Of a DNA stretch of 41,607 nt, positions 1-41,607 are shown in pieces. The stretch spans positions 1 to 41,607 of the forward strand of contig JAMFRN010000038.1 in assembly GCA_026224805.1 (NCBI GenBank). The letters are read 5' to 3'. A program made the position numbers and the translations under genes. Source of the stretch: Nevskia soli. GTDB taxonomy: Bacteria; Pseudomonadota; Gammaproteobacteria; Nevskiales; Nevskiaceae. The notes under the pieces were generated by a model. The model saw only the letters and a program-made list of their open reading frames with translations, was not told the DNA's origin and ran no database searches. The number at the start of each line of letters is the position of its first letter. Within the stretch, counting starts at the first letter, position 1.

Positions 1-1525
1 CGATCATGGCGAAGCGGCCGATCATCATGGCGAAGGCCAGGGTGATGTTGAAGAACTTCGTATTGGCGCTGAGGCCGGCGAAGGCGCTGCCGTTGTTGCC
101 GGTGGCCGAGGTGTAGGCGTAGAGCAGCTCGGAAAAGCCGTGCGGGCCGTTATTGGCCAGTCCGGCGAGACCTTGCGGCACCACCGAAGCCAGGGCAGTG
201 AAACCGAGGATCGACAGCGGCAGGCAGAGGACGGCGAGCATCGTCATCTTCACTTCCTTGGCTTCGATCTTCTTGCCCAGGTACTCCGGCGTCCTGCCCA
301 CCATCAGGCCGGCGATGAACACCGCGATGATGGCGAACAGCAGCATGCCGTAGAGGCCCGAGCCGACGCCGCCGAACACCACCTCGCCGAGCTGAATGTT
401 GATCAGCGGGATCATGCCGCCCAGCGGCGTGTAGCTGTCATGCATGCTGTTGACCGCGCCGCAGGAGGCGTCGGTGGTGACGGTGGCGAACAGGGTGCTG
501 CGGGCGATGCCGAAGCGCGCCTCCTTGCCCTCCATGTTGCCGCCGGCCTGCAGGCTGCTGGCCTGCTGGTCGATGCCCAGCGCGGCGAACTGCGGATTGC
601 CCTGGCTTTCCGCCCAGTAGCAGGCGGTGACGCCGGCGAAGAACAGCACCGCCATCGCCGAGTAGATGGCCCAGCCCTGCAGCTGGCTCTTCACCATGCG
701 GCCGAACACATTGGTCAGCGCCGCCGGAATCAGGAAGATCAGGATGATCTGCGCAAAGTCGGAGAGGGCCGTGGGGTTCTCGAACGGGTGCGCCGCGTTG
801 GCGTTGAAGAAGCCGCCGCCGTTGGTGCCGAGCATCTTGATGGCGATCTGCGAGGCCACTGGGCCCTGCGCGATGCTCTGCTTGGCGCCTTCCAGCGTGG
901 TGACGTCGGTATAGGCCGACAGGTTCTGCGGCATGCCCTGCCAGATCAGGAACAGTGCGGCGACGATCGAGATCGGCAGCAGCACATACAGGGTGCAGCG
1001 CGTCAGGTCCACCCAGAAATTGCCCAGGGTTTTGGCCGAGCGGCGGGCGAAGCCGCGCACCAGGGCCATGGCTAGGGCGATGCCGGTGGCGGCCGAGACG
1101 AAGTTGTGCACGGTCAGGCCGAGCATCTGCGTCAGGTAGCTCATGGTGGACTCGCCGCCATAAGCCTGCCAGTTGGTGTTGGTGACGAAGGAGATCGCCG
1201 TGTTGAAGGCCAGGTCCGGCGTCAGGCCCGACATGCCCTGCGGATTCAGCGGCAGATGGTTCTGCCACAGCTGCAGGAAGAACAGGGTGACGAAGCACAC
1301 CAGGTTGAACACCAGCATGGCCAGCGCATAACTGGTCCAGTGCTGCTCGGCCTTGGCGTCGACGCCGGCGAGCTTGTAGAAACCGCGCTCCAGCGGCCCG
1401 AGCACGCGGCCGAGCCAGGTGCTCTGCCCCTCGAACACGCGGTACATGTAGGCGCCGAGCGGGCGCGTCAGCACCGTGAGCAGCGCGAAGAAGATGAGGA
1501 TCTGTACCCAGCCGTTGATGGTCAT
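1..1525 (-). CDS. kdpA: Potassium-transporting ATPase subunit A KdpA (partial, 3' end outside window)
   Basis: KdpA is the potassium-translocating membrane subunit of the high-affinity KdpFABC P-type pump. My translation from the ATG at 1525 begins [13 protein letters not shown] and stays open to the window edge (508 codons), against roughly 560-600 residues for the family, so only the C-terminal end is missing. Selectivity-filter-type segments can be read in order: [43 protein letters not shown] and [10 protein letters not shown], separated by hydrophobic helices. The start lies 10 nt after the kdpF stop, as in a standard kdpFABC operon. kdpB and kdpC are expected beyond position 1. The identification is secure. 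Confidence 0.97.
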
Positions 1526-1535
1526 GATGGGATGC

Positions 1536-1625
1536 TCAGAATTTTTCCGGGCGGATCAGGGCGTAGGTCAGATAACCCAGCATGAAAACGACGGCGAGGC
1601 CGCCGAGGACGTAGTCGAAAGTCAT
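1536..1625 (-). CDS. kdpF: KdpF small subunit of the Kdp potassium pump
   Basis: A 29-residue single-helix peptide beginning [14 protein letters not shown] and ending in the charged tail RPEKF. This is the usual KdpF pattern: one hydrophobic helix with a short basic/acidic C-terminus. KdpF stabilises the KdpFABC complex in the inner membrane. An AAGGA-type ribosome binding site lies about 8 nt before the ATG. The gene sits between an even smaller membrane ORF (32 nt upstream) and kdpA (10 nt downstream), so co-transcription is likely. It is short enough to be missed by automatic calling. Confidence 0.9.
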
Positions 1626-1657
1626 GGTGTGTCCTTCAAGGAGCGTGTACGCCGCGG

Positions 1658-1738
1658 TCAGACGCGGTCGCAGAAAATCACGTAGCCGGCGAGGGCGCCG
1701 AACAGGCCTACACCGAGTGCGAGGAGCAAAATGGTCAT
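1658..1738 (-). CDS. 26-residue membrane miniprotein leading the kdp operon
   Basis: The ORF from the ATG at 1738 encodes MTILLLALGVGLFGALAGYV followed by IFCDRV: one hydrophobic helix with a Cys-Asp-Arg-Val tail. A GGAG sequence lies about 10 nt upstream, which supports this start rather than an in-frame extension to about 1897. Size and topology resemble KdpF, and it is the first ORF after the KdpE-like operator. It may therefore be an extra small subunit, a KdpF paralogue or a leader peptide. I do not recognise a named family. The assignment to the operon is by position only. Confidence 0.6.
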   Translation of the reverse strand: MTILLLALGVGLFGALAGYVIFCDRV

Positions 1739-1850
1739 GTGAGTAAGACTCCGTTGGTTATCACTGCGGACGGTAGCCCGAGGCTGTACAAACCAGGATC
1801 TGCCAGCGCGGCTATTAGGCGCCGGATGCCCGTAGGAATTCGAGAGCGGA

Positions 1851-1883
1851 CCGGGTGGGGTGGAATAAAAAACGTATAAAGAA
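1851..1883 (-). promoter_or_regulatory. KdpE-type operator of the kdp operon
   Basis: On the minus strand the sequence TTTATACGTTTTTTATT is followed by CCACCCCACCCGG. From memory, the E. coli KdpE site reads TTTATACTTTTTTTACA followed by CCCCGCCCG, so the T-rich core and the C-rich flank both match, with a short insertion between them. It lies about 110 nt before the first kdp ORF. A plausible -10 hexamer (TAATAG, minus strand, 1812-1817) lies about 35 nt downstream without a good -35, which would suit an activator-dependent promoter. Confidence 0.7.
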
Positions 1884-1955
1884 AGCGGGATATGCATGTT
1901 ATTGGTGCAGCCGGGGGCGGAATTGCGGCGAAACCGGGAATCTGCTTTGCGGTTT

Positions 1956-2177
1956 CTAGGCGCGGCAAGCCGCCAGGGCGGCCCGGCCGGCGTCGGTCAG
2001 TTGCTGCGAGCGGTCGATCAGTCCGCTCCGCCGCAGCTCGGCAAGTGTTTGCAGGCATTTCCCGAAATCGCCGTTGGCATGACAGCCCGTGAACGGGTCC
2101 GCGCCGGCGGCGATGGCGCGCAGGATTTCCAGCCCGGCCGTGCCGGGCATTGCCGCATGTACGCATTCCTGGTTCAT
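1956..2177 (-). CDS. Small winged-helix-like protein coupled to the GNAT-transglycosylase gene
   Basis: A 73-residue ORF whose ATG overlaps the stop of the upstream gene (ATGA at 2174-2177), indicating translational coupling. The pattern resembles a compact winged helix: a first helix around GLEILRAIAAG, a candidate recognition helix around CLQTLAELRRSGLID, then a short wing and the helix LTDAGRAALAA. Three cysteines occur (residues 5, 32 and 40 approximately). I do not recognise a specific family, and the DNA-binding role is inferred only from the helix pattern. It ends about 70 nt before the kdp operator region. Confidence 0.6.
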   Translation of the reverse strand: MNQECVHAAMPGTAGLEILRAIAAGADPFTGCHANGDFGKCLQTLAELRRSGLIDRSQQLTDAGRAALAACRA

Positions 2178-3421
2178 GGGACCAGCACTGCCTTGCCGGT
2201 GGCGGCTGCGGGCAGCGCGTGCGCGGCGGCGATGGCCAGGGCGTAGCGCAGCGCCCGGGACTGCACCTGCAACACGTAGCTGCGCGTCTCCCGCGGCGCA
2301 TGCTTCCCGATCCAGCGTCCCGCCTCGGCGGAATCCCAATGCGCGGAAGCGATGGGCAGCTGTTCGTCGAACAGGTCGGTGCCGCAGTTGTAGGACGCGG
2401 TGGCCAGCAGCAGGCGGGTTTCCGCTTCGCCGATATTGATGAAATGCTGGTGCAGCCCGTGCAGGTAGGCCACGCCCATGCGGATATTCGCCTGCGGATC
2501 GCGCAGCACGGCCTGGCTCGGCGGCTCGTCTCGGCCATAGGCCAGGCGGTAGGCATCGCGCGCGCCGCTGCCCGGCACCAGCTGCATCAGGCCCATGGCG
2601 CCGGCCTTGGAGACCGCGTTGGAGCGGCAGGACGATTCGGCTTCGATCACGGCGACAATCCAGGCCGGCTCCATCTGGTAGGTCCTGGCCACCGACCAGG
2701 CGGTGCGGTAAATGGAGGCCGGGCAATGGCCGCCGCTTGAGCGCAGGGCGTGCAGCTCGGCATCGCTGATGGCGCCGGTTTCGACGCCCGCAGCGCGCTG
2801 CGGGGCGGCGACGGGGCTCACCCTGTCGAGCTCCAGCGGCGCCGCCGCGGCCACCGGCATCGAGACCAAGCTGACCAGGGCCAGCATGCCGGCGAAGCGG
2901 CTGACCTTCCGCGCCGCGCCCGCGGCCAGCTCGCTCAGGCTTTGCATCCAGCGCTGCGGTAGGGCAGGGGCTTGTGCAGGGGCTGCCGACGGCGCCGGAA
3001 TCTCCAGCGTCACGGCGCAATTGCGGTAGCCAAGCGAGCGCCAGAAGCGGTACGCGGCGCGGTTCGACGCCAGCACTTCCAGGGTCAGGCGCTTGTGCGC
3101 GCTCCAGATCTTGCCGCGCAGCAGCTCGAACGCCTGCCGGCCGACGCCGCTGTGGCGCGCCAGATCCCGCACCAGGAACTGGCGCAGATAGATTTCCTGC
3201 GCCTGCTCCTCATACAGCGCATAGGCAACCAGTTGCCCGCGCCGATCCTCGAACAGCACCGCGCGGTCGTGGCCGCTGTCGAGCCAGCCGCGCATGCGCT
3301 GCTCCAGCCAGGCCGGATCGGTCGGACCGAAGTCGGCGCCTTCCTTGACCAGTTGCGCGTTGAGGCGCGCCAGCAGGGCCGCATCATCGGGGGTTGCGAA
3401 GCGATAGCGCAGGGCGTTCAT
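2174..3421 (-). CDS. GNAT acetyltransferase - membrane segment - lytic transglycosylase fusion
   Basis: A continuous 415-residue ORF with two unrelated domains. Residues 1-140 look like a GNAT N-acetyltransferase: RHSGVGRQAFELL near 89-101 fits the acetyl-CoA loop (R-x-x-G-x-G), and LEVLASNRAAYRFWRSLGY near 114-132 is the typical C-terminal GNAT segment. A Pro/Ala-rich linker (142-156) and one hydrophobic segment (about 176-194) follow. Residues 230-400 look like a soluble-lytic-transglycosylase domain: IEAESSCRSNAVS (catalytic Glu probably E262), GAMGLMQL, and ASYNCG near 342-347. The natural reading is a cytoplasmic acetyltransferase anchored to a periplasmic peptidoglycan-cleaving domain. 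No stop or frame change separates them. The small protein downstream is translationally coupled. Confidence 0.85.
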   Translation of the reverse strand: MNALRYRFATPDDAALLARLNAQLVKEGADFGPTDPAWLEQRMRGWLDSGHDRAVLFEDRRGQLVAYALYEEQAQEIYLRQFLVRDLARHSGVGRQAFELLRGKIWSAHKRLTLEVLASNRAAYRFWRSLGYRNCAVTLEIPAPSAAPAQAPALPQRWMQSLSELAAGAARKVSRFAGMLALVSLVSMPVAAAAPLELDRVSPVAAPQRAAGVETGAISDAELHALRSSGGHCPASIYRTAWSVARTYQMEPAWIVAVIEAESSCRSNAVSKAGAMGLMQLVPGSGARDAYRLAYGRDEPPSQAVLRDPQANIRMGVAYLHGLHQHFINIGEAETRLLLATASYNCGTDLFDEQLPIASAHWDSAEAGRWIGKHAPRETRSYVLQVQSRALRYALAIAAAHALPAAATGKAVLVP

Positions 3422-3502
3422 CTTGGAATTCGAAAGGTATGCGGCGGATTGCCGCGTGCAGCCGGTCTGTTTGCGGCCGGCTGGCGCTGCGATGGCAGCG
3501 GC

Positions 3503-4189
3503 TCAGCGGATTCCGGCAGAGCGGTCCGGCAGTTGCGACAGCGGGGTGTCATCGTCCAGCGGTAGGCGCGCTTCCATGGCGGCGCGGTCGCGCAGCCGCC
3601 GCACCAGGTTCACCGAGGGCGCCGCGGCGGTCTTGCGCAGCTCGCCCAGGTCGCGGTACTGGCGTTCGCGCTCGAGGTGAACCCGCGGATTCGAGCGGGG
3701 TGAGCGCTCAAACGACTTGCGGCTTTTCGCCTGGTCGGAGCCTTGCATCTCCAGTAAATGCACGGCGTAGCGGCTGACCCGCACCACCGGCTCGCAGGCG
3801 CCGGTTTGCGCGGCTTCCAGGCAGGCCAGCAGGGCGCGTGCGGCGCCGGCCTCGCCCGGAGTCTTGTGCCGGAACAGCTCGGCGCAAGGGCGCAGCAGGC
3901 TGGCCAGCCGGCGGTGGTCGAGGCCCTGGTGCAGCGCCGATTCCCACACCAGGTCGAGGCCGATGCCCAGCTCTTCGCGGTCGCCGGCACTCACCGCCGC
4001 ATGCATCCGCGCGGCCTGGCGCTCGGCGCAGGCGGCGGCGAAAGCCACCCGGTAACTGCGCGGCAGGCCTTCCAGTCGCCCGCGCAGGAAGCGCTCGGCG
4101 ATGCCGGAATCCGGCCCCGACTCGGAACCGGCCAGTACGAACAGCTGCGCGTCGAACAGCGACGCGGCGGACAGGGACCCGACGGACAT
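3503..4189 (-). CDS. DUF416 (YjaG-like) family protein
   Basis: The segment RFLRGRLEGLPRSYRVAFAA with the following CAER, then LGIGLDLVWE and VSRYAVHLLEMQ, follows the pattern of DUF416/YjaG proteins as I remember them; these are all-helical cytosolic proteins of unclear function. I chose the ATG at 4189 (228 residues) because GGGA lies 6 nt upstream. In-frame ATGs at 4201 and 4231 are possible. The C-terminal part after about residue 150 is charged and less conserved-looking. The GNAT-transglycosylase gene starts 81 nt downstream on the same strand, so the three minus-strand genes may form one unit. Confidence 0.65.
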   Translation of the reverse strand: MSVGSLSAASLFDAQLFVLAGSESGPDSGIAERFLRGRLEGLPRSYRVAFAAACAERQAARMHAAVSAGDREELGIGLDLVWESALHQGLDHRRLASLLRPCAELFRHKTPGEAGAARALLACLEAAQTGACEPVVRVSRYAVHLLEMQGSDQAKSRKSFERSPRSNPRVHLERERQYRDLGELRKTAAAPSVNLVRRLRDRAAMEARLPLDDDTPLSQLPDRSAGIR

Positions 4190-4449
4190 GAATGTTCCCA
4201 TGCGGCGCCGACGGTTGATCGGCTGCGGCATTAGATCGCCGCCGCCCGTTGGAAATCGAGAGCGGCGCCGCGGCAAAAATCGAAAGGCCGCATGGCGAAA
4301 TCCGCCTTCCGGCGTAAATTTTCCATAAGGAAAACCCGCCGTGCCGCGCCGGCCGCCAGCGCGGCCGCGCAAGGATGGCTCATTCGGCTCGTTCAGCCGG
4401 CAGCAAGTTTGTTTTTGCTATAAAACTGCTATCGGCCGAAGGAGGCCTT

Positions 4450-5724
4450 ATGAACGCCCAGTCAGTCCAGCCCGCCAAGTCCGCATGGAAGGCCGTCTTC
4501 CGGCCCCGCACCGCGCTGCTGGCTGCTCTGGCGCTGGCGCCGCTGCTGGCCGCGACCAGCCCGGCCAGCCTGGCCCAGTCCCAATCCCAGTCCACCGACC
4601 AGCCGATCGTCGCCAGCCTCAATCCGCCGCCGGCCGGCCTGGGCTGCGATGCCGCCGCGGCCGCCACCAGCGTGTATTTCCAGTTCGCCAACCCGCCGTT
4701 CCAGATCTCGCAGATCAGCCTCTACCTGGACGGCAAGGGCGTGCCGCAGGACGCCATCGACGAGCACTGGCCCACCGTGACCCTGAGCAAGGGCCTGCAC
4801 CCGGGCAGCAACACGGTGGACATCGTCGCCAACGGCAGCTCCGGCCAGCACATCGAGCGCCGCATGCTGGTCCAGGTGGGCGGCGCTTCCAGCGGCGCCG
4901 CCGGCAGCGCCCAGGTGTCCTGCGACGACAACGCCGCGGCGCAGCAGGCGGTGCAGCAACTGCTGCCGCAGCAGGCGCCGCAAGTGGCCGACGTGGCCGG
5001 CGATCCGGTCAACGGCGGCTGGGACGATCAGACCCAGTACGGCGCGCTCGCCAGCGACCCCGCGCCGGTGGCGGTGCAGGACGGCCCGCCGGCGGTCTAC
5101 GACGCGCCGCCGCAGGTCGTCTACGACTATCCGCCTCCGGTCTATTACTACACGCCCTACCCGGTAGTGGATTTCGGCCCCTGGGTGCCGTTCGTGCCGT
5201 TTTTCGGCTTCGGTTTCTTCTACTCCTACTACCACCCGCATTTTTCACCGCCGCGCGTGGTGGTGAACAACTACTACGGCCATGGCCCCGGCTGGAATGG
5301 CGGCGGCTGGCGTGGTACCCCCGGCGGTGGCGGCGGCTGGCGCGGCGGCGGCAACCCCGCTGGCGGCGCGGCCTTCCGCGAGGGTGGCAATGGCGCGGCC
5401 GCCCACGCTACGCCGCGTAGCTTCGGCGACGGCGGCGGTCCCGGCTGGCGCGGCCAGGCGCCCGCCCCCGCGCCGCAGAATCGCGGCTGGCAGGGTGCGC
5501 CGCGCCCGACCCAGCCCGCTGGGCAGTACCGTTCCGCCTACAGCGCTCCTGCGCCGCAATACCGGGCGCCGGCGCAGCAATACCGCGCGCCGCAACCGCA
5601 ATTCCGTGCGGCGCCGCAGCAGAGTTTCCGTGCCGCCGCGCCCGCTTTTCACGGCGGAGGTGGCGGCGGAGGCGGGCGCAGTGCGCCGGCTTCACACGGC
5701 GGCGGTGGCGGCCGGCATCGCTAG
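4450..5724 (+). CDS. Secreted Gly/Pro/Tyr/Gln-rich low-complexity protein
   Basis: A 424-residue protein with a strong AAGGAGG ribosome binding site 5 nt before the ATG. The N-terminus is basic and then hydrophobic (LLAALALAPLLAATSPASLA), fitting a Sec signal peptide cleaved near residue 40. The mature part has a folded-looking region to about residue 180 with two cysteines, then an aromatic Pro/Tyr stretch (PPPVYYYTPYPVVDFGPW and PFFGFGFFYSYYHPHF, about 230-265). The tail is Gly/Trp-rich and then Gln/Tyr/Arg-Ala-Pro-rich, ending in HGGGGGRHR. Such tails occur in envelope-associated proteins, but I recognise no defined family. TATAAA at 4419-4424 is a possible -10 element. Confidence 0.75.
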   Translation: MNAQSVQPAKSAWKAVFRPRTALLAALALAPLLAATSPASLAQSQSQSTDQPIVASLNPPPAGLGCDAAAAATSVYFQFANPPFQISQISLYLDGKGVPQDAIDEHWPTVTLSKGLHPGSNTVDIVANGSSGQHIERRMLVQVGGASSGAAGSAQVSCDDNAAAQQAVQQLLPQQAPQVADVAGDPVNGGWDDQTQYGALASDPAPVAVQDGPPAVYDAPPQVVYDYPPPVYYYTPYPVVDFGPWVPFVPFFGFGFFYSYYHPHFSPPRVVVNNYYGHGPGWNGGGWRGTPGGGGGWRGGGNPAGGAAFREGGNGAAAHATPRSFGDGGGPGWRGQAPAPAPQNRGWQGAPRPTQPAGQYRSAYSAPAPQYRAPAQQYRAPQPQFRAAPQQSFRAAAPAFHGGGGGGGGRSAPASHGGGGGRHR

Positions 5725-5751
5725 GATCTGAGGGCGCGGCCGCGCTTTCGC

Positions 5752-6201
5752 TCAGGCCGCGTCCAGCTGCGGCGGCGTGCGCATGCTGATGGCAAGCCGG
5801 TTCCAGGTGTTGATGGCGGCGATGGCGACAGTCAGCCAGGCCAGTTCCTGTTCACTGAACTGCTGCCGTACCTGCTGGTACACCTCGTCCGGCGCATGAC
5901 CCTGGGTGATGAAGGTCAGTGCCTCGGTCCAGGCCAGCGCGGCGCGCTCGCGCTCGCTGTACAGCGGAGTTTCGCGCCAGGCGTTGAGCAGATGCATGCG
6001 CTCCTGGCTGATGCCGTGCCTGAACGCGTCGCGCGTATGCATGGCGATGCAGAAAGCACAGCTGTTGAGCTGCGAAGCGCGCAGCTTCACCAGCTCCAGC
6101 ACGGCGTGCTCCAGGCCGCATTTGTTGACCGTGCCTTGCAGCGCGAGCATGGCGTTGTAGGCTTCGGGAGCGGTCTTGAGCAGATCGAGTCGAGCTTCCA
6201 T
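5752..6201 (-). CDS. AhpD-like / carboxymuconolactone decarboxylase family protein
   Basis: The 149-residue sequence contains the family signature QLNSCAFCIAMHTRDA: a CxxC pair followed by His, as in AhpD-like alkylhydroperoxidases, where the two cysteines and the histidine do thiol peroxide chemistry. The later segment ALAWTEALTFI also fits the family. The ATG at 6201 is preceded by AGGAC at a suitable distance; an upstream in-frame ATG at 6258 is less likely. It stands alone, with its 3' end 27 nt from the convergent low-complexity gene. The most likely role is defence against organic peroxides, but the substrate is unknown. Confidence 0.88.
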   Translation of the reverse strand: MEARLDLLKTAPEAYNAMLALQGTVNKCGLEHAVLELVKLRASQLNSCAFCIAMHTRDAFRHGISQERMHLLNAWRETPLYSERERAALAWTEALTFITQGHAPDEVYQQVRQQFSEQELAWLTVAIAAINTWNRLAISMRTPPQLDAA

Positions 6202-6381
6202 GGGTTTTCGTCCTGTTGATGATGAGGGTGCCGACGGTTCTTGCCGGCTTGTCATCAAGACGAGTCAGGGAAGCGAAACGTGACATGCGGACTGCACGTC
6301 ATTGTGCGATCACTACTAGACGCCAACGAATACAGAAGCTGACGTAGAGCGGCTATAGGCCGCCCTACGCACGCATTGCCG

Positions 6382-7149
6382 TTACTTCGGCGCCATGCGC
6401 AGCGCGCCATCCAGGCGGATGGTTTCGCCGTTGAGCATCGGGTTCTCGACGATGTGCTGCACCAGCGCGGCGTACTCGGTGGCGCGGCCGAGGCGGGAGG
6501 GGAAGGGCACGCTGCGGCCGAGCGATTCCTGCACGTCCTGCGGCAGGCCGCTCATCATCGGCGTCTCGAACAGGCCGGGGGCAATGGTGACGCAGCGGAT
6601 GCCGCTGCGCGCCAGCTCGCGCGCGATGGGCAGGGTCATGCCCACCACCGCGGCCTTGGAGGCGGCATAGGCGGCCTGGCCGATCTGGCCGTCATAGGCG
6701 GCGATGGAGGCGGTGTTGATGAGCACGCCGCGCTCGCCTTCCTCGTTGGCGGTCTGCCGCGCCATCTGCTGCGCGGCGAGGCGGATGAAATTGAAGCTGC
6801 CGACGACGTTGATGTTGAGGCAGCGGGCGAAGCTGGCGAGGGCGTGCGGGCCTTCTTTGCCCAGCACTTTCTCGCCGGTGGCGATGCCGGCGCAGTTGAC
6901 CAGGCCATGCACCGCGCCGTAGATCTCCACCGCGGCGGCGACTACCGCCTGGGCGTCGGCCTCGACGGTGACATCGGTGCGGACAAAGCGCACCGATGCG
7001 CCCAGCTCGTTGATCAGCGCCTGCCCGGCGATTTCGTTGAGATCGGCGACTACCACCCTGCCGCCGAGGCGGACCAGGTTGCGCACGGTGCCGGCGCCGA
7101 GGCCGGATGCGCCGCCGGTAACAATGAATACGCTGTCTTCGATTTGCAT
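6382..7149 (-). CDS. HSD10-like short-chain dehydrogenase (3-hydroxyacyl-CoA dehydrogenase type 2 family)
   Basis: A 255-residue SDR with cofactor motif [10 protein letters not shown] near residue 12, NCAG, and the catalytic YAASK motif. The segments [31 protein letters not shown] and [16 protein letters not shown] are characteristic of the type-2 3-hydroxyacyl-CoA dehydrogenase / 17-beta-HSD10 branch and the length matches it. The expected reaction is NAD-dependent oxidation of (S)-3-hydroxyacyl-CoA in fatty-acid or branched-chain amino-acid breakdown. The start at 7149 has a GGAGAGAGG purine-rich site upstream. No beta-oxidation partner is adjacent. Confidence 0.88.
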
Positions 7150-7273
7150 GCCTGCCTCTCTCCGTCGATGTGACGTCATCCCGCGGCATGAGGTCCTGCA
7201 TGCCGGCTGGATGACGGTCGAAATTATGGTGGCGGGAGTATCGGCGGAAGCGCCGCCGCGTGCAAAACGGGCG

Positions 7274-7302
7274 AAAAAAGCCCCGGTTCTGGCCGGGGCT
7301 TG
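7274..7302 (-). terminator. Rho-independent terminator of the DUF4399 lipoprotein gene
   Basis: On the minus strand AAGCCCCGG and CCGGGGCTT form a 9-bp stem with a 6-nt loop, followed by a run of T. It lies about 50 nt after the stop of the gene at 7355-7873. Confidence 0.9.
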
Positions 7303-7354
7303 AGGTTAATCCTGATGGTAAGCCCGATGACCGGGCTGCCGCTTACCGGACCGT

Positions 7355-7873
7355 TTACTTGACCGTGACAGTGATCAGGTCGGATACCACCGGCGGGTCG
7401 AAGGGTACGTGCAGGCCGTCCGCCAGTTCGATCTGCAGCGTGTGCTGGCCCGGCGGCAGGGTCAGGGTGTCCTCGACCTGCCCCTTGCCGTAATGCTTGA
7501 CGTTGGCATTGGCGGGCAGCGGCGCATCCTGCGGCGGCAGGGCAGAATCGATGATCAGGTGGAAGTGGCCGGTGCCTGGATCGGTGGTGCCGGCCGGAGC
7601 GATCTTGGCGCCAGTGACGGCAAAGCCGACCTTGAATGGGCTGGTGACCGTATCGCCGGTCTTGATGCCGATGAAGGTGACGGCGGTGCCGTCCGGCGCC
7701 TTCTGGCGTGCCACGCCGCTCAGGGTCGGTGCGGTCGGCGCAGGGGGCGGGGTGGCCGGGGCGGCGGGTGCTGCGTCAGCCGCCGGAGCGGCCTGGTCGG
7801 CGGACTTCTGCGAACAGGCGGCCACGGCCAGCGTGGCGGTCAGCAACAGGCCCAGCGTGCGGATCTTGCTCAT
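7355..7873 (-). CDS. DUF4399 domain lipoprotein
   Basis: 172 residues beginning MSKIRTLGLLLTATLAVAAC: a lipoprotein signal with lipobox VAAC, followed by an Ala/Pro-rich linker (about 20-50) and a DUF4399 domain. Hallmarks are the GTGHFHLIID segment, the spaced KHYGKGQVEDTLTLPPGQHT and the terminal hydrophobic strand DLITVTV. It is probably anchored in the outer or inner membrane facing the periplasm. The molecular function of the family is not established. An AAAGGA site precedes the ATG, and a strong terminator follows. Confidence 0.88.
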   Translation of the reverse strand: MSKIRTLGLLLTATLAVAACSQKSADQAAPAADAAPAAPATPPPAPTAPTLSGVARQKAPDGTAVTFIGIKTGDTVTSPFKVGFAVTGAKIAPAGTTDPGTGHFHLIIDSALPPQDAPLPANANVKHYGKGQVEDTLTLPPGQHTLQIELADGLHVPFDPPVVSDLITVTVK

Positions 7874-8136
7874 CGGCGCATCCTTTGCGGTAATAGGGGA
7901 GCGCAAGCATACCTTCTGTAGCCTTACACGAGCGTGAATCCCGACTTTGTTGTAAGATAGCGCCCAGTTTGAAGTGGCGCTCCGGTTGCGCCCCAGAAAT
8001 CGTCTCCCGATTTCCCGACAAACCCGGCGATGTCCCCCACCCCAGGGTGAGGAAACTTCCGCCAACCTCAATCATCACTGCCTGAACCGGTTCTGCGCTT
8101 AGTTGGCGCGGTGTGGCGGCTTCAGGAGTCATCAAG

Positions 8137-9444
8137 ATGTCGTTTTCCGAACTGGGCCTCGCGCCCGAGTTGCTGCGTGCCATTGCCGACGAGGGCTATA
8201 CCGAGCCCACGCCGATCCAGAAACAGGCCATTCCGCTGGTGCTGGAGGGGCGCGACCTGCTCGCCGCCGCCCAGACCGGCACCGGCAAGACCGCCGCTTT
8301 CACCCTGCCGATCCTGCAGAAGCTGATCTCCGTCACCAACGGCGCGCCGGGTCCGCGCGTGCTGGTGCTGGTGCCGACGCGCGAGCTCGCCGCCCAGGTG
8401 GCCGAGTCGGTCCGCACCTACGGCAAGCATCTCAAGCTGCGCACCGCCGTGATCTTCGGCGGCGTCGGTATCAACCCGCAGATCGATCTCCTGCGCCGCG
8501 GCGTCGAGATCGTCGTCGCTACCCCGGGCCGCCTGCTCGACCATCTGCAGCAGCGCACGGTCAACCTGTCCAACGTCGAGACGCTGGTGCTGGACGAAGC
8601 CGACCGCATGCTCGACATGGGCTTCATCCGCGATATCCGCCGCGTCATCCAAGTGCTGCCGAAGAAGCGCCAGAACCTGCTGTTCTCCGCCACCTTCAAC
8701 CCGGAAATCCGCGGCCTGGCCGAAAGCTTGCTGCACAACCCGGCCACCGTCGATGTGGCGCCGCGCAACACCGCCGCCGAGCTGGTGGCGCAGCGCGTGC
8801 ACCCGGTCGACAAGTCGCGCAAGACCGGCCTGCTGGCGCACCTGGTGAAGGAAGGCGACTGGAAACAGGTGCTGGTCTTCACCCGCACCAAGCACGGCGC
8901 CAACCGCCTGGCCGAGCAGCTCGCTCGCCATGGCATCAGCACCGGCGCCATCCACGGCAACAAGTCGCAGAACGCGCGCACCAAGTCCCTGGCCGATTTC
9001 AAGGCCGGCAAGGTGCGCGTGCTGGTGGCCACCGACATCGCCGCGCGCGGCATCGACATCGACCAGCTGCCGCACGTGGTCAACCACGAGCTGCCCAACG
9101 TGCCGGAGGATTACGTGCACCGCATCGGCCGTACCGGCCGCGCCGGTACCTCGGGCGAGGCCATCTCCCTGGTCAGCTCGGACGAACGTCAGGAGCTGAA
9201 GGACATCCAGAAACTGCTGCGCAAGGAAATTCCCTCGTCGACGGTGCCGGGCTTCGAGCCGGGCTCGCCGCCGACGGCGGAAGAAACCGCGCGTCACGCC
9301 GCGGTGAAGCTGCCGGAGAACCTGCCGCAGCGCAACGCGCGCCCCAACCCGCCGCGCCGCGGCGGCGGCTTCGGCCACGGCGCCAATGCGCGTCCGTCGC
9401 GCGACGCCGAGCGTCGTGCCGGCAAGTCGCGCAAGGTTCACTGA
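8137..9444 (+). CDS. rhlE: DEAD-box RNA helicase, RhlE type
   Basis: The 435-residue protein carries the helicase motifs in order: Q motif ([10 protein letters not shown]), motif I AQTGTGKT, Ia PTRELA, Ib [22 protein letters not shown], then [20 protein letters not shown] and [10 protein letters not shown]. The sequence around the motifs matches RhlE rather than DbpA or SrmB. The basic tail (about 380-435, rich in Arg, Gly and Asn) is typical for RNA binding. RhlE remodels structured RNA and functions in ribosome assembly, RNA turnover and cold adaptation. The ATG at 8137 is preceded by AGGAG. An RRM protein gene follows 109 nt downstream, a logical partner. Upstream 7874-8136 looks like an untranslated leader; I saw no gene there. 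Confidence 0.93.
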
Positions 9445-9463
9445 GCAGCGGCCCGCAGGAATA

Positions 9464-9489
9464 GCTTGTTTTAATTGCTTGTTTGAATT
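9464..9489 (+). repeat. Two tandem copies of a 13-bp AT-rich repeat
   Basis: GCTTGTTTTAATT is followed directly by GCTTGTTTGAATT (12 of 13 identical), in the short gap between rhlE and the RRM gene. It is a conspicuous AT-rich island in GC-rich DNA, perhaps part of a promoter or a protein-binding site. Confidence 0.75.
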
Positions 9490-9491
9490 GT

Positions 9492-9530
9492 CCGGTCATG
9501 GATGACCGGTGTGCTTGGACAGGATGTCCA
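9492..9530 (+). promoter_or_regulatory. Two consecutive perfect palindromes before the RRM gene
   Basis: CCGGTCAT-GG-ATGACCGG (9492-9509) and TGGACA-GGA-TGTCCA (9516-9530) are both perfect inverted repeats. The loops are very short (2 and 3 nt), so they could act as operators in DNA or extend into hairpins with slightly larger loops in the leader RNA. They end about 12 nt before the ribosome binding site of the RRM gene. A role in expression control is inferred. Confidence 0.55.
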
Positions 9531-9553
9531 CGATGCCCATACAGGAGTGAATC

Positions 9554-9826
9554 ATGCTGAAAATTTATGCCGGCAACCTGCCGTCCGACGCCACCGAGAA
9601 GGAAATCACCGAGCTGTTCTCGGCCCACGGTCGCGTGCGCTCGATCAAGCTGGCCCACGATGTGTTCTCCGGCAAATGCCGCGGCTTCGGCTTCATCGAA
9701 ATGGAAGGCCACGAGGCGCGTGCCGCCATCGCCGGCCTCAACGGCAAGGACCTTCGCGGCAACCTGCTGCGCGTCAACGAAGAAAAGAAGGACCTGAAGG
9801 GCGGCGCCCGCGGCGGTCGCCGCTAA
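9554..9826 (+). CDS. Single-RRM RNA-binding protein
   Basis: A 90-residue protein made of one RNA-recognition motif: RNP2 at the start (IYAGNL, residues 4-9), RNP1 KCRGFGFIEM near residues 41-50, then ALNG-like AGLNGKDLRGNLLRVNEE. It ends with a short Gly/Arg/Lys tail (GGARGGRR). Small bacterial RRM proteins of this kind bind RNA and are often cold-induced. The ribosome binding site AGGAG lies 7 nt before the ATG. Its position after rhlE suggests shared work on structured RNA. A stable GC hairpin follows the stop codon. Confidence 0.93.
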   Translation: MLKIYAGNLPSDATEKEITELFSAHGRVRSIKLAHDVFSGKCRGFGFIEMEGHEARAAIAGLNGKDLRGNLLRVNEEKKDLKGGARGGRR

Positions 9827-9836
9827 AGCTGTTGCC

Positions 9837-9865
9837 GCGCCGCGTCCTCAGCGGGGACGCGGCGC
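9837..9865 (+). terminator. GC-rich 11-bp hairpin after the RRM gene
   Basis: GCGCCGCGTCC and GGACGCGGCGC form a perfect 11-bp stem with a 7-nt loop, 10 nt after the stop codon. No T-run follows, so it may be a weak terminator or a 3'-end stabiliser rather than a classical intrinsic terminator. Confidence 0.6.
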
Positions 9866-10036
9866 CGGTTCGGCATCACCGTGGATGTCGGCTGCGTCCT
9901 GATACGCAGCCCCGCCGGTGGAATCCGCGTCCAGGCCCGCTCAGGCCGGCGGATTCACATTCCCTGCAGGCAGCCTGATATCGTTCCGCCGCGGCGTCGC
10001 GGTGGGCTTTTGTGTGCGCGATGAAAATACAAGACT

Positions 10037-10065
10037 TTGTTTTTATTATGGAATATGGCGATATT
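10037..10065 (+). promoter_or_regulatory. Candidate sigma70 promoter for the glycine-zipper lipoprotein gene
   Basis: TTGTTT and GATATT are separated by 17 nt in the only AT-rich patch of the 9866-10147 gap, about 80 nt before the lipoprotein start. I saw no coding feature in the rest of this gap. Confidence 0.4.
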
Positions 10066-10147
10066 CAGGCCTGATTCAGGCCCGTCTCCGTAAGCTGGCC
10101 CCGTCGCGTATCCCATGGAAGGGGCGCAAAACCAGACGGAGCTTGCC

Positions 10148-10495
10148 ATGAAACATAGTGCCATCAGCGCGGCGCTCGCCGCGGTCCTTTTTGCCGGTTG
10201 TTCCCAGTCCGGCAACCCCAATCCGCAGCAGGCCGCCGCCCCGGCGTCCAAGGTGGTATGCAGCGAACAGCGCGTGGAGCGCAAGCAGGAGTGGGGCACG
10301 GGCGGCATCGCCGGCACCGCGATCGGCGGCGCGGCGGGCGGCCTGCTCGGCAACCAGTTCGGTAAGGGCAAGGGCAATACCGCGATGACCGCGGCCGGCG
10401 CCGTCGGCGGCGCCGTCGCCGGCCACGAGATCGGCAAGGATCAGGATACGCAGGTCGCGTATGCCGAGCATTGCCACGATGTGCCGGTCAACTAG
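10148..10495 (+). CDS. Glycine-zipper 2TM-domain lipoprotein
   Basis: 115 residues. The N-terminus MKHSAISAALAAVLFAGC is a lipoprotein signal with lipobox FAGC. Residues 50-100 hold the glycine-zipper pattern GTGGIAGTAIGGAAGGLLGNQ and AAGAVGGAVAGHEIG, as in 17-kDa surface antigen-like / SlyB-like proteins. A cysteine appears on each side of the zipper (SKVVCSEQ and AEHCHD). It probably sits in the outer membrane, with an envelope-integrity role by family analogy. GGAG lies 8 nt upstream of the ATG and a strong terminator lies 33 nt downstream, so this is probably a single-gene unit. Confidence 0.87.
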   Translation: MKHSAISAALAAVLFAGCSQSGNPNPQQAAAPASKVVCSEQRVERKQEWGTGGIAGTAIGGAAGGLLGNQFGKGKGNTAMTAAGAVGGAVAGHEIGKDQDTQVAYAEHCHDVPVN

Positions 10496-10528
10496 CGGTC
10501 AAGGACGTTCATTGTTGGCTGTTGGTTT

Positions 10529-10565
10529 AAAAAAAGCCGGGCCTGATCAGGCCCGGCTTTTTTTC
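10529..10565. terminator. Perfect bidirectional intrinsic terminator
   Basis: AAGCCGGGCCTGA and TCAGGCCCGGCTT form a perfect palindrome (10534-10559) flanked by an A-run on the left and a T-run on the right. It ends the lipoprotein transcript and could stop transcription from either side. Confidence 0.95.
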
Positions 10566-10619
10566 TTGTGCGCACGGCGGCGCTACCATGCTGGACAACA
10601 TTCCACCGTGGAGTCCGGC

Positions 10620-11012
10620 ATGCTCGACCACATCGGCTTTTCCGTCTCGGACCTGAAGCGCTCCAAGGCGTTCTATGAGATGGCGCTGGCGCCCCTGGGC
10701 ATAGTCAAGATCCTGGAGCTGAGCGCGGAGCAGACCGGCGACAGCGGCCATGTCGGCTTCGGCGAGGACGGCAAGCCCTATTTCTGGATCGGGAACAGTG
10801 CCGACGGCATTCTGCGGGGCACTTTGCACGTCGCCTTCGTCGCCGCCGATCGCGCCGCCGTGGACGCGTTCCACCTTGCCGCGCTGGCTGCCGGAGGCCG
10901 CGACAACGGGGCACCCGGGCTGCGCGCCCACTACCATCCGACTTATTACGGCGCCTTCGTGCTCGATCCCGACGGCCACAACGTCGAGGCGGTTTGCCAC
11001 CGGCCGGCCTGA
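10620..11012 (+). CDS. VOC (glyoxalase/bleomycin-resistance) family protein
   Basis: A 130-residue vicinal-oxygen-chelate protein: MLDHIGFSVSDLKRSKAFYE at the start gives the first metal-ligand strand (His4), AFYEMALAPLG the first helix, and the C-terminus AFVLDPDGHNVEAVCH supplies the conserved Glu strand. The fold supports metal-dependent lyase, dioxygenase or resistance functions, and the substrate cannot be told. The ATG at 10620 has GGAG upstream; an ORF extension further upstream would run through the terminator and is rejected. Confidence 0.88.
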   Translation: MLDHIGFSVSDLKRSKAFYEMALAPLGIVKILELSAEQTGDSGHVGFGEDGKPYFWIGNSADGILRGTLHVAFVAADRAAVDAFHLAALAAGGRDNGAPGLRAHYHPTYYGAFVLDPDGHNVEAVCHRPA

Positions 11013-11046
11013 ATCAGCCAGGTCCGTCAGCCCGGTCGGTGTCCGC

Positions 11047-11709
11047 CTAGATCGCTTTCAGCTCCCGCACGCCTGCCGGCGATCCGAGCAGCAGCACATC
11101 CGCCGGCCGCCGCGCGAACAATCCCACGGTGACCACGCCGGCAATCAGCCCGATCTCGGTTTCCAGCTTGACCGGGTCGGTGATCGACAGCCCGGCGACG
11201 TCGAGGATCACGTTGCCGTTGTCGGTGACGACCTTCTCGCGCCAGCTCGGCATGCCGCCGAGCTTGACCAGTTCGCGCGCCACATAGGAGCGCGCCATCG
11301 GAATCACTTCCACCGGCAGGGGGAACTTGCCCAGCACCTGGACCAGCTTGGATTCATCGGCGATGCAGATGAACTTGCGGCTGGCGGCGGCGACGATCTT
11401 CTCGCGGGTGAGGGCGCCGCCGCCGCCCTTGATCAGGTGCAGCTGGTGGTTGGCTTCGTCGGCGCCGTCGACGTAGATCGACAGGCTGCCGGCGTTGTTC
11501 AAATCCAGCACTGGGATGCCGGCGGCCTTGAGGCGGGCGCTGCTGGCTTCGGAAGAGGAGGCGGCGCCGGGAATGTCGTGCCGCATTTGCGCCAGGGCGT
11601 CGATGAAGAAGTTGACGGTGGAGCCGGTGCCGACGCCGAGGATTTCTCCCGGCTCGACGTATTTGAGGGCAGCTTCGGCGGCGGCTTTCTTGGCGGCGTC
11701 CTGGGACAT
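11047..11709 (-). CDS. rpiA: Ribose-5-phosphate isomerase A
   Basis: A 220-residue cytosolic enzyme interconverting ribose 5-phosphate and ribulose 5-phosphate in the pentose phosphate pathway. Family motifs are clear: [15 protein letters not shown] (phosphate-binding loop), [18 protein letters not shown] with the catalytic Asp and Glu region, [14 protein letters not shown], and FICIADESK with the conserved Lys. The length matches the family. It is followed on the same strand by a 75-nt palindromic repeat and lies downstream of yggS. It would also process pentose phosphates derived from the gluconate pathway encoded further along, though no direct link is visible. Confidence 0.97.
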
Positions 11710-11733
11710 GGGCGAGAGGCGCTAGGCGAGTAT

Positions 11734-11808
11734 GTAGGGTGGGTGAAGCGAAGCGTAACCCACCGTGGCGCGAAAATGGTGGGTTGCGCTTCGCTTCACC
11801 CACCCTAC
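11734..11808. repeat. REP-like intergenic palindromic element
   Basis: The left arm GTAGGGTGGGTGAAGCGAAG with CG, then TAACCCACC, is mirrored by GGTGGGTTG and CGCTTCGCTTCACCCACCCTAC. The arms pair almost perfectly and give one long hairpin with nested smaller palindromes. Elements starting GTAGGGTGGGT are common dispersed repeats in proteobacterial genomes. It fills the gap between yggS and rpiA. Confidence 0.88.
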
Positions 11809-11811
11809 TTC

Positions 11812-12510
11812 TCAGCTGCTGCGCCTTCCGAAGATGGCGCTGCCAACCCGCACCAGCGTGGCCCCTTCCTCGATGGCCACTTCAAAGTCGCCGGACATGC
11901 CCATGGAGAGGGTGTCGAAGTCGGCCGGCTTGACCGCGCCGCCGGCCCGGATGCGCTCGAACAGGGTGCGCAGCTGGCGGAAGGCGGGGCGGGCTGCTTC
12001 GGCATCTTCCACCGCCTCCGGGATGGCCATCAGACCGCGCAGGCGCAGCCGGGGCAGGGCGGCGATGGCGGCGCACAGTTCCGGTGCCTGCTCCAGGGCG
12101 CAGCCGGACTTGCTGGCCTCACCCGAAACATTGACCTGCACGCAGACATTCAGCGCCGGCAAGTCCTGCGGCCGCTGCGCCGACAGCCGCTCGATGATGC
12201 GCAGCCGCTCCACCCCGTGCACCCAGGAAAAATGACTGGCGATCTCGCGGGTCTTGTTGCTCTGGATCGGGCCGATGAAGTGCCATTCCAGCGCGGGGTC
12301 GTCCAGGGCCTCAATCTTGACCAGCGCTTCCTGCAGGTAGTTTTCGCCGAAGCGGTGCTGTCCGGCCGTGGTGGCGGCCTGCACGGCTGCGGCGGGGAAG
12401 GTCTTGGAAACGGCAATCAGCTGCACCGAGTCCGCCGCCCGCCCGGCGCGCACGCATGCACTTTGCAGGCGTTGCAGCACTATCCCCAGATTGTCGGCTA
12501 TCTCGTTCAT
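11812..12510 (-). CDS. yggS: PLP-binding homeostasis protein, YggS/PLPBP family
   Basis: 232 residues; binds pyridoxal 5'-phosphate through the lysine in LIAVSKTFP (near residue 36) and helps balance vitamin B6. Other family marks are HRFGENYLQEALVKI, WHFIGPIQSNKTREIA, VCVQVNVSGEASKSGC, and LSMGMSGDFEVAIEEGATLVRVGSAIFG at the C-terminus with the phosphate-binding residues. It is a cytosolic beta/alpha barrel without known catalysis. It is divergent from pilT, a neighbourhood also seen in pseudomonads and other gammaproteobacteria. Confidence 0.96.
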   Translation of the reverse strand: MNEIADNLGIVLQRLQSACVRAGRAADSVQLIAVSKTFPAAAVQAATTAGQHRFGENYLQEALVKIEALDDPALEWHFIGPIQSNKTREIASHFSWVHGVERLRIIERLSAQRPQDLPALNVCVQVNVSGEASKSGCALEQAPELCAAIAALPRLRLRGLMAIPEAVEDAEAARPAFRQLRTLFERIRAGGAVKPADFDTLSMGMSGDFEVAIEEGATLVRVGSAIFGRRSS

Positions 12511-12632
12511 TTGCTTGGTTTATGGGTGAACGCTTGCCGTCCGGCGGGTTTGCCGATAAGTTCATCTAATAGGGGAGTCTGTACCAATTCTTCGGGCCTG
12601 TCTTGCGGGCCCAAAATGGGAGTTCCGGCGTC

Positions 12633-13691
12633 GTGGATATTGCACAGCTACTGACATTCAGCGTGAAACAGGGCGCATCCGACCTGCACCTGTCCGCCGG
12701 GGTGGAACCGATGATCCGCGTCGATGGCGATCTCAAGCGCATCAACCTGCCACCGCTGGAGCACAAGCAGGTGCACGACATGATTTACGACATCATGAAC
12801 GATCGCCAGCGCAAGGCTTACGACGAGTTCTACGAGACCGATTTCTCCTTTGAAATCCCCGGCTTGGCGCGCTTCCGCGTCAACGCCTTCACCCATGCGC
12901 GCGGCTCCGGTGCGGTGTTCCGCACCATTCCGAGCAAGGTGCTGTCGCTGGAGGACCTGAAGGCGCCGTCGATCTTCAAGGACATCGCCGAAACCCCGCG
13001 CGGCCTGGTGCTGGTGACCGGCCCGACCGGCTCGGGCAAGTCCACCACCCTCGCGGCGATCATCAATTACATCAACGAGAACGATTTCGGCCACATCCTC
13101 ACCATTGAGGACCCGATCGAGTTCGTGCACCAGTCGAAGAAGTGCCTGATCAACCAGCGCGAGGTGCACCGCGACACCTTGGGCTTCTCCGAGGCGCTGC
13201 GCTCGGCGCTGCGCGAGGATCCGGACACCATCTTGGTCGGCGAAATGCGCGACCTGGAGACCATCCGCCTGGCGCTGACCGCCGCGGAAACCGGGCATCT
13301 GGTGTTCGGCACCCTACACACCACCTCCGCCTCCAAGACCATCGATCGCGTGGTCGACGTGTTCCCGGCGGCGGAGAAGGACATGGTCCGCGCCATGCTC
13401 TCCACCGGCCTGCGCGCGGTCATCGCCCAAACCCTGATGAAGCGGCGCGGCGGCGGCCGTATCGCGGCCCACGAAATCCTCATCGGCACGCCGGCGGTGC
13501 GCGCGCTGATCAAGGAAAACAAGATCGCGCAGATGTATTCCACCATCCAGACGAGCGCCAAGGATGGCATGCAGACCCTCGACCAGTGCCTCAAGGACCT
13601 GGTCAAGCGCGGCTTGGTGGATGTGAACGAAGCGCGCGGCAAGGCTGAAAACAAGAACGATTTCGCCGCTTACGCCTCGAGCGCCAGCTGA
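12633..13691 (+). CDS. pilT: Type IV pilus retraction ATPase PilT
   Basis: Start chosen at GTG 12633 because the product then begins (M)DIAQLLTFSVKQGASDLHLS, the conserved PilT N-terminus, and GGGAG lies about 10 nt upstream. The product has 352 residues, near the usual ~345. Motifs: Walker A GPTGSGKST, Asp box LTIEDPIE, Walker B VGEMRDLETI, His box TGHLVFGTLHT, and the retraction-linked AIRA-like stretch GLRAVIAQTLMKR. PilT is a hexameric ATPase at the base of the pilus that depolymerises pilin for twitching motility. pilU and a third paralogue follow at 49 and 5 nt, suggesting one operon. Confidence 0.96.
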   Translation: MDIAQLLTFSVKQGASDLHLSAGVEPMIRVDGDLKRINLPPLEHKQVHDMIYDIMNDRQRKAYDEFYETDFSFEIPGLARFRVNAFTHARGSGAVFRTIPSKVLSLEDLKAPSIFKDIAETPRGLVLVTGPTGSGKSTTLAAIINYINENDFGHILTIEDPIEFVHQSKKCLINQREVHRDTLGFSEALRSALREDPDTILVGEMRDLETIRLALTAAETGHLVFGTLHTTSASKTIDRVVDVFPAAEKDMVRAMLSTGLRAVIAQTLMKRRGGGRIAAHEILIGTPAVRALIKENKIAQMYSTIQTSAKDGMQTLDQCLKDLVKRGLVDVNEARGKAENKNDFAAYASSAS

Positions 13692-13740
13692 CAGCGGACG
13701 CATGCAGGCATAGGCACCAACCAGCAGTGGGGAGTGGGGC

Positions 13741-14913
13741 ATGGAACGCGACCAGGCAATAAAACTGATCCAGCAGTTGCTGACAGTGATGAAGCAGAAG
13801 GGAGGCTCGGACCTGTTCATCACGGCGGGCTTTCCGCCGGCGATGAAGCTCGACGGGCAGGTGACGCCGGTGATGGACAAGCCGCTGACCGGCGAGAACT
13901 CGGCCCTGCTGGTGCGCGCGCTGATGAGCGACCGCCAGATCAAGGAGTTCGAGTCCACCAACGAGTGCAACTTCGCCATCGCCCCGCCAGGCATCGGCCG
14001 CTTCCGCGTCAGCGTGTTCGTGCAGATGGGGCAGGTGGGCGCGGTGCTGCGTACCATCACCACCGAAATCCCCACCTTCGAGCAGCTGCAGCTGCCGGAG
14101 CAGTTGAAGCAGATCGTCATGTCCAAGCGCGGCCTGGTGCTGCTGGTCGGCGCCACCGGCTCGGGCAAGAGCACCTCGCTGGCGGCGATGCTGGGCTATC
14201 GCAATGCCAATTCGCGCGGCCACATCATCACCATCGAGGACCCGGTGGAATACGTGCATCCGCACCTGGGCTGCCTGGTGACACAGCGCGAGGTGGGTGC
14301 GGATACGCATTCCTGGGAAAACGCCCTGAAGAACACCCTGCGCCAGGCGCCGGACGTGATCCAGATCGGCGAAATCCGTACCCGCGAAACCATGGAATAC
14401 GCGGTGCAGTTCTCCGAAACCGGCCATCTGGTGTTGTCCACCCTGCACGCTAACAGCGCCAACCAGGCGCTGGACCGCATCATCAACTTCTTCCCCGACG
14501 AGAAGCGCGAACAGGTGCTGATGGACCTGTCGCTGAACCTGCGCGCCATCATCTCGCAGCGCCTGGTGCGGCGCGAGAACGGCGGCCGCGCGGCGGCGAT
14601 GGAGATCATGATCAACTCGCCGCTGGTCTCGGACCTGATCTTCAAGGGCGAGGTGGCCGGCATCAAGGAAGTGATGGGCCGCTCCAACGAGCAGGGCATG
14701 TTCACCTTCGACCAGTTTCTGTTCGAGCTGTTCGAGAAGAGCGTGATCGGCTACGAGGAGGCGATCCGCAACGCCGACTCGCAGAACGAACTGCGCCTGC
14801 GCATCAAGCTGGAGTCGCGCCGCGCCGCGCAGAACCTGCACGACGACGAGCTGGTGAAGAAGATGCAGATGAAACCCGAAGAAACGGAAGGCACCGCCTT
14901 CGTCCGGCGCTAA
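13741..14913 (+). CDS. pilU: PilT-dependent retraction ATPase PilU
   Basis: 390 residues with the PilU type of sequence: N-terminal GGSDLFITAGFPPAMKLDG, Walker A GATGSGKST, HIITIEDPVEYVHPHLGCLV, Walker B QIGEIRTRETM, His box SETGHLVLSTLHA, and the C-terminal extension with LHDDELVKKMQMKPEETEG. PilU assists PilT in forceful pilus retraction and usually follows pilT directly, as here. A purine-rich GGGGAGTGGGG site precedes the ATG. The third ATPase begins 5 nt after the stop. Confidence 0.95.
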   Translation: MERDQAIKLIQQLLTVMKQKGGSDLFITAGFPPAMKLDGQVTPVMDKPLTGENSALLVRALMSDRQIKEFESTNECNFAIAPPGIGRFRVSVFVQMGQVGAVLRTITTEIPTFEQLQLPEQLKQIVMSKRGLVLLVGATGSGKSTSLAAMLGYRNANSRGHIITIEDPVEYVHPHLGCLVTQREVGADTHSWENALKNTLRQAPDVIQIGEIRTRETMEYAVQFSETGHLVLSTLHANSANQALDRIINFFPDEKREQVLMDLSLNLRAIISQRLVRRENGGRAAAMEIMINSPLVSDLIFKGEVAGIKEVMGRSNEQGMFTFDQFLFELFEKSVIGYEEAIRNADSQNELRLRIKLESRRAAQNLHDDELVKKMQMKPEETEGTAFVRR

Positions 14914-14918
14914 ATCCC

Positions 14919-15980
14919 ATGCTCAAGATCCTGCCGTACCTAAAGCTGGCGGTCGAAAAGAACGCCTCCGACCTGTACTTCACCAGTAATTCCCCGGCGA
15001 TGCTGCGCATCGAGGGCGAGATGATGGCGGTGGGCAAGAACGTGCTCACCAGCGAATTCATCAAGGAGCTGGCCTACAGCATCCTCACGCCGGAACAGCA
15101 GGAATACCTGAGCAAGCACCTGGAAATCGACCTGGCCACCCAGGCCGGCGGCCTGGGCCGCTTCCGTGTCAACGTGTTCCACCAGCGCAATACCGTGGCC
15201 ATCTGCCTGCGCCTGGTGCGTTCGGACATTCCCAAGCTTGAAGAGCTGGGCATGCCCATGACGCTGAAAGACCTGGTGATGCTCAAGCGCGGCATGATCC
15301 TGATGGTGGGCGCCACCGGCTCCGGCAAGACCACCACCCTGGCCGCGATGATCGGCTACCGCAACGAGAACGCCGCCGGCCACATCCTCACCATCGAGGA
15401 CCCGATCGAATTCATGCACCCCAACAAGCGCTCGATCATCAACCAGCGCGAGGTGGGCCTGGACACCGAAAGCTACGACCGCGCCCTGGTGTCCTCGCTG
15501 CGCGAGGCGTCGGACGTGATCCAGGTGGGCGAGGTGCGCAAGCGCGAAACCATGGACGCGGTGATCCAGCTGGCCAACACCGGTCACCTGGCGATCTCCA
15601 CCCTGCACGCCAACAACGCCTACCAGGCGCTGCAGCGCATTGTGAACCTGTACCCGGACAATCTGCGCGACCAGCTTTACCTGGATCTGTCGCTGACCCT
15701 GCGCGCCATCGTTTCGCAGCGCCTGGTGCGGGGCAAGGACGGCCGGCGCATCGCGGCTGTGGAAGTAATGGTCAACACCCCCTTCGTGCAGGACCTGATC
15801 CTGAGCAAGCGCATCGACGAGATCCGCCACGCCATGGACCAGTCCTCAGACAAGGGCATGCAGACCTTCGACCAGTCCCTCTACGGACTGTACAAGACCG
15901 GAAAAATCGAGCTGGAAGAGGCACTTACCAACGCTGACTCGCGCACCAACCTGGAAGCGAAGATCAATTTCGGGGTGTGA
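14919..15980 (+). CDS. Third PilT/PilU-family ATPase (PilU-like paralogue)
   Basis: 353 residues, all core motifs intact: KNASDLYFTSNSPAMLRIEG at the N-terminus, Walker A GATGSGKTT, HILTIEDPIEFMHPNKRSII, Walker B QVGEVRKRETM, His box NTGHLAISTLHA, and LRAIVSQRLVRGKDG. It is closer to PilU than to PilT in the QREVG, RKRETM and LDLSLTLRAI regions but lacks PilU's long acidic tail. It starts 5 nt after pilU, so translation is likely coupled. It should be catalytically competent; whether it serves retraction, surface sensing or a different pilus is open. Confidence 0.88.
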   Translation: MLKILPYLKLAVEKNASDLYFTSNSPAMLRIEGEMMAVGKNVLTSEFIKELAYSILTPEQQEYLSKHLEIDLATQAGGLGRFRVNVFHQRNTVAICLRLVRSDIPKLEELGMPMTLKDLVMLKRGMILMVGATGSGKTTTLAAMIGYRNENAAGHILTIEDPIEFMHPNKRSIINQREVGLDTESYDRALVSSLREASDVIQVGEVRKRETMDAVIQLANTGHLAISTLHANNAYQALQRIVNLYPDNLRDQLYLDLSLTLRAIVSQRLVRGKDGRRIAAVEVMVNTPFVQDLILSKRIDEIRHAMDQSSDKGMQTFDQSLYGLYKTGKIELEEALTNADSRTNLEAKINFGV

Positions 15981-15984
15981 TGAA

Positions 15985-16097
15985 GCAGTGGTTAGTGACT
16001 AGTGGTTAGTGATTAGGGGGCATTGAGCCGCATTTCAGACGTGAAACAGGCGATTTGCGCTGTTACTGACCACCAACCACTAGTCTCTAACCACTGC
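15985..16097. repeat. 113-nt inverted-repeat element between the pil operon and rplM
   Basis: The left arm (15985-16016) starts GCAGTGGTTAGTGACTAGTG; the right arm (16066-16097) is its reverse complement with 28 of 32 positions matching. The left arm itself contains the near-direct repeat GTGGTTAGTGACTA / GTGGTTAGTGATTA. The spacer is about 49 nt and includes TTTCA-GACG-TGAAA. It sits immediately after the stop of the third ATPase and before the rplM promoter, and could fold into a transcription-stopping hairpin. It looks like a dispersed intergenic repeat or small MITE-like element. Confidence 0.8.
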
Positions 16098-16105
16098 AGT
16101 TCGGC

Positions 16106-16134
16106 TTGCGTTGGCAGGCCAAACTGCTTAAAAT
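16106..16134 (+). promoter_or_regulatory. Sigma70 promoter of rplM-rpsI
   Basis: TTGCGT, a 17-nt spacer and TAAAAT, followed about 7 nt later by a plausible start and an approximately 90-nt leader before rplM. This resembles known strong gammaproteobacterial ribosomal-protein promoters. The leader could hold the L13-type autoregulatory structure, which I did not fold. Confidence 0.65.
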
Positions 16135-16229
16135 CCGCCCTCTTTTTCCCGAAGTCCGCCGGCTGCAAGGCCCAGGACCGAACAATAACCAGCCCACGAA
16201 GTCGATGTTAAGGGCCTACGAGTAGGATC

Positions 16230-16658
16230 ATGAAGACCTTTTTTGCCACCAACGAAACCGCCAAGCGCGATTGGGTGGTGCTGGACGCCGAAGGCAAAGT
16301 CCTCGGCCGTCTCGCTACCGAAGTCGCCCGTCGCCTGCGCGGCAAGCACAAACCCGAATTCACTCCGCACGCCGATGCCGGTGACTATGTCATCGTCATC
16401 AATGCCGCCAAGGTCCGCACCACCGGCAACAAGCTCGAGGGCAAGGTGTACTGGCGCCATACCGGTCATCCGGGCGGCCTCAAGTCCACCACCCTGGGCA
16501 AGATGCAGGCGGAACATCCCGAGCGCGTCATCGAGAAAGCCGTGAAGGGCATGCTGCCCAGGGGTCCGCTGGGCTTTGCGCAGTACCGCAAGCTCAAGGT
16601 CTACGCCGGTGCGGAACATCCGCACGAAGCGCAGCAGCCCACGACCATCACTTTCTAA
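16230..16658 (+). CDS. rplM: 50S ribosomal protein L13
   Basis: 142 residues, identical in length to the usual bacterial L13. Diagnostic segments are [59 protein letters not shown], and [11 protein letters not shown] near the C-terminus. L13 is an early-assembly protein of the large subunit and binds 23S rRNA. rpsI begins 9 nt after the stop, the conserved rplM-rpsI operon. Confidence 0.99.
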
Positions 16659-16667
16659 GGTTCGAAC

Positions 16668-17075
16668 ATGGCTACGCTCAAACAGCCCGCTAATCAACAG
16701 TACGGCACTGGCCGCCGCAAGACCGCCGCCGCCCGCGTTTTCATGCGTCCCGGCAAGGGCGTCATCAGCATCAACGGCAAGACCGTTGAAGCCTACTTCG
16801 GTCGCGAAACCTCCCGCATGCTGGTCCGCCAGCCGCTGGAAATCGCCGACTCGCTGGAACGCTTCGACATCAAGATCACCGTCTCCGGCGGTGGTCCGAA
16901 CGGTCAGGCCGGCGCCATCCGCCACGGCATCACCCGCGCCCTGATGAAGTACGACGAAGCGCTGCGTCCCTCGCTGCGCGCCGCCGGTCTCGTTACCCGC
17001 GACGCCCGTGAAGTCGAGCGTAAGAAGGTCGGTCTGCACAAGGCCCGCCGCGCTCCGCAGTACTCGAAGCGTTAA
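16668..17075 (+). CDS. rpsI: 30S ribosomal protein S9
   Basis: 135 residues. Diagnostic segments are [59 protein letters not shown] and the C-terminal [18 protein letters not shown], whose last Lys-Arg reaches the P-site tRNA in the ribosome. The ATG follows GGTTCGAAC, and translation is probably coupled to rplM upstream. tRNA-Gln lies 85 nt downstream with a shared terminator region. Confidence 0.99.
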
Positions 17076-17160
17076 GAAGTTTTCCCGGCCGCGCCCGCTT
17101 CGGCGGGCGCGATCCGAACTTCACCGAGGTACCGCTGGTCTCAAGCATCACGATCTCTAC

Positions 17161-17234
17161 TGGGGGATCGTCTAATGGTAGGACAACAGTCTCTGACACT
17201 GTTTATCTAGGTTCGAGCCCTAGTCCCCCAGCCA
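17161..17234 (+). tRNA. tRNA-Gln (anticodon CUG)
   Basis: 74 nt with encoded CCA. The acceptor stem TGGGGGA pairs with TCCCCCA and the discriminator is G. The anticodon arm ACAGT-CTCTGAC-ACTGT places CTG at positions 34-36, reading CAG glutamine codons. The T arm contains GGTTCGAGCC. It is followed within about 15 nt by an intrinsic terminator. Confidence 0.96.
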
Positions 17235-17250
17235 CATTATTTGTAGAAAA

Positions 17251-17285
17251 AAAGGACTTGGAAGAAATTCCAAGTCCTTTTTATT
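17251..17285 (+). terminator. Intrinsic terminator after tRNA-Gln
   Basis: AAAGGACTTGGAA and TTCCAAGTCCTTT form a perfect 13-bp stem with a 4-nt GAAA loop followed by T-rich sequence. It closes the rplM-rpsI-tRNA unit. No gene is visible between it and 17405. Confidence 0.95.
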
Positions 17286-17405
17286 TGAGCCTCAAGGAAT
17301 TTTGGCACGCTCTGGCACAAATCCGGTGCAGGAGCATGCCGTGGCGGCTACAAAAAACCGGTACAACGCGCTACGAATACGGTCGGCGTCTTCAACGCGC
17401 CGGAT

Positions 17406-18974
17406 TCAGGTATTGGCTTTTACGGTTGTGCGCCGATGTGCATCGATCATGTTGATGATCCGTCGTGAGGAGGTGATGGCGCTTTCCTGCCAGGTGCCGA
17501 CATGGCTCAGGTAGTCGCCGGCGAAATAGAACGGCCCGTCCGGCTCATTGAGCGCTGTGTATTCGGCGGTCTGCCCCGGCTTGTAGTGTGCTGACTCGCC
17601 GAGTGAATAGGGCACCTTCGACCAGGAGATGGCCATCGGCCGTGTCAACTCCTGTCCGTGGCCGGGATGCAGGCGCTCGACCACTTCGCGGGTCAGTTCG
17701 AACTGCTTCTGCAGCGGCTTGGCGGCCATCAGCGCGCCGTTGTCGCCGCTGGTATAGGAGCCCAGGATGATGCCCTGATCCGAAAACAGGCTGGCGCTTG
17801 GATACCACACCATGTTGGTGATGCCTTTCACCCAGGAGATGCCGCCGTAGATGTTGTAGTCCGCTTCCCAGAAGCGGCGTGACTGCCAGGCGACTTTCAC
17901 CGAGTTCTGCCAGTAGATGCCTGCGATTGCTTCCTTGTGCTGCGCCGAGAAATCGGAGGGGATCTTGGTGAGCACCGGCGAGGGTATCGTGGTGATGCAG
18001 TAAGCCGCGTCGATGACGTGTTTACCGCCTGACTTCTTGTCAAGGTAACTGATACGCGCGCTATTCTCCGAACGCCGGATTTCGAGCACCTCGCATTCGA
18101 GGCGCACCACCTTGCCAAGACGTTTGGCGAAGGCGTGCGGAATCTGGTCCATGCCGCCAACCGGCTGGAACATGGTTGCCTGCTGGTCGATCAGCTCTTC
18201 AAACAACACGCCGTTCCAGAGATCGGCGTCGAGCAGAACATCGAGCGATACGGGATCCCGCGGCACGCCGACCTGGTCGCCCGCTCCCGGGCGGACTTTG
18301 TAGCCGGAGCGCGATGAACCTTTGTAGAGCTTGTCCGGCGTCAGATCGCCGTATTGCTTGAGGAAGGCCAATACGCGTTCCTTGTCATGCGCGCCCAATT
18401 CCTGGTCCAGGGCGCCGCGGTCGATCGCCTTGCCGAGCAACTCGGAGATTTCCCCACGGATATCGTTGACGGCCTGGCGCAATTCGATCGGCTTGCCGTC
18501 GTTGGCGGCCGGGTTGGAGATCTCGGCGCTGCGGCTGGTATTGATTTCGACTTCGAGAGGTACGCCGAATTCGCGGCAGTAGCCAAGCACCGTGCGATGC
18601 AGGCTGGGCAGGCGTGCCGGACCTGCATTCCAGTACAGCCCTTCGTCGAATGCGCAGGTTTGCGAGCTGCCGTCCGTCATCTCCAGCCGGGTTCCCTTGC
18701 GCACCGTCCAATTGCGCCCGCCCACGCGATCGCGTGCCTCGAGGACGACGCAGTCGTAACCGGCTTTGCCGAGCTCGTAGGCCGCCGACAAACCGGCAAT
18801 GCCGGCACCGAGAATGACCACCTTGGTTCCGTGCTTGACCCCATGCTCAAGATCCAGGCTCTGCGCCGTGGCGGCTACGGGCAACTGGCCCAGCGCCTGC
18901 ATCGATACGTAGGTGGCGCGGTAGCCGCCGACGGCGGCAATGCCGCGCAGAAAATCACGTCGGGTCTGTGTCAT
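17406..18974 (-). CDS. Tat-exported FAD-dependent amine oxidase
   Basis: 522 residues from the ATG at 18974 (an ATG three codons upstream is possible). The N-terminus TQTRRDFLRGIAAVGG carries a twin-arginine motif, so the folded flavoprotein is probably exported to the periplasm. An FAD Rossmann motif VVILGAGIAGLSAAYELGKA lies near residues 50-70 with VLEARDRVGGR after it. The C-terminal segment GPFYFAGDYLSHVGTWQESAI is the flavin-contacting region of the monoamine / L-amino-acid oxidase family. It would oxidise an amine or amino acid to an imine, releasing ammonia and hydrogen peroxide. It is the last gene of the minus-strand sugar-acid operon, 67 nt after gntK. Confidence 0.88.
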   Translation of the reverse strand: MTQTRRDFLRGIAAVGGYRATYVSMQALGQLPVAATAQSLDLEHGVKHGTKVVILGAGIAGLSAAYELGKAGYDCVVLEARDRVGGRNWTVRKGTRLEMTDGSSQTCAFDEGLYWNAGPARLPSLHRTVLGYCREFGVPLEVEINTSRSAEISNPAANDGKPIELRQAVNDIRGEISELLGKAIDRGALDQELGAHDKERVLAFLKQYGDLTPDKLYKGSSRSGYKVRPGAGDQVGVPRDPVSLDVLLDADLWNGVLFEELIDQQATMFQPVGGMDQIPHAFAKRLGKVVRLECEVLEIRRSENSARISYLDKKSGGKHVIDAAYCITTIPSPVLTKIPSDFSAQHKEAIAGIYWQNSVKVAWQSRRFWEADYNIYGGISWVKGITNMVWYPSASLFSDQGIILGSYTSGDNGALMAAKPLQKQFELTREVVERLHPGHGQELTRPMAISWSKVPYSLGESAHYKPGQTAEYTALNEPDGPFYFAGDYLSHVGTWQESAITSSRRIINMIDAHRRTTVKANT

Positions 18975-19041
18975 GTTGTGCATCCGTTTCTGTGGGAATG
19001 GAGAGGAAAAAGTCGAAGCAAGGAATTCGCACGGCGTCGCC

Positions 19042-19581
19042 TCAGTTGCCTGCGGGGCGCTCGGGCTGCGCCTGCAGGCCGAGCAGAATGTCCCGCACCT
19101 GCTGCTCGACGCTGTGGCCGATATCGATAACGATGGCGGCTTCGTCGGGTGTCGGCGTTTCGAGCGTGGCGAGCTGGCTGTCGAGCAGGCTTGGCGACAT
19201 GAAATGGCCGGAACGCTGCTGCAGCCTCTGCGCCAGCAAAGCGCGATCGCCGTGCAGGTACACCAGGCGCAAATCGTTTTGCGCCCCGATCAGCTGCTGC
19301 CGATAGCGGTGCTTCAGCGCCGAGCAGGCGATTACGCCCTTGAGCTTCTGTACCTGCCACCGCTGGAGCATCTGCGCCACTGCCGCGAGCCACGGCGTAC
19401 GGTCGGCATCGTCGAGCTCCTCGCCACGAGCCATCTTGACGACATTGGCGGGCGGATGCAGGCTGTCGGCATCCTGAAAGTGCCAGCCAAGACGCTGCGC
19501 CACGGCGGCGCCGACGGTGGATTTGCCGCTGCCGGAAACACCCATGATCAGCAGCGCGGACGGAACATCGGCCTTGGACAT
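19042..19581 (-). CDS. gntK: Gluconokinase
   Basis: 179 residues. The Walker A motif GVSGSGKST lies near residues 15-23. The typical gluconokinase stretch DADSLHPPANVVKMARG follows, then LDDADRTPWL, VIACSALKHRYRQQL, and VYLHGDRALLAQRLQQRSGHFMS. It phosphorylates D-gluconate to 6-phosphogluconate, the entry to the Entner-Doudoroff or pentose phosphate route. The ATG at 19581 lacks a clear ribosome binding site and lies 22 nt after the previous stop, so coupling is likely. With idnO and idnD nearby it completes an L-idonate to 6-phosphogluconate path. Confidence 0.95.
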   Translation of the reverse strand: MSKADVPSALLIMGVSGSGKSTVGAAVAQRLGWHFQDADSLHPPANVVKMARGEELDDADRTPWLAAVAQMLQRWQVQKLKGVIACSALKHRYRQQLIGAQNDLRLVYLHGDRALLAQRLQQRSGHFMSPSLLDSQLATLETPTPDEAAIVIDIGHSVEQQVRDILLGLQAQPERPAGN

Positions 19582-19603
19582 GGCTGCGGAGCGTCCGCCG
19601 GCT

Positions 19604-20383
19604 TCAAGCGGATGGCGCGGCGGTGGCCGACTTCCAGGCTTCGTATTCGCGCAATACGGCCGCGCTCGGCGGATAAGTGCCTTCGATCGGTGCGCCAGCC
19701 TTGATGCGTTCGAGGATGTACTCCTCCAGCTTCTCCTGTTCGATGGCCAGATCGGCGATGTGCCCGGCAAGATGACGCGGAATGCAGACGGCGCCGTTGG
19801 CGTCGCCGACGATGATGTCGCCGGGGAATACCGCTACGCCGTTGAAGCCGATCGGCGTGTCCTGGTCGATGATCATGATCTGCGCGAACGACGATACCGG
19901 CGCCGAGCCAGCGCATACCACCGGAAACGGCATGGAGCTGATGAAATGCGCATCGGAAACGCCGGTATCCAGTACCGCGGCGGCGACGCCGCGCGTCATC
20001 AGCGAGGTGCTCATGATGTCGCCCATCAGGGCGACCTGCGGGTGGCAGCCGGTGCCGCAGACGACCACGGCCCCGGCCGGCGCGGCGTCGAAGGTGCGGC
20101 GATTGCGGCTGGGCATCTCGCCGCTGGCGATTGCGTTGCGCAAATCCTCGCGGATCGGAATCGCCCGGATGGTCCAGGCCGCGCCGCAGAACCTGGCGGC
20201 GTTGACATTGAGCGGCTTCACGCCGGGCAGGAAGCGCGTGTGGAAACCCTCCTTGAACAGCACCGCCGATAGGGTGGGCACGGCAACCGAAAGCAGTTTC
20301 TCCTTTAGTGCGCCCGGGATCGCGGCATAAGCGGCGGAGGCCAGGTCGCCAAGCGGCGGCAGGGAAGTATGGTCAGTGCCCAT
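19604..20383 (-). CDS. RraA-like / 4-hydroxy-4-methyl-2-oxoglutarate aldolase-like protein
   Basis: 259 residues, including the RraA fold core: LMGDIMSTSLMTRGVAAAVL, then LDTGVSDAHF and FPVVCAGSAPVSS, and PGDIIVGDANGAVCIPRHLA. Members that act as HMG/CHA aldolases bind divalent metal at the Asp and phosphate or carboxylate through an Arg in the DGxxRD motif. Here the segment reads DTGVSD, so the Arg is Ser (about residue 143) while the Asp (144) is kept. Activity may therefore differ from known aldolases. Possible roles are a retro-aldolase or decarboxylase on a keto-acid. It sits in the sugar-acid operon between an SDR and gntK. Confidence 0.82.
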   Translation of the reverse strand: MGTDHTSLPPLGDLASAAYAAIPGALKEKLLSVAVPTLSAVLFKEGFHTRFLPGVKPLNVNAARFCGAAWTIRAIPIREDLRNAIASGEMPSRNRRTFDAAPAGAVVVCGTGCHPQVALMGDIMSTSLMTRGVAAAVLDTGVSDAHFISSMPFPVVCAGSAPVSSFAQIMIIDQDTPIGFNGVAVFPGDIIVGDANGAVCIPRHLAGHIADLAIEQEKLEEYILERIKAGAPIEGTYPPSAAVLREYEAWKSATAAPSA

Positions 20384-20482
20384 TTTGTGTAATCCTCAGG
20401 AGAATCGTGCTGTGGAAAGATGCGCAGTACGCATTGTGTAAAGATCGGGTGCGGATATACGGTGCGGACCAGGATTCACGTT

Positions 20483-21241
20483 TCAGCCGCGGCCGATGTA
20501 CGGCATCTTGGTCGCCATCAGTGTCAGGAACTGCACATTGGTGTCGAGCGGCAGCCCGGCCATGTACACCACGGTGCGGGCGACGTGCTCGACGTCGATG
20601 GTCGGCTCGACCGCGGTTGCGCCGTTGGCCTGCTCGATGCCGATGAGCTGCTTGTCGACCATGCTGGTATGGGCGTTTCCGATATCGATCTGGCTGCAGG
20701 CGATGTCGTGCTTGCGGCCATCGAGCGCGCTGGACTTGGTCAGTCCGGTAATGGCGTGCTTGGCCGCGGTATAGGGTGCCGAATTCGGGCGCGGCGCATG
20801 TGCGGAGATCGAGCCATTGTTGATGATGCGGCCGCCTCGCGGTTGCTGGCTCTTCATCAGGCGAAAGGCCTGCTGGGTACAGAGAAATGCGCCGGTCAGG
20901 TTGACGTCGAGCACCGATCGCCACTGCTCGTAGCTGAGGTCTTCCAGCGCCACGCCCGGCACATTGAACCCGGCATTGTTGAATAACAGGTCGACACGCC
21001 CGTGGCGTTCGCGCACGGCATCGAACAGTTCGGCGACCGATGCCGGGTTGCAGACATCGGTGACCACCAGCTGGCACCGATCGGCATGCGCGCCGGCCGC
21101 GGCGACAGTGCCGGCGAGCGCGTCATGTCTGCGGCCGGCCAGTGCGACCGCATAGCCTTCGCGGAGCAGGGCGAGGGCGACGTGCCGGCCGATGCCGCTG
21201 CCGGCACCAGTGACGATTGCGCTGCGTGCAGATGTGCTCAT
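20483..21241 (-). CDS. Short-chain dehydrogenase/reductase, substrate unknown
   Basis: 252 residues with [12 protein letters not shown] (cofactor loop), NNAG, a Ser in NNGSISA and the catalytic YTAAK motif. All catalytic residues of a classical SDR are present, so it should be an active NAD(P)-dependent oxidoreductase. It lies between idnO (57 nt upstream) and the RraA-like gene (99 nt downstream) in a five-gene minus-strand operon. A role in oxidising or reducing a sugar-acid intermediate is inferred from this context. Confidence 0.88.
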
Positions 21242-21298
21242 CGAAATTCCGTTCGGTTGAAGGTGTCCGGCCGGCAGGCGCGCCGGCGCGAGCCTTGG

Positions 21299-22060
21299 TT
21301 AGACGACGCTGGTCAGGCCGCCGTCGACATAGAGAATCTGCCCGTTGACGAAATCGGCGGCGCGCGAGGCGAGGAACACACAGGCGCCGCCGAGTTCCTC
21401 CACTTTTCCCCAGCGGCCGGCCGGAGTGCGCTTGCACAGCCAGTTCGAGAAATCCGGGTTTTCGACCAGCGGCCGGGTCAGCTCGGTGACGAAGTATCCG
21501 GGAGCGAGCCCGTTGATCTGCAGGCCATGGGGAGCCCAGTCGGCGCACATGCCCTTGGTCAGCATCTTTACCGCGCCCTTGGTGGCCGCATAGGGAGCGA
21601 TGCCGGGACGTCCGAGTTCGCTCTGTACCGAGCAGATGTTGATGATCTTGCCGCGACGGCGCGAGATCATCCCTCGTGCCACGGCTTGTGAAACCAGGAA
21701 CACGCTATCGAGGTTGGTTTTCACCAGCCTGTGCCAGTCCGCTTGCGCAAAGTCCTCAAGCGGCGCCCGGTGCTGGATGCCGGCGCAGTTGACGAGGATA
21801 TCGATGGCCCCGATCTGCGCTTCGATGCCGGCAATGCCGGCTGTTACCTGAGTTGCGTCCGTCACATCGAATTCCGCCGCGTGCGCAGCATGACCCGCCG
21901 CGGCGAGCCGGTGAACGGCGATATCGAGCTTGGCGCGGCTGCGGCCATTGAGTATGACGCCTGCTCCGGCCGAGGCCAGGGCCCAGGCGAGTGCCAGGCC
22001 AATTCCCTGGCTGGACCCTGTAATCAGGGCCGTTTTGCGGCTTAGATCAAACAATTTCAA
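21299..22060 (-). CDS. idnO: 5-keto-D-gluconate 5-reductase (gluconate 5-dehydrogenase), IdnO type
   Basis: 253 residues if started at TTG 22060, which is preceded by AAGGTGAGGA at 5 nt and gives MKLFDLSRKTALITGSSQGI, aligning with the IdnO N-terminus. A GTG start a few codons upstream is a weaker option. Motifs: TGSSQGIG, VNCAG, YAATK. Specific IdnO-like stretches include GKIINICSVQSELGRPGI, APYAATKGAVKMLTKGMC, NGLAPGYFVTELTRPLVEN and WLCKRTPAGRWG. It converts 5-keto-D-gluconate to D-gluconate with NAD(P)H. It is the first gene of the minus-strand operon and divergent from the 2-hydroxyacid dehydrogenase gene. Confidence 0.92.
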   Translation of the reverse strand: MKLFDLSRKTALITGSSQGIGLALAWALASAGAGVILNGRSRAKLDIAVHRLAAAGHAAHAAEFDVTDATQVTAGIAGIEAQIGAIDILVNCAGIQHRAPLEDFAQADWHRLVKTNLDSVFLVSQAVARGMISRRRGKIINICSVQSELGRPGIAPYAATKGAVKMLTKGMCADWAPHGLQINGLAPGYFVTELTRPLVENPDFSNWLCKRTPAGRWGKVEELGGACVFLASRAADFVNGQILYVDGGLTSVV

Positions 22061-22120
22061 GAAAATCCTCACCTTAGGCGCCGAGCGGGTCCGAGGCTGG
22101 CCCCGGTTGAACTGAAGTCG

Positions 22121-22135
22121 TTCTATAATAACGAA
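22121..22135 (+). promoter_or_regulatory. Candidate operator TTC-N9-GAA overlapping a -10 box (divergent promoter)
   Basis: TTC-TATAATAAC-GAA. The TATAAT inside (22124-22129) is a perfect -10 hexamer about 30 nt before the 2-hydroxyacid dehydrogenase start. No good -35 is seen at 17 nt. The same pattern, TTC-TATAATANN-GAA, recurs before the TonB receptor at 25818. An operator for the nearby IclR regulator is the simplest explanation but is unproven. Confidence 0.5.
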
Positions 22136-22158
22136 TACTCTATCGCTATGAGGGAACG

Positions 22159-23100
22159 ATGCGCAAGCCTGAGGTTCTGTTGACGGGTACCTATATCGAG
22201 GAAGAGATGGCGATCCTGGAGCGCCAATTCGTCGTGCACCGTCTATGGGAAGCAAGCGATGCGCCAGAGTTCCTCGCGGAAGTCGGACCGCGTATTCGCG
22301 CCATTGCCACTCGCGGTGATCTTGGCGCCGATGCCGCGCTGATGCGCGAGCTGCCGAATCTGGAGATCGTGGTGTGTTTTGGTGTCGGCGTCGACGCAAT
22401 CGACCTGGAGCATGCGCGGGCGCGCGGCATCCGCGTCACCAATACTCCCGACGTACTGACCGCCGATGTCGCCGATATGGGCATGGCCTTGCTGCTGGCG
22501 ACCGCACGGCGCATTCCCGCCGGCGACCACCATGTGCGCAGCGGTGCCTGGATCCAGGCGCCGATGCCTTTGACCACTTCGATCAGCGGCAAGCATCTGG
22601 GCATTTTAGGACTCGGCCGCGTCGGCCAGGCGGTGGCGCGTCGCGCGGCCGGCTTCGACATGCGGGTGTCCTACTGCAATCCACGGCCGCGCCAGGGAAT
22701 TGCGCTGCCCTGGTATCCCGATGCGGTTTCGCTTGCCGCCGAAGTCGACTTCCTGATGGTCTGCGCCTCCGCCGACGCGAGCATGCGGGGCCTGGTCAAT
22801 GCACCGGTGCTCGACGCCCTGGGCCCCAAGGGTACGCTGATCAATATCGCGCGCGGTCTGATCGTCGACGAGGCGGCGCTGCTGCAGGCCTTGCGGACGC
22901 GGAGCATTGCCGCCGCCGGCCTCGACGTATTTCTCAACGAGCCGGGCATCGATCCGGCTTTCATCGAACTCGACAACGTGGTGCTGCAGCCGCACAACGC
23001 CAGCGGCACCGTCGAGACGCGCTCGGCCATCGGCCGCCTGATGCGCGAAAACCTCCTCGCCCATTTTTCCGGGCAGGATCTGCCCACTCCCGTGATCTGA
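22159..23100 (+). CDS. D-isomer-specific 2-hydroxyacid dehydrogenase (2-ketogluconate / glyoxylate reductase-like)
   Basis: 313 residues. The nucleotide fold motif GILGLGRVGQAVARRAAGFD lies near residues 149-168. The catalytic triad of the family is visible: Arg in INIARG, Glu in FLNEPGID, and His in LQPHNASGT. The protein is of the hydroxypyruvate/glyoxylate/2-ketogluconate reductase type. It would reduce a 2-keto acid, such as 2-ketogluconate, to the hydroxy acid with NAD(P)H. It precedes idnD by 20 nt and has its own -10/operator upstream, so the two form one operon divergent from idnO. Confidence 0.88.
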   Translation: MRKPEVLLTGTYIEEEMAILERQFVVHRLWEASDAPEFLAEVGPRIRAIATRGDLGADAALMRELPNLEIVVCFGVGVDAIDLEHARARGIRVTNTPDVLTADVADMGMALLLATARRIPAGDHHVRSGAWIQAPMPLTTSISGKHLGILGLGRVGQAVARRAAGFDMRVSYCNPRPRQGIALPWYPDAVSLAAEVDFLMVCASADASMRGLVNAPVLDALGPKGTLINIARGLIVDEAALLQALRTRSIAAAGLDVFLNEPGIDPAFIELDNVVLQPHNASGTVETRSAIGRLMRENLLAHFSGQDLPTPVI

Positions 23101-23120
23101 AGCCTGCCCAGGGATTTCCC

Positions 23121-24152
23121 ATGAAAGTCGCCATGATCCATGCCCCGTTCGATGTGCGGGTGGAAGAACAGGAAGTCCCGGCTCTTGGCCCGCAGGATGT
23201 CAGTGTGCGTGTGCATGCCGGCGGGATTTGCGGTTCGGATCTGCACTATTTTCAGCACGGGGGCTTTGGCACGGTGCGTCTGCGCGAGCCGATGATCCTG
23301 GGCCATGAGGTGGCTGGCGTGGTCGCGGCAGTCGGCGTTGCGGTGACTGCCGTGGCACCCGGCGACCACGTTGCCGTCAATCCCAGCCTGCCTTGTGCTC
23401 AGTGCCGGTATTGCCTAGAAGGCATGCCGAACCAGTGCCTCGACATGCGTTTCTACGGTAGCGCCATGCGCATGCCGCATGTGCAGGGCGCTTTTCGCGA
23501 AGTGCTGGTGTGCAAGGAGTCGCAGCTGGTCGTGGTGCCGAAAGACCTGCCCTTGAGCAGCGCCGCCTTCGCCGAGCCGCTGGCGGTGTGCCTGCATGCC
23601 GGCCGCCAGGCCGGGACGCTGCTGGGCAAGCGCGTACTGGTCAGCGGGGTCGGTCCGATTGGCGCGCTGGCGATTCTGACGGCTCGCCACGCCGGAGCCA
23701 GCGAGATCGTCGCGACGGATCTGCTGGCCGAGCCATTGGCGCTGGTCGCCCGCATTGGCGCCGATCGCACCATCAATCTGCGCGAGACGCCGGATGCGCT
23801 GCAGGCCTACAGCAAGGACAAAGGTTATTTCGACGTGGTGCTGGAAGCCAGCGGCAGCGCCGCCGGGCTGAACTCAGCAATCCAGGTGGTGCGTGCCGGC
23901 GGCACCATCGTGCAGATCGGCCTCGGCGGCGAGTTGAGCATCCCGGTCAACATGCTGGTATCCAAGGAAGTGTCCTTGCGCGGCAGCTTCCGCTTTCACC
24001 ACGAATTCGCCTGGGCGACGAATTTCATCGCCAGCGGTGCGATCGACGTGCGGCCGCTATTGACCGAGGTGATCCCGCTGGCCGAGGCCTCACGCGCCTT
24101 CGAGCTCGCGGGGGATCGCAGGCTTGCGATGAAGGTCCAGCTGGCCTTCTGA
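23121..24152 (+). CDS. idnD: L-idonate 5-dehydrogenase, IdnD type
   Basis: 343 residues, the same length as E. coli IdnD. This is a zinc-dependent medium-chain dehydrogenase: GGICGSDLHYFQHGGFG with the catalytic Cys, ILGHEVAG, and a structural zinc cluster CAQCRYCLEGMPNQC. The fingerprint NQCLDMRFYGSAMRMPHVQG with AFRE after it is IdnD-like, and VSGVGPIGALAILTARHAGA is the NAD(P) loop. It oxidises L-idonate to 5-keto-D-gluconate, the substrate of the IdnO-like enzyme encoded divergently. AGGGAT precedes the ATG. The gene converges on the iclR-type regulator. Confidence 0.92.
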   Translation: MKVAMIHAPFDVRVEEQEVPALGPQDVSVRVHAGGICGSDLHYFQHGGFGTVRLREPMILGHEVAGVVAAVGVAVTAVAPGDHVAVNPSLPCAQCRYCLEGMPNQCLDMRFYGSAMRMPHVQGAFREVLVCKESQLVVVPKDLPLSSAAFAEPLAVCLHAGRQAGTLLGKRVLVSGVGPIGALAILTARHAGASEIVATDLLAEPLALVARIGADRTINLRETPDALQAYSKDKGYFDVVLEASGSAAGLNSAIQVVRAGGTIVQIGLGGELSIPVNMLVSKEVSLRGSFRFHHEFAWATNFIASGAIDVRPLLTEVIPLAEASRAFELAGDRRLAMKVQLAF

Positions 24153-24171
24153 GATGGCATCGCGGCCGCGC

Positions 24172-24204
24172 GCAGTGTCCGCTAGGCGGGGCCGCGGACG
24201 CTGC
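24172..24204. terminator. Hairpin between convergent idnD and the IclR gene
   Basis: GCAGTGTCCGC (24172-24182) pairs with GCGGACGCTGC (24194-24204) with one mismatch and an 11-nt loop. It overlaps the end of the regulator gene. There is no T-run, so terminator function is tentative. Confidence 0.4.
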
Positions 24205-24994
24205 CCGGACCGTTTTGCGGCAGCGGCAGGCTGAGCCCGATCGGCAGGCGCGGTGTGACCAGCTCGCGCGCGGCCGTCACCAGCTGGGTGATGCGCGAGC
24301 GGTTCATGCGGTCGTAAGGCGCCGTGATGCTGATGGCGAATACCGGGAAACCGTTACGCAGAATGGGCATGGCAAGGCAGCTCACACCTTCCTGGCCCTC
24401 CTGGTTCTCCAGCGCATAGCCGCGCAGGCGCGTGATCTGCATCTCGGCCCAGACATCATGGTGGCTGGTGATCGTATGCGGCGTACGGTGCGGGATTTCG
24501 GCGCCGAATTTGGCCAGATAGTTGTCGTAATCCTTATAGCTGAAGGCGATGATGGCGCGTCCCAATGCCGTGGTGACGGCGGCGCCGCGCATGCCCACCG
24601 CGGACCAGACGCGGATCGACTGTTCCGGTTCGACCTTGTCCATGTAAACGATGTCCTGGCCGTCGAGGATGCCGAGATGGCATAACTCGTTTACCGAGGT
24701 GCAAAGCTCCTTGAGGATCGGATGAAACAGCGTGAGCAGACGGCCTTCACTCAAGTAGTTGTTGGCCAGGCGCAGCAGGCTGGGGCCCAGCTGATAGTTG
24801 CCGGTTTCCCCGTCCTGAACCACGAAGCCGCGGTAACGCAGAGCTGCCAGGGTGCGGTGCAGGGAATTTTTCTTGAGGCCCAAAACGGTAGCCAGTGCGC
24901 CCAGCTGTAAGCCATCGCCTCCGGCATTGCTGAGGCAATCCAGGGCCAACAATGCCTTGTCGACACTTTCCATGGGTGAATTTGCTTCAGACAT
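24182..24994 (-). CDS. IclR-family transcriptional regulator
   Basis: 270 residues. The N-terminal winged helix spans about residues 8-70: VDKALLALDCLSNAG, LGALATVLGLKKNSLHRTLA and ALRYRGFVVQ. The effector domain follows, with LCTSVNELCHLGILDGQDIV, RVWSAVGMRGAAVTTALGRA and GVSCLAMPILRNGFPVFAIS. IclR proteins are homotetrameric repressors or activators of carbon-source genes that respond to small acids. Its position between the idn-type genes and the TonB receptor makes it the probable regulator of both. A short palindrome, AGAA-ACG-TTCT, lies directly before its start (24998-25008) and might allow autoregulation. Confidence 0.92.
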   Translation of the reverse strand: MSEANSPMESVDKALLALDCLSNAGGDGLQLGALATVLGLKKNSLHRTLAALRYRGFVVQDGETGNYQLGPSLLRLANNYLSEGRLLTLFHPILKELCTSVNELCHLGILDGQDIVYMDKVEPEQSIRVWSAVGMRGAAVTTALGRAIIAFSYKDYDNYLAKFGAEIPHRTPHTITSHHDVWAEMQITRLRGYALENQEGQEGVSCLAMPILRNGFPVFAISITAPYDRMNRSRITQLVTAARELVTPRLPIGLSLPLPQNGPGSVRGPA

Positions 24995-25008
24995 GTAGAA
25001 ACGTTCTC

Positions 25009-25817
25009 GGCTGCTTGTTGATTGCGAAATACGCGGTCATGTTCCCTGACAGCGAATGAAGAGTCGGAACCGGCAAATCAGGATTCCGCAACCGTCGCCA
25101 CCGCAAAATGCGGCCTGGGGAGACGGCATCGCCGTAAATTGTATTGGATGTCGGCTCCCGCTGTACAAGACGGCAACCCGCATCTCCCGCTTAAAACCGA
25201 GAAAATGCGGCGCAAGCAAACATCTATTGCCGGTCCGGGGCGGCGTCCCCCACAAGTCGAAGCGGCATGGAATTGTGTTGCTTCATTACAGTGCATACCA
25301 GGTTGGCGGGCGCCCTGAAACAGGACATGGCAGCTGTAGACACTAGAACGGAATGATCGTTCTCCTGTGTTGGAACCGCGGTTTCATCATGCGAATCGAG
25401 GGAATGAAAGCCCGCGGACGCCTTGGCCCGGACTTCCGTCGCGGCATTACGGGAATTCCCTGGAGCACAATTCCGGCTTGCAAGCGATTGTTTTAGCTTG
25501 AATAGCAGGAATCGATCCGCGAAGCGTCGCGGACCTCGATCGCCAAGTGGCCTGCTTATTGCTGATTCAAGAACAGCCCGACGTATTCGATACCAGCCTT
25601 GTGTGTCGAGTACCCCGGACAATTCGGCCACATTTGAGTGCCGACTTCACATCGTAATCGGCGTGGCCGTTTCACGGTGAAATGGCAGGACGCCATCCGG
25701 ACTCTGACGCTCCGTTGGTGCGCGCCAGAACATCCGCATCATCCGCATCAAGTGCAGGCACCTTGGCCTGCGGCTCCCTGGAGATCATTTTCGAAGCCGC
25801 CAGTCGCCTTCATATAA
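25009..25817. other. Gene-free stretch between the IclR gene and the TonB receptor
   Basis: About 0.8 kb without a convincing gene; the short ORFs in it resemble nothing I know and lack good starts. Seen here are a perfect inverted repeat AGAACG-N7-CGTTCT (25345-25363) and TTTCAC-G-GTGAAA (25670-25682). The base composition is less GC-rich than the flanks in places. It may contain regulatory sites, a long leader, a small RNA or gene remnants. Confidence 0.6.
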
Positions 25818-25832
25818 TTCTATAATACGGAA
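25818..25832 (+). promoter_or_regulatory. Candidate operator TTC-N9-GAA overlapping the TonB-receptor -10 box
   Basis: TTC-TATAATACG-GAA, with a perfect TATAAT at 25821-25826 and no good -35. It shares 13 of 15 positions with the site at 22121-22135. It lies about 90 nt before the receptor start. Confidence 0.5.
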
Positions 25833-25920
25833 CGATCACTCACTATTAAAGAAAAGCTTGACACTAAGAATAGTAGTTGCAAATATAAGGAACGGCTATT
25901 CACTCAAGCGGAATTATCAA

Positions 25921-28434
25921 ATGAGAATTTCACTGCTACAGGCTGTCAGTGCTTCCGCTGTACTTGTGGGCTGGACTGCTTCGGCACAGGCTCAGCAATC
26001 TGAATCCGTCACCGAAACGGTAATGTCGAGTACGCCGCCTGCCGCATCGGCGCCGTCAGCTGAGCAGCCGGCCGAGATGCAGGCAGTCGTCGTTACCGGA
26101 ACGCGCGCCTCTAATCGCACCGCTTCCGACAGCATGTCGCCGATCCAGGTGCTGAACGCCAAGTCTCTGAACCAGACCGGCAAGCTCGGCCTGCAGGAGA
26201 TACTCAGCGATGTGTTGCCGTCCTTCGATCTGCCGAGCCAGGCCGGCGGCAACATGAGTTCCATCATTCGCGAAGCGACGCTGCGCGGCTTGAATCCGGA
26301 CCAGGTCTTGATCCTCGTCAACGGCAAGCGCCGCCATCCCTCGTCTATCGTCAACGTCGCCGGCTCGATCGGCGTCGGCGCCCAGCCGGTTGATCTGAGC
26401 ATGATCCCGCCGAACTCGATCGAGCGTATCGAGGTGCTGACCGACGGGGCCGCCGCGCAGTACGGCTCCGATGCGATTGCCGGCGTCATCAACATTATTC
26501 TCAAGTCGGACGATCATGGCGGCGACGCGGTCGTGCAAGCCGGCCAGTTCTACAAGGAGGACGGCAAAGGCATTCAGTTCGGCGGCAACAGCGGCTTCAA
26601 ACTAGGCAGCGACGGCTTTCTCAATTTATCGACGATGCTGCAGTGGCAGAATCTCACCAACCGTGCGATCGGCGCGACGCTGACCCCGATCTATTACAGC
26701 GGCGATCCCCGCAACAGTGTGCCGGACGGCATCGTTTACAGGGGCTATGGCATTCCCCAGACATATACCCAGTCCTTCAGCTTCAATCTGGCCAAGCCGC
26801 TGATCGACGGTATCACCCTTTATTCCTTCGGCAACTATGCGCATAGCGATGGCAGGAACTGGGTCGGCTACCGCGCCGCCAGCAATAGCAATAACGTCCT
26901 TGCCATCTACCCGAACGGTTTTGAGCCCCGCCTCATCACCAATCAGAACGATTACAGCCTTACCGAAGGCCTGAAAGGCGAGGCGCTATTCGGATGGAAT
27001 TGGGATCTGAGCACGACCTTGGGCCGCAACGTCGACAACATCAGCCTGGTCGACTCGGTCAATCCCACTTACGGCCTCGACAGCCCGACCAGCTTCAACG
27101 AAGGTTCGCTGATTTCCACCGAGGTTACCAACAGCCTTGATTTTGTCCGATCGTTCGATACCGGATGGCTCGCGGCGCCGCTGGCAACGGCCTTCGGATT
27201 CGAATACCGCATCGACGGTTATGGCATACGCGCCGGGCAGGTGGAATCCTACGCCAATGGCGGACAGCCGCAGCTGACGGGGCCCAGTGCCGGTCAGTAT
27301 GTCGATGTGCCCGGCGCGCAGGCGCTCGCCGGCTTCCGTCCGGCCGATTCCGGCGATCACTGGCGCGACAACACCAGCGCCTATGTCGATTTCGAAACTT
27401 CCGTGATGAAGGACTGGGAGGTCGGTCTGGCCGGTCGCTTCGAGCACTACACCGACTTCGGCGATGACACCACGGGCAAGCTGTCTACGCGCTACCAATT
27501 CACTCCGGCGGTGGCGATGCGCGGCACGGTCAGCACCGGCTTCCGCGCGCCATCGGTGGGCCAGGAATACTACTCGGCCTCCGCTACGTCGCAGTACAAA
27601 GGTGTTGACTACAATGTCGTAAACTTGCCGGTGAACTCGACGGCAGCCGAGTTGCTGGGGGCGCAGCCGCTGAAGCCGGAAAAGTCGGTGAGTTACAGCG
27701 TCGGCCTGGTGCTCAAGCCGATTGATAAAATGACCCTGACCATCGATGGCTATATCGTCGATATCAAGGACCGCATCGTCGAGAGCGCGAGCATCGGCCT
27801 GGAGCCGAGCGGCGCGATCAATCCGGGCGTCGCCACCGCGCTGGAGGGGCAGGGCATAGACGGCGTCGATGTAGGCCGCTACTTCCTCAACGGCGTGGGC
27901 ACCAGGACCGCCGGTATCGACCTGGTCGATACCTATCGTTACAGCTTCGGCAAGTACGGCAGGCTGGTCTGGACCACGGCGTTCAGCGCCATCCATACCA
28001 AGGTCACCAGCGTCACCAGCGAGGCTCAGCAGACACTGTACGGCACACAGGTATTCAATCAGCTGAGCCAGGATTACATCACCATGGCGCTGCCCAACAA
28101 CAAGCTGATCCTCACAGCCGATTACTCGGTCGGTCGCTGGAGCATGCTGCTGCGCAACACCCGCTACGGTTCTCTGACGGCACCCTCCACGGTCAGCAAC
28201 GGCTACTCCCATCAGGGCTCGAAATGGCTCACCGATGCCGAGCTTGGCTACGACCTGACGCTCCATGCCCATCTCGCGGCAGGTGCGCAGAACCTGTTCA
28301 GCATCTATCCGGACAGAACCAATCCGAACAACTTCGTTGCTTCGACCTTCAATGGTGCGCAGATCTACAACTCGGACAGCCCGTTCGGCATCAGCGGCGG
28401 CTACTACTACGTTCGCGCCGGCTATACCTGGTAG
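25921..28434 (+). CDS. TonB-dependent outer-membrane receptor
   Basis: 837 residues from the ATG at 25921 (MRISLLQAVSASAVLVGWTA plus SAQAQQ, a clear signal peptide). A TonB-box-like AVVVTGT (residues about 52-58) and the plug domain follow: LQEILSDVLPSFDLPS, LRGLNPDQVLILVNGKRRH, IERIEVLTDGAAAQYGSDAI and AGVINIILK. The rest is a 22-strand-type barrel ending in YVRAGYTW, with the aromatic last residue required for assembly. Receptors with the GKRRHPSSIVN type of plug often take up carbohydrates or other non-siderophore compounds. It heads the run of genes to 38076 and has its own putative operator. Confidence 0.93.
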   Translation: MRISLLQAVSASAVLVGWTASAQAQQSESVTETVMSSTPPAASAPSAEQPAEMQAVVVTGTRASNRTASDSMSPIQVLNAKSLNQTGKLGLQEILSDVLPSFDLPSQAGGNMSSIIREATLRGLNPDQVLILVNGKRRHPSSIVNVAGSIGVGAQPVDLSMIPPNSIERIEVLTDGAAAQYGSDAIAGVINIILKSDDHGGDAVVQAGQFYKEDGKGIQFGGNSGFKLGSDGFLNLSTMLQWQNLTNRAIGATLTPIYYSGDPRNSVPDGIVYRGYGIPQTYTQSFSFNLAKPLIDGITLYSFGNYAHSDGRNWVGYRAASNSNNVLAIYPNGFEPRLITNQNDYSLTEGLKGEALFGWNWDLSTTLGRNVDNISLVDSVNPTYGLDSPTSFNEGSLISTEVTNSLDFVRSFDTGWLAAPLATAFGFEYRIDGYGIRAGQVESYANGGQPQLTGPSAGQYVDVPGAQALAGFRPADSGDHWRDNTSAYVDFETSVMKDWEVGLAGRFEHYTDFGDDTTGKLSTRYQFTPAVAMRGTVSTGFRAPSVGQEYYSASATSQYKGVDYNVVNLPVNSTAAELLGAQPLKPEKSVSYSVGLVLKPIDKMTLTIDGYIVDIKDRIVESASIGLEPSGAINPGVATALEGQGIDGVDVGRYFLNGVGTRTAGIDLVDTYRYSFGKYGRLVWTTAFSAIHTKVTSVTSEAQQTLYGTQVFNQLSQDYITMALPNNKLILTADYSVGRWSMLLRNTRYGSLTAPSTVSNGYSHQGSKWLTDAELGYDLTLHAHLAAGAQNLFSIYPDRTNPNNFVASTFNGAQIYNSDSPFGISGGYYYVRAGYTW

Positions 28435-28487
28435 GCAGGCCCCTTGCCGGTTTCGATATCCGCCATCTGATCGCCTGGAGAAAATGA

Positions 28488-29837
28488 ATGAGTGATTTCG
28501 ACCTGGTGATCAGAGGCAACCTCGTCCTCGCCGATCGCGTTCTCGAGCAGGGGTGGATAGCCTGCCGCTCGGGGCGCATCGAGCATCTCGGACAAGGCGC
28601 GCCCCCGAGCGCCTTGTCCGAGGAGGACTTTCGCGGACAGTGGGTGCTGCCGGGCATTGTCGATGGCCAGATCCACGCCGGCAGCCAGCTGGGTGTTGAA
28701 GGCATCGGCATCGCTTCACGCGCGGCCGCGGCTGGCGGCGTTACCAGCTTTGTCGATATGCCGTACGACGAGCCCTTGCCGGTGTGGAACGGCGAGATTC
28801 TGCGCAAAAAAATCGAGCGGATCGGGGCGCTGGCGCATGTCGACGTCGGCCTGTACGGCACCATAGCGCCAAACGACGAAGGACTCGAGGCCATCCCGGA
28901 ACTGATCGAAGGTGGTGTATGCGCCTTCAAGTTCTCGACCTTCGAGGCCAACCCCTCGCGCTTTCCGCGCATCACCGACGAATTGCTGTTCCAGGCGTTC
29001 AAGCGCATTGCCCCGAGCGGGCTGGCTTGCGGCGTGCACAACCAGGAACAGGAGATGACCCGGCACCATATCGCCGCCTGCATCGCCGCCGGCGACACCG
29101 GCTGGGATGCTTTCGGCCGCGCTCATCCGCCGCGTGTCGAGGACCTGGCGACGGCACGCGTCTACGAACTTGGTGCCGAGACCGGCGCACGTGCGCATGC
29201 TGTGCATGTTTCGACCTCGCGCGGCTTCGACATCTGCAGCATGTACCGGGCGGCGGGTCACCAGGCCAGTGTCGAGACCTGCGTCCAGTATCTGATGCTC
29301 AACGAAGAGGAGCATATGAGCCGGCTGGGCGCGAAGACCAAGCATTTCCCGCCGATCCGCCCGAAGGCTGAAACGGAAAAACTGTGGCAGCACATTGCCC
29401 GCGGCGAATCGATCTTTGTGTCTTCGGATCACGTGGCCTGGGGGCTGGAGCGCAAGAGCGATCCGAATATCTTCAAAAATGCCGCCGGTGGCCCCGGTCT
29501 GGAAACCCTGTTACCGGCCTTCTGGACCGGCTGCAGCGAGCGCGGCTTGCCGCCAAGTCTGGTCGTGCGTCAGCTGTGCAGGGGACCGGCGCAGCATTTC
29601 GGGCTCGGCACAAAGGGCGCGTTGGCGCCTGGTTTCGACGCCGACATCACTATCCTGGAGCCCGGCCAGTTCAAGTACGACCCGGCGCAAAGCTTGTGTG
29701 GCGTGCAATGGAGCGCCTACGAAGGCCGCACTTTCAGCGCGCGTGTAGCGGCGACCTTCCTGCGTGGCGAGCTTGTCTATGACGGCAGCCGTCTGCGCAA
29801 CAAGCCTGGCAGTGGCCGCTATCTGCGCCCGAGCTAG
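28488..29837 (+). CDS. Cyclic amidohydrolase (dihydroorotase / allantoinase / hydantoinase-like)
   Basis: 449 residues of the D-hydantoinase / allantoinase / dihydroorotase superfamily. WVLPGIVDGQIHAGS is the first metal-ligand region; the usual HxH is reduced to QxH here. GGVCAFKFSTF holds the lysine likely carboxylated to bridge two metals. GVHNQEQ, HAVHVSTSRG and FVSSDHVAW give the remaining His and Asp ligands. Such enzymes open cyclic amides or ureides. Residues 35-45 are encoded by a perfect 14-bp inverted repeat. The gene follows the TonB receptor by 53 nt and begins the catabolic gene run. The substrate is unknown; context suggests a cyclic amide of a sugar-acid-like compound. Confidence 0.85.
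   Translation: MSDFDLVIRGNLVLADRVLEQGWIACRSGRIEHLGQGAPPSALSEEDFRGQWVLPGIVDGQIHAGSQLGVEGIGIASRAAAAGGVTSFVDMPYDEPLPVWNGEILRKKIERIGALAHVDVGLYGTIAPNDEGLEAIPELIEGGVCAFKFSTFEANPSRFPRITDELLFQAFKRIAPSGLACGVHNQEQEMTRHHIAACIAAGDTGWDAFGRAHPPRVEDLATARVYELGAETGARAHAVHVSTSRGFDICSMYRAAGHQASVETCVQYLMLNEEEHMSRLGAKTKHFPPIRPKAETEKLWQHIARGESIFVSSDHVAWGLERKSDPNIFKNAAGGPGLETLLPAFWTGCSERGLPPSLVVRQLCRGPAQHFGLGTKGALAPGFDADITILEPGQFKYDPAQSLCGVQWSAYEGRTFSARVAATFLRGELVYDGSRLRNKPGSGRYLRPS
28587..28622 (+). repeat. Perfect 14-bp inverted repeat inside the amidohydrolase gene
   Basis: CTCGGACAAGGCGC and GCGCCTTGTCCGAG are exact reverse complements, separated by 8 nt, about 100 nt into the coding sequence. In RNA this is a very stable hairpin early in the message. 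Confidence 0.9.
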
Positions 29838-29895
29838 TCGCGTCGAATCTTGCCTCCCTGCTGCCAACCGATTTTCTTCTGGAATCATTCGAACC

Positions 29896-30825
29896 ATGAA
29901 ATTGCTGGATACTTCAGCCAAGGGTGTCTACATCATTGCGGTGACGCCGTTTACCGAACAAGGCGAGCTCGACCTTGCCAGCGTGCCGACGCTGATCGAT
30001 TTCTATCTTGATGCCGGTGCCGACGGCATCACCATTCTTGGCGTGCTTGGCGAGGCGCCGAAGCTGACGGCCGACGAAAGCCGGCGCTTCGTCAAGCAAG
30101 TGATCGACAGTGTCGCCGGCCGCGTCCCGGTGATTGTCGGCGTATCGAGCGCCGGCTTGGCCGCGCTTGGAGAGCTGGCGCGCAGTTCGATGGCCGCGGG
30201 CGCCGCAGGTGTGATGGTGGCGCCGGTACCCAGCGTGCGCACCGACGACCAGATATTCGATTACTTCAAGCAGGTTGCGGAAACCCTGGGTGATATTCCT
30301 TTCGTGCTGCAGGATCATCCGCAGTCAACCGGCGTGCAGATGAGCACCTCGGTGATCCTGCGCATTCTAAAGGCCACCCCGAGCTGTGTAATGGTCAAGC
30401 ATGAGGAATTTCCGGGATTGGCCAAGCTCAGTGCGCTGCGTGCCGCCGGTGAACGCGGTGAGATCAACCGCGTCAGCATCCTCAGCGGCAATGGCGGCTT
30501 GTTCCTCCCCGAGGAGCTGGAGCGCGGTGCGGACGGCGCCATGACCGGCTTCGCTTTTCCCGAGATGATGATCGGTGTTTACCGTGCCCATGCGGCCGGA
30601 AATGCCGCACGAGCCCGGGATCTGTTCGACGCTTATCTGCCGATTGCGCGCTATGAACAGCAGCCTGGCATCGGTCTTGCGATCCGTAAGCATATCCTGG
30701 CCAGGCGCGGTGCCATCGCTTCCGCCGCATTGCGCAAGCCAGGTCCCAAGCTGTCCGCATCAGATCTCGCCGAAATTGACGTCATGCTCGAGCGGCAGTC
30801 CCAGCGGCTCAAGGATCTCGGCTGA
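29896..30825 (+). CDS. DapA (DHDPS/NAL)-family lyase or aldolase, not a canonical DapA
   Basis: 309 residues with the DHDPS/N-acetylneuraminate-lyase barrel fold. The Schiff-base lysine is present in SCVMVKHEEFPGLAKL, and GVLGEAPKLTADE is the family GxxGE loop, though the Thr-Thr of true DapA is Val-Leu. The usual catalytic Tyr of the YNxP motif is replaced: the segment reads LQDHPQSTG. Lysine biosynthesis is therefore unlikely; aldol cleavage or dehydration of a keto-sugar acid fits better. The stop overlaps the start of the next SDR by one base (TGATG). The gene follows the amidohydrolase by 58 nt. Confidence 0.85.
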   Translation: MKLLDTSAKGVYIIAVTPFTEQGELDLASVPTLIDFYLDAGADGITILGVLGEAPKLTADESRRFVKQVIDSVAGRVPVIVGVSSAGLAALGELARSSMAAGAAGVMVAPVPSVRTDDQIFDYFKQVAETLGDIPFVLQDHPQSTGVQMSTSVILRILKATPSCVMVKHEEFPGLAKLSALRAAGERGEINRVSILSGNGGLFLPEELERGADGAMTGFAFPEMMIGVYRAHAAGNAARARDLFDAYLPIARYEQQPGIGLAIRKHILARRGAIASAALRKPGPKLSASDLAEIDVMLERQSQRLKDLG

Positions 30826-31610
30826 TGGATCTCGGACTTGACGGCAAACAAGCGGTGGTACTGGGCGCCAGCCGCGGCCTTGGCGCTGCCGTCGCGCGCA
30901 CGCTGGCCAACGAAGGCGCAACGGTGATTGCCGCCGCGCGCGGTCTTGATACGATTGAGGCGTGGCGGCGTGAACTGGCTCCCGCAGCCGCCGCTCGCGT
31001 GGTACCGCTCGCGGTTGACATCGCCGACCGCGCCCAGGTCGAACATCTCGCCGCGTTTGCACAGCGGCGGGCGGTCACCGACATCCTCGTCAACAACAGC
31101 GGCGGTCCTCCCTCCGGCAGCGCGGCCGCCGCCAGCGCCGAGCAATGGATCGCCAACTTTCAGGCCATGGCGGTGAATCTGTTCCATCTCAGCGGCCTGC
31201 TGCTGCCGGCGATGCTGGAACGCGGCTGGGGCCGCATCATTACGATCGCCTCGTCCGGCGTCGAGCAGCCGATCCCGAATCTGGCGTTGTCCAATGGCAT
31301 TCGCGCTGCGGTGGTCGGCTGGTCGAAGACCCTGGCGGCCGAGGTTGCCGCCCGGGGCGTCACCGTCAACGTCGTGTTGCCCGGCCGCATCCATACCGAT
31401 CGCGTGGATCAGCTCGACCAGGCGGCGGCGCAAAAGCAGGGTCGGAGCCAGCAGGAAGTGGCGCAGGCCTCGGCGGGATCCATTCCCGCGGGTCGCTACG
31501 GCCGCCCTCAGGAATTTGCCGATGTGGTTGCGTTTTTGGCCAGCGAGCGTGCCTCCTACGTCACCGGATCGAGGATCCGGGTCGACGGCGGCATGATCCG
31601 CTCGATCTGA
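30825..31610 (+). CDS. SDR-family protein lacking the YxxxK catalytic motif
   Basis: 261 residues. The cofactor loop is LGASRGLGAAVART (residues 13-26), then NNSGGPPSGS and a catalytic-type Ser pair in TIASSGVEQP. At the position of YxxxK the sequence reads SNGIR (residues 156-160), so both Tyr and Lys are substituted. PGRIHTDRVDQLD and VTGSRIRVDGGM complete the fold. NAD(P) binding is likely but classical SDR catalysis is doubtful. A related uncharacterised group with an LSN-x-x-R pattern is familiar to me from proteobacteria. Its start is coupled to the DapA-like gene, and the binding-protein gene starts 7 nt after it. Confidence 0.82.
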   Translation: MDLGLDGKQAVVLGASRGLGAAVARTLANEGATVIAAARGLDTIEAWRRELAPAAAARVVPLAVDIADRAQVEHLAAFAQRRAVTDILVNNSGGPPSGSAAAASAEQWIANFQAMAVNLFHLSGLLLPAMLERGWGRIITIASSGVEQPIPNLALSNGIRAAVVGWSKTLAAEVAARGVTVNVVLPGRIHTDRVDQLDQAAAQKQGRSQQEVAQASAGSIPAGRYGRPQEFADVVAFLASERASYVTGSRIRVDGGMIRSI

Positions 31611-31617
31611 AGTCACC

Positions 31618-32451
31618 ATGACCAGAGCATGGCCAGCGAACTCCACCCTGCGCCCTGCACGTGCCCCCGGTCGTGCTCGAGGGTGGCGTTCTCTGCTGCC
31701 GTTGGTCATGAGCTCCCTGCTGTGTCTGCCGCTTGCGACCTGCGCGCAGGATCTTGAGCAGATCCGCCAGCGCGGCTACCTGCGCATCGGTACCTCCGGC
31801 ACCGCCCCGCCCAATACCTGGGTTAACTCCAAAAACGAGCTGATCGGCTACGACATCGACTGGGGCACCCGCATCGGCCAGGAGCTGAACCTGCCCGTGC
31901 GGTGGATCAAGACCGACTTCCGCGGCCTGATGCCGGCGCTGTCGTCAGGACAGCTCGATCTGGTCATTACCGGCGTGCGTATCCGTGAATCGATGAAGCA
32001 GGTCTTCCTGTTCTCGGAGCCCTACTCCTACGAGCGCATGGTCGCGGTGGTACGCAAGGATGACGTCGGCATGCAGCGCCTGGCCGACATCAGGGGGCGT
32101 TCGGTCGCCGTGGTCGCCGCATCCTTCCAGGAAGACACCATCAGGAACATGGGCGGCTACCGTGAGCTGTTATCGATGCCGAGTGGCAGCGATGTGTTCC
32201 TGTGCCTGCACACCCGGCACGCCGATGTCGCCGTGGTCGGTCTCACCGCGGCCGTACATTACGTCAAGGCCGGGCACGACGACATCCGCATCGTCAGCGA
32301 GGGAGGTGGTGTCAACCCGCAGGGCATCGTCATGCAGAAGACCGCGCATGAACTCAAGGCGGCGATCGACCGGCTGGTGGAGCGCAGCCGTGCAGATGGC
32401 AGCTATGTCGCGCTTTACCGCAAGAATTTCGGTTTCGACCCGCCGCAGTAG
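31618..32451 (+). CDS. Periplasmic amino-acid-type solute-binding protein (family 3)
   Basis: 277 residues. A signal peptide with the hydrophobic run LLPLVMSSLLCLPLATC, which could be a lipobox (LATC), precedes the mature domain. The SBP family-3 pattern follows: LRIGTSGTAPPNTWVN, GYDIDWGTRIGQEL, FRGLMPALSSGQLDLVITG and EPYSYERMVAVVRKDD. Such proteins bind amino acids, opines or related polar compounds and deliver them to a PAAT-type ABC transporter. The matching permease and ATPase lie 2.7 kb downstream, with two enzymes between. Confidence 0.9.
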   Translation: MTRAWPANSTLRPARAPGRARGWRSLLPLVMSSLLCLPLATCAQDLEQIRQRGYLRIGTSGTAPPNTWVNSKNELIGYDIDWGTRIGQELNLPVRWIKTDFRGLMPALSSGQLDLVITGVRIRESMKQVFLFSEPYSYERMVAVVRKDDVGMQRLADIRGRSVAVVAASFQEDTIRNMGGYRELLSMPSGSDVFLCLHTRHADVAVVGLTAAVHYVKAGHDDIRIVSEGGGVNPQGIVMQKTAHELKAAIDRLVERSRADGSYVALYRKNFGFDPPQ

Positions 32452-32574
32452 CGTGCGGAAGTACTGCCGCCATTCGCCATTACCATCATCCCGATCCGAC
32501 ATGTACCCAGCAGCACCGACAGATGCGCCGATGCTCCGCACCGCCACGCTGCAATGCCGATGGGTGCTGCGCCC

Positions 32575-33582
32575 ATGAGCGTGCTCGTCACCGGCGCCAA
32601 CGGCTTCGTCGGCCTCAATTTGCTGGAACGCCTGCTTGCGGCCGGGCGCGATGTGGTGAGTCTGTCACGCCGCCCGATCCCGGCGGCGGCGCATCCCGCG
32701 CTTGCCGGGCAGCCCGGAAGGCTGGTCGAGGTCCTTGGCGATGTCCGCGATACGTCAATGATCGAAAATACGCTGCGTGCGCAGGATGTTTCCGCTGTCG
32801 TCCACATGGCTGCGATCACTGCAGCGGCCGACCGTGAAAAGCGGGCAGCGGACGAGGTCATTTCCGTCAATCTCTGCGGCTTGGCCAGCGTCATGACCGC
32901 CTCGGCCAACGTTGGTGTATCGCGCTTCGTCTGCGCCGGCTCGATCGCCGTTTACGGCGGCGGGGTCGACGGCAGCCTGCTCGAAGAAGAAAGCCCGCAC
33001 GCGCCACGTTCGCTGTATGCGATCACCAAATCCGCCGGCGATGCCGTCGTCGCCCGGCTGGGGGAGCTGCACGGCCTCGATTGGGTGATTGGCCGCCTTG
33101 GCCGCGTCTTCGGGCCCTATGAGTACGATACCGGCGTGCGGGATACCATGAGCCAGATTTACCAGGTGACGCAGGCAGCCATCGCCGGCCGTGCCGTCGT
33201 TCTGGCGCGGCCCTGCATCAAGAACTGGAACTACTCGCGCGATGCGGCCGCCAACCTGCAGGCGCTGATAGACGCACCGCAACTGCGGCATCGTATCTAT
33301 AACCTCGGCTCGCCCTATGCATGGTCCTTGGCCGCGTGGTGCGAGAGTCTTGCGCGGCGCTATCCGGATTTTTCGTTCGGCATCGGTGGCGGCGACGGTG
33401 AATCGATCGATCTGGGCGGCGGCAGCGACGGTGGCCTGTTGTCATGGCAGCGTTTCGCCGCCGAGTTCGGCGCCACGGCGCAGTTCGACCGCGATGCGGC
33501 CTTCAACGACTATATGAATTTTATCGATCAAGAATCCGGAGATGTTGTTGCTGCTCCGGCATCCACGGCCGTGACGCGATAG
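32575..33582 (+). CDS. NAD-dependent epimerase/dehydratase-like protein
   Basis: 335 residues from the ATG at 32575 (ATGs at 32554 and 32560 are in frame; none has a strong ribosome binding site). An extended-SDR pattern is present: VLVTGANGFVGLNLLERLLA for NAD, GDVRD, VVHMAAITAA, and the catalytic SLYAITKSAGD (YxxxK intact). GRLGRVFGPYEYDTGVRDTM follows. It should oxidise/reduce or epimerise a sugar or sugar-acid substrate with bound NAD. It lies between the binding protein and a flavoprotein within the ABC-transporter cluster. Confidence 0.85.
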   Translation: MSVLVTGANGFVGLNLLERLLAAGRDVVSLSRRPIPAAAHPALAGQPGRLVEVLGDVRDTSMIENTLRAQDVSAVVHMAAITAAADREKRAADEVISVNLCGLASVMTASANVGVSRFVCAGSIAVYGGGVDGSLLEEESPHAPRSLYAITKSAGDAVVARLGELHGLDWVIGRLGRVFGPYEYDTGVRDTMSQIYQVTQAAIAGRAVVLARPCIKNWNYSRDAAANLQALIDAPQLRHRIYNLGSPYAWSLAAWCESLARRYPDFSFGIGGGDGESIDLGGGSDGGLLSWQRFAAEFGATAQFDRDAAFNDYMNFIDQESGDVVAAPASTAVTR

Positions 33583-33646
33583 CCATGTGGATCCATATGA
33601 ATCGTGATTTCTCTCCGGCAACCGCTTCAGCCATGGCGGTGTATCC

Positions 33647-35074
33647 ATGAAACCCAACAGCCTTGCGCAGCTGGAGCAGGATCTGGCGCGCGACCTGCAG
33701 CTGGTTGCCTATCCGGAAGCAGCATGGGTGCCGCCCCATCACCATAACGATACGCCGGTGCTCGATGTCCTGATCGTCGGCGGCGGCCAGGGTGGTCTGG
33801 CCGTTGCCGCCGGGTTGCTACACGAGCGCATCACCAACATTCTCGTCGTCGACGAGATGCCGCAGGGCGAGGAAGGGATCTGGACCCGCTATGCGCGCAT
33901 GCATACATTGCGTACGCCCAAGCATATCGGCGGCCCGGATCTGGGCCTGCCGAGTCTGAGTTTTCAGGCCTGGTTCGAGGCGCAACATGGCGCCGAAGCC
34001 TTCCAGGGCTTCAAGTATATCGCCAAGGAACAGTGGCAGGCTTATCTCGGCTGGTTTCGTCGCGTGCTGAATGTACCCGTCCAGAACAAGACCCGCTTCA
34101 CCGGCGTCCGTCCGCTGGGTGCCTATCTGCAAGCCACGGTGGTCAGCGGCGGCCTGGAGCGGCAGCTGTTGACCCGCAAACTGGTGTTGGCCGGCGGCAT
34201 CGAAACCAGCGGCTACTGGTGGATGCCGGACGAGATTGCCGCGCTGCCCGGAACACTGCGGGCGCATACCGAAGAGGCTATCGATTTCGATGCCCTTCGC
34301 GGCAAGCGCGTCGCGGTGATCGGTGCCGGCGCTTCGGCTTTCGACAACGCCGCCGTGGCACTGGAACACGGTGCTGCGCAGGTGCGGATGTTCTGCCGCC
34401 GCCGCGAACTGCAGCGCGTGCAGCCCTACAAAATCCTGGCTTATCCCGGCTTCCTGCGGCATTTCGGTTCGCTCGACGATGCAACGCGCTGGCGGACGAT
34501 GAATCACCTGCTGACCATCCGCGAAGCGTTGACCCGCGAAACCTGGGATCGGGTGACCCGCCACGCCAACGTCGAGATCATCACCGGTGCGCCGATCGAA
34601 GGCGCCAGGCTTGAGGGCAATGTTATACACCTGCATACACCGGGCGGCGACCATGCCGCCGACTTCGTGATTGCGGGCACTGGCTTCGAGATGAATCTTG
34701 CCTCGCGTCCCGAACTGGCCGGCGTTGCCGAACATGTCGCCAGTTGGGCCGATCGCTACGAACCGCCGCTCGAGGAGCGCAGCCGGCGTCTCGGCCGTTA
34801 CCCCTACCTCAATCCGGGCATGGCCTTCACCGAGAAAAACCCCGGCGCGGCGCCGTGGATCGGCGACATTCACTGTTACAATTTTGGTGCGACGTTGAGC
34901 TTTGGCCCCTCCGGTTCGTCGATCAGCGCTATGAAATTCGCGGTGCCGCGCCTGGTGCAGGCGATCGGGCGCGATCTGTTCCGGGCTGACTTCGCGATTC
35001 ACGAAAAGCAGATTAGCAGCTATGACACGCCGGAGTTTCCGCTGGTGTTCGCCCGTGATGCCGCGACGGTTTGA
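33647..35074 (+). CDS. FAD/NAD(P)-binding flavoprotein, monooxygenase-like
   Basis: 475 residues. The FAD site LIVGGGQGGLAVAAGLL lies near residues 42-58 and a second nucleotide-binding motif VAVIGAGASAFDNAAVALEH near 223-242. The arrangement is that of flavin-containing / lysine N6-hydroxylase-like monooxygenases. The region GIWTRYARMHTLRTPKHIGG resembles their substrate/NADPH side, and FVIAGTGFEMNLASRP is the ATGYxxD-type segment in modified form. It could hydroxylate or oxidise an amine or alcohol. I do not recognise a named member. It sits 64 nt after the epimerase gene and 36 nt before the ABC permease gene. Confidence 0.82.
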   Translation: MKPNSLAQLEQDLARDLQLVAYPEAAWVPPHHHNDTPVLDVLIVGGGQGGLAVAAGLLHERITNILVVDEMPQGEEGIWTRYARMHTLRTPKHIGGPDLGLPSLSFQAWFEAQHGAEAFQGFKYIAKEQWQAYLGWFRRVLNVPVQNKTRFTGVRPLGAYLQATVVSGGLERQLLTRKLVLAGGIETSGYWWMPDEIAALPGTLRAHTEEAIDFDALRGKRVAVIGAGASAFDNAAVALEHGAAQVRMFCRRRELQRVQPYKILAYPGFLRHFGSLDDATRWRTMNHLLTIREALTRETWDRVTRHANVEIITGAPIEGARLEGNVIHLHTPGGDHAADFVIAGTGFEMNLASRPELAGVAEHVASWADRYEPPLEERSRRLGRYPYLNPGMAFTEKNPGAAPWIGDIHCYNFGATLSFGPSGSSISAMKFAVPRLVQAIGRDLFRADFAIHEKQISSYDTPEFPLVFARDAATV

Positions 35075-35110
35075 AGTCCGAGCAATGGAATCTCCAGAGG
35101 AGCGCCGTGC

Positions 35111-35767
35111 ATGGATTTCCCCCTGATCTGGAATTACCTGCCGTATCTGCTGCACGCCGCGTTGGTGACGATCGGCATTTCCTTCGTCTCGCTGGTCATG
35201 GGCTCGCTGATTGGCCTGGCCTTTACCTTCATGCGGATATCCAGGAGCCGGCCGCTGCAGATCTTCGTCTGGGTCTACGTCTGGTTGATTCGCGGCACCC
35301 CGATGCTGCTGCAGATCTTCGCCATTTATTACTGGCTGCCGACCTACGGGATCATGCTGCCGGCCATTGTCGCCGGCGTCGTGGCGCTTTCGCTCAATTC
35401 AGCCGGCTATTACGTCGACATCTTCCGTGCGGCGATCACCGCGGTGCCGACCGGACAGATCGAAGCGGGGCAGGCGATCGGCATGCGGCCCTGGCAGGTC
35501 ATGTTCCGCATCGTCATCCCGCTATCGGTGCGCCCGGCGTTGCCACCTTACATCGGCCAGTCGATCAACCTGGTCAAGAACTCGTCGCTGGTCTCGGTGA
35601 TCTCGGTGCAGGAGTTGATGTTCACCAGTCAGTCGATTTACAGCTCGACTTACCGGGTGGCGGAAATTCTCGGCACGGCCGGCCTGATTTACCTGGCCAT
35701 CAATACGGTGCTGCAGGTATTGCAGACTTGGATGGAGAAGCGGCTCAGTTATTACACGGTTCGGTAA
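35111..35767 (+). CDS. Amino-acid-type ABC transporter permease (PAAT family)
   Basis: 218 residues with several hydrophobic segments and the conserved EAA loop ending GQAIGMRPWQVMFRIVIP. WLIRGTPMLLQIFAIYYWLP and NSAGYYVDIFRAAI are typical for HisM/GlnP-type permeases. An AGAGGAG ribosome binding site precedes the ATG. It forms a homodimeric channel or one half of a pair; only one permease gene is present, so a homodimer is likely. The ATPase follows after 25 nt and the matching binding protein is upstream in the same run. Confidence 0.93.
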   Translation: MDFPLIWNYLPYLLHAALVTIGISFVSLVMGSLIGLAFTFMRISRSRPLQIFVWVYVWLIRGTPMLLQIFAIYYWLPTYGIMLPAIVAGVVALSLNSAGYYVDIFRAAITAVPTGQIEAGQAIGMRPWQVMFRIVIPLSVRPALPPYIGQSINLVKNSSLVSVISVQELMFTSQSIYSSTYRVAEILGTAGLIYLAINTVLQVLQTWMEKRLSYYTVR

Positions 35768-35792
35768 GCGGTACGGCGATTGGAGCAGGGCA

Positions 35793-36533
35793 ATGACGGC
35801 GATTATCGAATTCGACCAGGTGAGCAAGTATTATGGCGATGTTCCGGTGCTGAAGAACATCAACCTGCGCGTCGACGAAGGCGATGTCGTCGGCGTGATC
35901 GGCCCATCCGGCGCCGGCAAGAGCACGTTGCTGCGTGTGGTCAATCAACTTGAGCAGCACCAGTCGGGCACCTTGCGCATTGCGGGTGAAACGGTCGAGG
36001 CCAAAGCCGGCAGCCGCGAGCTGGCGCTGCTGCGCGCAAAGGTCGGCATGGTCTTCCAGAACTTCAATCTCTGGCCGCACCTTTCGGTGCTCGACAACAT
36101 CATGACTGGACCGCGCTGCGTGCTCGGCTTACCGCGCCAGGAGGCCGAGACACGGGCTCTGGCCCTGCTTGAGCGCGTGGGGCTGAAGGCGTTTAGCGAT
36201 AAATATCCGGGGCAGTTGTCAGGCGGCCAGCAGCAGCGCGTGGCGATCGCCCGCGCATTGGCGATGAAGCCGCGTGTGATGTTGTTCGACGAAGCCACCT
36301 CGGCACTCGATCCGGCGCTGGTCGGCGAAGTGCTGGAGGTGATGACGCAACTGGCATTGGAGCGAATGACCATGCTGGTAGTGACGCACGAGATGCGCTT
36401 TGCGCGGCAGGTGGCGAATCGCATCGTGTTCATGGCGGGCGGTGAAATTCTCGAGGAAGGGCCGCCAGTGACTTTCTTTTCCGCACCGCAGCATCCGATC
36501 GCACGGAAGTTCGTGTCCAAGGTGCATGGCTAA
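35793..36533 (+). CDS. Amino-acid-type ABC transporter ATP-binding protein (GlnQ/HisP type)
   Basis: 246 residues with all ABC motifs: Walker A GPSGAGKST, Q-loop FQNFNLWPHL, signature LSGGQQQR, Walker B VMLFDEATSALDP, and the switch His in VVTHEMRF. It powers the permease encoded just upstream for import of an amino-acid-like solute. GGAGCAGGG precedes the ATG. The following amidase gene begins 43 nt after the stop, or overlaps by 8 nt if an upstream ATG is used. Confidence 0.96.
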   Translation: MTAIIEFDQVSKYYGDVPVLKNINLRVDEGDVVGVIGPSGAGKSTLLRVVNQLEQHQSGTLRIAGETVEAKAGSRELALLRAKVGMVFQNFNLWPHLSVLDNIMTGPRCVLGLPRQEAETRALALLERVGLKAFSDKYPGQLSGGQQQRVAIARALAMKPRVMLFDEATSALDPALVGEVLEVMTQLALERMTMLVVTHEMRFARQVANRIVFMAGGEILEEGPPVTFFSAPQHPIARKFVSKVHG

Positions 36534-36576
36534 TGCAGTCCGGACAAGTGATTGCCGTGCTGGAGGAAATCTGAAC

Positions 36577-38076
36577 GTGCTGCCGAAGATCCTGCCCAAC
36601 ATACTGGACATCGAAACCCTGCAGGCGCTGTATCGCGACGGCAGCCTGACGCCGCTGCAAGTGGTGGACGCAGTGCTGGATCGCATCGCTGCCAGCAGCG
36701 ATGGCGCTGTCTGGATCAGCCGCGTCGCCGACGAGGCGCTGCGCGCCGCCGCGCGCGAATTGATGGCAGGTGGCGGTCCCCGCGAGTCGCAGCCCCTGTG
36801 GGGCGTGCCGTTCGCAGTGAAGGACAACATCGATTGCGCCGGCCTGGACACCACCGCCGCCTGCCCCGCCTACGCCTACCATCCCGAGCGCGATGCCCCG
36901 GTGGTGGCGCGCCTGCGCGCCGCCGGCGCCCTGCTGGTGGGCAAGACCAACCTGGACCAGTTTGCCACCGGCCTCAACGGTACCCGCTCCCCCTACGGCG
37001 CGCCGCGCTGCGTGTTCGATCCCCGCTACATCTCCGGTGGCTCCAGCTCCGGCTCCGCCGTCGCCGTGGCCTCCGGCCTGGTGGCCTTTGCCCTGGGCAC
37101 CGACACCGCCGGCTCCGGGCGCGTGCCGGCGGCGTTCAATAACCTTGTCGGCATCAAGCCCACCCGCGGCCTGCTCCCCGCCAGCGGCGTAGTCCCCGCC
37201 TGCCGCAGCCTGGACTGCGTCAGCGTGCTGGCTACCACCGTTGGGGATGCCGACCGGGTGCGGCGCCTGGCCCAGGGCTTCGACGCCGACGATCCCTACT
37301 CGCGCCTGGGCCAGCAGCGCAGCTTGCCCAAAACCGGCTTCCGCTTCGGTGTGCTGGCACCGGCGCAGCGGGAGTTCTTCGGCGATACCCGGGCCGCACA
37401 GCTCTACCAGCAGGCCGCGGAGCGGCTGGCCGCTCTTGGCGGGGAGCCGGTGGCTTTCGATTTCTCGCCCTTCAGCGAAGCCGCTGCCTTGCTCTACTCC
37501 GGCCCCTGGGTGGCGGAACGGCTGGAACCTCTGCGCGGCTTCATCCAGGACCACGCCGAGGTGATGGATCCGAGCGTGAGGGCCATCATCGGCGGCGCCC
37601 GCGGCATTGACGCGGCCCAGGTGTTTTCCGGCCTGTACCGCCTGCAGGCCTTGCGTCACCGCGTCGATGCCGAGTGGGCGCGCCTGGAGCTGCTATTGCT
37701 GCCCACCGCGCCGACGATCTATACCGTGGAGCAGATGCTGGCCGATCCACTGGCCCTCAATAGCCGGCTCGGTTACTACACCAACTTCGTCAATCTGCTG
37801 GATTGCTGTGCGGTGGCCGTGCCCGCCGGCTTTGGTGACAATGGCCTGCCTTTCGGCGTCTCCCTGATCGCACCGGCCTTCACCGACGACGCGCTGTCGA
37901 ACCTGGCCGCAGCCCTGCATCACGCCGGCGCCGGTGGCCTGGGCGCCGACCGCGGCGCCGCCATTCCACCGCCCGTAACACCGTTAGCACGTCCGGCGCC
38001 GGCGGACGAGGTGGTCATCGGTGTGGCTGGTGGCGGTAAAGCCGGACAGGGCTACGGATTTGTTCGACTTGGATAA
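36577..38076 (+). CDS. Allophanate-hydrolase-like amidase, C-terminally short
   Basis: 499 residues from GTG 36577, which has GGAGG about 10 nt upstream; an ATG at 36526 overlapping the ATPase gene is the alternative. The amidase-signature triad is visible: Lys in GVPFAVKDNIDCAG, the cis-Ser region ISGGSSSGSAVAVASG, and the nucleophile Ser in TDTAGSGRVPAAF. NNLVGIKPTRGLLPASGVVP and TVGDADRV fit AtzF-type allophanate hydrolases. Those proteins are about 600 residues with a C-terminal decarboxylase-type domain; here the sequence stops soon after the linker (DEVVIGVAGGGKAGQ), so that domain is absent. The protein may retain amidohydrolysis of a carbamoyl or amide group. Confidence 0.83.
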   Translation: MLPKILPNILDIETLQALYRDGSLTPLQVVDAVLDRIAASSDGAVWISRVADEALRAAARELMAGGGPRESQPLWGVPFAVKDNIDCAGLDTTAACPAYAYHPERDAPVVARLRAAGALLVGKTNLDQFATGLNGTRSPYGAPRCVFDPRYISGGSSSGSAVAVASGLVAFALGTDTAGSGRVPAAFNNLVGIKPTRGLLPASGVVPACRSLDCVSVLATTVGDADRVRRLAQGFDADDPYSRLGQQRSLPKTGFRFGVLAPAQREFFGDTRAAQLYQQAAERLAALGGEPVAFDFSPFSEAAALLYSGPWVAERLEPLRGFIQDHAEVMDPSVRAIIGGARGIDAAQVFSGLYRLQALRHRVDAEWARLELLLLPTAPTIYTVEQMLADPLALNSRLGYYTNFVNLLDCCAVAVPAGFGDNGLPFGVSLIAPAFTDDALSNLAAALHHAGAGGLGADRGAAIPPPVTPLARPAPADEVVIGVAGGGKAGQGYGFVRLG

Positions 38077-38385
38077 AGAAAGCGTTTTATTCGAACGATG
38101 CCGTATCAAGCATGAGCGTGACGATGGTCTCTTCATCGCCGATGCAGCCCATCAAGCCTAGTTGCGTCCTGGGATCTGCCCCATCTTGGGGCGGACAATG
38201 ATTCATGCATATCCAGTCAAGACCCGTATGGGGCAAATGACTACATTGGCTGGCGTTGCCACTCCTTAAGGATCCTGCGTAAGCGAATGTGAGCAGGGAA
38301 AGGAGGCTCCCGCAGCCGACGGCACCGAATTTGCCGCGGGATGTATTCCATTTGCCAGTGATCTGCGTTCGAGACCAATGTGAAG
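38077..38385. other. Gap after the short amidase gene, possible recombination scar
   Basis: About 310 nt without a convincing gene. It holds GCCCCA-TCT-TGGGGC (38178-38192) and the 8-bp inverted pair TGCCCCAT / ATGGGGCA (38177-38184 and 38228-38235). The abrupt loss of the amidase C-terminal domain next to it suggests deletion or past insertion of an element, but no insertion sequence is recognisable. Confidence 0.4.
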
Positions 38386-39198
38386 ATGAGCTATGAAACT
38401 ATTCAGGTGACACCGAGCACGCCGTGCATCGGCGCCGAAATCTCCGGGGTGAACCTGGCGCTGCCGCTGCAGGAGCGTCAGATCACCGAGCTGCGGCAGG
38501 TGATTGCCGATTACCAGGTGATCTTTTTCAGGGACCAGGCGCTCGATTTCGACAGCCACCAGCGCTTCGGCCGTCATTTCGGCGAGCTGATGCGCCACAG
38601 CGGCGTAGCCGGCCTGAAGGAGCACCCGCTGATCGTTGCGATCCACGCCGACGCGGATTCGAAATATGTCGCCGGAGAGAACTGGCACTCCGATCTGACC
38701 TGCGACGCCGAGCCGCCGATGGGCAGTATTCTTTACCTGCACACCGTTCCGGAAGTCGGCGGCGACACGCTGTTCTCCAGCATGTACGCCGCTTACGAAG
38801 CCTTGTCCGACCGCATGAAAGCCTACCTGGAAGGGCTCACCGCGATCCACGACGGCGAGCACGTCTATCGCCCGATCACCGACGATCCGAGCAAGCGCTT
38901 CCCCTGCTCATCCCACCCGATAGTGCGGACCCATCCGGTGACCGGGCGCAGGGGGCTGTTCGTCAACCGCTCCTACACCACCCGCATCAACGGGGTCTCC
39001 AAGGAGGAAAGCGATGCAATCCTGTCGTACCTCTACGCGCATTGCATGAATCCGAATTTCCAGGTGCGCTTCCGCTGGCGCCCCCACTCGGTGGCGTTCT
39101 GGGACAACCGCTGCACCCAGCATATGGCGGTGTGGGACTACCACCCGCAGGTACGGTCAGGCTACCGCGTGACCGTGAAAGGCGAAAAGCCGGCGTGA
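38386..39198 (+). CDS. TauD/TfdA-family 2-oxoglutarate-dependent dioxygenase (first of two)
   Basis: 270 residues. The iron site is visible as HxD in NWHSDLTCDAEPP and the distal His in CTQHMAVWDYHP; the 2-oxoglutarate-binding Arg is in VRSGYRVTVKG. TPCIGAEISGVNLALPL is the family N-terminal motif. These enzymes hydroxylate, often cleaving sulfonates, ethers or aryl-oxy acids. The ATG has a weak ribosome binding site; a GTG two codons upstream is also possible. A second dioxygenase gene starts 22 nt downstream. The substrate is unknown. Confidence 0.92.
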   Translation: MSYETIQVTPSTPCIGAEISGVNLALPLQERQITELRQVIADYQVIFFRDQALDFDSHQRFGRHFGELMRHSGVAGLKEHPLIVAIHADADSKYVAGENWHSDLTCDAEPPMGSILYLHTVPEVGGDTLFSSMYAAYEALSDRMKAYLEGLTAIHDGEHVYRPITDDPSKRFPCSSHPIVRTHPVTGRRGLFVNRSYTTRINGVSKEESDAILSYLYAHCMNPNFQVRFRWRPHSVAFWDNRCTQHMAVWDYHPQVRSGYRVTVKGEKPA

Positions 39199-39220
39199 GC
39201 CGGCTGCAAGGACAAGCGAG

Positions 39221-40075
39221 ATGACAACCGAGACCGCACTGCATATCCGCGAACTGAAGCCGGGTTTCGGCGTGGAGATTCTGGACGTGGACCTGGCCTC
39301 TGCCGACCAGGCAACGCTGGATGCCGTAATCGAGGCATTCCATCGCTGGGGCACCATCCTGCTGCGGCAGCAGCAGCTGCCGCCGCCGGCGCTGGTCGAC
39401 TTCGTCTCCAGCTTCGGCGAGCCGGAAGACCACACGCAGAAGCAATTCACCCTGCCGGGCTATCCGAAAATATTCATCCTTTCCAACAAGCTGGTGGACG
39501 GCCGGCCGATCGGCGCCCACAACGACGGCGTGGGCTGGCATACCGACTACTCCTACAAGAGCGAGCCGGTGATGTGCACCATGCTGTACGCCGTGGAGGT
39601 GCCCGGGGAAGGCTCGGACACTCTTCTGGCCGATATGTGCGCCGCCTACAGGGCCCTGCCGCAGGAGCGCCGCGCGCAACTCGATGGGCTGACGGTTCAT
39701 CACAGTTATCAGCACTTCATGTCCACGCGCGAGTATGGGCGGACCGAGCTGAGTCAGGAGTTGAAGGACGCCAATCCCGATGTGTTCCATCCCCTGATCC
39801 GCACCCATCCGGCGGATGGCCGCAAGGCGCTATGGGCCAGCACCGGCACGATCAAGGGCGTCGTCGGCATGCCCAATCCGCAGGGCCTGGACCTGATCGA
39901 GGAGCTGGTGGCCTTCGGCACGCAGGAGGAATTCGTTTACCGCCACAAATGGCAGGTGGGCGACCTGCTGATGTGGGACAACCGCTGCACGCTGCATACC
40001 GGCACGCTGTTCGACGACAGCAGGTACACCCGGCTGATGCATCGCTTGTGGGTGCGGGGCGACAAGCCTTTTTAG
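39221..40075 (+). CDS. TauD/TfdA-family 2-oxoglutarate-dependent dioxygenase (second of two)
   Basis: 284 residues with HxD in GWHTDYSYKSEP, the distal His in CTLHTGTLFDD and the Arg in TRLMHRLWVRG. N-terminal LKPGFGVEILDVDLA matches the family. It is related to but clearly diverged from the upstream copy, with different insertions, so the two are not a recent duplication. It is probably co-transcribed with the first copy. Two different dioxygenases may act on successive or alternative substrates, or form a heteromer. A 170-nt repeat follows the stop. Confidence 0.92.
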   Translation: MTTETALHIRELKPGFGVEILDVDLASADQATLDAVIEAFHRWGTILLRQQQLPPPALVDFVSSFGEPEDHTQKQFTLPGYPKIFILSNKLVDGRPIGAHNDGVGWHTDYSYKSEPVMCTMLYAVEVPGEGSDTLLADMCAAYRALPQERRAQLDGLTVHHSYQHFMSTREYGRTELSQELKDANPDVFHPLIRTHPADGRKALWASTGTIKGVVGMPNPQGLDLIEELVAFGTQEEFVYRHKWQVGDLLMWDNRCTLHTGTLFDDSRYTRLMHRLWVRGDKPF

Positions 40076-40077
40076 AA

Positions 40078-40247
40078 CTCATCCCACGACGTCCCCTCTC
40101 TCCCACGCATGTGGGGGAGAGGGCCAGGGAGAGGGGGCGTTTCCGCCTGCGCCGAAGCTGCTTTCTGGCGACATTCCCCGGCTGTGCCGGCACCCTTCTC
40201 CCTAACCCTCTCCCCGCGAGCGGGGAGAGGGGACACTATGAGATGAG
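40078..40247. repeat. Composite intergenic repeat with two GAGAGGG hairpins
   Basis: The outer arms CTCATCCCACGACGTCCCCT with CTC, and GAGAGGGGACACTATGAGAT with GAG, are imperfect reverse complements. Inside are CCTCTCTCCCAC-GCAT-GTGGGGGAGAGGG and CCCTCTCCCCGC-GAG-CGGGGAGAGGG. Repeats of the CCCTCTCCC...GGGAGAGGG type are widespread in proteobacterial intergenic DNA. It separates the convergent dioxygenase and aldo/keto reductase genes and may terminate both. Confidence 0.85.
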
Positions 40248-40277
40248 TTCGGAGCGCACTGCGCCGGCGACCCGCCG

Positions 40278-41270
40278 TCACGCCGCGCGTAACGGCGGCG
40301 CCATGAAATCCGGCCCCACCGGATCGGTCACCAGTCCCGCCACGATGGCGTCGATCTGCTGCATCTGCTGCGGGCTCAGGTTCCAGCCGAAAGCCTGTTC
40401 CATGCCCTCAAGCTGCTGCGGGCGCCGTGCGCCCCACAGGGCCACTGTCTTGCCGCGGTCCAGCACCCAGCGCACCGCCAGCGCCAGCACACGCAGGCCG
40501 CCGATGTCGCGGGCCAGCTGGTCCAGGGCATGGACGGCGGCCAGGTATTGCGAACGGCGCGGTTCCTGGAATTTCGGGTCGTAACCGCGCAGGTCGTCGC
40601 CTTCGAAAGTCGTGGTGCCGGTGATGCGGCCGGAAAGCAGGCCGCGGCACAGGGCGCCATAGGCCAGCACGGTCAGGCCGGTGCCGCGGGCATAGGGCAG
40701 CACGTCCTGATCGATGGCGCGCTCGAACAGGTTGTAGGGCGGCTGCACCGTGCTCAGCAGCGCGGTGCTGCTGAAGCGCTGCATCTGCGCCGGCGAGAAA
40801 TTGCTGACGCCGATCGCCAGGATCTTGCCGGCGCGGCGCAGCCGCTCGAGTTCTTCGGCAGTCTCCTCGAACGGCACCAGGGAATCCGGCCAGTGCACCT
40901 GATACAGATCGATGTAATCCGTCTGCAGGCGCCGCAGCGACTCCTCCACGCTCCGGCGCACACATGCCGGCCGGGAGTCGCGGAATACCTTGCCGTCGTT
41001 CCAGCTCACGCCGACCTTGGTGGCGATCACGGCGCGCTGACGCCGGCCGCCGGCCAGCGCCCGGCCCACCAGTTCCTCGGAGCGTCCGAAGCCGTAGACC
41101 GGCGCCGTGTCGAGGAAGTTGATGCCGCGGTCCACCGCCGCCTGGATGGTGGCCACCGATTCATCGGCATCGCTGCCGCCCCATTTCCAGCCGCCGATGG
41201 CCCAGGTGCCAAGGGCGATGCGCGACACTGCTTGCGGGATGCCCGGGATGTTGAGCGTTTCAATCGACAT
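40278..41270 (-). CDS. Aldo/keto reductase
   Basis: 330 residues of the AKR barrel family. The catalytic tetrad region is visible: Asp and Tyr in FLDTAPVYGFGRSEELVG, Lys in AVIATKVGVSW, and His in LYQVHWPD. The C-terminal NADPH site is represented by VRWVLDRGKTVALWGARRPQ with QLEGM following. It should reduce an aldehyde or ketone with NADPH. It lies 30 nt after a partial M20 peptidase gene on the same strand, so the two may be co-transcribed. It could act on a sugar or aldehyde intermediate of the island, but this is inference. Confidence 0.93.
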   Translation of the reverse strand: MSIETLNIPGIPQAVSRIALGTWAIGGWKWGGSDADESVATIQAAVDRGINFLDTAPVYGFGRSEELVGRALAGGRRQRAVIATKVGVSWNDGKVFRDSRPACVRRSVEESLRRLQTDYIDLYQVHWPDSLVPFEETAEELERLRRAGKILAIGVSNFSPAQMQRFSSTALLSTVQPPYNLFERAIDQDVLPYARGTGLTVLAYGALCRGLLSGRITGTTTFEGDDLRGYDPKFQEPRRSQYLAAVHALDQLARDIGGLRVLALAVRWVLDRGKTVALWGARRPQQLEGMEQAFGWNLSPQQMQQIDAIVAGLVTDPVGPDFMAPPLRAA

Positions 41271-41300
41271 GGAGATTCTGGTGTGGAGCAGGGATCGGAT

Positions 41301-41606
41301 TCAGGCGGCGCGACGGCACAGCGCAAGAGCGGCGAGCGCGTACATCTGTGTGCATGCCACCAGATCCGCGACGCTGGGGCGCCAGCGTGTCGGGCCCATT
41401 GTCACCGCGGGAATGCGGTTCATGTTGAACACGTTGTGGTCGCGCCACATGCTGGAGTAGAACGAGGCGCTTGGCGCGATCGGGCCGCCGCGCACCATTT
41501 GGTGGGCGCGGCTGAAAGCCGGTTGCAGCGGGCGCACCTGCGCGTCGTGCGCCACGAAGCGGTGGCGCACGACGTAGGGCATCACCGAAACCTGATCGAT
41601 GCCGGC
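41301..41606 (-). CDS. M20-family metallopeptidase/amidohydrolase (partial, C-terminal part)
   Basis: 101 residues of a protein whose N-terminal part lies beyond the window. The frame is open to the edge and reads AGIDQVSVMPYVVRHRFVAH at the start of the visible part. The segment FNMNRIPAVTMGPTRWRPSV and LVACTQMYALAALALCR match the C-terminal ends of M20 deacetylase/dipeptidase-type enzymes such as ArgE/DapE relatives. Substrates are typically N-acyl or N-carbamoyl amino acids, which would suit an amide-processing island. Identification from the C-terminus alone is moderate. Confidence 0.65.
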   Translation of the reverse strand, partial: AGIDQVSVMPYVVRHRFVAHDAQVRPLQPAFSRAHQMVRGGPIAPSASFYSSMWRDHNVFNMNRIPAVTMGPTRWRPSVADLVACTQMYALAALALCRRAA

Positions 41607-41607
41607 C

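Follow-up and report, generated by a model that had tools for sequence, protein, structure and literature searches.

The bacterial systems closest to the region described here are the ergothioneine (ert) cluster, the L-idonate operon of rhizobial plasmids, and the urea carboxylase/allophanate hydrolase pathway. The ert cluster, in NCBIfam nomenclature and as exemplified by loci L038 and L159, comprises an ammonia-lyase-type ergothionase, thiourocanate hydratase, thiohydantoin desulfurase, ErtD (hydantoin-5-propionate amidohydrolase), and ErtE (N-carbamoyl-glutamate amidohydrolase). The idonate operon was found with the gene order D-2-hydroxyacid dehydrogenase (2HADH), IdnD, IdnO, GntK on two rhizobial plasmids, of Neorhizobium and Shinella (L178 and L179). 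The window, i.e., the whole stretch of 41607 bases that was analyzed, shares one end with its contig, and the region is visible up to position 41607 only. A left half (17406-24152) and a right half (25918-38076, a tight run of co-directional genes) were distinguished. All genes listed in the original prediction were found as open frames of the families named there, with coordinates exact or very near, as follows.

17161..17234, + strand: tRNA-Gln (CTG anticodon), where synteny with congeners stops
17406..18983, - strand: flavin amine oxidase (PF01593) with a Tat-like signal (by eye)
19042..19584, - strand: gluconokinase of the GntK/IdnK type (TIGR01313, 173 bits, cut-off 113.75), start uncertain
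19604..20383, - strand: RraA-like protein (PF03737; NF006093, 217.3 bits, cut-off 208)
20483..21241, - strand: short-chain dehydrogenase-type protein SDR1
21299..22087, - strand: IdnO-like 5-ketogluconate reductase, start uncertain
22159..23100, + strand: 2HADH, divergent from IdnO
23121..24152, + strand: IdnD-like L-idonate 5-dehydrogenase
24182..24994, - strand: IclR-type regulator, divergent from the right-half run
25918..28434, + strand: TonB-dependent receptor, opening the right-half run
28488..29837, + strand: AmHyd, ErtD-type cyclic amidohydrolase (NF058538, 651.9 bits, cut-off 600)
29899..30825, + strand: DapA-family lyase/dehydratase
30825..31610, + strand: SDR2, an SDR with Asn157 and Arg160 in place of the usual catalytic Tyr/Lys pair
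31618..32451, + strand: periplasmic binding protein (SBP_bac_3) of a polar-amino-acid-type (PAAT) ABC importer
32554..33582, + strand: NAD-dependent epimerase/dehydratase-like protein
33647..35074, + strand: FAD/NAD(P)H flavoprotein (Pyr_redox_3), monooxygenase-like
35111..35767, + strand: ABC importer permease
35793..36533, + strand: ABC importer ATPase
36526..38076, + strand: amidase of the allophanate-hydrolase type without the C-terminal domain
38380..39198, + strand: TauD-family dioxygenase 1, 303 bases past the amidase, membership in the run uncertain
39221..40075, + strand: TauD-family dioxygenase 2

The stretch is better read as two neighboring catabolic units than as a single pathway: one operon of an ordinary kind for sugar acids, and a probably foreign one that seems to take up a histidine-like ring compound and open it, and that also has accessory enzymes. 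The explanation that we consider moderately probable is that an idonate operon and a hydantoin-type operon, separate from each other, lie next to tRNA-Gln on a segment that was probably acquired. PilU and tRNA-Gln were kept in 12 of the 12 congener loci fetched, synteny broke at the 3' end of the tRNA, and beyond it no DNA in common with the window was present in any of the 10 congener loci compared. Because both halves lie just past the tRNA, where congener synteny ends, the region was probably acquired, and to this extent the original prediction of an island is upheld. Among 85 genomes of the order, the window genome was the only one with a DapA match at E <= 1e-60. No repeat of the tRNA-Gln end (attachment site) was found within the 41607-base window, whose contig stops there, and no integrase was noticed by eye in the window.

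AmHyd is the point of likeness to the ert cluster. It passes the NCBI cut-off for ErtD, the hydantoin-5-propionate amidohydrolase of ergothioneine breakdown, and scores under the cut-off of a second ErtD model (NF058539, 356.9 vs 650). A tree of 66 rows placed the window row in a 14-row clade with 100/100 support, the other members being three plasmid loci of Burkholderia/Paraburkholderia and ten loci of the Bosea/Microvirga type. The Burkholderia arboris locus L159, whose ErtD falls in this clade (64% identical to AmHyd; ErtD score 693.6, cut-off 600), is a complete ergothioneine-type cluster: by HMM, it has a thiourocanate hydratase (1050, cut-off 930), a thiohydantoin desulfurase (608.3, cut-off 440), ErtE (650.2 bits, cut-off 520), and an ammonia-lyase-type protein far under the HutH cut-off (252.8 vs 539). 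The closest relatives of AmHyd thus adjoin histidine/ergothioneine-type enzymes, and catabolism of a hydantoin (histidine/ergothioneine-type ring) explains the right half better than the amide-linked sugar acid originally proposed as substrate. In a 398-genome sample, the window's ErtD score of 652 lay well below the 776-789 of six other over-cut-off genomes, which speaks against a hydantoin reading; DapA was not found beside ErtD in those six.

The other four ert enzymes were found neither in the window contig nor, at the sensitivity used, in the genome, which is 84% complete, a figure that limits every absence call made in it. Thiourocanate hydratase had no match at E <= 0.001 in this genome, not even a urocanase (5 of 14 control genomes matched), and thiohydantoin desulfurase had none; the best score for ErtE was 36.2 bits (cut-off 520) and that for ergothionase, searched with one protein query (the L038 lyase), was 26.6 bits (25% over 195 residues). 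The PF19328 profile had no match anywhere, control genomes included. With lyase, hydratase, desulfurase, and ErtE not found in the 84% of the genome available, a full ergothioneine pathway in the organism was rejected, and a score above the ErtD cut-off is not on its own a sign that ergothioneine is used. Since these four steps were not found, the right half is taken as a putative partial variant of the ergothioneine-type set, with DapA, SDR2, the TonB receptor, the flavoprotein, the epimerase, and the allophanate-hydrolase-type amidase in place of the other ert enzymes. Because nothing found in the genome would make hydantoin-5-propionate, this compound would be imported or the substrate would differ, which counts against the hydantoin reading.

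A second point of comparison is the cluster of the ten Bosea/Microvirga-type loci (L048, L049, L051, L052, L055-L058, L062, and L161), which consists of a PAAT importer, LysR, desulfurase, ErtD-like protein, ErtE, flavin reductase, racemase, GlcD-type oxidase, DapA, and SDR2. By tblastn, ErtE, flavin reductase, racemase, and DapA were each detected in all ten, desulfurase and GlcD-type oxidase in 9, and LysR and SDR2 in 8; HMM confirmation of desulfurase, ErtD, and ErtE covers L051 and L062 only. Identities to the window are 63-65% for AmHyd, 64-67% for DapA, 65-68% for SDR2, and 50-52% for the ATPase, and the adjacency of DapA and SDR2 is common to the window and those loci that have SDR2. 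The window differs in having no desulfurase, ErtE, flavin reductase, racemase, or GlcD-type oxidase, and in carrying the TonB receptor, epimerase, flavoprotein, amidase, and IclR regulator as extras; the missing flavin reductase, racemase, and GlcD-type oxidase count against a hydantoin reading.

Lys167 and Gln138 of DapA were invariant across the 82 homologues compared, and its PDB matches were 3dz1 followed by L-2-keto-3-deoxyarabonate dehydratases. SDR2 is degenerate, as had been predicted: Asn157 and Ala161 occupy what we take to be the positions of the usual SDR catalytic Tyr and Lys, with Arg at 160, and Asn157 and Arg160 were shared by all 47 homologues left after a filter of 48% identity and 85% cover among 85 loci searched. 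The 80 DapA-homologue loci examined are not independent of one another, as a single Bosea thiooxidans strain contributed three of the contigs, and 20 are shorter than 18 kb. Among them, SDR2 adjoined DapA in 43, a racemase homologue lay less than 2 kb upstream in 54, and an amidohydrolase of any of three types was nearby in 60. All three partners were absent in 12 of the 80, an observation that also runs against a hydantoin reading, and once (L047, by eye) the DapA homologue adjoined an IlvD/Edd-type dehydratase. The module does not depend on a single type of ring, given that relatives of DapA, racemase, and SDR2 also have dihydropyrimidinase or TRZ/ATZ hydrolases as neighbors. We tentatively suggest that AmHyd, DapA, SDR2, and, in loci that have it, the racemase may form an undescribed branch of Proteobacterial hydantoin/2-thiohydantoin catabolism, in which a DapA-type (class I) lyase carrying Gln where Tyr is usual, plus a Tyr/Lys-less SDR, would act on a ring-opened or side-chain product and bypass the ergothioneine lyase/hydratase front end.

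From these families we infer a substrate, an order of steps, and transcription as an operon. The TonB receptor and the ABC importer would bring in a hydantoin-type compound, and opening of its five-membered ring by AmHyd would give an N-carbamoyl amino acid, which from hydantoin-5-propionate would be N-carbamoyl-glutamate. The truncated amidase is the best candidate to stand in for ErtE, with the carbamoyl group leaving as CO2 and ammonia, while DapA and SDR2, and possibly the flavoprotein and epimerase, would work on the side chain or carbon skeleton. The original claim of an amide-opening enzyme set with its own transport is supported by the gene families, release of ammonia is plausible from gene content, and a literature search by titles and abstract openings found no published pathway with the right-half gene set, as had been claimed. 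DapA and SDR2 are not needed for conversion of N-carbamoyl-glutamate to glutamate, and their being superfluous there counts against the hydantoin reading. The IclR-type protein is a candidate regulator; a promoter/terminator scan of the gap between it and the TonB receptor gave two promoter-like sites on the minus strand (0.6 in shuffled sequence, sd 0.8) and a single terminator-like site (1.1 in shuffled sequence), and a scan of the gap between the amidase and TauD-family dioxygenase 1 gave nothing. The TauD pair was rejected as taurine dioxygenase (PRK09553 scores of 268.9 and 174, both under the cut-off of 313).

Both allophanate-hydrolase cut-offs were passed by the amidase (TIGR02713, 605.7 vs 511.05), which matches positions 2-445 of the 563 of that model. 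Among the 12 plasmid matches listed, the closest were rhizobial atzF proteins beside urea carboxylase, 63-66% identical in the amidase domain; this nearness argues for allophanate and against a hydantoin. Unlike the urea carboxylase/allophanate hydrolase pathway, the window contig as read has no urea carboxylase and the amidase has no C-terminal domain. On contig C19 of the same genome, urea carboxylase adjoins a 666-aa allophanate-hydrolase-like frame (51% identical to the amidase), so a housekeeping role for the amidase is unlikely. That the right half degrades another cyclic ureide, with opening and flavoprotein oxidation leading to allophanate and the amidase cleaving this to ammonia and CO2, would suit both the amidase scores and the dihydropyrimidinase and TRZ/ATZ neighbors of the DapA/racemase/SDR2 relatives; it is nevertheless judged unlikely, as ErtE, and in most cases desulfurase, accompanies the members of the AmHyd clade, and we know of no chemistry that yields allophanate from a simple 5-substituted hydantoin. 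The flavoprotein was not decisive as a key to function: the five annotated plasmid neighborhoods of its relatives all differ, it had no PDB sequence match at E <= 0.001, relatives at E <= 1e-40 occurred in 2 of 273 other genomes of the class, and a 37% homologue accompanied AmHyd, DapA, and SDR2 in one of the 80 DapA loci (L121).

Less probable still is a reduced ergothioneine-type cluster that uses only an intermediate leaked by other bacteria. No ergothioneine-specific step tested turned up in the genome, and a TonB receptor with an ABC importer would fit uptake of a scarce leaked compound; against this, the right-half genes are open and closely packed, the flavoprotein, epimerase, and amidase have been added to the set, not lost from it, and the genome is incomplete.

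Returning to the two separate units, the left half is mostly an ordinary L-idonate/gluconate set, in which IdnD, IdnO, and GntK would take L-idonate, ketogluconate, and gluconate to 6-phosphogluconate. GntK is over its cut-off; IdnD (368.4 bits) and IdnO (348.2 bits) are under their equivalog cut-offs of 469 and 408. The four enzymes of the rhizobial operon are common to the window (45-64% identical), as is SDR1 in L178 (61%). Unlike in L178 and L179, the IdnO, SDR1, RraA, and GntK genes of the window point away from 2HADH and IdnD, and no sugar transporter was noticed beside them. Among 20 IdnD loci, taken as a control set taxonomically unmatched to the DapA loci, IdnO was present in 19, 2HADH in 8, and GntK in 4; in 2 of them a 51% SDR1 homologue lay close to IdnD. 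RraA and the amine oxidase were discarded as clues to function, since three plasmid neighborhoods of the former and one of the latter carried other gene sets; the amine oxidase was not seen with either half in the other loci examined.

None of the 20 IdnD loci had an amidohydrolase (three types tested), SDR2, or racemase, and one had a DapA-like protein (31% identity). IdnD/IdnO at no less than 50% identity occurred near a DapA homologue in 2 of 80 loci, both Pseudorhodobacter (L083 and L099), and an ErtD-type amidohydrolase was absent from both. The original prediction had named as its refutation that the halves never occur together elsewhere, and, these two loci excepted, that was largely the result. 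One pathway, in which the right half frees a sugar acid from a nitrogen-containing or amide-linked compound and the left half burns it, is therefore rejected as very improbable on co-occurrence and on the histidine/ergothioneine-type company of AmHyd's nearest relatives, despite the adjacency of the halves on one variable segment, the IdnD/IdnO genes within about 5 kb of DapA in Pseudorhodobacter (with GntK in one locus), and the ketodeoxyarabonate dehydratases among DapA's PDB relatives.

The right half points to a recurring, apparently undescribed set of a hydantoinase-type hydrolase, a racemase, a DapA-like lyase, and a catalytically altered SDR, tied to ErtE in ten loci and also to thiohydantoin desulfurase in nine of those. 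Knowing its substrate would widen the picture of bacterial growth on ergothioneine and other ring compounds derived from histidine, and would also help to explain what a conserved SDR subfamily does that lacks the customary catalytic residues.

All genes of the original prediction, which had joined both halves of the region into one catabolic pathway for a nitrogen-containing or amide-linked sugar acid, were found at their predicted places when checked against Pfam and NCBIfam, and that gene observation stands. The window is one entire contig (41,607 bases); the genome it belongs to is 84% complete and comprises 267 contigs totalling 3.95 Mb. The features referred to are as follows:

12603-15980, three PilT/PilU-like genes, named by eye
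17161-17234, tRNA-Gln, in the left part of the window
17406-24152, left half: IdnD, IdnO, GntK, 2-hydroxyacid dehydrogenase (2HADH), SDR1, RraA and amine oxidase
25918-38076, right half, a co-directional run
28488-29837, AmHyd, cyclic amidohydrolase of the ErtD type
29899-30825, DapA, DapA-family lyase
30825-31610, SDR2, an SDR without the usual Tyr/Lys pair
36526-38076, amidase of the allophanate-hydrolase type
38380-40075, an adjacent TauD-family pair, both under the taurine dioxygenase cut-off

The right-half genes, TonB receptor through amidase, all run in the same direction with intergenic gaps of at most 102 bases; where neighbours overlap, they do so by 1 or 8 bases. The two TauD genes begin 303 bases after the amidase, and no terminator-like site was found in a scan of that gap. 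Elsewhere, an open frame at 2174-3421 was seen by eye to combine an acetyltransferase-like N-terminus with a lytic-transglycosylase-like domain.

The left half is an ordinary sugar-acid set. GntK scored above its cut-off, IdnD and IdnO scored under their equivalog cut-offs, and the order 2HADH-IdnD-IdnO-GntK was also present on one Neorhizobium and one Shinella plasmid. IdnD homologues (E <= 1e-100) occurred in 31 of 398 genomes of the phylum, including that of the window, and neighbourhoods of some 20 kb, in one case 11.5 kb, were inspected in 20 of the other 30, using 35% identity and 70% cover as the threshold for presence. These loci contained IdnO (19), 2HADH (8), GntK (4) and SDR1 (2); RraA and amine oxidase did not recur. 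Neither AmHyd nor the flavoprotein had a match at E <= 1e-15 in the 20 loci, from which SDR2 (at least 45%), racemase, dihydropyrimidinase and TRZ/ATZ hydrolase were also absent, and a DapA-like protein (31%) was found in one. A single pathway spanning both halves is not borne out by these loci.

AmHyd matched the model of ErtD, hydantoin-5-propionate amidohydrolase (NF058538), with 651.9 bits (cut-off 600), and scored 265.1 on the allantoinase model (cut-off 357.85) and 183.5 on the dihydropyrimidinase model (cut-off 393.25). The ErtD cut-off was passed in 7 of 398 genomes of the phylum, its own included, the other six scoring 776-789. One of these six loci (L038) encodes a thiohydantoin desulfurase (603.8, cut-off 440), a thiourocanate hydratase (1054.7, cut-off 930), an ammonia-lyase-type protein under the HutH cut-off and, by tblastn, an ErtE homologue. 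Probing all six (L034-L039) by tblastn with queries from L038 or Microvirga detected a lyase match of at least 50% identity in four, and hydratase, desulfurase and ErtE in five each; DapA was found in none of the six, and an SDR only at 31%, in two.

In a tree of 66 rows, AmHyd fell within a clade of 14 (support 100/100), whose other members are three proteins from Burkholderia/Paraburkholderia plasmids and ten of the Bosea/Microvirga type. The homologue in Burkholderia arboris (L159; 64% identical to AmHyd, ErtD 693.6 bits) lies beside a thiourocanate hydratase (1050, cut-off 930), a desulfurase (608.3, cut-off 440) and ErtE (650.2, cut-off 520). With an ammonia-lyase-type protein that scores under the HutH model's threshold (252.8, cut-off 539), this locus holds the complete ergothioneine-type set. 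The clade member of B. ambifaria (L158) instead adjoins ErtE, a TRZ/ATZ-type aminohydrolase, a HutH that passes its cut-off and a urocanase-like protein under the thiourocanate cut-off. The gene company in L159 and L158 therefore ties the AmHyd clade to the breakdown of histidine-like rings. The Burkholderia and Paraburkholderia plasmid clusters L158 and L160 are alike: both have HutH, ErtD, ErtE, a urocanase-like protein and a TRZ/ATZ-type aminohydrolase, identities that were confirmed by HMM for L158 alone. They perhaps represent a pathway in which a 2-amino-substituted histidine analogue is deaminated rather than desulfurated. All eight aligned ErtD-type members have Gln at the position of Q61 of AmHyd, where the HxH metal motif usually has its first His.

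Relatives of DapA were sought with a two-sequence DapA alignment in a genome collection with a single representative per species (84,980 species); 134 were found, and the best 80 of these were examined (60 loci span at least 18 kb, and a single Bosea thiooxidans strain contributes three contigs). Among these best 80 of 134, SDR2 directly adjoined DapA in 43, a hydantoin-racemase homologue lay less than 2 kb upstream in 54, an amidohydrolase of any of three types was present in 60, and 12 had no SDR2, racemase or amidohydrolase. The same partners each numbered 0 in the 20 IdnD loci, a control unmatched for taxonomy. Three settings recurred: ErtD-type, dihydropyrimidinase (HMM-checked in L061), and TRZ/ATZ hydrolase (HMM-checked in L103) with a dipeptide-type ABC importer. 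No description of the DapA/SDR2 association was met in the literature searched.

Ten Bosea/Microvirga-type loci (nine from the DapA scan and one plasmid) were read by tblastn and contained importer ATPase (10), binding protein (10), LysR (8), desulfurase (9), ErtD-like protein (10), ErtE (10), flavin reductase (10), racemase (10), GlcD-type oxidase (9), DapA (10) and SDR2 (8), with no lyase or hydratase. A Mesorhizobium locus (L092) brings together a rhizobial-type ErtD relative, ErtE, DapA and SDR2. By tblastn, 7 of 11 Devosia/Martelella/Neorhizobium-type loci have a PatB-type C-S lyase homologue (HMM-checked in L111: TIGR04350 370.4, cut-off 340), which hints at sulfur compounds. The ErtD-like/DapA clusters L040, L093, L111, L114, L117, L123 and L124 combine a PatB-type C-S lyase homologue with a conserved, roughly 289-aa protein, sulfurtransferase-like by eye and with no NCBIfam match at E <= 1e-30. 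On a Sulfitobacter alexandrii plasmid (L234), the annotated genes run amidohydrolase-racemase-DapA-SDR; next come a carbon-nitrogen hydrolase and an FAD oxidoreductase, reminiscent of the window's amidase and flavoprotein.

Lys167 was invariant in 82 DapA relatives, as expected for a Schiff-base lyase, and Gln138 replaced the usual Tyr in all 82, at the presumed catalytic positions. The nearest solved structure, 3dz1, is labelled only dihydrodipicolinate synthase, and the next are L-2-keto-3-deoxyarabonate dehydratases. At the positions presumed to be those of the YxxxK motif, 47 SDR2 relatives have Asn157 for Tyr and Ala, Ser, Gly or Leu for Lys, with Arg160 invariant. The closest structures, 2z1n and 5vps, share a Ser-Asn-x-x-Arg pattern in alignments and are named only generically as dehydrogenases, so SDR2 looks like a member of an SDR subfamily with structures and no assigned function seen.

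The 84% complete genome of the window gave no match to the desulfurase or, urocanase included, to the thiourocanate hydratase model; ErtE and ergothionase were likewise not found in it (best scores 36.2 and 26.6 bits). In an excerpt of one paper, ergothionase is described as definitively identified in few bacteria, including Burkholderia sp., and a bacterial ergothioneine sulfonate pathway appears among the references (PMC13405746). The preferred interpretation of the right half is hydantoin-type catabolism in a variant form, in which a hydantoin-type compound would be the candidate substrate of an enzyme from the ErtD clade and any parts played by DapA, SDR2, flavoprotein, epimerase and amidase are putative. 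The amidase lacks the C-terminal domain and is 63-66% identical to rhizobial atzF among the matches listed. Another contig of the genome (C19) encodes urea carboxylase beside its own 666-aa allophanate-hydrolase-like frame, so the amidase is a second homologue; it would serve the right-half operon, most simply by removing a carbamoyl group.

PilU (E <= 1e-120) was present in 16 of 18 genomes of the genus, its own included, and the stretch downstream was taken from 12 of the other 15. Every one of the 12 carries the same tRNA-Gln, at a distance of roughly 2.1-2.6 kb from the start of PilU, and DNA similarity to the window stopped at the 3' end of this tRNA. Sequence past the tRNA was compared for 10 of the 12 (blastn, E <= 1e-10, more than 200 bases): none had DNA in common with the window there, one (L154) gave a weak tblastx match, seven shared no such DNA with any other stretch, and only three had such DNA in common with each other. 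No attachment repeat was seen in the window, and the far end of the segment lies beyond the contig. Among 85 genomes of the order, the DapA-like gene (E <= 1e-60) was found in a single one, that of the window. The segment past tRNA-Gln was probably acquired, possibly with the TauD pair as part of it, and the site is a tRNA-linked variable one; the tRNA-Gln looks like a hotspot for variable segments in the genus.
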